Assembly: GCA_032622095.1 (NCBI GenBank)
Contig: CP136067.1
Location: forward strand, 137,861,866 to 137,925,865
Length of the DNA stretch: 64,000 nucleotides
Reading direction: 5' to 3'
From: Siphonodentalium dalli
Lineage: Eukaryota > Mollusca > Scaphopoda > Gadilida > Siphonodentaliidae
Each line of letters opens with the position of its first letter. The first letter of the stretch is position 1. Under the pieces are notes generated by a model. The model was not told the DNA's origin. It saw only the letters and a program-made list of their open reading frames with translations, and ran no database searches. Of the stretch, positions 1 to 64,000 are shown in pieces. The position numbers and the translations under genes are program-made.

Positions 1-338
1 ATCGGAAAGCCCTCCCTGTTGTGATTGAAATGACCCAAGTCCCATTCCGATCGCATAATAAATAAGCCGAAAAATTAATAAATAATCCCACCACCGATAT
101 TCGGAGATTTCCGTGCATGACTAAACTACGGATGACGTAGTTGTGGGCGAGCAAATTAAAAACACAGACTTGGAGCCGGAGTTTATTATGCCGACTACGA
201 TTACATAATCGTAGTCAGCCGCGCGATACTAAAATGCGGAATCGGTTTAAAATGCGCGCGCCGTGTATATATATAGATTACATAACTGCGATGAGTTATT
301 TCAGTAAATCAAGATAGCGTGGTTCACTTTGGAAGTTA
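1..338. other. AT-rich DNA, no recognisable feature
   Basis: I see no coding signal or repeat structure that recurs elsewhere in the window. The stretch ends at the TTAA that flanks the first MITE. Confidence 0.5.
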
Positions 339-342
339 TTAA

Positions 343-799
343 AGGCACGTGAGGCCTTAGTTGTCGAAAATATTCATATTTGTTCCAAACACCGTAAACA
401 GAAAAACATTAAAACGCATACAGTTTCGTTCATATATACCATGACCATCGCGAAACGGCATATTATCATAAATATTTACTATATTTTACCTAAGCAAGAG
501 CCTGATTGTGTTACAGAAGACAGCACAATGCTGCTGGCTAATCACACACAAATGGCATAAACGCTCTTTATTCGTTCCATATAAGGAATTCACCAACAAA
601 GAACGATCTTTATGTTTACCATCATAATATAAACAAACACCAGAAAAGTTACTTTGACAATAACATACTGTTTATGCGATATTTCTTATTTGTATATGGA
701 CAAAGTCTGTCTACATTTTGTTGTTCTTTCTGTTTATGGCGGTTTTTGACGGGTGGAAATATTTTCACAGGATACCCACCGCCAAGGCCAACCGTACCT
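343..799 (-). mobile_element. TTAA-flanked MITE, family 4 (diverged copy)
   Basis: A 457-bp non-autonomous element bounded by TTAA at 339-342 and 800-803. The ends read AGGCACG and, on the other strand, AGGTACGGTTGGC. The interior matches the copies at 33248, 43873 and 51111, for example the words AACGCTCTTTATT, CTGTTTATGGCGG and TTGACAATAACATACTG. TTAA target duplication is the hallmark of piggyBac-type transposition, so that superfamily is the likely source. The terminal repeats do not start with the usual CCC, so this is inference. It is the most diverged of the four copies. The reading frame inside it (674-880) has no coding character. Confidence 0.75.
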
Positions 800-803
800 T
801 TAA

Positions 804-1480
804 CGTACAGCAGACCATATATTTATATTAATAAAGTAATTATTAGCGCATATGATAGTCGTTTTTGCAGCCATAAATAACATACCGCCGCGTGTTTGGT
901 TTCTTGAATCGATGTTACTTTAGTGCTAAATTTGATAGTCACTCAGCGACTATTCATCAGTGCCAACCGGCGAAATGGTTTGCACTATCTAAAATTGGGA
1001 CCCAAAGTGAGTGGTAATGGCAGCAGACGATCGCATTAACTTTGTCATAAGAAGCCCCCAAAAGTTATAAAAACACTGGGCGGAATTAACTGTATATCAG
1101 GTATTTCGTATGTTGTTCTTTGTAAGTATTTCCAAATTATATATCAATCATTAATATATTCGAATGCCACATACATATCACCATTATATAGCCCCCCCCC
1201 CCCCCAAAAAAAAAGACAACACCGTGATCGTATCTTGAATGGAAGGATTTTAGCAAGCGGTCAAAAATCGTGCACTTCTCCTCACAAAAGACTTTATGTG
1301 AAGAAACAGAGAGGAACATTATTATGACGAATATAAGCCATCAAGATACATGTACTAGTATATTAACCAAGACCTTTTTAATCACACCCCATTTGTGTTT
1401 AATTGGACTCCTATAGCACACAACTGTATGACACTATTTCATTGGTATAAATTAGCTTCAGAAATGTGTACCATACAAGG
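804..1480. other. no recognisable feature apart from a poly(C) tract
   Basis: The stretch holds a 14-C homopolymer at 1192-1205 followed by an A run. I found no coding signal and no internal repeat. Confidence 0.4.
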
Positions 1481-1639
1481 AAGAAGAAGCTAGAATGTCC
1501 AACACGTATTCTTTCAGAAACACTTCAATTTCGTATCGCACTATATTCCGCTCATTGTATTTCTGCATACATTAACCTCATTTCACGAACACCTATGGGG
1601 ACCTCTATATTCGAGAAATAATTCGCTTCTAACACCCGT

Positions 1640-1940
1640 TCACAATAACAAACATCTGCATTATGCTAAACAAAAACCCACCTGTACACAAAAAATGTGT
1701 TATATATGTGGCAATTACAGTAAAAAACGGCGATTTTTGTATAACCAACAGAAATGTCAGGTAATTGTCTTCAATGAGAAATCTAAATATGCCTCTATCA
1801 ATCGCACATGGATACTAAATGGCATAGCAGTTAACAAAACGGATTCAGTCACGAACCTGGGCATACCATTACACAAAAGTGACTTTTCAAACACTCTTAC
1901 AGAAAGTGTCAGCTCAAAAATTCGGTTTTGCTTCATTTGA
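1640..1940 (+). pseudogene. LINE reverse transcriptase scrap (region after the catalytic motif)
   Basis: An 81-residue open stretch (1695-1940) reads KCQVIVFNEKSK, then WILNG, then VTNLGIPLH. This order resembles the segment just after the catalytic box in CR1/L2/jockey-type LINE proteins (K-x-VIVFN, W-x-LNG, YLGI). No catalytic box is visible upstream, and the frame ends after about 70 codons, so this is a short relic. Its assignment rests on this motif order alone and could be wrong. A CAT microsatellite follows directly. Confidence 0.5.
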
Positions 1941-2017
1941 CTCATATTACTGGCGATATGTGTACAGCAGTTGATGATATAGATGTCTTTCTGGACTTCA
2001 TGGTAACGATTACTGCC

Positions 2018-2162
2018 AAATCATCATCATCATCATCATCATCATCGTCATCGTCATCATCATCATCATCATCATTGACATTGACGTCATCGTCATAACC
2101 TTCTTCCTCATCTTCAACATCATCTTCATCATCATCTACATCATCATCTACATCATCATCTA

Positions 2163-2193
<31 letters not shown>

Positions 2194-2201
2194 GTCGTCA
2201 C

Positions 2202-2236
<35 letters not shown>

Positions 2237-2313
2237 ATATAATCATCCTCTTCCTCACGTTCAACATTAACATCGTCATCATCGATCAACGTCGTCGTTC
2301 TCAACATCACCCC

Positions 2314-2346
<33 letters not shown>

Positions 2347-2347
2347 T
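2018..2347. repeat. (CAT)n/(ATG)n compound microsatellite
   Basis: About 330 bp of ATC/CAT triplets, with interruptions by TAC and GTC triplets. Read on the reverse strand it gives runs of Asp and Met, which explains a 141-codon open frame there (1942-2367). That frame is a translation artefact, not a gene. Confidence 0.95.
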
Positions 2348-2379
2348 ATCGTCATTATATCCACCATTGTAGAAAAGTA

Positions 2380-2525
2380 AATACGTCTTGCTTATCATAT
2401 TTATTTGTGTTGTCTCTATAAAATTTAATTATGATATCTATTCATTATGTTGTGCATAACAATGTTATATTCTTTGTAAAATCTTCAATATCTGGAGGAA
2501 ATAAAGATATAATAATAATAATAAA
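2380..2525 (+). other. possible LINE 3' end with AATAAA and (ATA)n tail
   Basis: AT-rich sequence with GGAAATAAAG close to the end, then an ATAATAATAATAATAA run. Many CR1/L2-like LINEs end in a polyadenylation-like signal plus a short-period tail. The reverse transcriptase scrap upstream points the same way, but the microsatellite between them makes the link uncertain. Confidence 0.35.
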
Positions 2526-2699
2526 CCTTGCAAGTCTGTGTTTTTTTAATTTACAGATTCTATAGGACGGGAGTGTCGTGTAATAAACACATACTGACAC
2601 ATGTGTTAATGGTGGATGAGAGAATTTGCAAAAACGTTTGGCATAGACGTAGTAACCGAAGAAAATAACTTCATTGTGCGATTCCCCATTTATAAAACC

Positions 2700-2830
2700 T
2701 ATACAAGACAGGGGGGGGGGGGTGAAATTTTTTCTTCCGGCACGTATGCCGGGGTGGGTGGGTGGTCAAAGCCACCAACAAGCAATTTTTTCCGCAACTA
2801 AAAAAAAAAATTCCTGCTTGTTTTTAGTGT
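2700..2830. repeat. G-rich repeat with poly(G) and GGGTGGGTGGG
   Basis: A 12-G run (2711-2722) is followed by TTTTTTC and by GGGGTGGGTGGGTGG, a near G-quadruplex pattern whose last run is short. A similar block (CCGGGGTGGGTGGGTGG) lies near 41625, and related TTTTTTCC/poly(C) blocks occur near 43130-43255 and 63660-63830. This is a dispersed repeat of unknown class. Confidence 0.6.
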
Positions 2831-2935
2831 TTTGGCAATGAGTTGGGCTTCAAAACCACTTTGAATCAGTTTGAATGAGAGAAATAATGTAATTCTAACT
2901 GGTAAACTGACTGCAGGCAGTTATCGTGTTGTATT

Positions 2936-3020
2936 TTGTTGCAAATTTTGAAATCCAAGATGGCCGCTGGCAGCCATGTTTTTTTGGCCGAATGACCTCA
3001 AAATTCGGCCAAATTAAATC
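2936..3020 (-). repeat. fragment of the ~160 bp satellite monomer
   Basis: Reverse-strand match to the monomers at 58-59.7 kb: ATCCAAGATGGCCGCTGG, then CAGCCATG, then GGCCGAATGACC. It is an isolated, diverged half unit. Confidence 0.7.
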
Positions 3021-3337
3021 CTCATTTTCTCGGCGTTCTAGTGTGCTCTGGCCTTTATCAGCTACACGAGTATGGCAAACATTTCAGTTAACATCAAATA
3101 CACATTTGGTTGTTGAGCTGTCAGTTTTAGATTACAGAAATAGTACCATAATCGATCTTTGTAAGAGTGTGGGTCTTCGAAAGAGGCGATGTAAAAAAAC
3201 AAACAAAATTGGCACATGGGTACCCGATATTTAGTACAACTACTTAGTAGTAGTAGAATAGTAAACTGAGGTGGCGAGTCTGGAAAGTGGCCAAAATGAA
3301 AAACATCGACACGCGTGTCTGGAATTTTTTTTTATGA

Positions 3338-3685
3338 CCCCCCCCCCCCCGGGGCTATTGCGGACCACTCTTATCGACTGGAGCACCCCGAATGAGGTGA
3401 CCCACCCTTACGAGATGGTCAAATTGCCTGTCGGGGTCAGTCCCCGATAGAAGCGGAAGTCCGTCAGGCCCCACTCGTCCTCCTCAGGCTGCGAACCCAT
3501 ACCTTCTTTTTTTTTGTTGGCCCGGGGCTATTGCGGACCACTCTTATCGGCTGGAGCACCCCGAAAGAGGTGACACACCATTACGAGATGGTCAAATTGC
3601 CTGTCGGGGTCAGTCCCCGCTAGAAGCGGAAGTCCGTTAAGACAACTCGTCCTCCTCAGGCTGCGAACCCATACCGTGGAATAAA
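3338..3685. repeat. two tandem copies of a ~170 bp dispersed repeat
   Basis: Copy 1 starts at 3351 and copy 2 at 3527, both with GGGGCTATTGCGGACCACTC. Both run through GGTCAAATTGCCTGTCGGGG to CAGGCTGCGAACCCATACC. A 13-C run precedes copy 1 and a T run separates the two. A similar A-run plus GGTATGGGT start appears near 7117. I could not place it in a known class: one end loosely resembles a Pol III B box, but there is no A box in the right position. Confidence 0.75.
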
Positions 3686-4049
3686 CACCGTGAGTGCTCA
3701 ATAAATTTTAAAGTTAGATGTTCCACTCCTGATGAACCGAGAATTACATATAGTGCAGAAGAATTCATATTCATTGGTGGGAAATATGCATGGTCGTAAC
3801 TACTCGTCAATGCGTGTTTAGTATATATACAGGTTAACAAGAAAGCGCCACCTTTGACGATTGTGTTTGTCTCTGCTAGGGGAAAGTACTTTAACTCTAA
3901 ATCCCTCAAGTCAAACGATTAAAAGAATATTTTGGTCGGTATTCGTCCATGCCACATTGCTATTGTAACATAGAGTTACTCCTCCTGAACTACTCATGTC
4001 TCGGCCACAGGCCAAATAATTATATTCCATCTGTTTCGACACATCGATA

Positions 4050-4535
4050 AAACACAAGCTCCATGCAGAGTTCAGTCCCCTATGCAGGACTTACCTATGG
4101 AATACTATTAGGGCCACTTCCTAAAGGCGCTGTCGGCGCGCCGAAAGCGACAAAAAGTGCGCCATTAGTAACGCGCCGAAAGCAACAAAATGTGAGATAT
4201 TAGCACATGTTTCGGCGCGCCGAAAGCGCGAAAGCGACAAAATGTTGCGGCGCGCATTTTGTCGCTTTCGGCGCGCCCAGACATGCGCTAATATCGCACA
4301 TTTTGTCGCTTTCGGCGCGCGCATTTATTTATTTGCGATTTTTTTTCATTCTGCATTATTCTGAGAAACTGAACTGTCCGTATTCATTTGAAAATTGTCT
4401 AAATCAAACCAGAATGAATTGTAACTGACAAAACACTTCAACAAAAATGTTAGATTTAATTAAGAAAATACACATGCCGGCAGCGTTCAAACATCACGTA
4501 GCGAGGGGACTGAACTCTGTTTTGTGGCTTGATCA
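4050..4535. mobile_element. MITE (AGAGTTCAGTCCCCT terminal repeats) carrying a GC-rich array
   Basis: The ends are ACAAGCTCCATGCAGAGTTC and, at the right, GAGGGGACTGAACTCTG plus a diverged tail. The body (TTATTTATTTG, ATTCTGAGAAACTGAACTG, TTAATTAAGAAAATACACAT) matches the copies at 13854 and 62556. Unlike those, this copy has about 200 bp of GC-rich palindromic sequence (4121-4322) in place of the usual left interior. No target duplication is clear. Confidence 0.75.
4121..4322. repeat. inverted array of a GGCGCGCCGAAAGCGACAAA motif
   Basis: The unit GCGCGCCGAAAGCGACAAAA recurs several times in one orientation and then in the other. The right half (4254-4322) is an imperfect reverse complement of about 70 bp of the left half. 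It is far richer in CpG than its surroundings. The short frames on both strands here are translations of the repeat. Confidence 0.9.
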
Positions 4536-4539
4536 AATA

Positions 4540-5655
4540 CATATCAACAATCGCTGGTTAAGTGGTCCTGTTAATTTGCTATCTAGATTGACGTGTGATG
4601 TATTATAGACCAAAATAATTAACATTTTCTCACTAACAGCTGACTTTAATTGAGCCAAATGTTTGGACTGAAATGGCCACAAGTTCAAGGGGGAGGGTTC
4701 GGTCAAGAAAAAATACCAGGATACAAGGTTGAAATTTGGTTTTGAATTTTTTGGGACCCACCACCCCGGGAACGCAAGTTTTCACCTTTCGGATCTCGGA
4801 CATCCACCCGTCCAACGCAAGTTTCTTTTTTTCAAAGGTAATGGGGACCCGGCCACCCCGACAGTTTGATGAAAAACAATGAAGATGACAGGATAATTCA
4901 GAGAAAGGGTGTTAAATGCTTTAAATAGTCATGGGGATGAAATGCCAAACACGTATGCCTAATGGAATGCAAAAGCAATAATTAAATTTGAAAGGTTCAT
5001 AATCCATTCCCAGTACGGGGGAGGTGTGCTGTAGGAAATTCCAAGGTAGACATCCCCAATGGGTGCCCTCTAGCCACGACGTCGTCCTTGAAACTACTAG
5101 AATAATTACACGTGCTGACATTGTCATCACTGGAGAAAACTTAAGTTTAAAACAACAACGTAAACCTGCGAGAACATTGTCTCTGGGTCTCACATTAAAA
5201 ACCAAAAATTTCATAGTTAGTCAAACTTATTATCTGAACATTTCCCAGAAATCAAAAGGAATCTTTCTAGACTTGTGTTATGCTTTTTGTCTTTCTGTTT
5301 TCTGCTCGGTCCCCAACCCAGAACACCCCTGCAAATGAATAATATACCATCCCAATATATACTTTTATAACTGGATGGGAGAATCCATTTAGTAAAGAAT
5401 GGTTTAATCAAACAACAACTTAAGAAGTAAAAAAACTGGTACATTTTCTTAACAGCATCAGTTTTTCCTTCCAGCAACATTGAAATTCAACAGGACCCAC
5501 CAGCATCATAGCAAATTAGCAGGACTACCTAACCAGGGGTGTATACTTCGTCTACCAGAACGTGAATTGGGCACCTGAAAATATGCAAAAGGTACCCATG
5601 CATACAGTGTATGCAAAAGCACAGGCTCCTGGGGAAAATTACTAAACTACCAATA
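4540..5655. other. no gene recognised
   Basis: A reading frame of 104 codons at 5024-5338 has no recognisable motif. Bases 5222-5250 repeat the word ACTTATTATCTGAACATTTC found in the 14.3 kb array. Bases 5488-5550 match 21299-21360 (CAGCATCATAGCA, GGCAGGACTAC-like words). Confidence 0.35.
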
Positions 5656-5660
5656 TAAAC

Positions 5661-6365
5661 TACTAGCAGGTGACCCGACTTCATCCGGGCTTTGCCCTTG
5701 AATTGACCATTTTGAAGGTCAAGGTCAGGTCGGATTGACGATTTGACCCGTCCAAAACACTCCCCGGACAAAAGTAACCCTAGGTATCAAATTTCGTCGA
5801 AATCCGTTAGTTTTACCCGATTTGACCTTGAATTGACCTTTTTGAAGGTCAAGGTCAGGTCGGGGTCACAATTTGACTGGTCCATGAGACTTCCAGGACA
5901 AAAGTCCCCTAGGTAGTAAGTTTGCACTCAATCGGTAGGGCCGTTTTCGAGTCTATAACGGACACACACATACATATATATCATTTGTGGGTACCCGTTT
6001 CAAGGTGAAGGTCACCTCGGGCGGAAAAACTGACCCGATGAAAATCTCCCCCATTCCTAGGAACCCCTAACTACGAACACAGACATAAGGACCACACAAC
6101 ACGGTCATGTCTGGACACAGACACAACACGCTCATGTCTGGACACAGATACGCTCTTTATCAACGACACTGCGGATACGAACGCTCTTTAACTATCACGC
6201 GATTAACTCCACAATTCCAAGACGGCGGCAGTGGGAATTGGAGAATGAGTGCCTGGAGCTTCTCAAAGGCAACGCGACGACACTTAGATAGGAAGTTTGG
6301 TCGAAATCCGTCCGGAAGTTTTCCCGGCCAGAGCTAACAGACAAACAGAAGTTCCAAAATATATA
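5661..6365 (+). repeat. dispersed family with tandem TTTGAAGGTCAAGGTCAGGT units
   Basis: Two units of about 130 bp start near 5695 and 5824, each with TTTTGAAGGTCAAGGTCAGG, and a diverged third starts near 6000. Each leads into text of the form 'tcgaaatccgt..' and 'acggacacacac'. The 3' end has ACAGACAAACAGAAGTTCC. The layout resembles abundant non-coding invertebrate repeats ending in gacgga/acagac-type runs. An internal 15-bp repeat (CTCATGTCTGGACAC) explains the small open frame at 6107. Confidence 0.6.
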
Positions 6366-7215
6366 TTAGAATACCAGTGACAAGGTTCAAATTATCGATT
6401 TTGGCTAAAACAACATCAAATATCAGATTAAATTCATTTTAATTCTTCTACCAAATACACGGTTTTAAGAATATATATAAATATGCATAAACATAGATTC
6501 AAAACATATCATTGCTCGCAACCTCAGACGATCAAGATGAGATAATAATTACACAGATAATATATCTACACAAGATATAATTACACAGTAAAGCAATTAG
6601 CTCTTTCATTGATGTGGAAAATAAATTTTACACAAGTTTCGAATTGTATTTGATTTGCTATTTGAAAGAAGAATGGTAAGTAATGGTATCAAAACCTTAA
6701 TGAATTATGAAAATCGACAATTGAAGCCAAAATATCCTCATATGTGTCTTATTGACAATAAATTTTGACCGGCTTGGTGATTGGTTGAAAATAAACTAGA
6801 GTAAAGTTCACAAATGTTGGATTGAAAAAATCAATATGCATAGATATCCGATAGAGTATTGAAGAAACACTTGAATTGTTAATTTTCTCTGTACCAAGAA
6901 GTTTAAAACAGAAGCGAACTTGAAAGCTATAGTTAATACTTGGAATGTGATTTGATACATTAAAATCCTGCGAAAATAGCGCGACCTTGACCCCCCCCCC
7001 CGCATTCTTGTTTTACTTTCGCTTTCAAAATTTACTGCCATCAGCAGACACTTTCTGGAATTCGTTTGATGAATAAAGTTGAAAAATTGGACACAAACAC
7101 ATCGGTTGAAATAAAAAAAAAAGGTATGGGTGGCTTCGCAGTGAGTTGCGGAACATATATGAGCATTTATAGGTTATGTCATCGCGTGTAAATAATTGCT
7201 AAATATATTGAATTT
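6366..7215. other. no gene recognised
   Basis: AT-rich DNA with an 11-C tract at 6991-7001. An A-run followed by GGTATGGGTGG at 7110-7130 resembles one end of the repeat at 3351-3685. Confidence 0.35.
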
Positions 7216-7225
7216 ATAGTCAAAG

Positions 7226-7500
7226 GCCTCTGAGCAGACAGCGACATTGGCGACCCGATTTCTTCGGTAGATATCGGTAGTTTCCGATACGATATCTCGA
7301 CTTCGCTTCGTTCAATTTCGCCGAGTTATTATTATGTCAAATGAAAGGAAATTCTATTGCAAATAAAGACACACCTGAATATATTTTGGCTGCAATCATC
7401 AATTTCTCGAATTTAATAGGGCTTTGATAGTTGGTGTAGTTTTAGCCACTTGAACCTTGTCACTGGTATAGTCTATATTGGTATTTCAGTAATTTCCCCC
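7226..7500 (+). repeat. dispersed repeat, paralogue of 44779-45505 lacking the MITE
   Basis: It shares GATATCTCGACTTCG, GTTCAATTTC, TATGTCAAATGAAAG, GGATATTTTGGCTGCAAT-type and GGTATAGTCTATATTGGTATTT text with 44779-45505. In the second copy the text is split by a 462-bp TTAA MITE. This locus therefore approximates the pre-insertion state. Confidence 0.8.
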
Positions 7501-7659
7501 AGGGGGCTGTGTGCAAAAGGCCTAATTATGGCTCTACCATATATATAGAGAGAGCCAAAGCATGATGATTATTTGTTGCTGCTCTCATATGCATGCAAAT
7601 TTATCTCATTGCGAATCACACAGATTAATTATTAGTCAAACGAATGACTCCATAAAACA

Positions 7660-8300
7660 AATATGAGGTCATGTAATTACGTCATCGTTCTCTTCTCGGG
7701 GTTTACCATTTTCAGCTTCTGTGAAAATATAATCATCGTCTTGGTCTTTATTTTCACCAATGAGTTCCAAAATTAGCAATTTCCAGTCGGAGAAAAGTTA
7801 AAACAATTATTATTACAAAGAAAGTCTAATTTCCACAGATATAATATATCAGTGACCGCAAAGAAATCGCGTTACAAATCAAACGCAATAAATAGCGCGA
7901 TATCAATCAAAACTAGTTTCGATTAAATCCGATTCTGGCGGCGATCACCGTGATCTGTCTTCTGGAGCAAGTTATTTTTGTCGATCTTGAGACAAAATAG
8001 CCACAAGGTCAAGTATCTTTAAAGTAGATCATGCCATGAATCTCTACTCTGGCTAACGTATGCAGAGATCATATTTCACCAGTACAAAACCTTAGAACTT
8101 TTTGAAGAGAACCTTATAGCAAACACCAAGCGTGTCTATACCTTAGGCAGGTGAATGACGTCATATAATTTTTTCTAATCCATCCGAGATTTTTCAAGAT
8201 CGCGGGTATGGATTTTGGAGAAATTATCACGTGACTTCCGGTTAGCAACAGTGTGGAGATTGCAAAAAAAAAACGCGGAATTGGGAATGAAGCATTGCGA
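7660..8300. promoter_or_regulatory. promoter-like motif cluster (CRE, E-box, ETS)
   Basis: Bases 8156-8163 are TGACGTCA, a full CRE. Bases 8228-8242 are CACGTGACTTCCGGT, a CACGTG E-box abutting an ETS/GABP site, a combination well known in animal CpG promoters. TTACGTCATC lies at 7677-7686. I cannot see a transcript with confidence on either side, so this is a motif observation only. Chance is possible for each site, less so for the E-box/ETS composite. Confidence 0.35.
8018..8107 (+). repeat. ~90 bp duplicate of 10829-10917
   Basis: Both copies share GATCATGCC, TGAATCTCTAC, GGCTAACG, TACAAAACCTT and GAACTTTTTGAAG in the same order and orientation. Confidence 0.8.
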
Positions 8301-8511
8301 TGAAAATGAAAGTAACTAATTCACAACTTACGAAGAATTCACATGTGATTTGGGTCTATTAATTTCATTTTGACCAATTTCGTTGGTTCGCTTAATGAAA
8401 ACGAAAAATGAAGAATTCATGACGAGAATCATGGCTATGGCCCTCCTCAAATTTTACATTTTTGATATTTTACCCGAGTTAATACTCAGGCCTGGTAGTT
8501 TGATAATTGCA

Positions 8512-8848
8512 GCTAGGGGGGCTGAAAATAGCGCTCTAAGTCTTGGGTTGCCTTAGAAGGGCTAATAAGCCAACCTAGACTTCCTCTCTTCTCTTGAATT
8601 AATGTTATCTGTGCAGTGGATATTTATAGTGGCATTGAAGACAGCCTGGTTCTTTGTTGCTGAGAACATACCAGAAGATGTCAGAGATTAGCAGAAAGTT
8701 TTTATTATATGTCCTAACAGGTTAGTTTCACAAAGTGAATTTCATGTTGGCGAGTTTTACCAGTTTTAGGGGGGCTGAAAATAGCCCTCCTGGAGTCAAT
8801 TTTGCGAGGGCTGTAGGAGGGCTATTCTGTTACCCCCCCCCCCCCCCG
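8512..8848 (+). repeat. paired GGGGGGCTGAAAATAG motif and poly(C)
   Basis: TAGGGGGGCTGAAAATAGC occurs near 8514 and again near 8768, each followed by a short G-rich palindrome ending GGGCTA. A 15-C run lies at 8833-8847. The ends probably belong to one small non-coding element. Confidence 0.5.
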
Positions 8849-8964
8849 GCTAGTGGCCACACGGCTACTGATTCATTCGGACTAGGCTACCATTCCGATC
8901 AATTATAATCTGTAATTTACTAATTTTGTAGTCGAGTTCAACGTATTATTGATGGAAACTTTAA

Positions 8965-9174
8965 CCCTTCCATGACTGGAGCTTCCAGAAATTTTGCGAA
9001 AACCCTGTGCCAATGCATTCTCTTATATATGCGAGCATACCATTGGGAGCCTCACATATATATGAGAATGCTTTGGTCTATAACTAATCCTAATGGGAGA
9101 TTCGCATATATAAGAGAATGTACTGGTACAGGGTCTTTAATGCTGCACTAGCGAAGCTTCCGTCATGAATTGGT
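8965..9174. mobile_element. TTAA hairpin MITE, family 3 (CATGACGGGAG type)
   Basis: It starts TTAA then CCCTTCCATGACTGG and ends GCTTCCGTCATGAATTGG, a decayed inverted repeat of the start. Inside are diverged copies of the shared hairpin (CCAATGCATTCTCTTATATA and its complement). The right TTAA has decayed. The element abuts the (ATG)n tail of the reverse-strand LINE at 9178. Confidence 0.7.
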
Positions 9175-9177
9175 TCA

Positions 9178-9392
9178 TGATGATCATCATCATCATTTAT
9201 TCTCAAATCACCAGACAATGGGGAGACATTGGTATAATTGAGTGAATATATATATATATATGTACATAAATCAATTGAACGGTATAGCATGGATATGAAT
9301 ATAACACATTTGTGGGTGGGTGTAGGTACGGTATACGTGCAATCATGGAGAGGGTGGGGTTAAAATAATCTCACGTGTCATCATTGGCTCGC

Positions 9393-9423
<31 letters not shown>

Positions 9424-9875
9424 GTGGGGGGGGGGGGGTCCATTGAATATAGACTATATACTCGGCAAAAATAGGGGTGGTGCCTGGGTCGGGTTACTAT
9501 GGGGTGGTGAACATGTAACTTGAGAGTCGTGACTGTGGTAAATCGTTTGATCATTTATATTAAGGCGATGTTGTTTGCCACAGGAGGTTCCATTAAACGT
9601 ATATAGGACGTCGCGGATGAATTTGCTTAGATTAGTTAGAGTTCGTCTATTTCTGCAGGTGAAGAGCGCATTCAATTTGTATGTGTTGGGCCTAACTTTG
9701 TAGTACGGTTTGATGTGTTTTTGTCTTAGATCGAGTAGTTTCTTGCATTTGAAGATTATATATGATACTCATCCCCGAGTTCCTCGTTACATATAGGGAA
9801 CATTTTGTATCTGAGTATAGTCCTTGTTGGACCATGCATGATCCAAATTCTACTTGTTAATTGACTCTCGCGAAG
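9178..9875 (-). pseudogene. LINE ORF2 C-terminus plus 3' UTR and (ATG)n tail
   Basis: Reverse-strand translation gives RYKMFPICNEELGDEYHI, then after a frameshift KCKKLLDLRQKHIKPYY and KVRPNTYKLNALFT, then LTNLSKFIRDVLYTF. This is the C-C-H-C-like knuckle and 'YY..RPN..K' segment that closes many CR1/L2-type LINE proteins. The open part is 9454-9770. Downstream on that strand are a 13-C run, a (TA)n microsatellite and GAGAATAAATGATGATGATG, a typical LINE tail. It is 5'-truncated and broken, hence dead. Confidence 0.8.
9397..9438. repeat. (TA)n microsatellite and 13-G tract
   Basis: TA dinucleotides from about 9393 to 9420, followed by 13 G at 9426-9438, inside the 3' UTR-like part of the LINE fragment. 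Confidence 0.9.
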
Positions 9876-10104
9876 CCTGTGCCATAGATAATGCGAATGG
9901 TGTGATGGCTAGTATTTTTTCCGTTGTCTGGTTTTGAAGCGGATGACTAACTTAATTTATTTTCACTAATTGGGTGACAAATCGGATCGATCTTTGTTAT
10001 CCAAAGCTATAAACTACACCGACGGATGTCTGCGAAATGTCCGATAAATAATGCTATATATACGGAAGTCGTTCGCATTGGTTAAAGTTGAAAAACCATA
10101 CATA

Positions 10105-10805
10105 GCTTACTCGTATTTAATTTCGCGCAGTACTATTTCGCTCAGTTTTGAATTCGCGCAATTTGAATTCGCGCACCTATAGCTGCGCGAATTCAAAAAT
10201 GACAACAATATTTTCCTAAAAGTTTTGGATCTTTTGATGACATAGTTCTTAATCGTTCCTGAAGGTATATGTATATATTAAACACAATAACGACGCCGTG
10301 CTTGTAAAGCATGACTGCATCATCAATGCGTTGTGAAGATGTGTGTTTATATGCTCCAATTGTTCTCAGTGATATTAAATTGAAATAATTATAGACATCA
10401 TTGGAATGAGTCTGGAATGAACTCGAAAGAAGTAACACCACAACCAGATATTTGGCAGTTCACTTCAGAGGAAAATCAACACTTGGCTGAGGGTTGTGTT
10501 GCCATCATTCAACCTGGCACATGTATATTACCGACGATGTTACCATACTTTGTTGCTTTACCTAATTATGAGTAATGGTGTTTATGTTGGTCGCCCGCAT
10601 GTAATAAATAGCCCAACATAAAATCAGGTCTAGTTGTCTACATTCAATCCAGCCTTCTTAATGTATGTAACTCATCAACATATCCATCTGCTTTTCCCTG
10701 TGGTTCGCTATAACTCAGGAGTTCTAAATCTTTTTGCTCAGTTTTAAATTCGCGCACCAATGGGTACGCGAAAAATAGTACCGCGCGAATTTAAATACAG
10801 TAAGG
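10105..10805. mobile_element. TA-flanked MITE with GTATTTAAATTCGCGC ends
   Basis: The left end reads GCTTACTCGTATTTAATTTC. The right end, on the other strand, reads CCTTACTGTATTTAAATTC; both continue with GCGC and GTACTATTT. TA dinucleotides flank it at 10103-10104 and 10806-10807. A second internal set of GAATTCGCGC/GCGCGAATT words sits near both ends. The 701-bp length and TA target suggest a Tc1/mariner-type non-autonomous element (inference). The reverse-strand frame at 10193-10441 has no domain I recognise. Confidence 0.75.
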
Positions 10806-10828
10806 TATATAGAATATACCTATATATC

Positions 10829-10917
10829 GATCATGCCTTGAATCTCTACACAGGCTAACGCCCGTATAGAGAACATATTCCACCACTACAAAACCTTGGA
10901 ACTTTTTGAAGTTTGGC
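10829..10917 (+). repeat. ~90 bp duplicate of 8018-8107
   Basis: Same word order as at 8018, slightly more diverged. Confidence 0.8.
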
Positions 10918-10944
10918 TCGGAACATCATAAATTCGAAAAAATA

Positions 10945-11040
10945 ATGCGGCGAACTTATATATGCGACGATCCCTATGGGAGACTGGCATATATTAGAGC
11001 ATGCACTGGCACGTGATCTTTAATGCTGCACCAGCAAAAT
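10945..11040. mobile_element. relic of a family 3 hairpin MITE
   Basis: ACTTATATATGCGACGATCC, its partial complement, and GATCTTTAATGCTGCACCAGC match the right half of the element at 8965. No complete ends remain. Confidence 0.6.
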
Positions 11041-12305
11041 TATATTAATACAGTTATTGTCCCATACTTTCCCCCTTGTTTGTGATATGAACAATAGAGT
11101 TACCCCTACCACCAGCAATCAAATTATCAGAGGCTATGCATATTACTCGAAACAGACTATGGGCATGTGTACATTAGTATTTCAAAAGAATCCCGCCTGA
11201 TTTAGTATTTAACCTTGAAATTTGTGGGTTCTTTGAAAAACCAAACCTAGGATTTGGTTCCAGATGGAACCAAAGCAGTGTGGAACCAAACTGTTAGGTT
11301 CTATAATGGTATTTGGTTCCTATCGGGAGCTTTTTACTTTGAGTGTAGCAGTATTTTATATTTCTTAAACAAATAGTGAACTTCAAGTCTTTGCATGAGA
11401 TGCGAATTTATCTCACTTTAAACGGACATTGCTCTCTCCAAAATTGTGTATATTCATAATTTGGTAAGAGGTATCTCAAAGCAGTTGGTGTGTTCGATTT
11501 GAGGTTATTCTGGGCATTAAAATAATAATTGATTTTTCTACGAAATTTAGTACATGTACATCTTTTTCGAATTTGAGGGACACTGAAGGGCCCAAATTTC
11601 CAATCCTCGTGATATGGCTCACAATTATCAGACATTGATTTAAAATGGTATATGTTGGCACAAATGGCCATTTAAACCAAATTTCTTATAAATGGAAATG
11701 ATCTGGTGAATTTAGCGAAAATTATCCAATTTTACCACTTTGGGTCGCCATTTTGTCCGCCATTTTGAATTTTGACAATCGAACTGTACATGAAATGACA
11801 TACGTCTGTCGTGACAACAATAATAATTTGTTTATGTTGCATTTTCTGCCATCTGTATAACTTTTAATTTAAATGCCATGCAAGTGTATATTTCATAAGG
11901 AACGGAAAATCATACATAAAAACCACAAATAGGACCTTTTTTCTGAAATTGCTCCAGAAAATGTTCCCCAAAGCGGATTTTAGCGGATTTTGGATATGTT
12001 TTCCCCAGATTCTGCCCGACAAAATGACACAAAAACCCAGCTTGTCAACGATTTGTTCTAGGTCCAATGCTTCAATGACCAGACTAATTATAGCATGCCT
12101 ACGCGGAAGATTTCGGAACAAATTCGTCGATATCATAGTGCTGAAAAAATTGAGTTTTGTTTCCAATAATTTCCGGTAAATGTGAGATTGTTTCCTTTGT
12201 GTCGGTTACAATGTTTTAATGAGCGGTCGCAAAAAAATTGCACATGTAGACTACATGGGAGGGAAACCTAGAACTATCTTTGGTGGTACTACACGCAATG
12301 TTGAT
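11041..12305. other. no gene recognised
   Basis: Bases 11240-11320 hold several TTTGGTTCC/GGAACCAAA words in both orientations. Overlapping short frames on both strands (11408-12179) show no motif. Confidence 0.35.
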
Positions 12306-12309
12306 AATT

Positions 12310-12745
12310 AATCCTTTTAAGCGTCCCTCAATTACTATTTATTTGGATTCGGGTGTAAACAACATTTGATTCGAGTCGAGGAACCCATCTATCAAAGCTC
12401 AGCGTTATTAGATATCGATTTTTGAAATCTATTCATTTTTCACCATCGAGACTTATTATAGTGGCCCAGTAAAAGAGTCGACGAGCCGACGGTCTCGGAC
12501 CACTTGCGGATGAAGATGGATAACTCTAAAATCAAGAGGCTTTGTGTTGATAATAAGGCCAAATTTCGTCCAACAGCATTTTGGTAAATAACACGTTTCG
12601 GGCAATTTTATACTATAGTTGACAATGGTTAGCATTGTTTTTGGGCAATTAATCGATTCTGATAACTGAAGCGGCATTTCTAAAAATGTTATTGTTGGAA
12701 TATGATTATATGGGGACGGTCGAATCGGATTGAGTACCTTTAAAA
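12310..12745 (+). repeat. 450-bp dispersed repeat, copy 1
   Basis: It shares with 12836-13310 and 15775-16225 the ordered words CAATTACTATTTATTTGG, TTCGAGTCGAGGAACC, ATCGATTTTT, GATGGATAACTCTAAAA, TATACTATAGTTGAC and GATTCTGATAACTGAA. It has no coding character and no clear ends. Confidence 0.85.
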
Positions 12746-12835
12746 TAGTTTCCAGTCAAGATAATACATTTTCCGGACTTTCATTATGCCACTCCAGATT
12801 CCGGAACTTCAAAAGCAAGTTTTCGGATCCGGCCT

Positions 12836-13310
12836 TGAGCACACTGTGTTTAATTAAAGATGCATAATCATAATAAAGCTCCCAAATTACTATGTATTTG
12901 GCTTCGGACGTAAAACATATGTCATTCGAGTCGAGGAACCCATCAAAGCTCAGGGTGATCACATATCGATTTTTGAAATTTATATTATTTCCCGAGACAT
13001 GTACTTTTTGTGGCCTGGAAAATATTCCTCAAACCGACAGTCTCGAATCATATTGCGGATGGAGATGGATAACTCTAAAAACAAGTGGCATATTGTGTCA
13101 GATAACTGACAATCCGGCCAGGTTTCGTTGTACAAACTGTTGACAAATAACAAGTTTTGGGCAAATTTATATTATAGTCGACTGTAGTTAGCACTGTTTT
13201 GGGGAAATTATCTATTTGGATAACTGAAGCGGCATTTTAGAACATGTTGTTGTTGTTGTTGTTGGAAGCTGATGATATGGGGACCATCGAATATAATTGA
13301 GTATATTTAA
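12836..13310 (+). repeat. 450-bp dispersed repeat, copy 2 (tandem with copy 1)
   Basis: Same word order as copy 1, more diverged, with a (GTT)n run near 13250 where copy 1 has GTTATTGTTGG. Confidence 0.85.
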
Positions 13311-13850
13311 GTCGTATTTTGTTTATGATTTTAATGCGTATTTCTGGAACATATAATGTTTGTAGATATGTATTTCAGGACCTATATTTCGATGCCTGGA
13401 CAAAAATCAAAAGCGAATGTAATTAGGCCATGAATGTTGTAGCGCAAATCGTCAGGCGGCTTTAAAGCAACATGCACTCTGGATATCGCTTTCGGCAAAA
13501 AGAATCAACCATTATCCGAGATAGTATTGAGGCGCATAATCCACGCGCAGTCCACTCGACACTTCTTATAATTGTACTCACTCGGTGTAACGGAAGCCCT
13601 TCTGGGGGTGTCGTCACTGAAAACCAACTTGCATTGTTCTGTTGCCATAGTTACGTGTGAATTCTGAAAATAGAGTTGGTGCAGACGATGTCATTAAGCG
13701 CCTATAGAATTATGAATGTGGATGGGTAGGGGGTCGCTACACAGTCATAACATTGTTCACAATAAAGAAATTATCATTTCCTGAAAATAAGTTACATTGA
13801 CTCATTGTCTGTTGGTTACCTTATCACGACGCTGTCAATATGAACCATGT
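13311..13850. other. no gene recognised
   Basis: No coding motif and no repeat shared with the rest of the window were seen. Confidence 0.3.
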
Positions 13851-13853
13851 CCA

Positions 13854-14147
13854 CAAGCTCCATGCTGAGTTAAGTCCCATACGCATGACTTACCGCTGCA
13901 ATCACCTACACGTAATGTGAAGAAATGTCACATTTATTTATTTGAGATTTTTGTAGGTTACAATCCATTCTATATTATTCTCAGAAACTAAACTGTCCAT
14001 ATTATTTTGAAAATTGTCTAGATCAAGCTAGATTGAATTAATTGTAACTTCAATAAAAAATGTTAAATTTAATTAAGAAAATACACATGCCGACAGCGTT
14101 CAGACATAGAGTAGGCAGGGGACTGAACTCTGTTTTGCAGCTTGTCA
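13854..14147. mobile_element. MITE (AGAGTTCAGTCCCCT terminal repeats), compact copy
   Basis: It runs from ACAAGCTCCATGCTGAG to ACTCTGTTTTGCAGCTTGT, which form inverted repeats of about 28 bp. The word CATGT lies just outside on both sides, with two extra bases at the left, so a 5-bp target duplication is possible but unproven. At 294 bp it is the cleanest copy and defines the family also seen at 4050, 62556 and in part at 31142-31308 and 32190-32347. Confidence 0.8.
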
Positions 14148-14322
14148 TGTATACTAAATGGATTATCTCAGTCAGTAAAAAGTGTGCATAGGAATGATCT
14201 ATTGTCTATTTGCAGGGATGTACAGGTAACATAAGCAGACGACATATAAATAAAAAAACAGAAGGAGTCCTATTCTTTTATGGAAATGTTTAGATAATAT
14301 CTTCAACAATGGTCGTTTGTTG

Positions 14323-14871
14323 AACTTATTATCTGAACATTTCCTATGCGATAACTACTCATCAATGATGCTTTAGTATAGAAAGGGATCAACTTATTAT
14401 CTGAACATTTCCTGTGGGATAACTATACTCATCAATGATGCTTTAGTATAGACAGGGCTAAACTTATTATTTGAACATTTCCTATGGGATAACTATACGC
14501 ACCAATGATGCTTTAATATAGAAAGGGTAAAACTTATTATTTGAACATTTCCTATTGGATAACTACTTACCAACGACGCTTTAGTATAGAAAGGGTTAAA
14601 CTTATTATCTGAATATATCATATTCGATAAATACTCATCAATGATGCCTTTAGTATAGAAAGGGTTAAACTTTTTATCTGAACATATCCTATGCATAACT
14701 ACTCATCAATGATGCTTTAGTATAGAATGGGTTAAACTTATTATCTGAACATATCCTATGCATAACTACTCATCGATGGTGCTTTAGTATAGAATGGGTT
14801 AAACTTATTATCGGAACATATCCTATTTGATAACTACTCGTCAATGATATTTCAGTATAGAAAGGGCTAAA
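14323..14871 (+). repeat. tandem array, 8 units of 67-70 bp
   Basis: Units start at 14323, 14391, 14461, 14531, 14599, 14668, 14735 and 14802, each with AACTTATTATCTGAACAT, then GATAACTACTCATCAATGATG and TTTAGTATAGAAAGGG (shown in parts). The unit head also occurs alone at 5222, and related TTTGTTGA..TTATT..TGAAC text is at 18800 and 62390. It is therefore part of a dispersed element that expanded here. Confidence 0.9.
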
Positions 14872-14959
14872 CACGGAGGCATGATCTCACAGGGTTGATC
14901 ACACATGGAAATTACAGGGACTGAAAAGAGGCAAAATAAAAATAAAAGATGAAAACAAA

Positions 14960-15170
14960 ATGTTCTCACATATTGGCAGATTGGCCACATATACGATGAC
15001 TTATCCACCACCACATTCCAGACCACGAACAACCACATATAACGACAGATCCGACCCATGTGACAAATTTACCACATATAACGATGATCCATCAAAAATG
15101 ACTGATCCATCGTGTATACAGGCTGATCACCCACATGTGGTATAATGATGATCCGTCACAGTGACTGATT
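14960..15170 (+). repeat. degenerate CCACATATAACGA repeats
   Basis: CCACATATACGATGA, CCACATATAACGACAGATCC and CCACATATAACGATGATCC recur with irregular spacing, followed by two GATGATCC..TGACTGATC words. Short-period decayed tandem repeat. Confidence 0.5.
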
Positions 15171-15221
15171 CACCCGACCTCCATTCCTAACAACTATCTA
15201 CACATGCACTTTCGTTGTATA

Positions 15222-15715
15222 ATAGGATAGGATAGGATATTTTATTTCAATATACACATATTAATGCATAATACATTTGACAAATATCATATTGTATATT
15301 CGAGGGGGTGACATAGTCAAGCTAGACTGTCTTACTGCCACCCCCTTAAAGATGAAAAGATGTTACGATAGGCGGTCAAGATTTCTTGTACAATGCACGG
15401 CTATATAATTATGTATCACACAATGGTTGCATTTAACTGGATTATATACATGGAGGGTATACGTCTAGATAAATCGTTTATTGGTTACTCGATGGTTTGT
15501 CTCTTTCTTGTCGGTGGGATGTTCATTGAAAGTCGAGTAGGAATGTGCTGAGTGAGGTTGTGGATTGCGATATAGGGGAAGTCACTTATTGACGAGCTAC
15601 CACACAGTCGGGACATCTTTGATTGTTGCATTTAATTATTGCAGCATATTTTGTAATGCAATCGGCATGTAAACGCCGTTTGAATGTGTGTCTGGTTTGG
15701 TATGGTGTAAATTCG
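15222..15715 (-). pseudogene. LINE-like 3' end with (TATCC)n tail and a zinc-finger-like scrap
   Basis: On the reverse strand the sequence ends AATAAAATATCCTATCCTAT, a polyadenylation-like signal plus a 5-bp tail typical of LINE 3' ends. Upstream on that strand, about 15600-15715 reads RHTFKRRLHADCITKY then CNNQRCPDC, a C/H-spaced pattern like the end of a RING or PHD finger. The open stretch is about 38 codons. Whether the finger belongs to the same element is inference. Confidence 0.5.
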
Positions 15716-15774
15716 TTATCTAAGTTGTATATATATATATATGTCGTGCCTATTACCAAACTAAAAATCTTTGG

Positions 15775-16225
15775 TTAAAGATGCATAATCCGATTAAGCG
15801 CCCCTCAATTACTATTTATTTGGATTCGGGGTTAAATAATATTTTATTCGAGTCGAGGAACCAACCTATCAAAGCTCATTAGTTTATTAGATATCGATTT
15901 TTTACATCTATTATTTTTCACCATCGAGGATTATTAGTGGCTCAGTAAACAGTCGACGAGCCCGACGGTCTCGGAGCAATTTACGAATGAAGATGGATAA
16001 CTCTAAAATCAAGAGGCTTTCTGTTGGTAATGTGGCCAAATTTCGTCGAACAACATGTTGATAAATAACTTGTTTCGGGCAATGTTATACTATAGTTGAC
16101 AGGGGTTAGCATTATTTTTGGGCAATTAATCGATTCTGATAACTGAAACGGCATTGCTAAATATGTTGTTGTTGTTGTTGGATTCTGATTATATAGGGAC
16201 CACCGAATCGGATTGAGTACCTTCA
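15775..16225 (+). repeat. 450-bp dispersed repeat, copy 3
   Basis: Same word order as 12310-12745, about 3 kb downstream and in the same orientation. A (GTT)n run occupies the same place as in copy 2. Confidence 0.85.
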
Positions 16226-16304
16226 AAGACGTTCTGATGTTTCTCAGGAGTTAATTTTCCAACTTAAAATGTCCACCAAAGTTTGGAGGTGAAACAATCA
16301 AACA

Positions 16305-16326
16305 CCCCCCCCCCCCCCCCCCCCCC
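16305..16326. repeat. 22-C homopolymer
   Basis: The longest of more than ten C or G runs of at least 10 in the window. Confidence 0.95.
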
Positions 16327-16494
16327 GTCACCACATCCCCGCATACATGTCAGCTCGACCATACACTATGGCTGATTGCCATCATTCGAAGACATATTCG
16401 GTTCGTTTTATAATCTGGAACAGTACATACATGTACAAAGAACGACGCGAGTGTGTTAATATAATAGGTTTGTTTATACGAAACGAGTCTTAGA

Positions 16495-16994
16495 CAGGGT
16501 TCGCCCTGCCACTTGTCAAATTTGCCAAATAATTCACATCTGGCAAAAAATATTTTCATTTGGCAAAAGTGTTTTTGCAAGTCACTTTTTAATTCCTCAA
16601 GAAAGTTGAAAAATATTGGCCAATCGATACCATTTATTTCAGGAAACTATCACAATATAATTATATTAGTGGTGTTTTATAAGGTCTTGGGAAAGTTAAC
16701 ATCCTTATGAAGATGCAGTTAATCTGATAGCATTGATGGGTGAGGGATTACCAGTATTTAGTGTGGTGGGGTGTTTACATAGCTAATCCTCTTGTAATGT
16801 GCCCTTGTGATGAAGCAACCCTTCTACAATTGTATTGCTCGGTGAATGGTTTATTGTTGTATAATAAACCACAAAATAAGACTCAATGTTGCAGAAAATG
16901 ATACTATCCGGGATAGCATTTAGAATTTGGCAAAAAATATTTTCATTTGGCAAATTATTTGGCAAAAGTTAATTTTGATCCAGCGCGGACCCTG
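16495..16994. mobile_element. hAT-like non-autonomous element (500 bp)
   Basis: Ends CAGGGTTCGCCCTG and, on the other strand, CAGGGTCCGCGCTGG. The flanks are GTCTTAGA (16487-16494) and GTCTTAGC (16995-17002), an 8-bp target duplication with one mismatch. CAGGG ends plus 8-bp duplication are the hAT signature. Close to both ends the word TTTGGCAAA recurs, often with AAATATTTTCA, in the manner of subterminal transposase sites. No transposase frame is present. Confidence 0.8.
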
Positions 16995-17002
16995 GTCTTA
17001 GC

Positions 17003-18246
17003 CAGGAAGTATATATAGAACGAGAGACGCATCCTAGAGTTAGATCCTTCCGCGATGGCATACGTGCCGTATCAGCAAACCCATTAACACACGTGTCGTT
17101 CTGTGTTGATTACACGTCACATGCATCCTAGAATCGGTGCATTAAACGATACAACCTTACAAGTTTGATTGTTTTATGGGTAACCAATAAGACGTAAGTG
17201 TGTGTCTGACCAGGTAACACATCATGTAGGGTTAGCGAAAATCACACCTAGCATCCCGGGATGACAGTAAAAAGTCAAAATGAAATGCTGGCTGACGGCC
17301 CGAAGGCTTTTTGATAAGTCAAATTAGGATAAGCTGAAAGAAAAACGGCCTGAAACCAATTAGTCATATACATTTAATCACAAAGTGAAGTTGGTACCAA
17401 ATGTATGGATAACAAGTGAAAGAAGGGGGAATCTGCAACGCATATGAAAATAGGGGGGTAAAAAAAATAAGGGAACAGTGACCCAATTTTATGCAGATAC
17501 CTGATTCCTCGTTCACTTGTCATAATTTTAGGATGGAGAGCAGTGGCCCGGAGCGGTTTTACAAAATTTGGAAAATAATTTTGAACGTACGCACCAAAAT
17601 ATCTCAATGAATGAAATCCAAAAGTCAATATTTATATTTTATAAATGAGATCATCATAGAAGAAAAAGAGAAAAATGTCAATAAGATCGTCATCAGTTGC
17701 AAGTTGCTAACCCGTGTCATACTAAACGTATGAACACCAACTGTTCGTGTCGTTCTCTGTTGATTACACGTCACATGCATCCTAGAATCGGTGCATTAAA
17801 CGATACAACCTTACAAGTTTTTTTCAGGCACCATACTGGGCTTGTTTTGTCATGTGATATGATGCTTTTATTTTATAATTCCAATTTAATAGTTGAGGCG
17901 AACGTCATGTTTGTAATTTGACGTCAACGAGACGCGCATGGAACACACGTTCCATATGGTTTTGTAAATATTGAACAGCAATAACACTCTACATACTTCT
18001 AGGAACCAGCGTCTAATAAATTAGCTTTTATTCGCGGCCAATGCTTTGACGAGGCTCCGCACCGGCGAGCATTATGTCTGGAGGGCTATTTACTCCCAAT
18101 ATATCAACTCGTCGCCTGACACAAGTCCACATGGAGTAGCATTGATCGGAGACGGAAGAGAAACTGTCGACTCCAAAAACACTTTAGTCCCTATAATAAT
18201 GTGTGTTCCGTATAATTATAAGCCTTAGTTTAGTGAGTCTGACATT
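17003..18246. other. no gene; contains a 74-bp direct duplication
   Basis: Bases 17094-17166 and 17748-17821 are nearly identical (TGTTGATTACACGTCACATG, GAATCGGTGCATTAAACGA). The rest shows no motif. Confidence 0.6.
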
Positions 18247-18247
18247 T

Positions 18248-18665
18248 GCAGAACGAGGTCCCTAAAGGGTGAATTTAGTGACGCTATCCCGCATAGCGGT
18301 CTAGCGTCACCAAATTCACCCTCTGTGGATCTCATTCTGCTTAGGCCTCAACTGCTATAGGAGACCTGGGATCAGATTGATGTTCCCCAATTGATGTTGG
18401 TGATGTTCACCCATTAGTCACCTCGATTATGCTATTCATCTTCTTCAAATTAGGGGATATAGAAACTTCCAAGAAGGGGAAAAGTAACTAAAAACAATGT
18501 TAATTTGAAACTATAGATATTTCCTAGAAAATGACGCCTAAGAATAATGAGGTCCCCAGAGGGTGGATTTAGTGACGCTATCCCGCATCCCGAAAAGAGG
18601 GTGCAGAGAGTGAATTTAGTGACGCTTTCCCTAAATTAATTCACCCTATGGGGACCTCGTTCTGC
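18248..18665. mobile_element. foldback element, two nested hairpins
   Basis: The left hairpin (18248-18340) runs GCAGAACGAGGTCCC, GGGTGAATTTAGTGACGC, then its complement to CTCATTCTGC. The right hairpin (18543-18665) repeats the pattern and ends GGGGACCTCGTTCTGC, so the outer ends are also inverted repeats. A diverged relative is at 42357-42566. No target duplication is clear. Confidence 0.8.
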
Positions 18666-18669
18666 AATT

Positions 18670-19730
18670 GACAGACACACTATTTGCAGGCTTATATAAT
18701 TAGCCCTCTACGAATTGGATATCCCTGGCGGCTAGTTACTCGATTCGCATTGATTCACTCGCATGTTCAGATAATGAGTTCAACAAACAACATTATATTG
18801 TTTGTTGACCTTATTTTCTGAACGTATCCACGGAAGAATAAATGAGAATCGGTAAGATGTTTTGTTCTGCCTGTGGTCGTATGGTAACTGCATGAAATCG
18901 CAGCAAATTAGCTTCAGTGCCTGGAATCTAAGTCATAATTTGCTCGAAATTGCGGCAATGAACAACATTTTATAAGTTTGTGGTCTTCAATTATAGCAGC
19001 CTATTCGGTTAATCTATGGTTTCTCCAAATAAAAACTACCATTTAAAATTTTGAGTGATCTTTTTTATGGACGAGTCGTGTCGTATTAATTGTTTTGTTG
19101 AAGATGGAGCCCCTATTCCACAGAATTCGTATCCATATCCTGGAAACTGGAAACAAACTTAGGAATTCCATGTTCTTGAAACTCCTGAAAATGTTTTTGT
19201 TTTTGTTTTCAGCGAAACTGGAAAATACTGCAAAACCCAGACATAATTTTTATAGCTCTTGCTATAAGTACCTGCTAGCATAGATGTATTTTTTTATAAA
19301 TATTGCCAAAATACATGTGAAAAAAATATGGAGTCGCAAATCAATATTTCATCAAAATCGCCCCATAAATATGCTGAAACGGTATGGTTTCTAAAGTATG
19401 TTATGTTCGGTAACTGCCTGTACAAATGAGAAATAGTTGTTTCCATGTAAATGAGATGGCAGTACCATAAGAAGGGCCAGAAACCGACATCATAATACGC
19501 TCGAAAATGGTGGCAAGATGTCTCACATCGAAGTGGGTATTCATCGTGTTCTTCACCTGTATAAACAACTCAACCAAACAGACATAGAATGAGCTATGTA
19601 TAAAACAGATTATAGCTGAATATGATTTCCCGTTCCAATAGAAAGATGACTGTTGAGAAAACAAAAGTGTTCAAGTGATTTAGTCACCATTAGAGGTTGT
19701 GAACTTTGAACGTCAAAATATGTTAGATAT
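18670..19730. other. no gene recognised
   Basis: AT-rich, with a word near 18800 related to the 14.3 kb array head. Short frames at 19095-19283 and 19401-19664 show no motif. Confidence 0.3.
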
Positions 19731-19744
19731 CCGGTTTTGTGTCT

Positions 19745-20880
19745 CCCATGTTGTCCGAATCATAATTTTGACAATATTAATCACAAGTTCATGGGATTTG
19801 GTATGCAGTTGATACTTGAGGACGCGCAGGCCAAGGTCGACTTAGAAATAACACCTTTGGGATGTCCGGATGACAACTTGAGCAATATTCAGCAGCATAT
19901 CACCTTAGAACATATCACCGGGAATCTCGTTGGGATTCTGCCGAGATCCTGTCGGGATTTTTGGTCAGATCCCGCGCGGTGGGATTTAGGTCGGCATCCC
20001 GGCGGGATTTAGTTGGGATCCTGACAAAAAATCCCGCTAATATCCCAATCATATCCCAGCCTAAATCCAGCCGGGATTCCGACCTAAATCCTACCTTAAA
20101 TCCCACAGGGATCACGACCTAAATACCGCCGGAATCCCGACCTAAATACTACCCTAAATCCTGCCGGATCCCGAACTAAATCCCATTGATATCCCGACAT
20201 AAATCCCACCGGGATGGTCCGATGAGTTGTGACGGAGTTATACCTCTTTTCGACATATAAATAATTTGTATTGTCAGGATGATAATTTTAGCAATATTCA
20301 AAAGAATTTCTTGATATTTGGGATGTGATTAAGATTTGAGAAGACACTGGTATGTTTCGTTGTGGTCAAGGTCCTATCATATTTGACGGAGTTATGCCCC
20401 TTTTCGACATAAAAATAAAATGTTTCGGGCTGTCTGGGTGATAACTTGAGCAATACTTAACATAATGTTCAATATTTCAGCATTTCTTGATTTGGAAAAT
20501 ATATCATATTTGAGAAAATACAGATCACGTTCGATTTTGGTCATGGTCTGTTGATTTTTGACGGAGTTATGACTCTTTTCGACTTAGAAATAATAAATTG
20601 TGTGTTCTGGATGTTAACTTGTGCAATATTCCACAGAATTTCTTGATAATTGATATGCGATTCCCATTTGAGAGCAGGTCAAATTCGAAAATAATCACGA
20701 CCCGATGAGTTTTGATAGACTTATCTACCTTTGTTCGACTTAAAAATAATAACATTCGTTTAGTCTGAAATATAACTTGAGCAATAGTCAAAAGAGTCTC
20801 TTGATATTTGGTATATGATTCACCTTTGATAATACGCAGATCATAGTAAAGTTGGAATAAGATTTTTGCCGTCATTTTGT
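19745..20880 (+). repeat. degenerate ~160 bp tandem repeat (GACGGAGTTATGCCCCTTTT type)
   Basis: Anchors GACGGAGTTAT lie at about 20231, 20388 and 20560, with a decayed fourth near 20717, each followed by TTTTCGACTTA-type text, GATGATAACTTGAGCAATATT and TTTCTTGATATTTGG. An initial partial unit spans 19745-19910. I recall this type as widespread in molluscan DNA (memory, not verified). The frame at 19737-20012 is a reading of this repeat. Confidence 0.8.
19915..20220. repeat. inverted minisatellite of GGGATTTAGGTC
   Basis: The first part reads GGGATTT/GGGATCC units and, from about 20025 on, the complementary TCCCGACCTAAATCC units, so the array can fold on itself. It interrupts the 160-bp tandem repeat. 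Confidence 0.85.
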
Positions 20881-20884
20881 ATTA

Positions 20885-21670
20885 TTAAAAAAGCCAACGC
20901 CCCAAAATCCACATCTATGCGGGGGGCCATGAGGTCAGCGACCTTTTATTTACTTATTGAAAAGCATCGAACATGTTTTCGGCGTACTATTTTACGAAAT
21001 TATGTCGGACATTTTCTGACTACTATATGATCAGACCCGGTTCTCATTTCAATAAGAACATTTTAGTTTCTCAGAACGCAGAACGTAGCCGACAAAAGTC
21101 TTTACTATAAAATGTAAGAATTCCTTACATTCTGTAATCAATGACAGTTGCATTATTTTTCAAAAATGTTCCTGAATGTTTCACACACACATACTGTTTT
21201 TTCTCAAATTGCTCGGATTAGCCAAACACCGCGAAAATGACAACATTAGAAGCTATTGCGGTACTTTTTCGTAATCAGTTTGCCCTATCCGCGTCATAGC
21301 AATTCAGCAGAACCAACAGCATCATAGCATATTGGCAGAACTACTTGACCATGCAGGGGTTTACAAGGCAAAATTTATTCCCATCAGAAAGGGAACTGAA
21401 TTCTACCTTGCAATTTGCTACTGGCCGTCGGGTGTGCAGGTGAATGATGAAAAGTTCGTCTTAGATAACTGTATGTTTTGTTTAGTTTGCTTAGGGTTTA
21501 TAGTCGTTTAAGCCATTCTACCAGGCCATATCACGACGACGTCAGTTTTTCGGGTGGAGGAAAGACCACACAGAGGGTTAATTTCGCCGGGGAATATTAG
21601 ACCACTGCTCGTAGAAGACACCGACCCCGTTAAATCATTCAAATTCGATAGCTCCCATCTATAGAGTGAT
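20885..21670. other. no gene recognised
   Basis: Bases 21299-21360 duplicate text near 5488-5550. Nothing else recurs. Confidence 0.35.
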
Positions 21671-21680
21671 CCTAAACATG

Positions 21681-22755
21681 CAGGGACGTGGCTAGAGGGT
21701 CTCTATGTCCACCATGGAAAATTCCAACTGCCCCATCCCCTTGAATAAGAATCAGACCAGACACAAGTTTTGCATAATTCCATTTGCCCCCCCCCCTTGC
21801 ACCTCAGTTTTCAGGCCTAATATCCTATATATTCATAAAGCATGGTTCTATTCCCGGTATGAGAACTTTCAGATATTTTAACCTGAAAATTTGCATAAAT
21901 CATACCATCTAGTGGTCTGACTCCAGACAAATGCACACGGCTACAGACAAGAGACCAGGACACACCGGGCTGACCATGGTTGTTCCGCCAGGTGTGAGAA
22001 AATTTTGAAAACTATACAAGAAAATCGCAAATCCTAGCATCTAGACTTGCCTCAACTGAAGCTTTCCTAGTGTTGGAAATTTCAAACCTCATGCCCCCCT
22101 CAGGTTGGAAAATTCTCCAACTGATGACCATTTCAGTCCACAAGTTTTACCAAATGTAGTAAAATTATTGATTATTTTCTTTAACTAATTAGCAGTTTTG
22201 TATTGGCCACGGGGAAGGGACAAGGACACATCGGGCCGGTGTGGGGAAAATTTTGAAATCTGAACAAGAAAATCGGAACTTCCTAGCATCTAGACTATAG
22301 CCCACTGAGGTTAGAAAATTTCCAACTGATGACAATTCCAATGACAATTCCAATGACAATGTTAACCAAATGTATGACAATATTGTTTTCTTAAATTAAC
22401 TAGCAGTATTTTACTGACCACGGGGGAGGGACCAGGACACAAGCTTTCCAAGTGTTGGAAATTTCCAACCTGTCACCCCCATAAGGTTGGAAAATTTCCA
22501 ACTGATGACCATTTCAGTCCAAAATTTTTACAAAATATTGGAAAATATGCAAATATTGGTCCAAAACAATTAATTCCCCCCCAATAAATTGTTTGGAAAT
22601 CAAACTACAAGAACATTTTCAACCTATTGTTGGTGTAAAATTTCCAACTAATGTTTTGGCAGGTATGAAATGTCCAACTGTTGAAAATTTTGACCAAAGT
22701 TGGGGGGGGGGGGGGGTGAGACACCCCCCAAACACCCCCTGTCGCAACGTCTCTG
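21681..22755. mobile_element. hAT-like non-autonomous element A (1,075 bp)
   Basis: Ends CAGGGACGTGGC and, on the other strand, CAGAGACGTTGCG. Exact 8-bp target duplications TAAACATG lie at 21673-21680 and 22756-22763. The interior is dominated by the palindromic word GTTGGAAATTTCCAAC and its halves, at least ten times. Sub-blocks starting with a CACGGGGGAGGGACCAGGAC-like word recur about every 240 bp. Poly(C) at 21787 and a 15-G run at 22702 lie near the ends. No transposase is seen. It is the same family as 46653-47689. Confidence 0.88.
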
Positions 22756-22789
22756 TAAACATGCCGGTAATTTTTGAGAAAAATTGTCC

Positions 22790-23033
22790 AATAAATGTTG
22801 GCTACATGCTTGTACCGCTTAATTCAAATGTGAAATAAAAGATGGCTGTTGGCTGTCATGTAAACAAGAATCGATAGCTCCCGTCACCCCGAAAATCCAC
22901 ATTTAGTTCAGTGACGATCGGATGAGGGATGTGGCCTGTATGGTATGCTGACGGAAATTGTCGACGGACGCACGCATGCACGGACGGACGGACACCAATC
23001 CATGGAAATTGCTCAAAGTTGACTGTGTGAAGC
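22790..23033 (+). repeat. gacggacg-type dispersed repeat (split by a hAT-like element)
   Basis: It contains GACGGACGCACGCATGCACG and ATTGCTCAAAGTTGACTG, and continues after the insertion at 24470. The 'cgtccgtcgtccgt' block at 58005 looks like the reverse-strand counterpart. Confidence 0.5.
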
Positions 23034-24469
23034 CAGGCACGTACATGGGGGGGGGGGGGGTGTAGGGTGTCTCACCCCCGATGAGGACCATAATTTTCAA
23101 TAGTTGGAAATTTCATGACTCAAATTCCCAATGTGTGCTGGTTGTATAAATTTTCCGACTCGGAATTCCAATTCTAAATAGTCGTCACAGATTTTCCAAT
23201 TCCGGAATTTTTCAAATTGTTTTTTCCGACTCCGAATTCCAAACCAGGATTCTATTGTGTTTTACATTTGAGCTTTTCAAATCATGCGGTGCATTTCACT
23301 CAATATGTTGTTAACTTGTTGATATGTATATATGTTTTTATTTTATTGTTATTATTTAAGTGTTCAAGTGACATTGCACTTATACATTAAGATCCTCTCA
23401 TAGCAGTATACTAATCAGTTTCATTTAAATTTGTCCTGCAAGGTAGCAATGTAATGTAACTGTTACAAGTTAACACACAGTCATTTGAGTAATATACATT
23501 CCAGTAATGCTCATTACCTGAACACATATATGAAATTGAAGACAAAGCATTTCCTACAAGTTCAGACTGGTGTGTTTTACCAACCGTAGCTTCATGGTCA
23601 CTAGTCTATTAGTAATGTCAAACCTCCATATATTTCTGAGGACAGCTTTAACGATATAACAATCATTCAGCATGCATAATTGTTACCATTGTGTGAGTTA
23701 TAACTTGTGACTCCTTGGAATTTGAATACATGTAACTCGTTCCTCAACCATATTCTGATTAACCCTTTACCCAACAAACCGGCCAAAACCGGCCAAATAA
23801 AGCTGCAACAGCCTAAATTATCTTGGGTCTGTCTCAATAAAACCATACAAATATGGATATCATTGGAACCGGCTCATTGACAACATTGTGATGGTTACAG
23901 TTATGCCCTGTGCCAATGCATTCTCTTATATATGCGAGTCGACCATAGGTCGCCTCGCATATATAAGAGAATGCATTGGCCTAAAAAAAATCTTTTTTTA
24001 ACACTTTTTACCATTTTTTCTTACATTCTTTAACAATTTTATAATTTTTAATGTGTTAAGCCAATGCATTCTCTTATATATGCGAGGCGACCTATGGTCG
24101 ACTCGCATATATAAGAGAATGCATTGGCACAGGGCCGTTCTGTTGGGTAAAGGGTTAATATCGTGTATAATGTACGTGTACTGCATGCACATGGTTCTCA
24201 ATAAATAACACATGGATCAATGCTATATCATGCTTGTTACTAGTGTCTTTATATACACAGTCCATGCTCTTAAAAAGAACATACAGAAACCCAAATTATT
24301 ACGCCATTAAGCCAATATTGGAATTTTGCATTACTCAAAACCAAATCCTATATAGTGGACATTTTATTAGACCAAATCCTGTATAGTTGGAAATTTTATT
24401 AGAAAAAATCCAATATAGTTGGAAATGTTATGGTCTCACCCCCAGTTGGAACCCTTATGAACGTCCCTG
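23034..24469. mobile_element. hAT-like non-autonomous element B with nested MITE (1,436 bp)
   Basis: Ends CAGGCACGTACATGG and, on the other strand, CAGGGACGTTCAT. Exact 8-bp target duplications TGTGAAGC lie at 23026-23033 and 24470-24477. AGTTGGAAATTT words lie near both ends and TTCCGACTCGGAATTCC words near the left. A 14-G run is at 23047-23060. A TTAA hairpin MITE (23763-24154) is inserted in the middle, so element B is older than that MITE. Confidence 0.88.
23763..24154 (+). mobile_element. TTAA hairpin MITE, family 1, copy A (392 bp)
   Basis: TTAA at 23759-23762 and 24155-24158. Terminal inverted repeats are CCCTTTACCCAACA. Two copies of the 69-bp hairpin (23912-23980 and 24060-24128) flank an AT-rich spacer. 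The asymmetrical left part reads AACCGGCCAAAACCGGCC and AACCGGCTCATTGAC. Copy B at 39389-39780 has exactly the same length in the opposite orientation and is nearly identical. TTAA plus CCC ends fit a piggyBac-derived MITE. Confidence 0.9.
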
Positions 24470-24479
24470 TGTGAAGCGG

Positions 24480-25240
24480 AGGCTTAGTGCCTGTACACGG
24501 TTCGATTTATCGCATGGTTTTTACTCCAAGTTCAGAACAGACCGTGTAAACACATGACATTCGTAATCTTTTACCTTGATTCATCACCGATCTGTCTGTC
24601 GAACGAATATGGTATGGACCCATTTTGCCTTATCAGACAGACGGCTTTTAATGACTTGAAGCTGTATGGAGGCAATAAATATGAAATAAGATATGTAGGA
24701 TGTATGCCCTCTGTATAACAATTTGGAATTATGTTTTGTTCGGGTCACAATACACCATCATGGTGGCCAAGAAGGATGCTAATATCAAGCCAACCACCTA
24801 CCAACCTATCTGTTTGGTCGCACAAAAAATAAGTAAGACATGGTACCTTGTGAGTATCTTCCACATATTATGGTATATATATATAATTATTTACTTGTAG
24901 CGAGGAATCTTAGTCTTCAGTATATAGGTTGTGGCAATATACTCAACAATCCACAATTGAGGGTACCTAATATATAGGCATGTGCTGGATATGTCAATAT
25001 CCAGTAAAGTGCACTTGACAGATTAGCTCTGGGGAACAACCATAAAATTATACTAAGTTTCTTGGCCTTCCAAGAAAATCAGATACTATAAACACAACCA
25101 TCTGTTTCCACCCCTGCTGTGTGTTCTAAAAACCATGCGACAAATCGAAGCGTGTAAAGGTACTTTAAGCTGAGCTAATAAAACGTGTTCACAAGTCTTA
25201 TGCTGTCAAGACAATATCAACGAGAAGCCAATGCCACGGT
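24480..25240. other. no gene recognised
   Basis: A 66-codon frame at 24700-24900 carries no motif. No repeats shared with the rest of the window were noticed. Confidence 0.3.
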
Positions 25241-25251
25241 ACCTCTGTAGT

Positions 25252-25770
25252 TTAATATAATAGTTCTTGCTCCGAATTTCCGACCACTCCAAAACGTAAT
25301 AACTTGATCCTATCATTCAGCGTAACGAAGCTAGCGACGTTATCCGATGACGTTGAGAGATCTTGAGCAAAGTGTTTTCTATTCTTTCGTTTGGCACCGA
25401 GGACTCTATGCTCCCCGGAGCACTCTGTGCTTGTGATTGAGGGGAATCGATCGAACACACCCCAGTGGAGCTGTAATCAGCTTTATCACCATCGAGATGT
25501 CAGCGTTCGTAGGGACGTTGTGATCACCCACTTCGTTAACCAATGTATAGAGTTCATTTAACAGAATTCTCGTTGACTCGATAATAACCTCCCATGACGC
25601 GGCTTGTATGAGGCAACGCTACACAAATCAAACGAAGTAGCGCAAAGAACTCCGGGCCACTGCCTGAAGGTTATGAAATAGCAACTAAATAATTCCCCAT
25701 TGGCGACATTGTTGCAGAAATGGTCATGCAGGTAACTACGATTCGGGTGGATAGTCGATTGGGACAACGA
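25252..25770 (-). pseudogene. coding-like but frame-broken segment, unknown
   Basis: Three overlapping reverse-strand frames read like protein in succession: NVANGELFSCYF (25558-25767), then LLNELYTLVNEVGDHN and ADISMVIKLITAPLG (about 25410-25580), then KRKNRKHFAQDLSTSSD and FVTLNDRIKLLRFGVVG (25252-25458). The frame changes suggest a decayed coding region or chance. The last peptide loosely resembles the L-x-DQ-x-LLK signature of nuclear receptor ligand domains, but that is far too short to claim. Confidence 0.25.
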
Positions 25771-25799
25771 CCACTCTAATGCTTAAATGTTACTGGTGA

Positions 25800-26335
25800 A
25801 CGCCGTAGTGTTAAAATATGCCAAAACGTTACATCGTGGTGATTAACACTGCATAACATGTGTTTGATTTCGTGTCGGCTTGCCGGTTCCTTGCCCACAT
25901 GGCCTGTACCGGCTGTTTTCTATGTTGGTACTGGGGTGCCTGTACCGACCGGTAACGGCTGATTGCTCCACGGTTTGCCGAATCGGCACCGACACCAGGC
26001 GGTATAGGCTACCGTAACCTTATTACATTCTATACAATGAATAAATATTAACTTTTCATGACTATTGAATGATATAATGTCAGAATATGTCAAATAACGT
26101 TGTGTTGTGGTGATTTACTCGGAAATAACACGATGTGTATTTTGTGTCTGATTGCCGGCTTCTAAATATTTCCTACATATGGCCGTACACGAAATATTTG
26201 CCATTATGTTGGTACTGGGTTGACTGTACCGGCCGGTGGCGACAGACTGTTGGCATGCCGGTGCCAGCACTGTCGGCATGAACCAGAATCCCACTGGTGC
26301 CAGCCGGCACCAGCATGTTTACTGCATGGGTATAC
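25800..26335 (+). repeat. diverged ~285 bp direct repeat rich in CCGGTACCGG-like words
   Basis: Two units start near 25810 and 26095. Each has CGTGGTGATT-type text, ATGTTGGTACTGGG and a run of TGCCGGT/TACCGGC words. No coding signal. Confidence 0.6.
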
Positions 26336-26439
26336 TTTATGAACTGAACGTCCCCATATAATTTATGATTACCACGCCCTATGGTTTATGAACTCATAGT
26401 TTATTGAAATAAATTTGAAATTAAAAAATGACCCCCATT

Positions 26440-27020
26440 TTTTTTGCACAAAACGAACTGCATTGGTCAGGTTAGTTGTTGCAGTATTTATTCCACGAAG
26501 AATATCGACACAATGATTAAGGTTTGTAAACTAAATTCCACGAAGAATATCGACACAATGATTAAGGTTTGTAAACTAAGAATAGTAATAATAACTTGGC
26601 AATTCAAAAGGGTCGCCATAAACAGCCAAATGTGTCACTTGATGAAAGAATTTTTAGAAAATGTAACACGGAGGTTGAGAATGAAGAACACTTCCTTATG
26701 CGCTGCAACATATATGATAATATGCGTAAACACTTCTTTTGTGAGATAGGGATGACGATTGATAAATTTATTGGATTGAATGATGGCCAAAAAATCCAAT
26801 AAATAATGCAAAACAACAAGCCTCCTACATGCAACATAATCTACAACGTGGTCCGGACATTTTTCAAAGAAAGGTCAAATTCTCCTGATATAATTATGAG
26901 ATAGTTCCTATAGTATATATATTATGTTGACTCATTGTTGGCATTGTTATATATATTTGTTATTTTGACATCAGTCTCGTGTTGACGTTTGATGTCATTA
27001 AACTATCTATCTATCCCACA
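26440..27020 (+). pseudogene. LINE ORF2 C-terminus and 3' UTR
   Basis: Frame 26596-26802 reads NVSLDERIFRKCNTEVENE then EHFLMRCNIYDNMRKHFF. This matches the R-x-C-x-x-C, HFL-x-x-C-x-x-Y and R-x-x-FF spacing of the knuckle that ends many CR1/L2-type LINE proteins, with one Cys missing. Further on, VVRTFFKERSNSPDIIMR-like text follows in another frame (about 26850-26900). The copy ends with a CTATCTATCTATC tail at 27003-27015, as LINEs often do. A 45-bp (15-codon) tandem duplication lies at 26490-26579. Confidence 0.75.
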
Positions 27021-27560
27021 ATGTGAGAAATACATATTATATGATGAATCCAATAACTGTCAAGGAACCGATTCGACAGTAATATTTTGATTTTATTATT
27101 CGTTTCCGAAAAAATTATTTAACATCCCATCTCGCGAGAACGTGGCACGTATATGTACTTCATACGAACGTGAGTTACATGGCGATAGCGGTGTGTGTAG
27201 TACGTATATAGTATATGTACATGTATCAGCCATACATGAACTAGTAAGTATATAGTATGCGTTGCGAACTACAATTCTTCCCAAAATGATTGATCGATAT
27301 GCAGAGAAGAGATATTTTTATCATGCAGGTCCCGCGAAAGTTACAATATTTCGACGAATACGACTTGATAATGGCCGACCGTCGGTGACTCGAGATTGTC
27401 ATAAGCAATCCTCCACGAGAGAGAACGGATCGCAAATGCAATCTGGGATCTGTCACTTCTAAAGCTCTCTCGGCGTATTGACATGATTTAATGTCAATAT
27501 TAGGCAGAACTTACGGTGACGATTTAAAGGCCAATGTCTCCATTATTGCATTAGTTTGAT
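27021..27560. other. no gene recognised
   Basis: Several short overlapping frames on both strands (27096-27462), none with a motif. Confidence 0.3.
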
Positions 27561-27569
27561 ACTCCAGCA

Positions 27570-27875
27570 GAATGTTTACAAGGATGGGAGCGGCACATGG
27601 TCGTGGTTAGAGAGTTACAGTTTGGTGGTGGGTGTCCACCTTGATATTTTCAACTGCACCCCGCCTTGAAACACATAAAAAAACGTCCCAAGTTCACGAA
27701 ATTATATTCGCACCCCTTACATCTGGTAACTCAAACTAACCAATTGTTGGAATTTTCCAACCAAACACCCCCTAAGATTGGAATATTCCCAAGTTTTGCA
27801 AATTTCGATAAAAACAATGTTGGCGGTTATAAGACACCCCTAACAACTGAACTCGCCAATAGGGCGGCATTTTAA
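27570..27875 (+). mobile_element. relic of a hAT-like element (GTTGGAAATTTCC family)
   Basis: GGTGGGTGTCCACCTTGAT, TTGGAATTTTCCAACCAAAC, CACCCCCTAAGATTGGAA and AAGACACCCCTAACAAC follow the internal order of the element at 46653. Intact ends and target duplications are missing. Confidence 0.6.
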
Positions 27876-27934
27876 ATGAATTTCACCTGGATTAAAGCGG
27901 AAAGCGGAATGTTTGCCAGGTTTCAATAGGCGCA

Positions 27935-28325
27935 ATCGTGTTGGGATTTTGCGACATTTTGGTGGGATTAAAACAGACAATCTGCTCTAGAATTTTCCCG
28001 AATTTGAGCCGTTGTTACGGGAATATAACTAAATTGTATCGGAGTGTGAGATCCAAGAAATCCGGTACGAATCCCGTTGTGGTCCCAATTAATTTCCCGG
28101 GACTAACTTTACAATGGGATATCGGGGGAAATCCACCGATATTCCGGTATGAAACCTGCTGGGGTCCCATGTCTCGGAACTAGACTAGTATTACAATGAA
28201 ATATCGTCGGAATACCCGCGAGATTCCGGTATGAATCCTGCTTGGGTCGTAAATCTCGGAACTAGACTATAATATTACAATGGGATATCTGTAGAATTCC
28301 GCCGATATTCCCGTATGAATCCCGT
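27935..28325 (+). repeat. ~83 bp tandem repeat (TATTCCGGTATGAA type)
   Basis: TTACAATG anchors lie at 28109, 28191 and 28275, each followed by GGGATATC..ATATTCCGGTATGAATCC and TCTCGGAACTAGACTA. A decayed upstream unit extends to about 27935. The word usage (cgggatt) is reminiscent of the 19.9 kb minisatellite. Confidence 0.8.
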
Positions 28326-28329
28326 TAGT

Positions 28330-29225
28330 AATATCTCATCGTGAGAATCTGGATTATGACCCTCATCTGTATCCAAACTAATCTGGAAATAACTACTACA
28401 ATAAACGTAGGATGCAAGCCGGGATAATTTTAATGTTGAAACGAGGCAACATTGTATATAATTGTTGATGTAATTTATATAGTGATTTTGAGTTTCTGGT
28501 TGATTTCGACAGCTGATAATCTTAATTGGTCGACGGCTGATCAGTATACTAACCTTTATTGAAGCCGAATAGATCCTGGGCATCAATATACACTGAAATG
28601 CATGCCACCGCCAACGAGATAGACTACACACGATTTAGATGAGAATGCTGCACGTGCATATTTAAACAACATGGTGATAATAATTACGTTGAGCAGAGGT
28701 ATATCAGACACCTTTCGCATAATGAACGGCGACAGATAATTATTAAGAATAGATATTTGTAGTTGTTTAGGACGTTCCAAAAAACTTTTCGCAGAATTGA
28801 CGATGACGAGTCCGTTTTTTGTCACACGCAGTAAGGAAATTACGGGTCGTGATTATCTTCTACTTAATTGTTATCAGGTCATAGATTAACGCTTTGTGTT
28901 TCGCGAGATTCTCGTGTTTCACGACGACAAATGATTTGACTGCCACTAACAGATACACAAATTAAGGCCACATGGCGATCACATTTTAAGGACATAATCG
29001 CAGAGTAATCTCCAACAATGAGAAGCTGAGAATCATCCCGAACTTATTACTATATCATTATTTGTGAGTTTTGTTGAAAATCCAAAACCGTAATCGCAAC
29101 AACGGATAGGGAAAATAACAACAACGATTAAAAGAACATTAATTCTAGTGACGTATAGTATACCCTATTCGTAATAATTACCTGTCGTCGTCCGTTAAGC
29201 GAAATGTGTCTATTGATGAAAGAAT
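28330..29225. other. no gene recognised
   Basis: Reverse-strand frames at 28275-28631 (118 codons) and 28583-28825 lack any motif; the first runs partly over the 83-bp repeat. Confidence 0.3.
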
Positions 29226-29227
29226 AA

Positions 29228-29400
29228 AGCTGCTTTCACATACATGCGTTTAACGCATCCGTACGCGCATCCGTACGCGCATCGTTTCGATCTCCAATGT
29301 TATCGCTGAGGCTTTCACATACCATCCGCTTAACGCGCGTGCGTGCGTGTGCGCATAACTTTTCGCTCCGAGACCGAAAAGCTGTCCGTTTTACGCATAG
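29228..29400. repeat. CpG-rich terminal-type repeat (GCTTTCACATACATGCG)
   Basis: GCTGCTTTCACATACATGCG followed by ACGCATCCGTACGCGCATCC, then a second GGCTTTCACATACCATCCGC with ACGCGCGTGCGTGCG. PIF/Harbinger and ISL2EU-type elements commonly begin with a CTTTCACA word plus CG-rich subterminal repeats. A matching right end was not found, so this is suggestive only. Confidence 0.45.
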
Positions 29401-29670
29401 CGGACAGGGGTATTCGGTGCGATGTCGTTAATCATGGGATATATATACCGTAGATATTTTGTGGTGTTTACGAATGGGAATGATATAATATGTGGGGGCG
29501 AATGCCAGCTGGAACCATGCTATCTAATCTTGGGTCAAATTAAACAAGAATGAAATAATTGTGATGGCAGTTATAGGTCAAAATATACATCAAATGACAT
29601 GCCTTAATTGGTTTTGTGGGAATTAGCATTTTTGCTGGCAGTCTCTCATATAGAAGCGTATAGGTGCACC

Positions 29671-29775
29671 ATGCCCAAACACAGGTACGAAGCTTGTTTC
29701 GACGAGGAGCTGATAGATTATGTACGCCAATTTGACAACCTGTTTAATGTTACTACGAATCGGGTAGTTGGTTGA
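29671..29775 (+). pseudogene. MADF-like N-terminal exon or fragment
   Basis: The 34-codon frame reads MPKHRYEACFDEELIDYVRQ followed by FDNLFNVTTNRVVG and a stop. The E-x-LI-x-x-V-x-x-x-x-x-L(Y/F) arrangement is the opening helix of the MADF (Myb/SANT-like) DNA-binding domain. MADF proteins occur as the accessory protein of PIF/Harbinger transposons and as host factors. The CTTTCACA-type repeat 270 bp upstream favours the transposon source. The frame may continue past an intron: CGG-GTAGTT at 29761 could be a donor site. Function beyond DNA binding cannot be inferred. Confidence 0.45.
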
Positions 29776-29779
29776 ATGT

Positions 29780-30400
29780 GGACAAGGGCTAATATAATGC
29801 GCATAATTTGGGCATAACTCATGATAACTGCATGCTTGGTTCGTGTTTAATGGAAGTAGAAGTACATTTTAATAATATGCTTTCATATCAAAATAGATAA
29901 AATGCTTATTGAATGAATATTGCTATACACACATGTATCTATATAACATGTCGTCTTCCGTTGGTGTGACTCTTTGTTAGTTTATTGGCGCGCATACATT
30001 GTCCTCTCGTTTGAACAGACTAGTTCCTTTCCCAAATCTTAACGTGGTAACCTTATACCCTATCAGCAACATTATTCGTTGTGAAACCTAGAGGCTCCAG
30101 AAGAGTGTTTCACACCACTTTAATATGTGCGAACATGACACGCAACAGTAAACATACCCTCAGATTCATACGAATACCGAGTCTAGTATTTCCGCCGGAT
30201 TACATTTCTCGGAAGCTTGTATTACGTCACACCGCAACACGCTAATAGTTTCGTTTGGATTCCTTTATATTGGCGCTACTAATAGTGAGTTCTGATTGGC
30301 GCTTCTGGCGTGGAATCACGGGGTTCTAAATTAAAACTCCACGAAAGGTCATCACCCACTAGTTTATATGTGAGTGTGTACAATTTTTTGCAGACTGGAT
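29780..30400. other. no gene recognised
   Basis: No motif seen on either strand. Confidence 0.3.
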
Positions 30401-30404
30401 ACAC

Positions 30405-30555
30405 AGCTGTTCCCGATTTGTCACCGTTAACACAGCGAGTCGTCAACGTATGTCGTTTATAGTGCAATGGTCGATCGATAATTGGTAAGCATATAATAAA
30501 ATAATTCTTATTCCAAAACTGATGAGAATACTTCCTTGTTAATAAGCAGTACAGT
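30405..30555 (+). repeat. repeat with an unoccupied TTAA site
   Basis: Contains CAGCTGTTCCCGATTTGTC-ACCG-TTAA-CACAGCG, then GTCGTTTATAGTGCAATGGT and GAGAATACTTCCTTGTTAA. The same text at 33220-33880 is split at this TTAA by the MITE 33248-33772, so this copy is a paralogous empty site. Confidence 0.85.
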
Positions 30556-30583
30556 GGTGTGATCTCCATGTGAAATTAATCAT

Positions 30584-30680
30584 ATGCGCGGTCTTTCCTC
30601 CACAGGAAAAACTGACAAAATGGTTGACACGACTGAAACAACTATAAACTCCAATGCACTAAACCAAAAGTATATTGTAC
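30584..30680 (+). mobile_element. 5'-truncated SINE tail
   Basis: GCGGTCTTTCCTCCACAGG, AACTGACAAAATGG-type text and ACTATAAACTCCAATGCAC match the 3' half of the SINE at 53555-53839 (GGTCTTTCCTCCACC, CGATAAACCCTAATAAACC). Confidence 0.6.
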
Positions 30681-30774
30681 ACATCATTGGTAATGTTTAT
30701 ACGTTGATCAGAGATATTCTCTATGATAATATGGAGAGTCATAGAGTGGTTCACATGACTTTAACCCTTTCATG

Positions 30775-31036
30775 ACGGGAACTGCGCTGGTACAGCATTA
30801 AATGTTATGTGTCCGTGCATTCACTTAAATATGCGAGTCTCCCGTATGGAGCATCGCATATATGCAAGAATGCACTGGCTTACAAGGTCAAGGTAAATAT
30901 TGTTAGGCCAATGCATTCTCTTATATATATGCGAGTCTCCGATAGGGAGCCTCGCATATAAGAGAATACACTGGCTTACAAGGTCAAGTAAATATTGTTT
31001 TTTCGCAAAATTTAGGAAGCTGCATTCATTAAAGGG
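30775..31036. mobile_element. TTAA hairpin MITE, family 3, copy B
   Basis: TTAA at 30771-30774; at the right the site reads TTAT (30 bases beyond AGGAAGCTGCATTCATTAAA). Ends CCCTTTCATGACGGGAACTGC and its decayed complement. It carries two diverged hairpins (about 30818-30873 and 30905-30982), each followed by GGCTTACAAGGTCAAG. Confidence 0.8.
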
Positions 31037-31054
31037 TTATTTGATCTGAACATC

Positions 31055-31085
31055 TATACAGCTGTTCCCGATCTGTCACCGTTAA
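31055..31085 (+). repeat. left half of the 30405 repeat
   Basis: ACAGCTGTTCCCGATCTGTC-ACCG-TTAA, immediately followed by the first copy of the 1,048-bp duplication rather than by CACAGCG. Confidence 0.75.
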
Positions 31086-32133
31086 GATGGCGCTGATGCG
31101 ACCTATTTTTCCAACTTCACAAAAATATATCAGCTCCTCACATCTGGAACTTTAAAGGTTCAGTTTCTCAGAATAATACAGAATGAATTTTAACCTACAA
31201 AAGTCTCAAATAAATAAATGTGACATTTCTTCACATTACGTATAGGTGCGGGCAGCGTTAAGATCATAGCGAGGGGACTGAACTCTGTTTTGCAGCTTGT
31301 AGGTATTGTTGGATTTCGAAGGGAGACATACTTCTGAATTGGGTCACATGTCACAGAAAACAATGTTTCTAAAAATTAGATTAAATCAAACTGTATATAT
31401 AGTTAAATCCCTATGAAGATCACACTGAAGCATAATCTAATGTTGTGATCTAGTTTATTAGTTGAAATAAATTCACTTTGGAATAGAAAATGGATTTTCC
31501 AGGAAGTGTCATTTTGAAGGAAGTGTCCATAAGAACTCTATAATAGTATCTTCCAGCATACTAAACCAATACTTGCACTATATAAGTGTTCTAGCTTATC
31601 GATGAATCAAAAAAGTTTTAGCATTTATAGCATCAATTCTGGAAGATTAATTTTCTTAAACATTTACCATGACCATCAATGTTGAGATTAGCCAACATAA
31701 ATTGACGCGAATAATCAATTAATTTGTCCTCATTTACAAATGAAAAAAATAATATGAATACCAATCAAATATGGGGGAATACACAGAAGAAAGTATTACA
31801 TTGATATAAATGTGAATATCATCGAGAGGGTATACCTGTACATGTGTATGTAGACGTGCATATGCATGATAATATTATGGTATAATTATTATAGTGGAAT
31901 ATAATGTACATGTATGTGGGACGATTCGCTGTATATTATTATGATGTATGAGGATGTGCATTTTTCTTTGAGCCTCAGGAGTGGATCATTATCGTTTGTG
32001 CCTTTTTCTTTTTGTTAATTATATTGATAGATTTACTATGATCTTTCTGTTATTTGTATCGAAGAGGTCATGCAATTTAATTGTGTTCGGTCGGTTGTGA
32101 TAGTAGGCTTTCAAATATTTCGTTCTGAGGGCA
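31086..32133 (+). repeat. 1,048-bp tandem duplication, copy 1
   Basis: Starts GATGGCGCTGATGCGACC and is repeated directly from 32134. Differences are few, such as an extra AATC-containing insertion in copy 2 near 32380. It contains part of the AGTTCAGTCCCCT MITE in reverse orientation (31142-31308) plus about 800 bp of AT-rich sequence without coding signal. Confidence 0.95.
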
Positions 32134-33189
32134 GATGGCGCTGATGCGACCTATTTTTCCAACTTCACAAAAATATATCAGCTCCTCACATCTGGAACTT
32201 TAAAGGTTCAGTTTCTCAGAATAATACAGAATGAATTTTAACCTACAAAAGTCTCAAATAAATAAATGTGACATTTCTTCACATTACGTATAGGTGCGGG
32301 CAGCGTTAAGATCATAGCGAGGGGACTGAACTCTGTTTTGCAGCTTGTAGGTATTGTTGGATTTCAAAGGGAGACAAATCATACTTCTGAGTTGGGTCAC
32401 ATGTCACAGAAAACAATGTTTCTAAAAATTAGATTAAATCAAACTGTATATATAGTTAAATCCCTATGAAGATCACACTAAAGCAGAATCTAATGTTGTG
32501 ATCTAGTTTATTAGTTGAAATAAATTCACTTTGGAATAGAAAATGGATTTTCCAGGAAGTGTCATTTTGAAGGAAGTGTCCATAAGAACTCTATAATAGT
32601 ATCTTCCAGCATAATAAACCAATACTTGCACTATATAAGTGTTCTAGCTTATCGATGAATCAAAAAAGTTTTAGCATTTATAGCATCAATTCTGGAAGAT
32701 TAATTTTCTTAAACATTTACCATGACCATCAATGTTGAGATTAGCCAACATAAATTGACGCGAATAATCAATCAATTTGTCCTCATTTACAGATGAAAAA
32801 AATAATATGAATACCAATCAAATATGGGGGAATACACAGAAGAAAGTATTACATTAATATAAATGTGAATATCATCGAGAGGGTCTACCTGTACATGTGT
32901 ATGTAGACGTGCATATGCATGATAATATTATGGTATAATTATTATAGTGGAATATAATGTACATGTATGTGGGACGATTCGCTGTATATTATTATGATGT
33001 ATGAGGATGTGCATTTTTCTTTGAGCCTCAGGAGTGGATCATTATCGTTTGTGCCTTTTTCTTTTTGTTAATTATATTGATATATTTACTATGATCTTTC
33101 TGTTATTTGTATCGAAGAGGTCATGCAATTTAATTGTGTTCGGTCGGTTGTGATAGTAGACTTTCAAATATTTCGTTCTGAGGGCAGAT
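32134..33189 (+). repeat. 1,048-bp tandem duplication, copy 2
   Basis: By eye about 98-99% identical to copy 1, which implies a recent unequal exchange or replication slip. It ends at TGAGGGCAGATA and runs into the second copy of the 30405 repeat. Confidence 0.95.
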
Positions 33190-33247
33190 AGCTGAGGGCA
33201 GTTCACAACAAGGTGATATACAGCTGTTCCAGATTTGTAACCGTTAA

Positions 33248-33772
33248 AGATAAGGGCGGCGTTGGCGGTGGGTATATGCTGTTAAAATATTCAGCTCCGT
33301 CAAAACCCGCCATAAACAGAAAGTTAAATATAGACAGACTGTTCTTATACCAATCAGAAATATGGCGTAATCAGTATGCTACTGTCAAATGTTTTTCCTT
33401 TGTTATGCAAACAAAAGCAAAAAACGCTACAGAACCTGGCTTTTGTTTAGATCCGGATATGGTAAACATAAAGAGCGTTATTTGTTACTGTTTTCCTGAT
33501 ATGGAAATAATAAAGAGCATTTATATCATTTGTGTGTGATTAACCAATATAATTGCGCTGTGTTATGTAAACAGAAGCAAAACTTCTGTAGCACGAGCAG
33601 GTTCTTGTTTACGTATACCATCGTACGTCTTGATGACAATATACTATTTACGCGCTAATTATGTTTGGCATATGAGCAAAACTATATATATTTTAAAATT
33701 CCTTCTGTTGATGGCGATTTGAACAAATATGAATATTTCTGAAACGAAAACCGCCCGCGCCTTTAACACAGC
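33248..33772 (+). mobile_element. TTAA-flanked MITE, family 4 (525 bp)
   Basis: TTAA at 33244-33247 and 33773-33776. Ends AGATAAGGGCGGCGTTGGC and, on the other strand, AGGCGCGGGCGG. The interior has CTGGCTTTTGTTTAGATCCG, AATAATAAAGAGC and TACTATTTACGCGC. Its flanks match the empty site at 30405-30555, which proves precise TTAA insertion. The frame at 33213-33539 is a chance reading. Confidence 0.92.
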
Positions 33773-33776
33773 GGTC

Positions 33777-33880
33777 GTGAACTTATGTCGTTTATAGTAC
33801 AATGGTCGGTCGATAATTGGTAAGCATTCTATAATAAAACAATTCTTATTCCTATACGGATGAGAATACTTCCTTGTTAA
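33777..33880 (+). repeat. right half of the 30405 repeat
   Basis: CACAGCGGTCGTGAACTTATG, GTCGTTTATAGTACAATGGT and GAGAATACTTCCTTGTTAA continue the flank interrupted by the MITE. Confidence 0.85.
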
Positions 33881-33884
33881 CCGG

Positions 33885-35260
33885 AACAATACACTTGAAC
33901 ACAAACCAAACCAATATCGATCCAATGGGGTTTGAGAAGCTGGTCCCATGTACGCTATGGTGTATACATTTTCATAACTGTCGAAAGTAATGCCGAATAC
34001 TCAACTGGGGAAATATAATTAGAATATAAATAAGCTATTTTCATAATATAAAGTGTTTACTCAAATTAGCTTAGCAAGACGAACAACATTGATATAATGG
34101 GACTATTACAAATGGAAACATTCACTTCAGTACAGTCTAATTATATTATATACATGTAAGCCACCCTATTGTATTCGATGTGATGAAAGTGCGATGTCTG
34201 AATCAATTATAGCTTATGTATCGTGCCAGCATCGAAGTTATGACAGACTTTGTCGAATCTCCGATAACCTTTGAATTAAATCCGTGTTGGTTTCACACGG
34301 TCGAACTTTCATCGCATCGAATACATTGCACACGAAGTTGTCACGTTCGGCTTTCCGTACATTGGGTTTGGAAATTCTCGTTATCAATGCGCGACCTGAG
34401 TTCCAATATGTACCGTAGTGGTACGAAACGTCCGTTGGGATACCGTTGGAACCGGAATTAAATTGGTCACAACACCGAAGCGATATCTTGAACAATAACG
34501 CCGTAAAACACGGTTATTTGTTGTCCGAAGTACGCGAAAGTGAGTTGTGTTGAGAATTGACTTGTTCCATCTGCTTTCATGCACATTGGGGACTGGAACC
34601 ATAGTCGTCTATAACTCAAGTGGATAGAATTTCTTAGTTCCACCTTGTCCTATTTCAATATTGGCAATGTCTGAATCATCCTGTATACGTGTATCAGTCT
34701 TCTTGTCACATGGAATAGTATTGATCTATAATATGACCGAAGCCGATATATTATCGTATTTAAACAATATAGACAGGTTTATATGAAAGTACTCCAATCT
34801 TCGCAATGCAAAACAGGCTATAATACTGTAATTGAGTGTAACAATAACCACCCAGTAGCTTGTTGGCTATATTCCGTTTCCCAAACAAGGTTCTGTCATT
34901 TTTAATATTTCTATTCTGTATTATTCATGCGGTGACATAACTGGTTAATTATTTGTGACATACATACATGTGCATGTATATAAATCATCAGTCTTTCGAC
35001 GTTATAAGTACATGTGGTCCCAAAATGCCTTATATTTCAGTCAGGTGTCTGAATGTTTACATTGGTTTGATATTCTATTTATTGTCATTCCCGCTTTTAT
35101 ACCATTTTCATTTGCAAATAAGGATGCACAGCTGGTTAATGCTCTCCACGAATAGAACCCCGCTAATATGGAATTGTTTGTTGTCGGCACCATTATAATT
35201 TTCTATTTTATAGCGAAATTATCGTTGAAGGACATTCAAAATACATATATTCACGAGACT
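33885..35260. other. no gene recognised
   Basis: Overlapping frames on both strands at 34216-34602 look mixed and carry no motif I know. Two overlapping + strand frames at 34955-35198 are AT-rich. Confidence 0.3.
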
Positions 35261-35339
35261 TAACGCTGTTGCCTTGACGGTATCTATCCTTTGGCCGTCT
35301 GCGGCTATGTCCACGGGATCCATTTCAAGCAATTGAATC

Positions 35340-38300
35340 ACCCTATATGAAAGTCACCAGAGCTACACGTACACGCACACGCACATACTCTATCAACGAC
35401 TTTCTGGTGTCCAGTTTATCAACCCAGTTTTGGAAATACACCAAATCACATTGGGCGCCACAGTAGTGGATATATAAAACAGACTAATTAGAACGTTATC
35501 GTGTGTGCTGAACAGCATTCTTATATTCTCAGCCTCAATTGCTGGCCGCTCATTTGCAAGGGATTCAATAAATAATGTGGTGCCAACAGAAACGTCAACT
35601 TCAGCAATCAACTACCACCCATCATAGCCACTTCAAACACATGATCAGCCATTGGGCGAAGACTGCTATACATGTACCACACCAACGCCACCCTGGCCCG
35701 ACGACGCTATATCTTGACTGTTCAAACAACGCACATCAACCGATAGATTCCAGGTTGATCCACAACACCATGCACATACGAATAAAGTCAGCAAACGCAC
35801 ACATACCTCAACTTGATCTTCATCGCCAACATACATCTCTCTCTCCTTGTACCACCCACGTGAATATTAAGATATTGCAATATGTTCTGCACTGCAATTG
35901 CCATTACATAACTATATGCAACTCCATCCAAGCTTCATCCATACCAGTTCCGTCTACAGAAGAACGCAACAGACGATGCCACAATAACCATGCATGCAGC
36001 TCCGAAATATGCGGTACATCGGCAATTGGATAACTAAAAAAGGAAGGGCGAAAACTTACCACACTCACAGGCACTACATAAGCGCCACGCATGCGATAGA
36101 TAATCGACATAATGGAGCACACGGAACCAGCACCACATCTTATATGTACAAATCTGATCAGAAATGCAAGAATTCACTCTTAACACAACCACAGGACAAC
36201 AGCAATAAGGCATAAAGCGCAACGAATTTAAAGGTCAACTTGAACATAGCCGACCTGACACTGGGCATGGCATGCATACATATCTACCGTGACCATCGGT
36301 GCCAACAAAAGATCGTGTACAAGCAGGACGATGGGATATTGCTAGCTCATATAAAGTTACACAATGCCACAACGCGTGTTAGAACAAGATCTGGACGGAT
36401 ATGATGTCTGGATTGGATGTGTTGTAACGTATCAGCCACATGTCCTGGGGACAGCAAGTACATTCGACCGATGCATCCACAACCCAGACATGCGTGTTAG
36501 AACAAGATCTGGACGGATATGATGTCTGGATTGGATATCTTGTAACATATCCGCCACAGGTCCTGGAGACAGCAAATACATTCGACCGATGCATCCACAA
36601 CCCAGAAACAGTATAGTACACGGCAATTATGTTACAGCACCGCGGAAAGCTGCATAGCTTCGCACGCCGATATGACCCAACAATATCCATTTGCTAAAAA
36701 GACACACACACCACCTATGACTTGGACATTGGTTTTAAGGACTGGCAAATACATTATACGGAAAACAAACTGCCGCTCTGAGACTCGGAACCACATTACA
36801 AAGGCCACAACATGATACACACACGGGAATATTCTTGCTGCAATATGGGCGCCTGCTATATTCTCTAATACATCCAACGTTTGTGGGCACGTAAAATCCT
36901 GGTTGCTAAAACGTGCGGTAATGAACTTGTGCTGGGATACTTCAACCTACAATGCAAAGGCTGCATACATTCACGTGTCAACCGCACCAGACGCCGGGGT
37001 ACCAAACATGAACTATGTCCATAAAACCCAGTATATATCCACACTGAACAGCACCAGCCTACCGAAGAGACTCGATTCCGCAGATAAGAAACCGATATAC
37101 GCGCCATGTATGTACATGTAGCAACATGGTGGAATATTGTGGGCTCTATATAGAGCATGCACCCTTATAATCATTGTGCTAATTCAATAGGAGAGAATAT
37201 ATACGCACCTGGTTGATATATAGACCAATGCATCATGCATTCGACACACGGAATGCATGTAGCATCCTGGCTCACATATACGCTGCATTGCCGATCGTCC
37301 CAAAGTCACTTGCAGAGAACAGCTATTGAGACCCACCCAAAAACATAGCACGCGACACATAGACTAATTAATACTGTGGAGTTTTGCAGACGGCGAACAC
37401 AAGACAAGCATAACAACATAAATGTTTTGTTCCTTTCCGTTATTAGTATCTATCTTGTCCAAGGAGACACATTTCCATGGATAGCTTTCCTTGTGGTATT
37501 TAAACTTCACCTAAATCCGCAATAAGTAGGGATATCCATGTCAGCAGCACAGAAACAGCAGCATATATACAGCGTCCCGAGTTAGCAAATATACAATACT
37601 GTTACGTGCTGATATAGGCTCTGGTCATCTTGAAATGATATGGGTGTTTGCGGTTGGCGTTGTACGCGTGTGTAACAGTTGTTTATCAGATGCATGTGAA
37701 GTGTCCTCAGCCCACAATGATCCACACATCATCAACCGCCGACATCGCACAGCGATGTCTCCACGCCACGATTCAGTGCAAGCATGTTTCCAAACGACTT
37801 ACTCCACCAATTGCTCATCGTCGGGGAACTAATGCACGGATTACAATCTTAACCATATACCTGCTTAAATAGTGCAGCAATAACATGAACTCAGTCAATG
37901 AAAGCACACCACCACCTTGCAGCGAACACACAGCGCTTCACCCAGACACCGTCCAGTAATTATAATACCATTATCTGTTCATGACATCAATCAGTCCAAG
38001 CATGGATATGTTCCGCGCAATATTAGGATCACACGTTCGACACGTCGGATGCGAATTTTGGAAGGTCCCCATCGATAGTTCTGTACGAAGTCATGTTCCC
38101 ATCAACCGGCCACGAGAGCACATGTGCCACATAACAGCAGCGATATAGGCACACCAGAAGGGCGCGGACCGTCACCATGGAGAGTTCAAAACGGTTCACA
38201 ACATCAATCAATCTCAACATGTATTTCACGACCTTCAATAGACTATGAACGTTGGCACCAAAACAACATACAAAGACAACCTGATCATCACACTTTCAGG

Positions 38301-38360
38301 ACCCGGCAATCAGAACGGAAATTAACACCGTACTAATATAGAATGAACTGTCGAATCAAC
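35340..38360. other. strand-asymmetric (C>G, A>T) island, unknown nature
   Basis: The + strand is rich in CAC, ACA and CCA words. In 35581-35640 I count 22 C against 5 G and 23 A against 10 T; in 37921-37980, 19 C against 8 G. Flanking DNA lacks this bias. None of the mobile families described here interrupts it. The longest frame (152 codons, 35575-36033) has a His/Thr/Ser-rich composition explained by the base bias. It could be a decayed element or a long non-coding transcript; no ends or splice pattern are clear. Confidence 0.5.
36374..36608 (+). repeat. tandem pair of a 118-bp unit
   Basis: Units start at 36374 and 36492 with GCGTGTTAGAACAAGATCTGG and end GATGCATCCACAACCCAGA. A length of 118 is not a multiple of three, so the unit does not preserve a frame. 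Confidence 0.9.
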
Positions 38361-38364
38361 AAAC

Positions 38365-39380
38365 AATGACTCTCTCGCAACGAAGAAACGGTATGAAAAA
38401 CATTTCAGATAACACCCCTGGTTGATCTAGACAAAAACAGTAAATTTGAAGACAGATTCTTACTCCAGCTTAGTTAGTAGATGCGCATACCATATACCAA
38501 GGTGTACAATCATATCCAGCAAGCAGACGTGTACGTACGTCTACATTGCAAGCACGTTTGGCCCAACTAGACCAACGTCTGCTCTTGGAACAATCATAGC
38601 TGTGACAAGTTGTTCATGTTCAAATTGCCATTGATCCACACAGGGACGTCCGTATCACAGTATATTGATTGAGTGAACATTTCTTCTGGATCTTTTGGGC
38701 CTCTGTCCTTATTAGCCACGTGCATTGATTGTGCTGTGGTAACCATATAGCTGTTCACGCTATTGTTGGAGGTCAGGTGGATGGAAGCTACTAATATGGT
38801 GATCATTGATGAATGCATTGATGGTATCCATATATCAGCTTAGCAGCTGAAATGAATATGTCAGAAGACCAAATTTAATGAGTGGGGTGCTAAATTGAGT
38901 TCATATTTCATCTGACACTTACATATTGCCAATTTCCAATATACCGACAGGACAGCTCCGTACATCTGGTAATTGCACAAATTTGGTGAGTATACGTGAA
39001 CTAATTTCGTACCAATTGCTGGGGCAACACATTACTATGGTGTGCACGATATGTAAAGTCCATCTCTCGAGTATACTTATTGTGTTTACGGTGATGTTGG
39101 TACTCATTTAAATACATCATACTGGAAACCAACATGACCAAAATAGTGCACTTGGGATAAATGGGGCTTCCAAAACTGTCGAAAATCTATTTGTTATTCT
39201 GATTAATAGAGTTTATATTTTAATTCTTAGTTGTCCTAAGAAGGGTTTAATATATTCCCGGATTTTGCAGAACCGGGAACGGGACTGAAAACGTCATCAC
39301 CGGGAACCGGGAATTTTCCCGGGTAATTTACAGACCAGCAGCCTGAATTTTGTTGGAATGACTAACAACTGAATATTTCG
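38365..39380. other. no gene recognised
   Basis: Base composition returns to AT-rich. Short frames on both strands near 38920-39110 overlap as complements and carry no motif. Confidence 0.3.
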
Positions 39381-39388
39381 TGGTTTAA

Positions 39389-39780
39389 CCCTTTACCCAA
39401 CAGAAGGGCCCTGTGCCAATGCATTCTCTTATATATGCGAGTCGACCATAGGTCGCCTCGCATATATAAGAGAATGCATTGGCTTAACACATTAAAAATT
39501 ATAAAATTGTTAAAGAATGTAAGAAAAAATGGTAAAAAGTGTTAAAAAAAGATTTTTTTTAGGCCAATGCATTCTCTTATATATGCGAGGCGACCTATGG
39601 TCGACTCGCATATATAAGAGAATGCATTGGCACAGGGCATAACTGTAACTATCACAATGTGGTCAAGGAGCCGGTTCCAATGATAAACATATGTGTATGG
39701 TTCTATTGAGACAGACCGAAGATATTTTAGGCTGTTGAAGCTTTATTTGGCCGGTTGTGGCCGGTTTGTTGGGTAAAGGG
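39389..39780 (-). mobile_element. TTAA hairpin MITE, family 1, copy B (392 bp)
   Basis: TTAA at 39385-39388 and 39781-39784. It has the same 392-bp length and internal order as 23763-24154, in reverse orientation: CCCTTTACCCAACAG, hairpins at 39414-39483 and 39563-39631, then GGCCGGTTTGTTGGGTAAAG. The near identity of the copies points to recent activity. Confidence 0.92.
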
Positions 39781-39789
39781 TTAAAGACA

Positions 39790-40660
39790 CAGCCACAGAC
39801 ACAGACACACAAGTAGGGCACATAACATATTCTTTATATTCTTATATGTCAGACTTATTTTCAGGTACATACATCAAAATAAACAAATAAAAAGCATACC
39901 AACTTCCGAAGTTCCGACCGCGTAATTTCGCGGCGTAAACAACCACCGTACTGACCCGGGTTGAAACCCTGGGTGCCTTTGTTTTATTTGAGCTCAAAAA
40001 CCCAAGTGGGCTTAAACTGGGATATGGCCCTTTGCAAACCAAAAATCCCAAGAAATCGGGACAGAAAAACTGATGATATAGATCAAAGCCGATCTAACGC
40101 CGAGTATCGGGAAATATACCCGGCTTCCATGACTTATTTTTAGGAAGATGGGACAATCTTGCCCTAAAATAGTGTTAAGGTCTGAACTGTCATTCGCGTA
40201 TTCAACAACAAATATTTAGTTATATTCTGCTCTGAGTGCAAAATTTCACACCCTAGGTCTACATTTATCAACATTTTGGAGATATAACAGTTTAGTGCGG
40301 ATTGGTCTTCATCAAAACTAATAGTTAAGACATTAAGGTATCCAACGATGTGATGTTTTCCCACTGTAAACCATAAATTTCAGTCGTGACGGCAATTCAA
40401 ACTTTGAAAATCGATTTACTCAAAATCATAAAAAGTGCACTTAGGACAGATTGGAACTGAGGTCGCGTTATAATGGGAAATACGCCGAAGTCGTAATAAT
40501 TATAACTTTTGTCTTCGATTCGACGAAGGCGCAGCCTCTTTATGTGGTATTTTGGGGCTATATAGCGCATATGGTCCCTAATATAAACTAGAAATTAATC
40601 AGATATTCCTAATCGTGTAAAACACGAACATCAGGCTAATTAACTACCGTCGTACTTGTG
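39790..40660. other. no gene recognised
   Basis: A short ACAGACACAGACACA run lies at 39786-39810. The rest has no motif. Confidence 0.35.
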
Positions 40661-41084
40661 TTGACCTAAAACCCCTGTCGCACTCCGCTGCGATCAGGCC
40701 GGCGCTTGCAATGCGCTGAACAAGTATCAAAGCGCCAAGCTAAACGCATTAATGTATCCAAGAACCGATTGGTGACGCAGTTGACACTGGCTAGGATGGG
40801 AGAGGGTCTACATGATCGCCCCTGATCATCAGAGCGCCGCGCTTGTTTTGTGCATGCACAAAACAAGCGCAGAGGTTCGGCTTTCTGACCAGGGCGCAGT
40901 ACTGTCGCCGTGGCAGCGAAAGGCCAGCGACGAAGCAAGGATGCATGCAAGCTACTCATGGTCGCAGCAAGAAACCTATCTTGTCTACTGCGACTGCAGT
41001 AAGCTTAAAACCCCCGTCAGACTCCGCTGCGATCAGACCGGCGTTTGCATTCCGCTGAAAAGATACCAAAATATGAATAACACG

Positions 41085-41580
41085 CAGGAGGAGCGCGGAA
41101 AACTGTCCAAAATTGTCAAACTTTTAAAACAAGGGAATGCTCCTATGCCGCTTATCACGTTTTTATTGCGCTCTTATTACGACACATGGCGTTCCTACTG
41201 ACTATATATCCGAGCGATGTAGGAACATGGACAAATATAGTCTATTATGGATTGTTGGGTATATTCCCACAACCTAAAAACTGACTATGACTGCAGCACG
41301 CAGGAGGCGCTATTTATACTCTCCGTGCCCACGCAGATTTATTGAGAACTTACTAGCAAACTTATTGAGAACGTACTAGCAACACAAAATGACAGCGACT
41401 TGGACGCACTAAGGACGTTTATATATAGCGTAGATGAAGCACAGTGAGAGCGCGTGAGACTTGACAAAGTAGGAACGCAATGGGTCGTAATAAGAGCGCA
41501 ATACAAACGTAGTAAACGGCATAGGAGCATAGCTTGTTTTAAAAGTATGACAATTTTGGACAGTTTTCCGCGATCCTCCC
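41085..41580. repeat. internal foldback with ~112 bp arms
   Basis: Arm 1 (about 41090-41200) has GCGGAAAACTGTCC, CTCCTATGCCG and GCGCTCTTATTACGAC. Arm 2 (41463-41575) is its reverse complement with scattered mismatches. A 260-bp loop separates them, and a 19-G run follows at 41581-41599. Confidence 0.88.
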
Positions 41581-41620
41581 GGGGGGGGGGGGGGGGGGGT
41601 CATCCACTTTTTTCCATACA

Positions 41621-41923
41621 CTAGGCCGGGGTGGGTGGGTGGTTCAGCTGCGAAAAAGTAACTTTTTTCCTGAGTGGTCGCAATTTTTTCCTCTTACAAC
41701 ATTTCTTCAATATAAATGCCTCAAAGTGTTCAGCATCATTGTTAAGGTGTGTATGACACTTAGGGCAGTGCTTAGGGGGGTAGTTAGTGTGGATATGGGC
41801 ATGATGCTTCTCAGAAATCCAGATTACGAACCAACTCTCAGGAATTCGCCTTTTACATCCGATCACATTGCCATGTACCAATGCTACTGGTTCCAGATGA
41901 AAATGGACAGTTATGTAGCACAT
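41621..41923 (-). CDS. possible exon, Cys/His-rich, unknown product
   Basis: A 100-codon reverse-strand frame reads HFHLEPVALVHGNVIGCKRR, SWFVIWISEKHHAHIH and PKHCPKCHTHLNNDAEHF, ending with CCKRKKLRPLRKK. The CPKC..H..CC spacing could bind zinc. A T-rich tract ending ATTAAAG just upstream could be a splice acceptor, and TGTTGTAAGAGG at about 41695 could be a donor. The last residues run into the G-rich dispersed repeat. It lies inside the terminal-repeat element, so it may be part of that element's gene. No family recognised. Confidence 0.3.
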   Translation of the reverse strand: MCYITVHFHLEPVALVHGNVIGCKRRIPESWFVIWISEKHHAHIHTNYPPKHCPKCHTHLNNDAEHFEAFILKKCCKRKKLRPLRKKVTFSQLNHPPTPA

Positions 41924-41929
41924 GAATAA

Positions 41930-43250
41930 ACTTTAATATAAATAAAATGAAAAAAGATATTCATTTATCTCATTAATATTTACTCATTATACCTGATCAG
42001 ACCAGATGACTCAGTCAAAATTGTATCGGAACTTGGCATGGGACTGTAGACTGCAACAACGCATATCACTGAGATAATAATCTTGAGTCATTAAGTTAGC
42101 AATAACTTGTGCCCCAATCCAATTAGCTATTTTTGCTAATAAAATATGTTTAAACTAATAATCTTGAGATGGTGGGACCCAGATAAAAGATTGGGCGAGC
42201 ATACCTAGACCTTGAATGTGTAGATATGGAGAAGGCTGCTAAGTGGAATAAACAAAATCAGAACAGATGAGTGAAAAGAAGGGAAAGAAAATATAATATA
42301 ACTTAATATAATATGCAAGTCTAAAAATAATGTGCTGGTCATCAGCAAAATGATCGAAGTCTGCAGAGGGCGAATTTGGCGATACTACCCGGCATAGCAT
42401 CAACAAATTCAACCTCTAACGACCTCATTCTATTTTGGTCTCGACCAACCATGGAGAACTAGCTACATATGAGGGTCACATATGGTGAATTTGGTAATGC
42501 TATAGCCCACTCTGCTGGGTAGCATCACAAAACTCACCCTCCTTGGAGCTTATTCTGCAGACTGCATATGACCGTCTTATTTTCAAGTTTCTATTTACAC
42601 GCATTACATGTATTTGTATGAATGCTTGACCTGGGTCTGGCCTTAGCACAGTACCTAGCCCAAGAACTCAGCTCATGGAAATGAAAATTAGTTTTGTGAT
42701 ACATAGTGGATTTCAGCTGAATACCTGTATTGTTGGAGAGTTTATTGCCAGGTGGTGTTGCCCAAATAATTTTTTCAAAAATCATAATTGACATAAATTC
42801 ATGTGATACTATGGGACACATCTAAAGTTACACTTTCTGTGATGAAAAGAAGGTACGCTAATGCTTTTATATTTGTTTACATGTATAATGAGCATTATGA
42901 GCTACCTTAGACAATATTTGGGGAAGAATCAATCAATAATTTACTGATCAGCACATGTATTCTGTGTGTTATTTTGGGTTTTTCCAGGTATTTTTTTAGA
43001 ACCTGTTTCGTGTTGTTACAAAAGTTGGAATGACTTAGAAGAACCAGATATGGAAATAGGGTAACTGTAATACTGACCATCAAGCTTAAATGGTGTGATA
43101 TTACAGATTTGGAGGTAAAAAGGGGGTGGGTACCCCGCATGAAATTGGAAAAAATATTTTTTCCTTCAAATAGGGGGGTGGTGGGTACCCAAGAGCCGAA
43201 AAAAAAAGTTTTTTCAGCCTAATGTCATGTCACTTTTTTCCGACCCCCCC
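41930..43250. other. interior of the terminal-repeat element, mostly unassigned
   Basis: Reverse-strand frames at 42591-42821 (ends C-AKARPRSSIHTNTCNACK) and 42907-43140 lack a recognised domain. A T-rich tract ending CATCACAG at about 42841 on that strand resembles an acceptor. Bases 43120-43255 are G-rich and poly(C) repeat. Confidence 0.3.
42357..42566. mobile_element. foldback element, relative of 18248-18665
   Basis: GTCTGCAGAGGGCGAATTTGG to AGCTTATTCTGCAGAC, with inner GGTGAATTTGGTAATGC and GCATCACAAAACTCACCCT. Same arrangement as the 18.2 kb element, more diverged. Confidence 0.65.
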
Positions 43251-43344
43251 CCTGATCCTCCTGTGTGATACTCATATTTTGGTACATTTTCAGCGCAATG
43301 CAAGCGCCGGCCTGATCGCAGCGGAGTGTGACAGGGGTTTAATT

Positions 43345-43865
43345 AAATGAACGACCGGGAAATATAGGCACAATTGTGTATAGTGAAACTAGGGGTAAGG
43401 AAATAATATAGCATTGGTAATACGTTGAACAAGAGTTGAAATAATAATTGAGAACGCTCTTTATTATCTACTGCTTTTGTGAAACAAAAGTCTGAACGCT
43501 TTTTATCAGAAACGATCATTGCAATTTTTGCTAGCCTGACGATAATTCAAAATGTGCTAAATGATATCTGACCATGGCTCATCGGTGTTCTCAAATTATT
43601 TTCTGGTACAGAACATGGTAGTTTTATGGTGTCAAAATCGGATGGGGCATCTTTAACCATATTTTACTCATGAATTCTCTCTTTTAATGGGTTCCATATT
43701 TACATATATATAATAAATGACTGGAATATCGATTGGGTACATTGGATTTTGATCGACAGAGTAATTAAACAATGTTCGTGTGAACCCCGAAGGTCAAAAC
43801 CATTAATGACCACAATCGATCTTCCAGTCATTCTTTATACTCAAATACAGGTAAATTTTAATAAA
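43345..43865. other. no gene recognised
   Basis: GAGAACGCTCTTTATTATC at about 43450 resembles an internal word of the family 4 MITE. Nothing else was found. Confidence 0.35.
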
Positions 43866-43872
43866 ACATTAA

Positions 43873-44393
43873 AGGCACGGGCGCCGTTCGTTGCAGAAAT
43901 ATTTATGTTTGTTCAAATCGCCACCAACAGAAGTAATATTAAAAAATATATAGTTTTGTTCATATGCCAAACATAATCAGCGCGTAAATAGTGTATTGTC
44001 GTCAAGATGTACAATGGTGTACATAAACAAGAGCCTGCTCGTGTCACAGAAGTTGTGCTTCTGTTTACATAACACAGCGCAATTCTATTTATTAATCACA
44101 CACAAATGATATAAACGCTCTTTATTATTTCCATATAAGGAAAACAGTAACAAATAACGCTCTTTATGTTTACCCATATCCGGATCTAAACAAAAGCCAG
44201 GAAACATAACGTGTTTTGCTTTTGTTTACATAACAAAGCAAACACAATTGACAATAACATACTGTGTATGCCATATTTCTGATTGGTGTAAGAATAAAGT
44301 CTGTCTATATTTTACTATTCTTTCTGTTTATGGCGGGTTTTGACGGAGGTGAATATTTTAACAGCATACCCATCGCCAACGCCGCCCGTATCT
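43873..44393 (-). mobile_element. TTAA-flanked MITE, family 4 (521 bp)
   Basis: TTAA at 43869-43872 and 44394-44397. Ends AGGCACGGGCGCCGTTCG and, on the other strand, AGATACGGGCGGCGTTGGC. It is the reverse-orientation counterpart of 33248-33772 and shares its internal words in inverted order. The short frame at 43749-43976 crosses its edge and is not a gene. Confidence 0.92.
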
Positions 44394-44778
44394 TTAATAA
44401 CATGAACAACATTTCAAACAAACCAACACAGTAAAATATTGTTCAAATTACAACACAGTCTCCCAATAACAGCACACATCAGCGAGCGGGTGGAAATGGT
44501 CGACTTGAAGTGACGTAGGTGGTTCACATAATTTTATGCAGCGGGTGCTGCAGTTATTGCCTGATAAACTTTGGAAACGTTCGTGTAAACCGTATGGTGA
44601 TTAGTACTGCTTCATACGGGTGCTAATTGTGTGAATGTCGAGGGGTGTGGTTGTGTGGATTGATTCCTCTCGAAAGCACGCGCTCCGACGAGACAAGAAC
44701 TTACACCATTGAAGTACCGTTGTCTATAGTAATGCCCTAAATAATCGACTCCTTAACCACAGCAGAATTATGGGTAAC

Positions 44779-45505
44779 TTTTCAGGATTTAGTCGGAAAT
44801 ATGAGATATTATATCTCGACTTCGATTCGTTCAATTTCACCGAGTTATATGTCAAATGAAAGCGAATTTTAACCCTTTCAGTGGCAAGTCCGATTTTTGT
44901 ATCAACCCATATACCCTGTGCCAATGCATACTCTTATATATGCGAGTCGACCATAGTTCGCGCATATATAAGAGAATGCATTGGCCTAACAATTTTTCAT
45001 CATTTGTTATTATTTTTTACAATATTTTACAATTTTAATAATTTTTTCTTATAATCTTTAACAGACTTATTTAAGTTATTTTGTAGGTTTAGTGCCAGGG
45101 AAACTTACGTTTTTCATGGGCATAGAAATTATTACTATGAATACTTGATGATAGTTTTGAGTTATAACATGCCCCTAAGGTTTTATCCAGTTTGTTTTTA
45201 AATTCGCTATATAGCATGCTTAAGCATACCCAATTAAAATTCAACCCAAAAAAAAATAAAAAAAATAAAATTTAGGGCCGATTTTACAGTCCGTAAATTA
45301 GGGCCGATGAGATCGGCCCCTGGCACTGAAACGGTTAATGCCAATATAATAATACACACCTGAGGATATTTTGGCTGCAATGATCGATTTCTAGAATTTA
45401 TTAGGGTTTTGATAGTGGGTGTGGTTTGGTCCGAAATCGGTCACTGGAACCTTTACTGGTATAGTCTATATTGGTATTTTAGTAATTTTCCCCAGAGGCC
45501 TGTGT
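44779..45505 (+). repeat. dispersed repeat, paralogue of 7226-7500, split by a MITE
   Basis: The flanks TATGTCAAATGAAAG (left) and GGATATTTTGGCTGCAAT (right) are joined directly in the 7.3 kb copy. The 462-bp insert lies between them. Confidence 0.8.
44873..45334 (+). mobile_element. TTAA hairpin MITE, family 2, copy A (462 bp)
   Basis: TTAA at 44869-44872 and 45335-45338. Ends CCCTTTCAGTGGCAAGTCC and, on the other strand, CCGTTTCAGTGCCAGGGGC. A single shared hairpin lies at 44920-44985. The rest is AT-rich with TTAGGGCCGATGAGATCGGC near the right end. Copy B is at 61873-62349. Confidence 0.9.
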
Positions 45506-45514
45506 GCTGACTAT

Positions 45515-45990
45515 CTAAAGGCAGTTTTTAATATTAACATTAGCATTATTCCTATACGAAAAATAAGTAGGATTTTTTTTTTAGCTTTGGAATAAAATGC
45601 TTTTGGGTCTTCTTGTCCACCCACCCCCTCAAACATGTCCAAAACAATGTTTTACCCACCGCCGCCCCCCTTAAGGTGACGTGTAGAAAATAATTTAAGA
45701 ACACTTCGAGGCTTGCAATCCAATCAGCACAATATAAGGTTTTGCTTCCAGCTATCTAACACTGTATCTAATGAGGAACACTACTATATATGGAACACGA
45801 CGAGAGAAAATCACAATTATCCAACACACAATATAATTGAGTGTAGCACTTGAACGAACTTCAATTCAATATCAAGAACACAATGTTCCTTTTGGGGTTT
45901 CCATGATTGCAGACCCGTACTCTCCATCGTGTTCTACGTGATACGATCCACTAAATGATCAGTGTCTTATTATGCGAGATACTCACCGAG
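45515..45990 (+). repeat. dispersed repeat related to 48430-48640
   Basis: ATCAAGAACA, ACTAAATGATCAG, TGTCTTATTATGCGAGA and CGAGACAAATGTGA follow the same order as at 48430-48640 and 49485-49565. Here the text stops where a long inverted-repeat element begins. Confidence 0.7.
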
Positions 45991-45992
45991 AC

Positions 45993-46456
45993 AAATGTGA
46001 CCCACCATATCAAATCCAGTCGTTAGTCGGGATTTTGTTTACCCTGTGCCAATGCATTCTCTTATATATGCGAGTCGACCATAGGTCGCATCGCATATAT
46101 AAGAGAATGCATTGGCCTAACAATTTTTTACAATTTTAATAATTGTTTCTTGTATTCTTTAAATTTTTTATAATTTCACCCATACAGAGCCCCAGACAAA
46201 CATGAGCAGACGACACTCTTCTATATGCTTCTATATATGTGTGGGGCTCCCTGCAGGGTAATGGATGTTTTTTATTTTATGTCCTAAAAATTGTAAAAAA
46301 CATTTATTTAAAAAAAATGATAAAAAATTGTTATTCCAATGCATTCTCTTATATATGCGAGGCGACCTATGGTCGACTCGCATATATAAGAGAATGCATT
46401 GGCACAGGGTAAAACAATCCCGACTAACGACTGGATTTGATATGGCGGGTCACATA
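45993..46456. mobile_element. long inverted-repeat element with paired hairpins (family 5)
   Basis: The left arm starts GTGACCCACCATATCAAATC and contains AGTCGTTAGTCGGGATT, then ACCCTGTGCC and a hairpin (46048-46116). The right arm is its reverse complement, with a hairpin at 46335-46403 and the end GGATTTGATATGGCGGGTCA. Arms are about 125 bp, so the element is a palindrome made of palindromes. The ends differ from the TTAA families and the target duplication is unclear. Confidence 0.85.
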
Positions 46457-46562
46457 TGTGCTGCGGCTGCTTGATGTCTCCATGTAATTGTGTTGATTTA
46501 ACCCTTTAATGACGGGAGTCATGCTGTGCTGTGCTGTGCTGTGACAGTGCATTCTCTTATAC

Positions 46563-46644
46563 CCAACAATCAGCGGTATCGGTCCTATGTTGGTGTCGGG
46601 AGTATCGGTGCCGGTATCCCGACACCAGACCGAGATAGGACCGG
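46563..46644 (+). repeat. TCGGTACCGG-like minisatellite remnant
   Basis: CAGCGGTATCGGTCC, GTATCGGTGCCGGTATCC and CGAGATAGGACCGG form an imperfect inverted pair. Similar words occur at 25.9-26.3 kb. Confidence 0.5.
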
Positions 46645-46652
46645 CTCTTGTT

Positions 46653-47689
46653 CAGGGACGTTGCTAGAGGGTCTCCGTTGGGGGGTGTCCACCTTGAAAA
46701 AATCCAATTGCACCCCCCCCCCCCCCTTTGAATCAGAATCACATCAAAAACAAGTTTGCACCCCTTGCACCTGAGTAATCAGGCCGAATATCCTATATAT
46801 TCGTAAACCATTGTTCTATATTCCCGGTATGACAACATTCATATATTTTAACCTGAAAATTGCATAAATCCTAACATCTAGTAGTCTAACTCCAAACATA
46901 TGCACACGGCTACGGGCAAAAGACAAATGCACACCGGGCCGACCATAGTTGTTCGGACCGGTGCCGGTGTGAGAAAATTTTGAAAACTGTACAAGAAAAT
47001 CGCAAATCCTAGCATCTAGACTGGCCTCAACTGAAGCTTTCCTAGTGTTGGAAATTTAAAACTTCATAGCCCCCCCCCCAGGTTGGAAAATTCTCCACAA
47101 GTTTGACCAAATGTAGTAAAATATTGATTTGTTAAACTTGTTAGCAGTTTTGTATTGGCCAGGGGAGGGACAATGACACGAAATTTTTTGAAATCTGAAC
47201 AAGAAAATCGCAAAATCCTAGCATCTAGACTAGCCTCAAGCCTTCCTAGAGTTGGAAATTTCAAACCTGACACCCCCACTTAGGTTGGACAATTTCCAAC
47301 TGATGACAATTCCAATGACAATGTTGACCAAATGTATGACAATATTGTTTTCTTAAATTAACTAGCAGTAATTGACTGGCCACGGGGGAGGGACCAGGAC
47401 ACAAGCTTTCCAAGTGTTGGAAATTTCCAACCTGTCACCCCCCTAAGGTTGGACAATTTCCAACTGATGACCATTTTGACAAAAAATATGAAAATATTGG
47501 TCCAAAAACAATTAATCCCCGCCCCGACAAATTGTTTGAAAATCAAACTACAAGAACATTTTCAATCTATTGTTTGTGTGAAATTTCCAACTAATGTTTT
47601 GGCAGGTATGAAATTTCCAACTGTTGAAAATGTTTGACCAAAGTTGGGGGGTGTGAGACACCCCAAACCGCCCTGTCACCACGTCTCTG
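46653..47689. mobile_element. hAT-like non-autonomous element C (1,037 bp)
   Basis: Ends CAGGGACGTTGCTAGAGG and, on the other strand, CAGAGACGTGGTGACAG. Exact 8-bp target duplications CTCTTGTT lie at 46645-46652 and 47690-47697. It is colinear with 21681-22755, including GTTGGAAATTTCCAACC clusters and a 14-C run at 46713-46726. It sits inside the family 3 hairpin MITE and is therefore younger than it. Confidence 0.9.
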
Positions 47690-47869
47690 CTCTTGTTAAA
47701 CGATATAGAAATTTAAAACTATTAATACATTTTATAAAGATAGTGGATATGATGTTATTATGATATATGTGAGTCCCCATCGGGGGGCTCGCATATATAA
47801 GAGAATGCACTGGCTTACAAGGTCAAATTTATCGAAAATTCAGGAAGCTCCAGTCATGAAAGCGTTAAA

Positions 47870-48550
47870 AAATATTTATTCGTCCCAATTAATATTACAA
47901 TTATGATGAACAACATTTTGATGATGAGAACATAAATAGAATAGAACAAGGGGAGTAAGATCTAGCAGCAAGCAGATACATGTATCCGCATTTGTTGAGC
48001 TATCTCCTCGGGAAAGTGGAAAGATTGTAGAAATAAAGAAAGCGCGAAATGTAAGTGCATGGATAAACATTAGGTTTAATAAATGATGCTATGTTATGTA
48101 CGAATTTACAACATGTGTCGAAAGGATAAGCGGAATTGTGTTGACTTTTGTCATATCGAAATCCTGTCCCGAGGACAATATTTTGACCGATAAGTACTGT
48201 AAATATACCATATGTGCTATATATTGATGCTAAGCTAACATTAACAAATTTAAATCATAAACATTACATTGTAACACAAAGTATACGTGCAAAACATTTA
48301 CTGAACCTATTGATCCATGGCCTTTGGCTGTTTGAAGCCTGGAATTATGTTGGCTTTTGTCACATCGCAATCCGGTTCCAGGGATCAAAGTACGGTCTTA
48401 TATAGAGATAAATTGTTTAATCACCAAGATATAAGGTGTCGCTTCCAATAATCTAACCGTGTAACCAACGACGAATAATATCGCTATATATGAAAATCGC
48501 GTTGTGCTAAAATCATAACTAACCAACATGCAAGATAATACTACTTAAAC
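47870..48550. other. no gene; partial relatives of the 48.5 kb duplication
   Basis: Bases 48318-48390 (CCTTTGGCTGTTTGAAGCC, GGCTTTTGTCACATCGCAAT) match text inside the 934-bp units at about 48829 and 49755. This is a third, more diverged unit. Confidence 0.6.
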
Positions 48551-49484
48551 GAATTTCAATGCAATATCAAGAACAAAATGTGCTCCACTAAATGATCAGA
48601 TGTCTTATTATGCGAGAACCTCACGCGAGACAAATGTGAGCCGACAGATTCCGTAGCTTCATATTACCTTTTTACTCCGACGTATTTCAATGCTGTTGAA
48701 GTATTTGTATTGATCATGCCACCAGCACAGCAATATAATTTAATGGTATATGGAGTATGATCGACAAAAGTTATTGACACTTACGTTTGAAACCTTTGAT
48801 TAGATGCCTGGAGATCACTGCTTTAAAGCCCTTGGCTGGTTGAAACCTAAAATTATGTTGGCTTTTGTCACATCGTAATCCGGTTCCAGGGATAAAAGTA
48901 GATCGCTACGAACGTTATATACTTTTATACGAGTTTAGATGCCATAGAAAAGACCGCTCCTCTTTACATGTCAGACACTAGGCCATACTTATCACAAATC
49001 ATTGGTGGGATATATACCGCGTATATATAGAGTTAAAATTACTTATCAGGAAATCAACTCACTGCATCCAAAAACCACCGTCCCAGACTCCCAGTTAAAG
49101 ACATATTATGGACTTAATTTGTTCAGGTACGTGAACGTGATAAATTAGTATTCAGGTGCTATGCCAACTTGGAGAATGTAGCATTCTGCTAACACCGCCC
49201 AAAATCTCAAAGAAATCTACCATATACAACTCCATAGAAAACACCGTCTGAACTACGCTCAATTGTAAATATTTACATCTCGATTCGGGACGCAACAATC
49301 GCCGATAAACTAACGCAAATGATTTCGCCATAGATACTCATTGCATTGAATTAATATATATGACGGTGTGTGTTGTAAATTTGGATTAATATTCATAAAA
49401 ATAACTACTTTGCGCAAGATTATTCTCCATTTCTATTTTATCACCCAACCGGAGTGTTTCACGTCACTTCAAAGGAATTTCAAT
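48551..49484 (+). repeat. 934-bp tandem duplication, unit 1
   Basis: Starts GAATTTCAATGCAATATC. It includes GATCAGATGTCTTATTATGC, TTGTCACATCGTAATCCGG, CACTGCATCCAAAAACCACC and TACTTTGCGCAAGATTATTC. The same series begins again at 49485. No coding signal. Confidence 0.95.
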
Positions 49485-50395
49485 GCAATATCAAGAATAA
49501 AATGTGCTCCACTAAATGATCAGATGTCTTATTATGCGAGAACCTCACGCGAGACAAATGTGAGCCGACATATTCCGTAGCTTCGTATAACCTTTTTACT
49601 CCGACGGATTTCAATGCTGTTGAAGTATTTGTATTGATTAAACCACCAGAACAGCAATATAATTTTAATAGTATATAGGGTATGATCGGCTAAGGTTATT
49701 GACACTTTCGGTTGAAACCTTTGATTAGATGCCTGGAGATCACTGCTTGAAAGCCATTGGCTGTTTGAAACCTAAAATTATGTTGGGCTTTTGTCACATC
49801 GTAATCCGGTTCCAGGGATCAAAGTAGATCAATACGCACGTTAAATACGTTTATACGAGTTTACATGCCATAGGAAAGACCGCTCCTCTTTACACGTCAA
49901 ACACTAGGCCATACTTATCACAAATCATTGGTGGGATATATACCGCGTATATATATAGAGTTAAAATTACTTATCAGGAAATCAACTCACTGCATCCAAA
50001 AACCACCGTCCCAGACTCCCAGTTAAAGACATATTATGGACTTAATTGTTCGGGTGCGTGAAAGTGATAAATTAGTATTCAGGCGCTATACCAACTGGGA
50101 GAATGTAGCATTCTACTAACATCGCCCAAAATATCAAAGAAATCGACCATACAACTCCATATAAAACACCGTCTGAACTACGCTCAATTGTAAATATTTA
50201 CATCTCGATTCGGGACGCAACAATCGCCGATAAACTAACGCAAATGATTTCGCCATAGATACTCATTGCATTGAATTAATATATAAGACTGTGTGTGTTG
50301 TAAATTTGGATTAATATTCATAAAAATAACTACTTTGCGCAAGATTATTCTCCATTTCTATTTTATCACACACGGAGTGTTTCACATCTTCTCAC
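49485..50395 (+). repeat. 934-bp tandem duplication, unit 2
   Basis: Same word order as unit 1 with scattered substitutions and small indels, by eye about 95% identical. It ends near GGAGTGTTTCACATC, where unit 1 has GGAGTGTTTCACGTC. Confidence 0.95.
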
Positions 50396-50399
50396 TTTA

Positions 50400-51100
50400 A
50401 CAAATGACAAAGTTGCCACGATGAACGAATCAAGCAACCGACACGGAACAGCATTATAGTCTATATATAGTAAACAAAATTGTGTTAACAGATATTAGCG
50501 TTCGGTACTGGCTAACATTACCCCACTACAAGGCAACATGTTAAGTACAGGCTGATAGTGCACGCCAAGGCCATGCCAAAATTGCTTCACTACAACCAAA
50601 CAAGTAACAATAATAGCGAAATAACGGAGATTGTTTTGAAATTTTGAAATTCACAATATTCATTATCCGGGCTGCGTGATCTATAGTTTGGCAAGATCGC
50701 CCTTCCCCGTGAAATATTTGAAGAAGACTTTTAGCGTTGGCATGCAATATTAGCCTGAACTACATGAAGGCTAATATTTATTAACAAGTTTCCTTTACTA
50801 CAGTATAATGTAGGTCCGTATCGGATGTACCTTTGCGCGGATTACGAATTCAGAAATAGAACCAGCTCTGCCAATGCCGACTGTCGTATACGGTGGCTCT
50901 ATGGGCTATGTACGTACCGTCTGAGCCATCGGGGCCCGACAGAGAGTGGTCCATCTGTTGGGCTATCCTGGAACTAAAATCCAACCTAACACCCATCAAC
51001 AGGTTGAACGTTTTCTAGCATGATGTCCATTTTAGTTTTAAAAATTGACCAACAGTAGGAGTATATCCGACTTTTAGTCTCAAAACAACAAATATTAGTT
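50400..51100. other. no gene recognised
   Basis: A reverse-strand frame at 50541-50747 has no motif. Confidence 0.3.
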
Positions 51101-51110
51101 GGACTATTAA

Positions 51111-51641
51111 AAATACGGGCGGCGTTGGCGGTGGGTATGCTGTTAAAATATTCACCTCCGTCAAAAACCATCATAAACAGAAAGAATAGTAAAATAAAGA
51201 CAGACCTTGTTCTTATAGACTTATACCTATCAGAAATATGGCATAAACAGTATGTTATTGTCAAATGTTTTTCCTTTGTTATGTAAACAAAAGCAAAAAA
51301 CGTTACAGAACCTGGCTTTTGTTTAGATCCGGATATGGTAAACATAAAGAATATTTAACATATCTGTTACTGTTTTCCTGATATGGAAATAATAAAGAGC
51401 GTTCATATAATTTGTGTGTGATTGACCAATATAATTGCGCTGTGTTATGTAAACAGAAGCAAAACTTTTGTAACACGAGCAGGCTCTTGTTTACGTACAC
51501 CATCGTACGTCTTGACAATATACTATTTACGCGCTGATTATGTTTGGCATATGAACAAAACTATATATATTTTAATATTCCTTATGTTGATGGCGATTTG
51601 AAGAAATATGAATATGTCTGCAACGAACGCTGTCCGTGCCT
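51111..51641 (+). mobile_element. TTAA-flanked MITE, family 4 (531 bp)
   Basis: TTAA at 51107-51110 and 51642-51645. Ends AAATACGGGCGGCGTTGGC and, on the other strand, AGGCACGGACAGCG. Closest to the 33248 copy. Two reverse-strand frames (50986-51345 and 51303-51518) cross it and are chance readings. Confidence 0.92.
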
Positions 51642-51771
51642 TTAAACTATCAGAAATAAAGACACACACAGTCCCTATCTCTGTCGCCACGCCGTGCGTC
51701 TAAAGCAGAACTATATACCCTGGTTGGTGTATGGAATAATGTCGGGCGTGGACCATGCCGTCTGCTAAGCA

Positions 51772-51955
51772 GGAATATTGAAACATAAATTGAGTAAAAT
51801 GGGGGAAATTGATGCCCCAAGAGGAGAAGTGATATATCCGCTATTTATATACGCACGCCTACTCGGAAATCCCATTCAGGGACAGAAACTTCTATAATTT
51901 TGTAACTGTATAATGAGTTTTGTTATCGCAAAAGGACGAGATGAGTTCAGATGGA
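51772..51955 (+). repeat. diverged partial copy of the 52.0/55.7 kb repeat
   Basis: ATTGAAACATAAATTGAGTA, AAGAGGAGAAGTGA, GCTATTTATATACGCAC and GAGTTTTGTTATCGCAAAAG follow the order seen at 52180-52360. Confidence 0.8.
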
Positions 51956-52030
51956 CTATCGATCCAATGCATTGGAATTAATAATGTCAATTTATTTCGT
52001 CTTGGAGGTTATCACATAAATAACACCTCG

Positions 52031-52440
52031 TATACTAATCGAGTTGCGAACATGATAGCGCAAGTTTTGTTAACTGCAGCAGATAATTGTTTTAATATGC
52101 AAATCAAGGAAATTAATTCAAGAAAACGGCGTAATAATAAACAAAGATTCACAAAGTTATGTTGTACAACCAGTACAATATTGAAACATAAATAGAGTAA
52201 AATATGGGACATTGAAGTCACAAGAGGAGAAGTGAAATCCGCTATTTATATACACACACCAACTCGCAATTAAGCCTACGCGGAAATCGCACCAAGGGAC
52301 AGAATATTCCATAATTTTGTAAATGTAATGAGTTTTGTTATCGCAAAAGGACGAGCCGGAAGTTATTCTGGCATTTGAAAAATTAGCTGCCGTGATGCGT
52401 CTCCTGTTGATTATATGATTTGTTCTACACATGCCCCCAC
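52031..52440 (+). repeat. ~410-bp segment, near-identical to 55690-56100
   Basis: Direct repeat with an offset of 3,659 bp. A 65-codon reverse-strand frame (from 52221) is identical in both copies, but it reads as a Leu-rich chance peptide and I do not call it a gene. Differences cluster near 52290-52310. Confidence 0.92.
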
Positions 52441-52444
52441 GCTA

Positions 52445-53430
52445 TTGATATACTTCTCTGTCGGAATGTTATGTAATTTATTTTCTGATGAACATTGCTC
52501 CGTTATGACGGAAATTACCCTCACCTCTGTTGAACCTGGAACCACTTTAGAAACACAAAACAGTAAAACCGACTAAACCCAATCGGAAATTGGGAAGATG
52601 GAAATGAAAATGAGTTCACATGGAATATCGATTCCATGCATTGGAATTAATAATGTCAATTCATTTACGACCAGGGGTCAATACTATGAACAATTTTATA
52701 CCTGTAAATACAAATTGTATTTATTAATTTGTAATTACAAATTTGTGTTAACTATCACGGTGGTTTCATAGTACAGGGAAAATTTAGCCGTATTATTGTA
52801 ATACCTTAAACTGGGCGAGAGGTGAAACCCCTAAAAGGCAGCTGTAAAACTTAGAAAAAACTAACTCACCACTCTGCTCCCATGCACCCGTTATCAATGT
52901 TATCTGAATACCAGTTCAAATTAGACGGACATGCATATAGAGCTAAAATAACTGACAACGATTTATATGGGGAAGTTACAATGCGTGCTATCATATTGTG
53001 AATAGTGATAACGCCGGTACTATGAAACGATGAGCTAACAAAATCTCGCATATTTCACAAAGATCTACTGATGATTATTGTAGATTGCTTACGGACAAAC
53101 CTTTGCCTGTGAGGGATTCACTATATATTGAATCACGCCAAGCCAAAGTTACCAAAGAAATAACCAATCATAAGTTGAGAGGTGATCACTTATCAGAGCT
53201 ATCCAATCGGTTCACGGATTGCTAAGTTGATGACCACTTGTCTGCGCAAAGTTAACAAATAAACTGTTCGTGTGTAGTGTGTGTATGTAAGTACAAGTCA
53301 GTGTAATAACGAGTACTACAACCAATTTGGTATCATTGTTTTTACAAATTACAATTTTACAACCATTCAGTTTGTGAAAATAAAATATTATTTTGATGGT
53401 ATAGCATTATATATATTGTGACCATCCTAT
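52445..53430. repeat. mostly unassigned; TACTATGAA-bounded small elements
   Basis: GGGGTCAATACTATGAAC (52676), GGTTTCATAGTAC (52764) and GGTACTATGAAACG (53015) suggest inverted ends of one or two small elements. Related words recur at 55487-55660. Bases 52650-52670 also duplicate text near 51960-52000. Confidence 0.4.
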
Positions 53431-53554
53431 GATTTCAAACTGATCCGTTACTCTTATTATAACACATCGAGGCAGTAACGTGGCTTCATTGTATCGGGGG
53501 GGGGGGTGTATCGAAGCAGGGACGTGCTAATGGTATCGGTTATAGGAGTGGTGG

Positions 53555-53839
53555 GGGCCCCCGGTGGTCCAGTCGGTCCAGGTGCATTACACCGTCACAG
53601 GCCGTCCAGTGTTGACGAAGCTGATTCGAACCCCGTCATATGGAGGGTGACCGGAATCGTGTATCTGGGCAAGTTTGTCAGTTGCTTTCCGGGGGGTCGG
53701 TGGTTTCTACACGCAGTGGGACGATTTCTCGGCGAAATCAAGCCTATGTGTGGTCTTTCCTCCACCCGTAAAATTGACAACGTCGTGTGTGGCCTAGCGG
53801 CTAGAACGACGATAAACCCTAATAAACCAAACCAAAGCA
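53555..53839 (+). mobile_element. tRNA-derived SINE (285 bp) with 13-bp target duplication
   Basis: ATAGGAGTGGTGG flanks it exactly at 53542-53554 and 53840-53852, as expected from LINE-driven insertion. The head has an A box TGGTCCAGTCGG (53565-53576) and a B box GATTCGAACCC (53623-53633), about 46 bp apart, as in Pol III promoters. The tail ends in an A-rich ACCCTAATAAACCAAACC. The open frame 53506-53889 is a reading through it. The partner LINE is unknown. Confidence 0.9.
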
Positions 53840-54054
53840 ATAGGAGTGGTGGTCATTTTATAATTTCAAACTGCTCCGATATCTTATAATATATCTAGAT
53901 AGGGACGTGGCTATATGGGCTCAGTTTGGCGATGGGGTGTCCATCCTATAATTTCCGTATGCACCCTTTGAATAAACAAAATGCCTATAAATTCCACATA
54001 GCGATGGAATCGTATATCAAGAGGAAAGTATTTTAATTTTCCTACGCTGATAAC

Positions 54055-54350
54055 AAAAGTTAGTCAATATGACTAACATATGTTAGTCAAACGTTTTTCC
54101 TCAGGATGACTGATTTAGTTCAGCCAACATGACTGAGGCATAACATTAATCAAAATAACTAGGGTGATGTTAGTCATAACGACTAAGAAATGGGGATCCA
54201 AACGACTAATTAGTCAAAATTGCCAGGATTTAGTCATAACTTTTCTTAGTCAATTGGAAGGCGAAAATTAAGTTGCTGAATTATGTGCAAATAATTCCAA
54301 TACTTGACCAAAGTTACTCAAAATGTTTGTGACTAACACTAAGTTAGTCA
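54055..54350. promoter_or_regulatory. cluster of TTAGTCA/TGACTAA words
   Basis: About nine TTAGTCA or TGACTAA words, plus several near-matches, occur within roughly 290 bp, some as facing pairs (TTAGTCAATATGACTAA). The cluster is close to the left end at 53900, where hAT elements hold subterminal transposase sites. The word is also close to the AP-1/bZIP site. Which reading applies is inference. Confidence 0.6.
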
Positions 54351-54559
54351 TATTTAATGAATATGTCCACCACAAGGGGGTGGACAACTTACTGTTACAG
54401 CTTGAAAATCAGAAGCCAACCGGGGTAAACAATTACATTTCACAGAAACAGAAGTTTCTAATTGAGGGATGGGGATACAGTTGGATATTGACGTTGGCGC
54501 ATCGAAGAGAACATCTTGCCACGTCACTGTATTTATGCTCTAGTCATTTGTGAAAACTG

Positions 54560-55060
54560 TGCTTGCATCTTCGTATTCGTGTCCTTTACCGTGACCAAAT
54601 GCATTCGCGTCGACTATTGAAACTCAAATGATAATCCGCCCATGACCATGAGTATCAATTACCTCGCAATGCTTTCTTGATCAAAAAATCATACTCACAT
54701 TGCGAACACGCGTCATTTTTATTTATTGTCATTTATGAACTATACTTGATCAAGACAACAACAACGAAATATCTCTAACCAATTACCAAAAGGCAGTATT
54801 TCTGGAAGAATGTGTCAGGCATCGTGTTCCCAAGACCACTATCGCCATGTCCCTGTTTATGAGATTTCCATTGATAACACATTTTCATAAGGGGGCTACA
54901 TCCCTGCGAATCAGATGATTATATGCTCCGGTTTAAGGATGTGAAAATCGACAATTTATGTTTGACACCTTATATAGACATTCTAGACAAGTTCCTTAAC
55001 GTTGTAACTTTCAATAACTTGGGTAATTTCAGTAGTTACAAGGAACACATACTGCTACCT
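54560..55060. other. no gene recognised
   Basis: Unassigned interior between the motif cluster and the right-type hAT-like ends. Confidence 0.3.
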
Positions 55061-55484
55061 CACATCCAAGCTGACCCCCTAAGGTTAGACAATTTCTAAA
55101 TATAGGCCATTTCAATCCAAACTTTTGACCAAAGGAAGTAAATATGCAAATGTTGGTCTAAAACAAAAACACATACCCCCTAATAAATTGTTGGAAAAAC
55201 AAAATAACAGAACAAGTTCAACCTATTGTTGTTGTGAAATTTCCAATTCATGTTGTTTCAGGTATTAAATTTCCAGCTGTTGAACGTGTTGATAAAATGT
55301 TTGGGGGGAAGAAACATAACCCAACCCCCTTGTCGCGACGTCCCTGCATGTGGGTTGTACTTGAGATTTCCAGCTGACAAAATATTTTCACGAGGGGGTG
55401 AATCGTCCCCTTGTCGCCACGTCCCTGCGTATCATAGATGGATATATTATCCGGGTTAAGGGTGCGAAAACTGAAAAATTATGT

Positions 55485-55662
55485 TTCATAGTACTCGAAC
55501 ATTCTTTGTGATTGGAGATATTTGTAAATACAAAGAACACGTACTATTTGTGATTTATGTTTGTAATCGTAGGTTCATAGTATTGGCGGAATGATAAATT
55601 GTTATTTCTTACAAACAATTGTAGATTCTTACAAATATAAAGTTTCATAGTATTGACCCCAG
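55485..55662. repeat. small element(s) with TTTCATAGTA ends
   Basis: TGTTTCATAGTACTC (55487), GGTTCATAGTATTGG (55572) and AGTTTCATAGTATTGACCCC (55642) are spaced about 80 bp apart with complementary AAATACAAA/TTACAAAC words. They correspond to the words at 52676-53030. Confidence 0.45.
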
Positions 55663-55689
55663 ATGGAAAGTGAGAAGGCAACGCCCTCA

Positions 55690-56100
55690 TATACTAATCG
55701 AGTTGCGAACATGATAGCGCAAGTTTTGTTAACTGCAGCAGATAATTGTTTTAATATGCAAATCAAGGAAATTAATTCAAGAAAACGGCGTAATAATAAA
55801 CAAAGATTCACAAAGTTATGTTGTACAACCAGTACAATATTGAAACATAAATAGAGTAAAATATGGGACATTGAAGTCACAAGAGGAGAAGTGAAATCCG
55901 CTATTTATATACACACACCAACTCGCAATTAAGCATACGCGGAAATCGCATCCAGGGACAGAAACTTCTATAATTTTGTAAATGTAATGAGTTTTGTTAT
56001 CGCAAAAGGACGAGCCGGACGTTATTCTGGCATTTGAAAAATTAGCTGCCGTGATGCGTCTACAGTTGATTATATGATTTGTTCTACACATGCCCCCACG
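55690..56100 (+). repeat. ~410-bp segment, near-identical to 52031-52440
   Basis: See the partner copy. The upstream junction is at TATACTAATCGAGTTGCG, immediately after unrelated sequence, so one copy was inserted or joined here. Confidence 0.92.
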
Positions 56101-56194
56101 CTATTGAAATACATAAATTAAATTTATATCAATTAAATTATTAACTTTGATTCAAATTACTAATTTTTCTGTATATTATCGCTATTATATCTTT

Positions 56195-57100
56195 GATATT
56201 ACCGGGAATTATTTGAAATGGCGTACAGTACCCCTTTAACTACTATACTACTATACGTTTTGGATTACGGATGCATACCGGAAACATGGAGCAGAGGAGA
56301 CATAGTCCATAACTCTAAAAATAAAGGCGACCCCACCCCCAAAAACCTATAGACCTTTCACAATCCTGAGTTGCTTTGGAAAACTATTCACAAAAATACT
56401 ATCAAATATAGTACACGAATTTATAGAAAACTATGACATTCCAAGAAAACCAAGCTGGTTTCCAAAAGGGATACTCAACTGTTGATACGATTTTCATTAT
56501 GCGCATGCTACAAACAGAGCTGACCAGAAATGTTATCCTGTACTGTGCCTTTATTGACTTTGAGAAAGTGTTTGATTGGGTGTGGAGACCCGGGCTCTGG
56601 CAGAAATTACTCACTTGATATTAATGGTAAGTTTTCTGTCGTATTATATAGGGACTAAATATTCTGCCACTTCACGTGTCTGTCAGGAGTTAGACAGGGC
56701 GATACCTATCCCCGTACTATTTTCCTTATATTTGAATGACGTGGAACACTTCACGATAAAGTAGGGCGTCTCTTGCCTCTCAAAAATATCAAACCAGATT
56801 GAAATAGAATCGAAATAGAACACTTACATGTACATAAAAATACTTCTTGTACTATGTGCAAATGATACAGTACTCATGGCTGAGACCCCAACAAAATTAC
56901 AGAGAGAACTTGTCGCATTCAGCATGTACTGTAAGACATGGAAACTGACCGAATAAAGAGTATAACTAATTTTGTGTTAATTTCGAAACGTAGTTAATCT
57001 AAAAATAACAGAATTAAACTTTGACAGCATCAAGCTTGAAGTAGTTAAAAGGTTCAACTACTTGTGCATTATTCATACAAAACAAACCATTGCCACAACA
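56195..57100 (+). pseudogene. decayed LINE reverse transcriptase (5' part)
   Basis: Across three frames the fragment reads VLDYGCIPETWSRGDIV, KNKGDPTP, then ILSCFGKLFTKILSNIVHEF, ENQAGFQKGYSTVDTIF, LYCAFIDFEKVFDWVWR, GVRQGDT and ILLVLCANDTVLMAETPTKL. These are reverse transcriptase blocks in their proper order. The catalytic box, normally (F/Y)ADD, here reads CAND. With that, several stops and frameshifts, the copy is dead. CR1/L2/jockey-type affiliation is likely, the clade is not resolved. Confidence 0.9.
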
Positions 57101-57544
57101 AGCTACATATACAATGTATGCCGCTATAAAACGACCAAGCTACATATACAATGTATGCCGCTATAAAACGACCAAGCTACATATACAATGTATGCCGCTA
57201 TAAAACGACCAAGCTACATATACAATGTATGCCGCTATAAAACGGCCAAGCTACATATACAATGTATGCCGCTATAAAACGGCCAAGCTACATATACAAT
57301 GTATGCCGCTATAAAACGACCAAGCTACATATACAATGTATGCCGCTATAAAACGACCAAGCTACATATACAATGTATGCCGCTATAAAACGACCAAGCT
57401 ACATATACAATGTATGCCGCTATAAAACGACCAAGCTACATATACAATGTATGCCGCTATAAAACGACCAAGCTACCCATACAATGTATGCCGCTATAAA
57501 ACGACCAAGCTACATATACAATGTATGCCGCTATAAAACGACCA
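57101..57544 (+). repeat. 12 x 37 bp minisatellite inside the LINE
   Basis: Unit starts run from 57101 in steps of 37 to 57508. Each unit reads AGCTACATATACAATGTATG then CCGCTATAAAACGACCA. The only variants are GGCC for GACC in two units and CCCAT for CATAT in one. In the LINE frame the unit encodes MYAAIKRP, a recognisable LINE segment, so the array grew from coding sequence. A 37-bp step destroys the frame. Confidence 0.97.
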
Positions 57545-57850
57545 AGAACAGATTGTCCTTCATTAGCTAACCTACTTTATTTATTTGATTCGCAGGTTCT
57601 ACCAATTTTACTATATGGCTGCTAGGGGTGGTGTTATGGTGACAACCAGGTACTCGAAAATGTCGACCGCAAATTCTAAAGCATGTCATGAATTTGAAAA
57701 CATCAGCCCACAATTGTATGCTCTATGGAGAATCTGGAAGATATCCATTGGAAATCACAATAAATATACTCGTTCGATAATATCGAATAGGGTTAAAGCG
57801 GCTGACAATTTTGGAGAGGGTTAAAACAGAGTCCGTAATTGGGGCAGAGC
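57530..57850 (+). pseudogene. decayed LINE ORF2 (3' part)
   Basis: The frame leaving the last unit reads AIKRPRTDCPSLANLLYLFD and SQVLPILLYGC, then a stop, then HVMNLKTSAHNCMLYGESGR and YPLEITINIL. LFDS-x-VLPILLYGCE and C-x-VYGELGRYPL are standard LINE blocks after the reverse transcriptase core. This shows that the minisatellite sits within one original coding region. Confidence 0.85.
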
Positions 57851-57959
57851 AGACGTGAGTTTGATTGAGATTATGATCACATTGAGCTTGCGGGATAAGC
57901 GTGCGAAGTGAATTGCTTTGTCAGGCGTATGCGCGCGATAGCCTATTCATTCTAGTTAG

Positions 57960-59720
57960 CTCAACTTACTTTTGTAAGTTTGAGCTATTGCCATGGCTTG
58001 GCGTCCGTCGTCCGTGTGTGCGTTTGTCCGTGTGTCCGTGTGTGCGTGTGTCCGTCAACAATTTCCTTTGGCGCGGGCTACAGGTCGTACATTTGGTCTG
58101 ATCTTTATGAAATTTTGCATGAATGTTAACATTGACATGTAGATGGGAACGAGTCATTTTGGGGTCATTCGGCCAAAAATCATGGCCGCTGGTGGCCATC
58201 TTGGATTTCAAAATTCAATCCATTGGCGCGGGCTACAGGTCGTACTGTTCGTTTGATCATCATGAAATTTGTCATGGATGTTAATATTGACATGTAGATG
58301 GGAACGAGTCATTTTGGGGTCGTTCGGCCAAAGGCCAAAAAACATGGCCGTCAGCAGCCATCTTGGATTTTACTCTTTGCATGACTAAATCCTTTGGCGC
58401 GGGCTACAGGTCGTACCTTTAGTCTGATCTTTATGAAATTTGTCATGAATGTTGACATTGACATGTAGATGGGAACGAGTCATTTTGGGGTCATTCGGCC
58501 AAAAAACATGGCCGCTGGTGGCCATTTTGGATTTCAAAATTCAATCCATTGGCGCGGGATACAGGTCGTACTGTTCGTCTGATCATTATGAAATTTGTAA
58601 TGGATGTTAATATTGACATGTAGATGGGAACGAGTCATTTTGGGGCCGTTCGGCCAAAAAACATGGCCGCTGGTAGCCATCTTGGATTTTACTCTTTACA
58701 TGACTAAATCCTTTGGCGCAGGCTACAGGTCGTAGTTTTGATCAGAACTTCATGAAATTTGTCACGGATGTTAATATTGACATGTAGATGGGAACGAGTG
58801 ATTTTGGGGTCGTTCAGCCAAAAAACATGGCCGCCAGCAGCCATCTTGGATTTTACTCTTTACATGACTAAATCCTTTGGCGCAGGCTACAGGTCGTAGT
58901 TTTGATCAGAACTTCACGAAATTTGTCATGGTTGTTAACAATGACATGTAGATGGGAAACGAGTGATATTGGGGTCGTTCGGCCAAAAAACATGGCCGCC
59001 AGAAGCCATCTTGGATTTTACTCTTTCAATGACTAAATCCTTTGGCGCGGGCTACAGGTCGTACCTTTGGTCTGATCTTTATGAAATTTGTCATGAATGT
59101 TGACATTGACATGTATATGGGAACGAGTCATTTTGGGGTCATACGGCCAAAAAACATGGCCGCTGGCAGCCATCTTGGATTTCAAAATTCAATCCATTAG
59201 CACGGGCTACAGGTCGTACTGTTTGTCTGATCATCATGATATTTATCATGGATGTTAATATTAACATGTAGATGGGAACGAGTCATTTTGGGGTCGTTTG
59301 GCTAAAAAACATGTCCGCCAGCAGCCATATTGGATTTTACTCTTTGCATGAATAAATCCTTTGGTGCGGGCTACAGGTCGTAGCTTTGGTTGGAACTTCA
59401 AGAAATTTGTCATGTATGTTAACAATGACATGTAGATGGGAAACGAGTCATTTTGGGTTCGTTCAGCCGAAAAACATGGCCGCCAGCAGCCATCTTGGAT
59501 TTTACTCTTTGCATGACTAAATCCATTGGCACAGGCTACAGGTCATACCTTTGATCAGATCATTATGAGATTTGTAAAGGCTGTAGATGGGAACAAGTCA
59601 TTTTGGGGTAATTCGGAAAAAAACATGGCTGCCGGTGGCCATTTTAGAATTTACTCTTTGCATCAATAAATCCTTTGTCACACCATAATCACCACATCCC
59701 TGATCCGATCATTATGAAAC
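57960..59720 (+). repeat. ~160 bp satellite, ten units, two monomer classes
   Basis: Ten units share GGCTACAGGTCGTA, ACATGTAGATGGGAACGAGT, TTTTGGGGTC, TTCGGCCAAAAAACATGGCC and GCCATCTTGGATTT. Unit junctions are of two kinds: A (CAAAATTCAATCCATTGG) and B (ACTCTTTGCATGACTAAATC). After the first unit the order is A B A B B B A B B. The array opens with a GTCCGTCGTCCGTGTGTGCG block. Each unit has an imperfect ATGGC..GCCAT palindrome and a GCCATCTTG word like a YY1 site. Small frames here are readings of the repeat. Confidence 0.95.
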
Positions 59721-59724
59721 CTGT

Positions 59725-61325
59725 TATGAATGTCGATATTGACATGAACATCTAGTCTTACTTAGACATTTCAATTAGCACTTTTCCTATTCCTCCATTT
59801 ACTGTCGACCATTAAATTATTCCCCTACCTAAGTTGAGCTACAGTGTCATTGACACTTTCATTTTCGACGCAGTCGAGAGTGGAGTGTTGCCCGCCCGCC
59901 CGCCCGCCCTCTCGTAAGAAATAGGTTAGACCGCACCCCCGGTCAATTTGGTTGTCACGACCAGAATGGATTTCATTTGGAATTTTGCGTTAGTTTTACG
60001 ATGTTCAAATTAGGCGTAGTGGCAGGTTAAAGGATTGCAACGGTATTCGCGTTGGGCTCGCATATATATTCGCGCCGATCGGTGAAAAATTGTTTGGTAA
60101 GCGAAATGGTGCATGGGATTGAGATATATGCTACATATAGCGCAAGGAGTGCGCAAGGACCAAGAGCTGCAATGATTAGATTAAGCGCTCTTTTATTGAA
60201 GGTGCCCATGCAGAGGATGGAGCTGCGTGCGTTATACGTCATTTAAAATATATACAGCTATCGTAAAAATTATTCGGATAGCGCGGGTTGTGATTAGTTT
60301 AACACAAACTCATTTATAAGTATAGCAGGTGATTCAGCTTAGCTTATTAAATGAATTTTCACCAGAGCGTCGTGTACAGTATATCTGCAAGCTGAGCGCG
60401 AAATACCCAACAATCACACATTGTACAAAAATCATCTCTATATCTATATTTGCGACGAATTTGCCATGATCAAATTTTTATTTATTTTTCAATTTTCAGA
60501 CGTATTTATTGTTATTTAATGTTTAGTTATGCATGTATGTTGTACAGATATGAATTTAATTGTTGTTCGAATAGATTATAATAACGATATTTGAGTTAGA
60601 GTATAATTACTTTATGTTTATCTGAGTGAAACGATAAGTAAACATGAAACTGAGAATACTGCAATATTGGACGAAAATAAAAAATATGACTGACGAATGT
60701 TATGAAAAAGTACTATATGAGCTGTCGCTAAGACTTCTGAGTTAAGCAGATGGACGTCTTTTTAAATGGACAAGTCAAATTAGAGAAATTATATTTAAAC
60801 GGACATGGCTCATTCGAACTTCCAATTTTTTTTCAACGTAATTTGTAGCGACGGATTCGATAGGTCGATAAATAAACTAAATTTTGATATACCGACTTCA
60901 TATGCTCTGAAAAACTGTTGCAAAGTCAAATCCAGTTTCCAACCGTTTTCAACTGTTCGCCAGAAGTCAGACAAACGCTCTTTATTGCTACCATATCAGG
61001 AATAGACTACCACGGAACGCTCTTTTTTGTCCATGTCATGCAAATGACTGGTTTGTGTTTGGGACCAAAACACCGTATTCATAGTTGTATTTTTCAGTAC
61101 TTCAATGCGTCTTTTTGGGTTATATAATGATCCTAGAAAGGTAGCTCAGATATATATATCGACATATTTCGATACTGAGAAAAATTCAAAATCAAATAAT
61201 ATTATGTGTATTTTGGAGCGAAACCGCCATGTGGCTTTAACTGTAGTCAATCACAATTACTGACCTTTGAAAAAAATGTGGTCAAATAAATGTTAAATGT
61301 GGTCCTGGCAGGTATTTCAAGATTT
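59725..61325. other. no gene; one MITE-like word pair
   Basis: (CCCG)n-type repeat CCCGCCCGCCCGCCCGCC lies at about 59890. Bases 60970-61030 (AAACGCTCTTTATT..CCATATCAGGAA, GAACGCTCTTTT) resemble the interior of family 4 MITEs, so a relic is possible. Confidence 0.4.
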
Positions 61326-61419
61326 CAAGGTCCGAAAGAGACAACTCAAGTAGAGGCAATATCCATCGCATATATAAGCATATCACTTTTGATAAATATC
61401 TGGAAATCTTGCAATCGAA

Positions 61420-61745
61420 TTGAATTATGTAGGCTCAGAACCGCTAACTGCTAACCATAACCTCCCAATCGAGACCGGGAGGTGGAATGGGATAAGTCAC
61501 AATAAAAGAAAATGCCCATTATGTAAAACTGACATGATTGCTCATGAGTACCGCTATTTTATGGAATGCAAACAAAAAATCTAAATATTAGGTAGCAATT
61601 TATCCCCAAAAAGTACCACAGAAAAGCGAACCTTATCAAAAATGGACGACATTTTGAATTCACAACCCTCAACAATGTATGCATACTTTTTATTAAAAAA
61701 AAGGAAAAATCGGTCCAGCGGTCTGGGACAAAAATCGCGAGCGGA
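61420..61745 (+). pseudogene. LINE ORF2 C-terminus scrap
   Basis: One frame reads NHNLPIETGRWNGISHNKRK, then CPLCKTDMIAHEYRYFMECK, then after a stop SKMDDILNSQPSTMYAYFLL. 'LPIE.GRW' followed by a CPLC-x(n)-HEY-x-x-x-x-EC knuckle is the characteristic end of many LINE proteins. A short and dead copy with no visible 3' tail. Confidence 0.8.
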
Positions 61746-61872
61746 CAGACAGATAATACTCATTTATTCAGATTTATTTATTTATATACCAGAGTTATGG
61801 AGACACGGAGTCAGTATGAGTGTTCATTGCTTCAGTGGTATATATATACATATGTGAGGTTCCACTCATTAA

Positions 61873-62349
61873 CCCTTTCAGTGCCAGGTCCGATTTTTGT
61901 ATCAACCCATATACCCTGTGCAAATGCATTCTCTTATATATGCGAGTCGACCATAGGTCGCCTCGCATATATAAGAGAATGCATTGGCCTAACAATTTTT
62001 CATCATTTGTTATTATTTTTTACAATTTTAATAATTTTTTCTTATATTCTTTAACAGACTTATTTTGTAGGTTTAGTGCCAGGGAATCTTACGTTTTTCA
62101 TGGGCATAAAATTATTACTATCAATACTTGGTGATAGTTTTGAGTTATAACATGCCCCTAAGGTTTTATCCAGTTTGTTTTTAAATTCGCCATAGCATGC
62201 TTAAGCTTACCCAAAAAAAATTCAACACAAAAAGATCTAAAAACAAAAAAAAAACAATTTTTTATTTTTTTATATTTTTTATTTTTTTAGGGCCGATTTT
62301 ACAGACCTTAAATTAGGGCCGATGAGATCGGCCCCTGGCACTGAAAGGG
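61873..62349 (+). mobile_element. TTAA hairpin MITE, family 2, copy B (477 bp)
   Basis: TTAA at 61869-61872 and 62350-62353. Ends CCCTTTCAGTGCCAGGTCC and, on the other strand, CCCTTTCAGTGCCAGGGGC. Hairpin at 61920-61988. It is nearly identical to copy A except for the A/T-run lengths at 62215-62290. Same orientation as copy A. The overlapping small frames are chance readings. Confidence 0.92.
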
Positions 62350-62555
62350 TTAATACGAGTTCGAGTTATAAACCCAATAAGCGAAATTAAGTTGTTTGTT
62401 GAGCTTATTAACCGAACACTTCCAGTATAAAGTTGAACTTCAGCCGTTCAGATGTCATGTTAGTGATTCTGAGAGTTATTAATTTAGCCTAGATACTACT
62501 GAGCACAAGTATATTTACTTTTATTATTTTGCCATCGAAACTCAATTATGCAAGC

Positions 62556-62858
62556 CAAACTGCAAGCTGCATGTAGAGTTCAGCCCCCAGCTACGCATGA
62601 CTTACCGCTGCCAGCGCACCTATACGCGTAATGTGAAGAAATCACTCATTTATTTATTTGAGACTTTTGTAGGTTACAATTCATTCTGCATTATTCTGAG
62701 AAACTGAAATGTCCACATTCAATTGAAAATTGTCTAGATCAAGCCAGATCAAGATCAAACCACAACACTTCAATAAAAACTGTTAGATTTAATTAAGAAA
62801 ATACACATGGAGCGGTCATAGCGTAGCGAGGGGACTAAACTCTGTTTTGCAGCCTGAT
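62556..62858. mobile_element. MITE (AGAGTTCAGTCCCCT family), copy 3
   Basis: From CTGCAAGCTGCATGTAGAG to GGGGACTAAACTCTGTTTTG-CAGCCTG. The interior follows the 13854 copy: ACGCGTAATGTGAAGAAAT, TTTGAGACTTTTGTAGG, AATTAAGAAAATACACATG. Confidence 0.8.
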
Positions 62859-62861
62859 GTG

Positions 62862-63640
62862 AGTTGTCCATGTGACTTAACACGAGGCTACCACATAAAA
62901 ACTGATAATGGAATTTAATTTCACATCTATTTATTCACCGTTCCGACCGATAAAGTGTCAATCTTTGTATTTACTTTCCACACAATCGGTAATTGCCACG
63001 ACAGCAAGAAGCAAGCCCCACCGATTCCAAAAGTGGACAGACAATGTTCGATTGATTTGTTGACTTACCTTGTTTTTCTTTTCGCGAATTGTGTGTACAT
63101 TTTTATTTGAATGAGGTCCTACATAATATAGTGACCTGGTTAATGCTTTATATACTCATGTTGCATTAGTCTTATATATTCTGGGCTTATACTCCGGCCA
63201 GGAAGACACGGTGGAGGGTGCAATGCCAACCAGTTGACAAATGATCGGTCCGGGCTCCCTCTCTCTCTGGATGGTGCAAGGCCCGCCTGTCAAGTGAGTG
63301 ACATAACCCGTTGATCTGGTTGTGTTATTTTATGAGGATGGTGCAGCGGAGGCATAGGCTGTGAGTGAGGGTATGCAGATTAGACACATACTTCCTGTTG
63401 TCGTATTCTGGGCGGATCAAAACTGTATGACCCACTAAGTATACAAAGGTGTGGTACAAATGGTATACTACAAATGAACAAGTAGTGCCCACAGGTTACT
63501 AGCACGGTGGGGAATCAAAATGGCCGATGCGATCGCAAACGCGACCAGAATCGAGGAAATAAACTAGGATATTTATATTTTACATAGTAATTTTGGCAGC
63601 TATACGAATATATGCTATACTATTTTTCAATTAAGCTGAT
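62862..63640. other. no gene recognised
   Basis: No motif or shared repeat was noticed. Confidence 0.3.
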
Positions 63641-63654
63641 ACCCATGTGAGTCA

Positions 63655-63840
63655 AAACTCACAGGAAAAAAAATTCAGGCACGTATGCTGATTTTTTCCT
63701 TTCGACCCTTGTTGGGGTCCACCCACCCCAGCGTCCAAATATTTTTCCGTTTTCGGCAGTTTTTTCCCGACCATTTTTGGACACCCACCCCTTTTAACAC
63801 TAAAACAGAGATTTGCGTGGGGGGGGAATTCACTGTAAAC
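63655..63840 (-). repeat. dispersed GGGTGGG/TTTTTTCC repeat
   Basis: GGCACGTATGC, GATTTTTTCC, GGTCCACCCACCCCAG and ACACCCACCCC match the blocks at 2700-2830 and 41600-41680 in part. The reverse-strand frame at 63652-63876 is a reading of it. Confidence 0.6.
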
Positions 63841-63884
63841 AGCTGTATATGAATTTCTGTGCATACTATTTGCCATGGATGTTT

Positions 63885-64000
63885 GTCATTGACATCATTA
63901 CATGTAAATAGGAACGAGTCATTTTGGGGTCATTCGGCCAAAAAAAACATGGCTGCCAGCGGTCATCTTGGATTTCAAAATTCAATCCATTAGCATGGGC
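63885..64000 (+). repeat. satellite monomer fragment, cut by the window edge
   Basis: GAACGAGTCATTTTGGGGTC, ATTCGGCC, CATGGCTGCCAGC, ATCTTGGATTTC and AATTCAATCCATTAGC match class A monomers of the 58-59.7 kb array. The array may continue beyond the window. Confidence 0.9.

Follow-up and report, generated by a model that had tools for sequence, protein, structure and literature searches.

A palindromic module of nearly constant sequence recurs beside the tips of differently ended MITEs in the window, by which we mean the whole 64,000-base stretch of DNA analysed here, and comparison of its copies supports the earlier suggestion that this core has had a history apart from that of its carriers. 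We propose that the subterminal module acts in cis for mobility and has been retained while recombination swapped tips and arms around it, a reading in which the function is the conjectural part and to which we give a probability of about 0.48. The palindrome would belong to the transposon end and act in cis there, most probably as a site at which a transposase or a partner binds or assembles; copies with an intact module would multiply, and ectopic recombination or conversion would exchange tips and arms among them, so that differently tipped families end up with one core. Among the three roles offered in the preliminary description (a mobile cassette, a structure needed for transposition, a source of small RNAs), need in transposition seems to us the best. 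The near-tip position of the module, its constant polarity and the presence of the hairpin in every element recovered by the TTAA scan described below support the cis-acting reading.

The hairpin and its carriers

All eight sites at which the hairpin had been listed do hold it, although one starts at 39415 and not at 39414. Its description as a near-perfect hairpin of about 69 bp suits seven of the eight, which are 69 nt long and leave no more than 2 of the 33 arm positions unpaired; the other, at 44920-44985, has lost 3 bp and pairs at 25 of 31 positions, counting from the ends. The copies described as decayed are real as well: those at 9009, 10955, 30816, 30907 and 47763 match the 69-mer with BLAST E values of 1e-16 to 4e-10. 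In the window's 64,000 bases a 20-mer of the hairpin is found at 24 places when up to 3 mismatches are allowed, where 0.01 would be expected. Hairpins with the apex CGACC-ATA-GGTCG are here called type A. The carriers, designated E1 to E9, and their hairpins are as follows.

23759..24158, + strand: E1, a 400-bp TTAA-flanked element with tips CCCTTTACCCAACA (14/14 tip bases match) and a head-to-head hairpin pair
23912..23980, + strand: left-arm hairpin of E1, type A
24060..24128, - strand: right-arm hairpin of E1, type A, in opposite orientation
23905-24135: module of E1, CCCTGT...ACAGGG, 231 bp
39385..39784, - strand: E2, a second copy of E1 on the opposite strand, 97% identical
39415..39483, + strand: hairpin of E2, type A
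39563..39631, - strand: hairpin of E2, type A
44869..45338, + strand: E3, a 470-bp TTAA element with tips CCCTTTCAGTGGCA / CCGTTTCAGTGCCA and a single hairpin near its left end
44920..44985, + strand: hairpin of E3, type A with the 3-bp deletion
61869..62353, + strand: E4, sister of E3, 485 bp, tips CCCTTTCAGTGCCA, TTAA on both sides
61920..61988, + strand: hairpin of E4, type A
30761..31040, + strand: E5, degenerate, left tip TTAACCCTTTCATGACGGG, with two tandem older hairpins (30811-30879 and 30907-30975)
8961..9177, + strand: E6, degenerate, left tip TTAACCCTTCCATGACTGG, with a hairpin (9009-9077) and an opposite half hairpin (about 9093-9127)
46498..47868, strand not assigned: E7, of CATGACGGG type, 11/14 tip bases matching, broken up by a dispersed repeat, with a half hairpin at 46543-46562 and a hairpin remnant at 47763-47814
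10942..11010, - strand: E8, a hairpin relic, tips not seen
45997..46453, strand not assigned: E9, tips GTGACCC(A/G)CCATAT, arms of about 150 bp with a module in each, outer edges placed to within a few bases
46048..46116, + strand: left-arm hairpin of E9, type A
46335..46403, - strand: right-arm hairpin of E9, type A

E5, E6 and E8 carry older hairpins that are related to type A but have diverged from it, and E8 resembles the right end of E6 to about 28 bp past the hairpin. Hairpin types differ at two apex pairs, each changed on both sides (G-C to T-A and A-T to C-G), with the stem mostly retained. Among the 12 related sequences, 9 of them distinct, such both-sided changes are matched by 129 of 500 shuffles, and the apex covariation may reflect a single ancestral change. 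A palindrome at 18261-18327 is unrelated, though its covariance-model E-value of 9e-5 slightly beats the 1.3e-4 of the E7 remnant; because the covariance model ranks the two in this order, the identification of the remnant rests on BLAST (E 4e-10).

Folded as DNA, the copy at 23912 has a predicted energy of -35.4 kcal/mol (z -15.6), which 0 of 200 shuffles equalled. The predicted RNA fold of the same copy, -54.3 kcal/mol (z -14.3), would suit a role as precursor of siRNAs or miRNAs after transcription, for which the stem would be retained. We consider this highly improbable: such folding is general to near-perfect palindromes, no Rfam family matches at its gathering score anywhere in the 64,000 bases, and a module that silenced its own family would hardly be favoured to spread. 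A tRNA scan of the window gave no match.

Tips and class of the elements

The terminal repeats had been called unrelated, but three of the four tip types begin with TTAA followed by CCCTTT, after which they vary, and TTAACCCTTT is found in all three. Ends of this form are the signature of piggyBac-type MITEs. According to the account in PMC10813416, CCCTT is the most conserved piggyBac tip motif and piggyBac TIRs are highly divergent. TTAA stands on both sides of E1, E2, E3, E4 and E7 and on the left of E5 and E6; E8 has no visible ends. Within the five elements flanked on both sides the CC(C/T)T inverted-repeat tips match at 11 to 14 of 14 bases, with changes at the right-hand tips of E3 (CCG) and E7 (CGC), and E1 to E4 are short (400-485 bp) and without coding capacity, as piggyBac-type MITEs are. 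E4 does overlap two frames running from stop to stop (152 and 104 aa), but neither matches any Pfam family.

When the window was scanned for TTAA followed by a CC tip, with an inverted tip match of at least 10/14 and a length of up to 2 kb, five elements were found, all five of them hairpin carriers; the reversed window, used as a control, gave 0. A scan for further TTAA elements with any tip (11/14, up to 1 kb) returned three candidates against four in its control, and these were not counted. Pfam revealed no transposase among the 33 of 33 listed open reading frames of at least 100 aa in the 64-kb window. The matches that it gave fell under the curated cut-offs: a DEAD helicase at 20567-20881 (16.3 of 26 bits) and WD_LRWD1 at 36816-37121 (17.3 of 30.7 bits). 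Exact 27- and 21-bp patterns had no match in viral_contigs or genome_contigs, nor had the hairpin and tip strings any in the literature searched.

Separate histories of module and tips

The shared unit is larger than the 69 bp first assigned to it, since it starts with CCCTGT 6 bp ahead of the hairpin and extends into AT-rich sequence. CCCTGT, hairpin and AT-rich sequence together make up the module, which is frequently a head-to-head pair but may adjoin a tip singly, twice inverted or twice in tandem. Of 10 arms measured, 8 have it 20-45 bases inward of the tip and two have it 143 bases inward, and its polarity relative to the tip is identical in all seven readable type A arms.

Between type A families the 69-mer is 67 or 68/69 identical (14 arm pairs, with E3 left out), the three families are not separable at any hairpin position, and the AT-rich stretch beside it is 66-80% identical where alignable. 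Outward, the likeness stops within a few bases of CCCTGT: over the outer 40 bp of the type A carriers, 18 of 20 between-family arm pairs lie within the range of shuffles. The exceptions are weakly above chance, E3 against the left arm of E9 (3/300 shuffles as good) and E3 against its right arm (22/300). Such a contrast bears on the idea that all carriers derive from a single old module-bearing element whose tips alone diverged by mutation. The string common to the three TTAA tip types and the diverged type A relatives in E5, E6 and E8 would fit that descent, but point mutation gives no such single breakpoint between an adjoining hairpin and outer bases at shuffle level, and we find it very hard to credit.

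The edge near CCCTGT shared by the three type A families, together with the two inverted 80-bp arms that E1 and E2 each have, might instead mark the module (231 bp in E1) as a transposon in its own right, inserted into different MITEs. The suggestion of a repeatedly acquired mobile cassette has nevertheless lost ground, and we regard it as improbable. Reading the module edges by eye in E1 to E4 and E6 revealed no target-site duplication, and the TA on each side of the module in E9 lies inside arms that are themselves inverted repeats. What is shared is an arm beside a tip: E3 and E4 bear one such arm, with the module at one end only, E5 has two tandem copies, and every match in the window that is this hairpin falls inside an element or in the relic E8.

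The clearest discordance is that between E1 and E2, which differ at 12 positions in all, none of them within the 231-bp module, against 11 of 142 in the left arm (Fisher 1.9e-5). Module and arm thus have discordant histories on this comparison, and the divergence of the hairpin does not track that of the ends. The longest run identical between the two copies is 243 bp (p about 1e-4). Since the AT-rich spacer is identical as well (0/73 differences), the pattern suggests that a block was transferred, rather than that selection acted on the hairpin alone.

Block transfer brings forward the main rival, a recombination hotspot without function: stalled replication or cutting at the hairpins would be repaired by template switching or gene conversion, which would spread the module and keep it uniform. 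The block in which E1 and E2 are identical takes in spacer outside the hairpins, whereas their left arms diverge. This would be expected of such a process, and Galileo chimeras, in which one subfamily supplied both ends and another the middle, are ascribed to ectopic recombination and conversion in the account of PMC3573991. Arm-to-arm correction, however, should erase the T/C mismatch in the stem, which all 7 of the readable type A arms retain, and the module holds its near-tip place and its polarity; we judge the hotspot somewhat unlikely. E3 and E4, for their part, differ at 3/73 positions in the module and 17/375 in the remainder (Fisher p 1.0), plus the 3-bp gap. Such equal divergence is expected of dead copies, yet it lends no support to constraint. 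The absence of the module from one end of E3 and E4 counts against the cis-acting reading, as does the lack of a transposase among the frames scanned. An internal copy of the tip in E4 (11/16 bases at 62068), considered as a relic of tip capture, was dropped when 29 of 500 shuffled interiors equalled it.

Known systems and the non-TTAA carrier

A cis-acting palindrome of this kind would have counterparts in piggyBac and piggyBat, whose ends, as described in PMC11707139, have subterminal palindromes beside the tip that are bound there by the transposase, in piggyBac via two cysteine-rich domains. Those palindromes are short, that of piggyBac measuring 19 bp and that of piggyBat being imperfect. 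No transposase was found in this window, and the same source describes the subterminal binding sequences of piggyBat as inhibitory and not required. The CMITE elements of Acropora coral, as presented in PMC2872659, are alike in their TTAA duplications, CC(C/T)T tips, TIR-defined families and a core better conserved across families than the TIRs. The internal region of one CMITE copy resembles that of another family, and in that account the authors propose a role for the core in transposition and leave its role and origin open. CMITE elements are about 100 bp long, against 217-485 bp here (1371 bp for the interrupted E7), and the text of that source consulted here mentions no long hairpin, head-to-head pair or non-TTAA carrier among them. 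The best match of the CMITE core 60-mer in the window is 12 bp (E 0.15), and the cores are unrelated. With core conserved over TIR but the CMITE core unmatched, the behaviour is CMITE-like without the elements being CMITE; and as that pattern was already known with an unrelated core, the sharing of a hairpin here is not wholly new. Galileo of Drosophila likewise has copies whose ends and middle come from different subfamilies, and long inverted repeats, but it belongs to the P superfamily, is kb-sized, makes 7-bp duplications and forms its chimeras inside one transposon family (as described in PMC3573991).

A constant core under changing tips would make the tips the exchangeable part and so explain how MITE families are renewed. 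MITE sorting usually goes by tips. A palindromic block that a transposon has in common with a MITE family distinct from it is known from the internal inverted repeats of Tol2 and the Angel elements of fish, in a hAT context and with arms of about 300 bp. The palindrome described here, with its 33-bp arms, fixed polarity and both-sided apex differences, lends itself to clear-cut tests of binding and of mobility.

The carrier type with GTGACCCRCC ends does exist and lacks TTAA, but it is present in the window as a single copy, E9. Its candidate duplications are AT or ATGTG. As a candidate empty site for E9, a repeat with copies at 48584 and 49508 agrees with the left flank of the element and with its first 14 bases; the right flank has no clear match. 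A role specific to piggyBac fails to explain E9, whose tips differ and which lacks TTAA. One palindromic end module could serve two transposase systems, piggyBac-type for the TTAA elements and another for the non-TTAA E9, as a portable enhancer of mobility gained by MITEs of different superfamilies beside any tip, an extension that we hold to be unlikely. If E9 should represent a true second superfamily with many copies, the sharing of the module across superfamilies would seem to be new.

Hairpin Copies and Their Carriers

The window has the appearance of noncoding eukaryotic DNA: its 64,000 bases are 38.6% G+C, a scan of its whole length gave no tRNA or Rfam match, and among the 33 stop-to-stop frames listed (100 amino acids or longer) none has a Pfam match above the curated cut-offs. 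A 20-mer of the hairpin occurs in it 24 times at three or fewer mismatches, where 0.01 occurrences are expected. All eight hairpins listed in the preliminary description are present, one of them shifted by one base, and seven are indeed near-perfect, each 69 nt long and paired at 31 or 32 of its 33 arm positions, but a 3-bp loss leaves the copy at 44920 pairing at 25 of 31 positions. The decayed copies were borne out, five older hairpins being matched by BLAST (E 1e-16 to 4e-10). A covariance model built from 12 hairpin copies, which it recovers by construction, also finds a remnant at 47746 (E 1.3e-4); since it matches an unrelated palindrome at 18261–18327 slightly better (E 9e-5), the model alone cannot tell those two apart. 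Within that second match lies a near-perfect hairpin (18264–18324; 23-bp arms, 15-nt loop, start AAAGGGTGAATTTAGTGACGCTA). A loopless 36-bp palindrome at 40837–40872 is also unrelated to the module.

Carriers of the hairpin (small MITE-type elements or relics)
E1, 23759–24158: ends TTAA-CCCTTTACCCAACA
E2, 39385–39784, strand opposite to E1: ends TTAA-CCCTTTACCCAACA
E3, 44869–45338: ends TTAA-CCCTTTCAGTGCCA, with small changes
E4, 61869–62353: ends TTAA-CCCTTTCAGTGCCA
E5, E6, E7, older elements: left tips resemble TTAA-CCCTTTCATGACGGG
E8, relic: tips not visible
E9, 45997–46453: tips GTGACCC(A/G)CCATAT, without TTAA

E1 and E2 are 97% identical. E7 is split by a dispersed repeat whose copies (21793–22755 and 46761–47689) are approximately 81% identical to each other. 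The terminal repeats had been called unrelated, and this does not hold for three of the four tip types: TTAA-CCCTTT is common to these three (changed in decayed copies), and they diverge in the next 8–9 bases. The pattern matches the look of piggyBac families, in which CCCTT is reported to be the tip motif that varies least, the terminal inverted repeats being highly divergent (PMC10813416). When the window was scanned for TTAA sites with CC directly after them and a match of 10 or more of 14 inverted tip bases, five elements came out (E1, E2, E3, E4 and E7), each a carrier of the hairpin; the reversed window, scanned in the same way as our control, gave none. The sample is nine carriers from one 64-kb window, with a single copy of the E9 type, and no relatives were found in the contig collections scanned.

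A possible further TTAA-flanked element lies at 10117–10794 (tips TTTCGCGCAGTACT and ATTCGCGCGGTACT, 12/14) and contains a 36-bp palindrome (10162–10197); such candidates do not exceed the control count. A repeat at 48543–49725, in two copies 92% identical, also forms in part the left flank of E9, and the likeness extends into the E9 tip, over its first 14 bases.

Extent and Polarity of the Module

We aligned the eight arms of the type A hairpin form (E1, E2, E3, E4 and E9), each oriented inward from its nearest tip. Likeness sets in at CCCTGT, give or take a few bases; this motif lies 6 bases outside the hairpin. Most arms remain alike farther inward, into CCTAACAATTTTT and then more AT-rich sequence. 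Scored as z against shuffled sequence, the 75 bases on the inner side of the hairpin exceed chance for E1L–E9L (5.0), E1L–E3 (3.6), E1L–E4 (3.5), E3–E9L (10.4) and E4–E9L (9.6), L and R being left and right arms; E9R is weakly similar to E1L, E3 and E4 (1.6 to 2.2), and E1R or E2L against E3, E4 and E9 are around or below chance (−0.8 to 1.1). On their inner side, E1R and E2L show the complementary sequence of the E1 spacer; E2R behaves like E1L. Over the outer 40 bases, 18 of 20 between-family arm pairs fall within the shuffles (z −1.7 to 0.6), the exceptions being E3–E9L (z 2.9; matched or bettered by 3 of 300 shuffles) and E3–E9R (z 2.0; by 22 of 300).

Leaving out E5, E7 and E8, the tip-to-module distance is 20–45 bases in eight of ten arms and 143 in the other two, one each in E1 and E2, on the long side. 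Polarity is constant in 7/7 type A arms, both for a T-versus-C mismatch in the stem and for the ATA loop, the eighth (E3) having lost the mismatch position to its deletion. Head-to-head pairs of the module occur in E1, E2, E9 and, with a half copy, E6; E3 and E4 have a single module, and in E5 the modules are in tandem.

The type A apex, CGACC-ATA-GGTCG, is approximately CTCCC-ATA-GGGAG in E5 and E8, a form with which E6 agrees on the 3′ side only. Two pairs are changed on both sides: G-C to T-A in four of nine distinct rows, and A-T to C-G in three of nine, the latter unpaired in one other row. Only 1 of 500 shuffles reached the covariation score, but 129 of 500 reached the count of such pairs, and the rows are related to one another. 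The apex change is compatible with one ancestral change in which the palindrome was kept.

History of Hairpin and Carrier

Between the three type A families (E1/E2, E3/E4 and E9), each of the 14 arm pairs that do not involve E3 agrees at 67 or 68 of the 69 positions of the 69-mer; no position separates the families, every difference being confined to a single copy. The adjoining stretch (identical/mismatched: E4–E9L 44/11, E1L–E9L 45/23, E1L–E4 42/20) has drifted relative to the conserved 69-mer, and the evidence for this contrast is moderate because the AT-rich alignment is uncertain.

The comparison of E1 with E2 is the clearest result on history. Their 12 mismatches in 400 bases comprise 11/142 in the left arm, 0/231 in module plus spacer and 1/19 on the right side (left arm versus module, Fisher p 1.9e-5). 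Placed at random, the mismatches leave 243 bases in a row free of them about once in 10,000 placements. The hairpin does not track the ends, the comparison that the preliminary description had proposed; module and arm therefore differed in age at insertion, or the module was later overwritten. The spacer is identical too (0/73; p 0.017 versus the left arm), which counts against selection on the hairpin alone. A functionless hairpin whose spread was driven by conversion is the main rival to the cis-acting reading given below, and in our estimate the less probable of the two. Chimeric copies of Galileo have been ascribed to ectopic recombination (PMC3573991). E3 and E4 give no contrast (module 3/73, elsewhere 17/375 mismatches; Fisher p 1.0), in addition to the 3-bp gap in the E3 hairpin.

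Possible Role and Relation to Known Elements

A palindrome just inside the tip, of constant polarity and with its stem kept as the apex changes, fits a site for end recognition or assembly. The piggyBac transposase binds one tip motif mainly through its core and an adjoining palindrome through two cysteine-rich domains; in piggyBat, subterminal sequences are reported to inhibit mobility (PMC11707139). We give the suggestion that the module acts in cis for element mobility a probability of slightly under one half, graded a little lower because of the piggyBat inhibition and the E3/E4 mismatch count. In view of that inhibition, a regulatory or inhibitory role for the hairpin is also possible. 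Its larger size and its perfection, and its presence in E9, would not be expected from what is known of piggyBac, so that a host factor or an effect of DNA structure is possible.

Coral CMITE families have TTAA, CC(C/T)T tips and tip-defined families, with a core that is more conserved than the tips; in one copy it resembles that of another family (PMC2872659, accessible portions). They are the same kind of system as the window carriers but with a different core, and the CMITE consensus has no match in the window; the long near-perfect hairpin, the inverted pairing and one non-TTAA carrier go beyond what is described there. No earlier account of this hairpin was found by sequence or word, in a search that took in neither the repeat databases nor the majority of subscription journals.

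The window also holds a 1.05-kb direct tandem duplication (31085–33192, 98.4% identical) beginning just past E5, an array of 12 copies of 37 bp (57099–57546, 98%), and another array at 58064–59575 with reported periods of both 164 bp and 484 bp.
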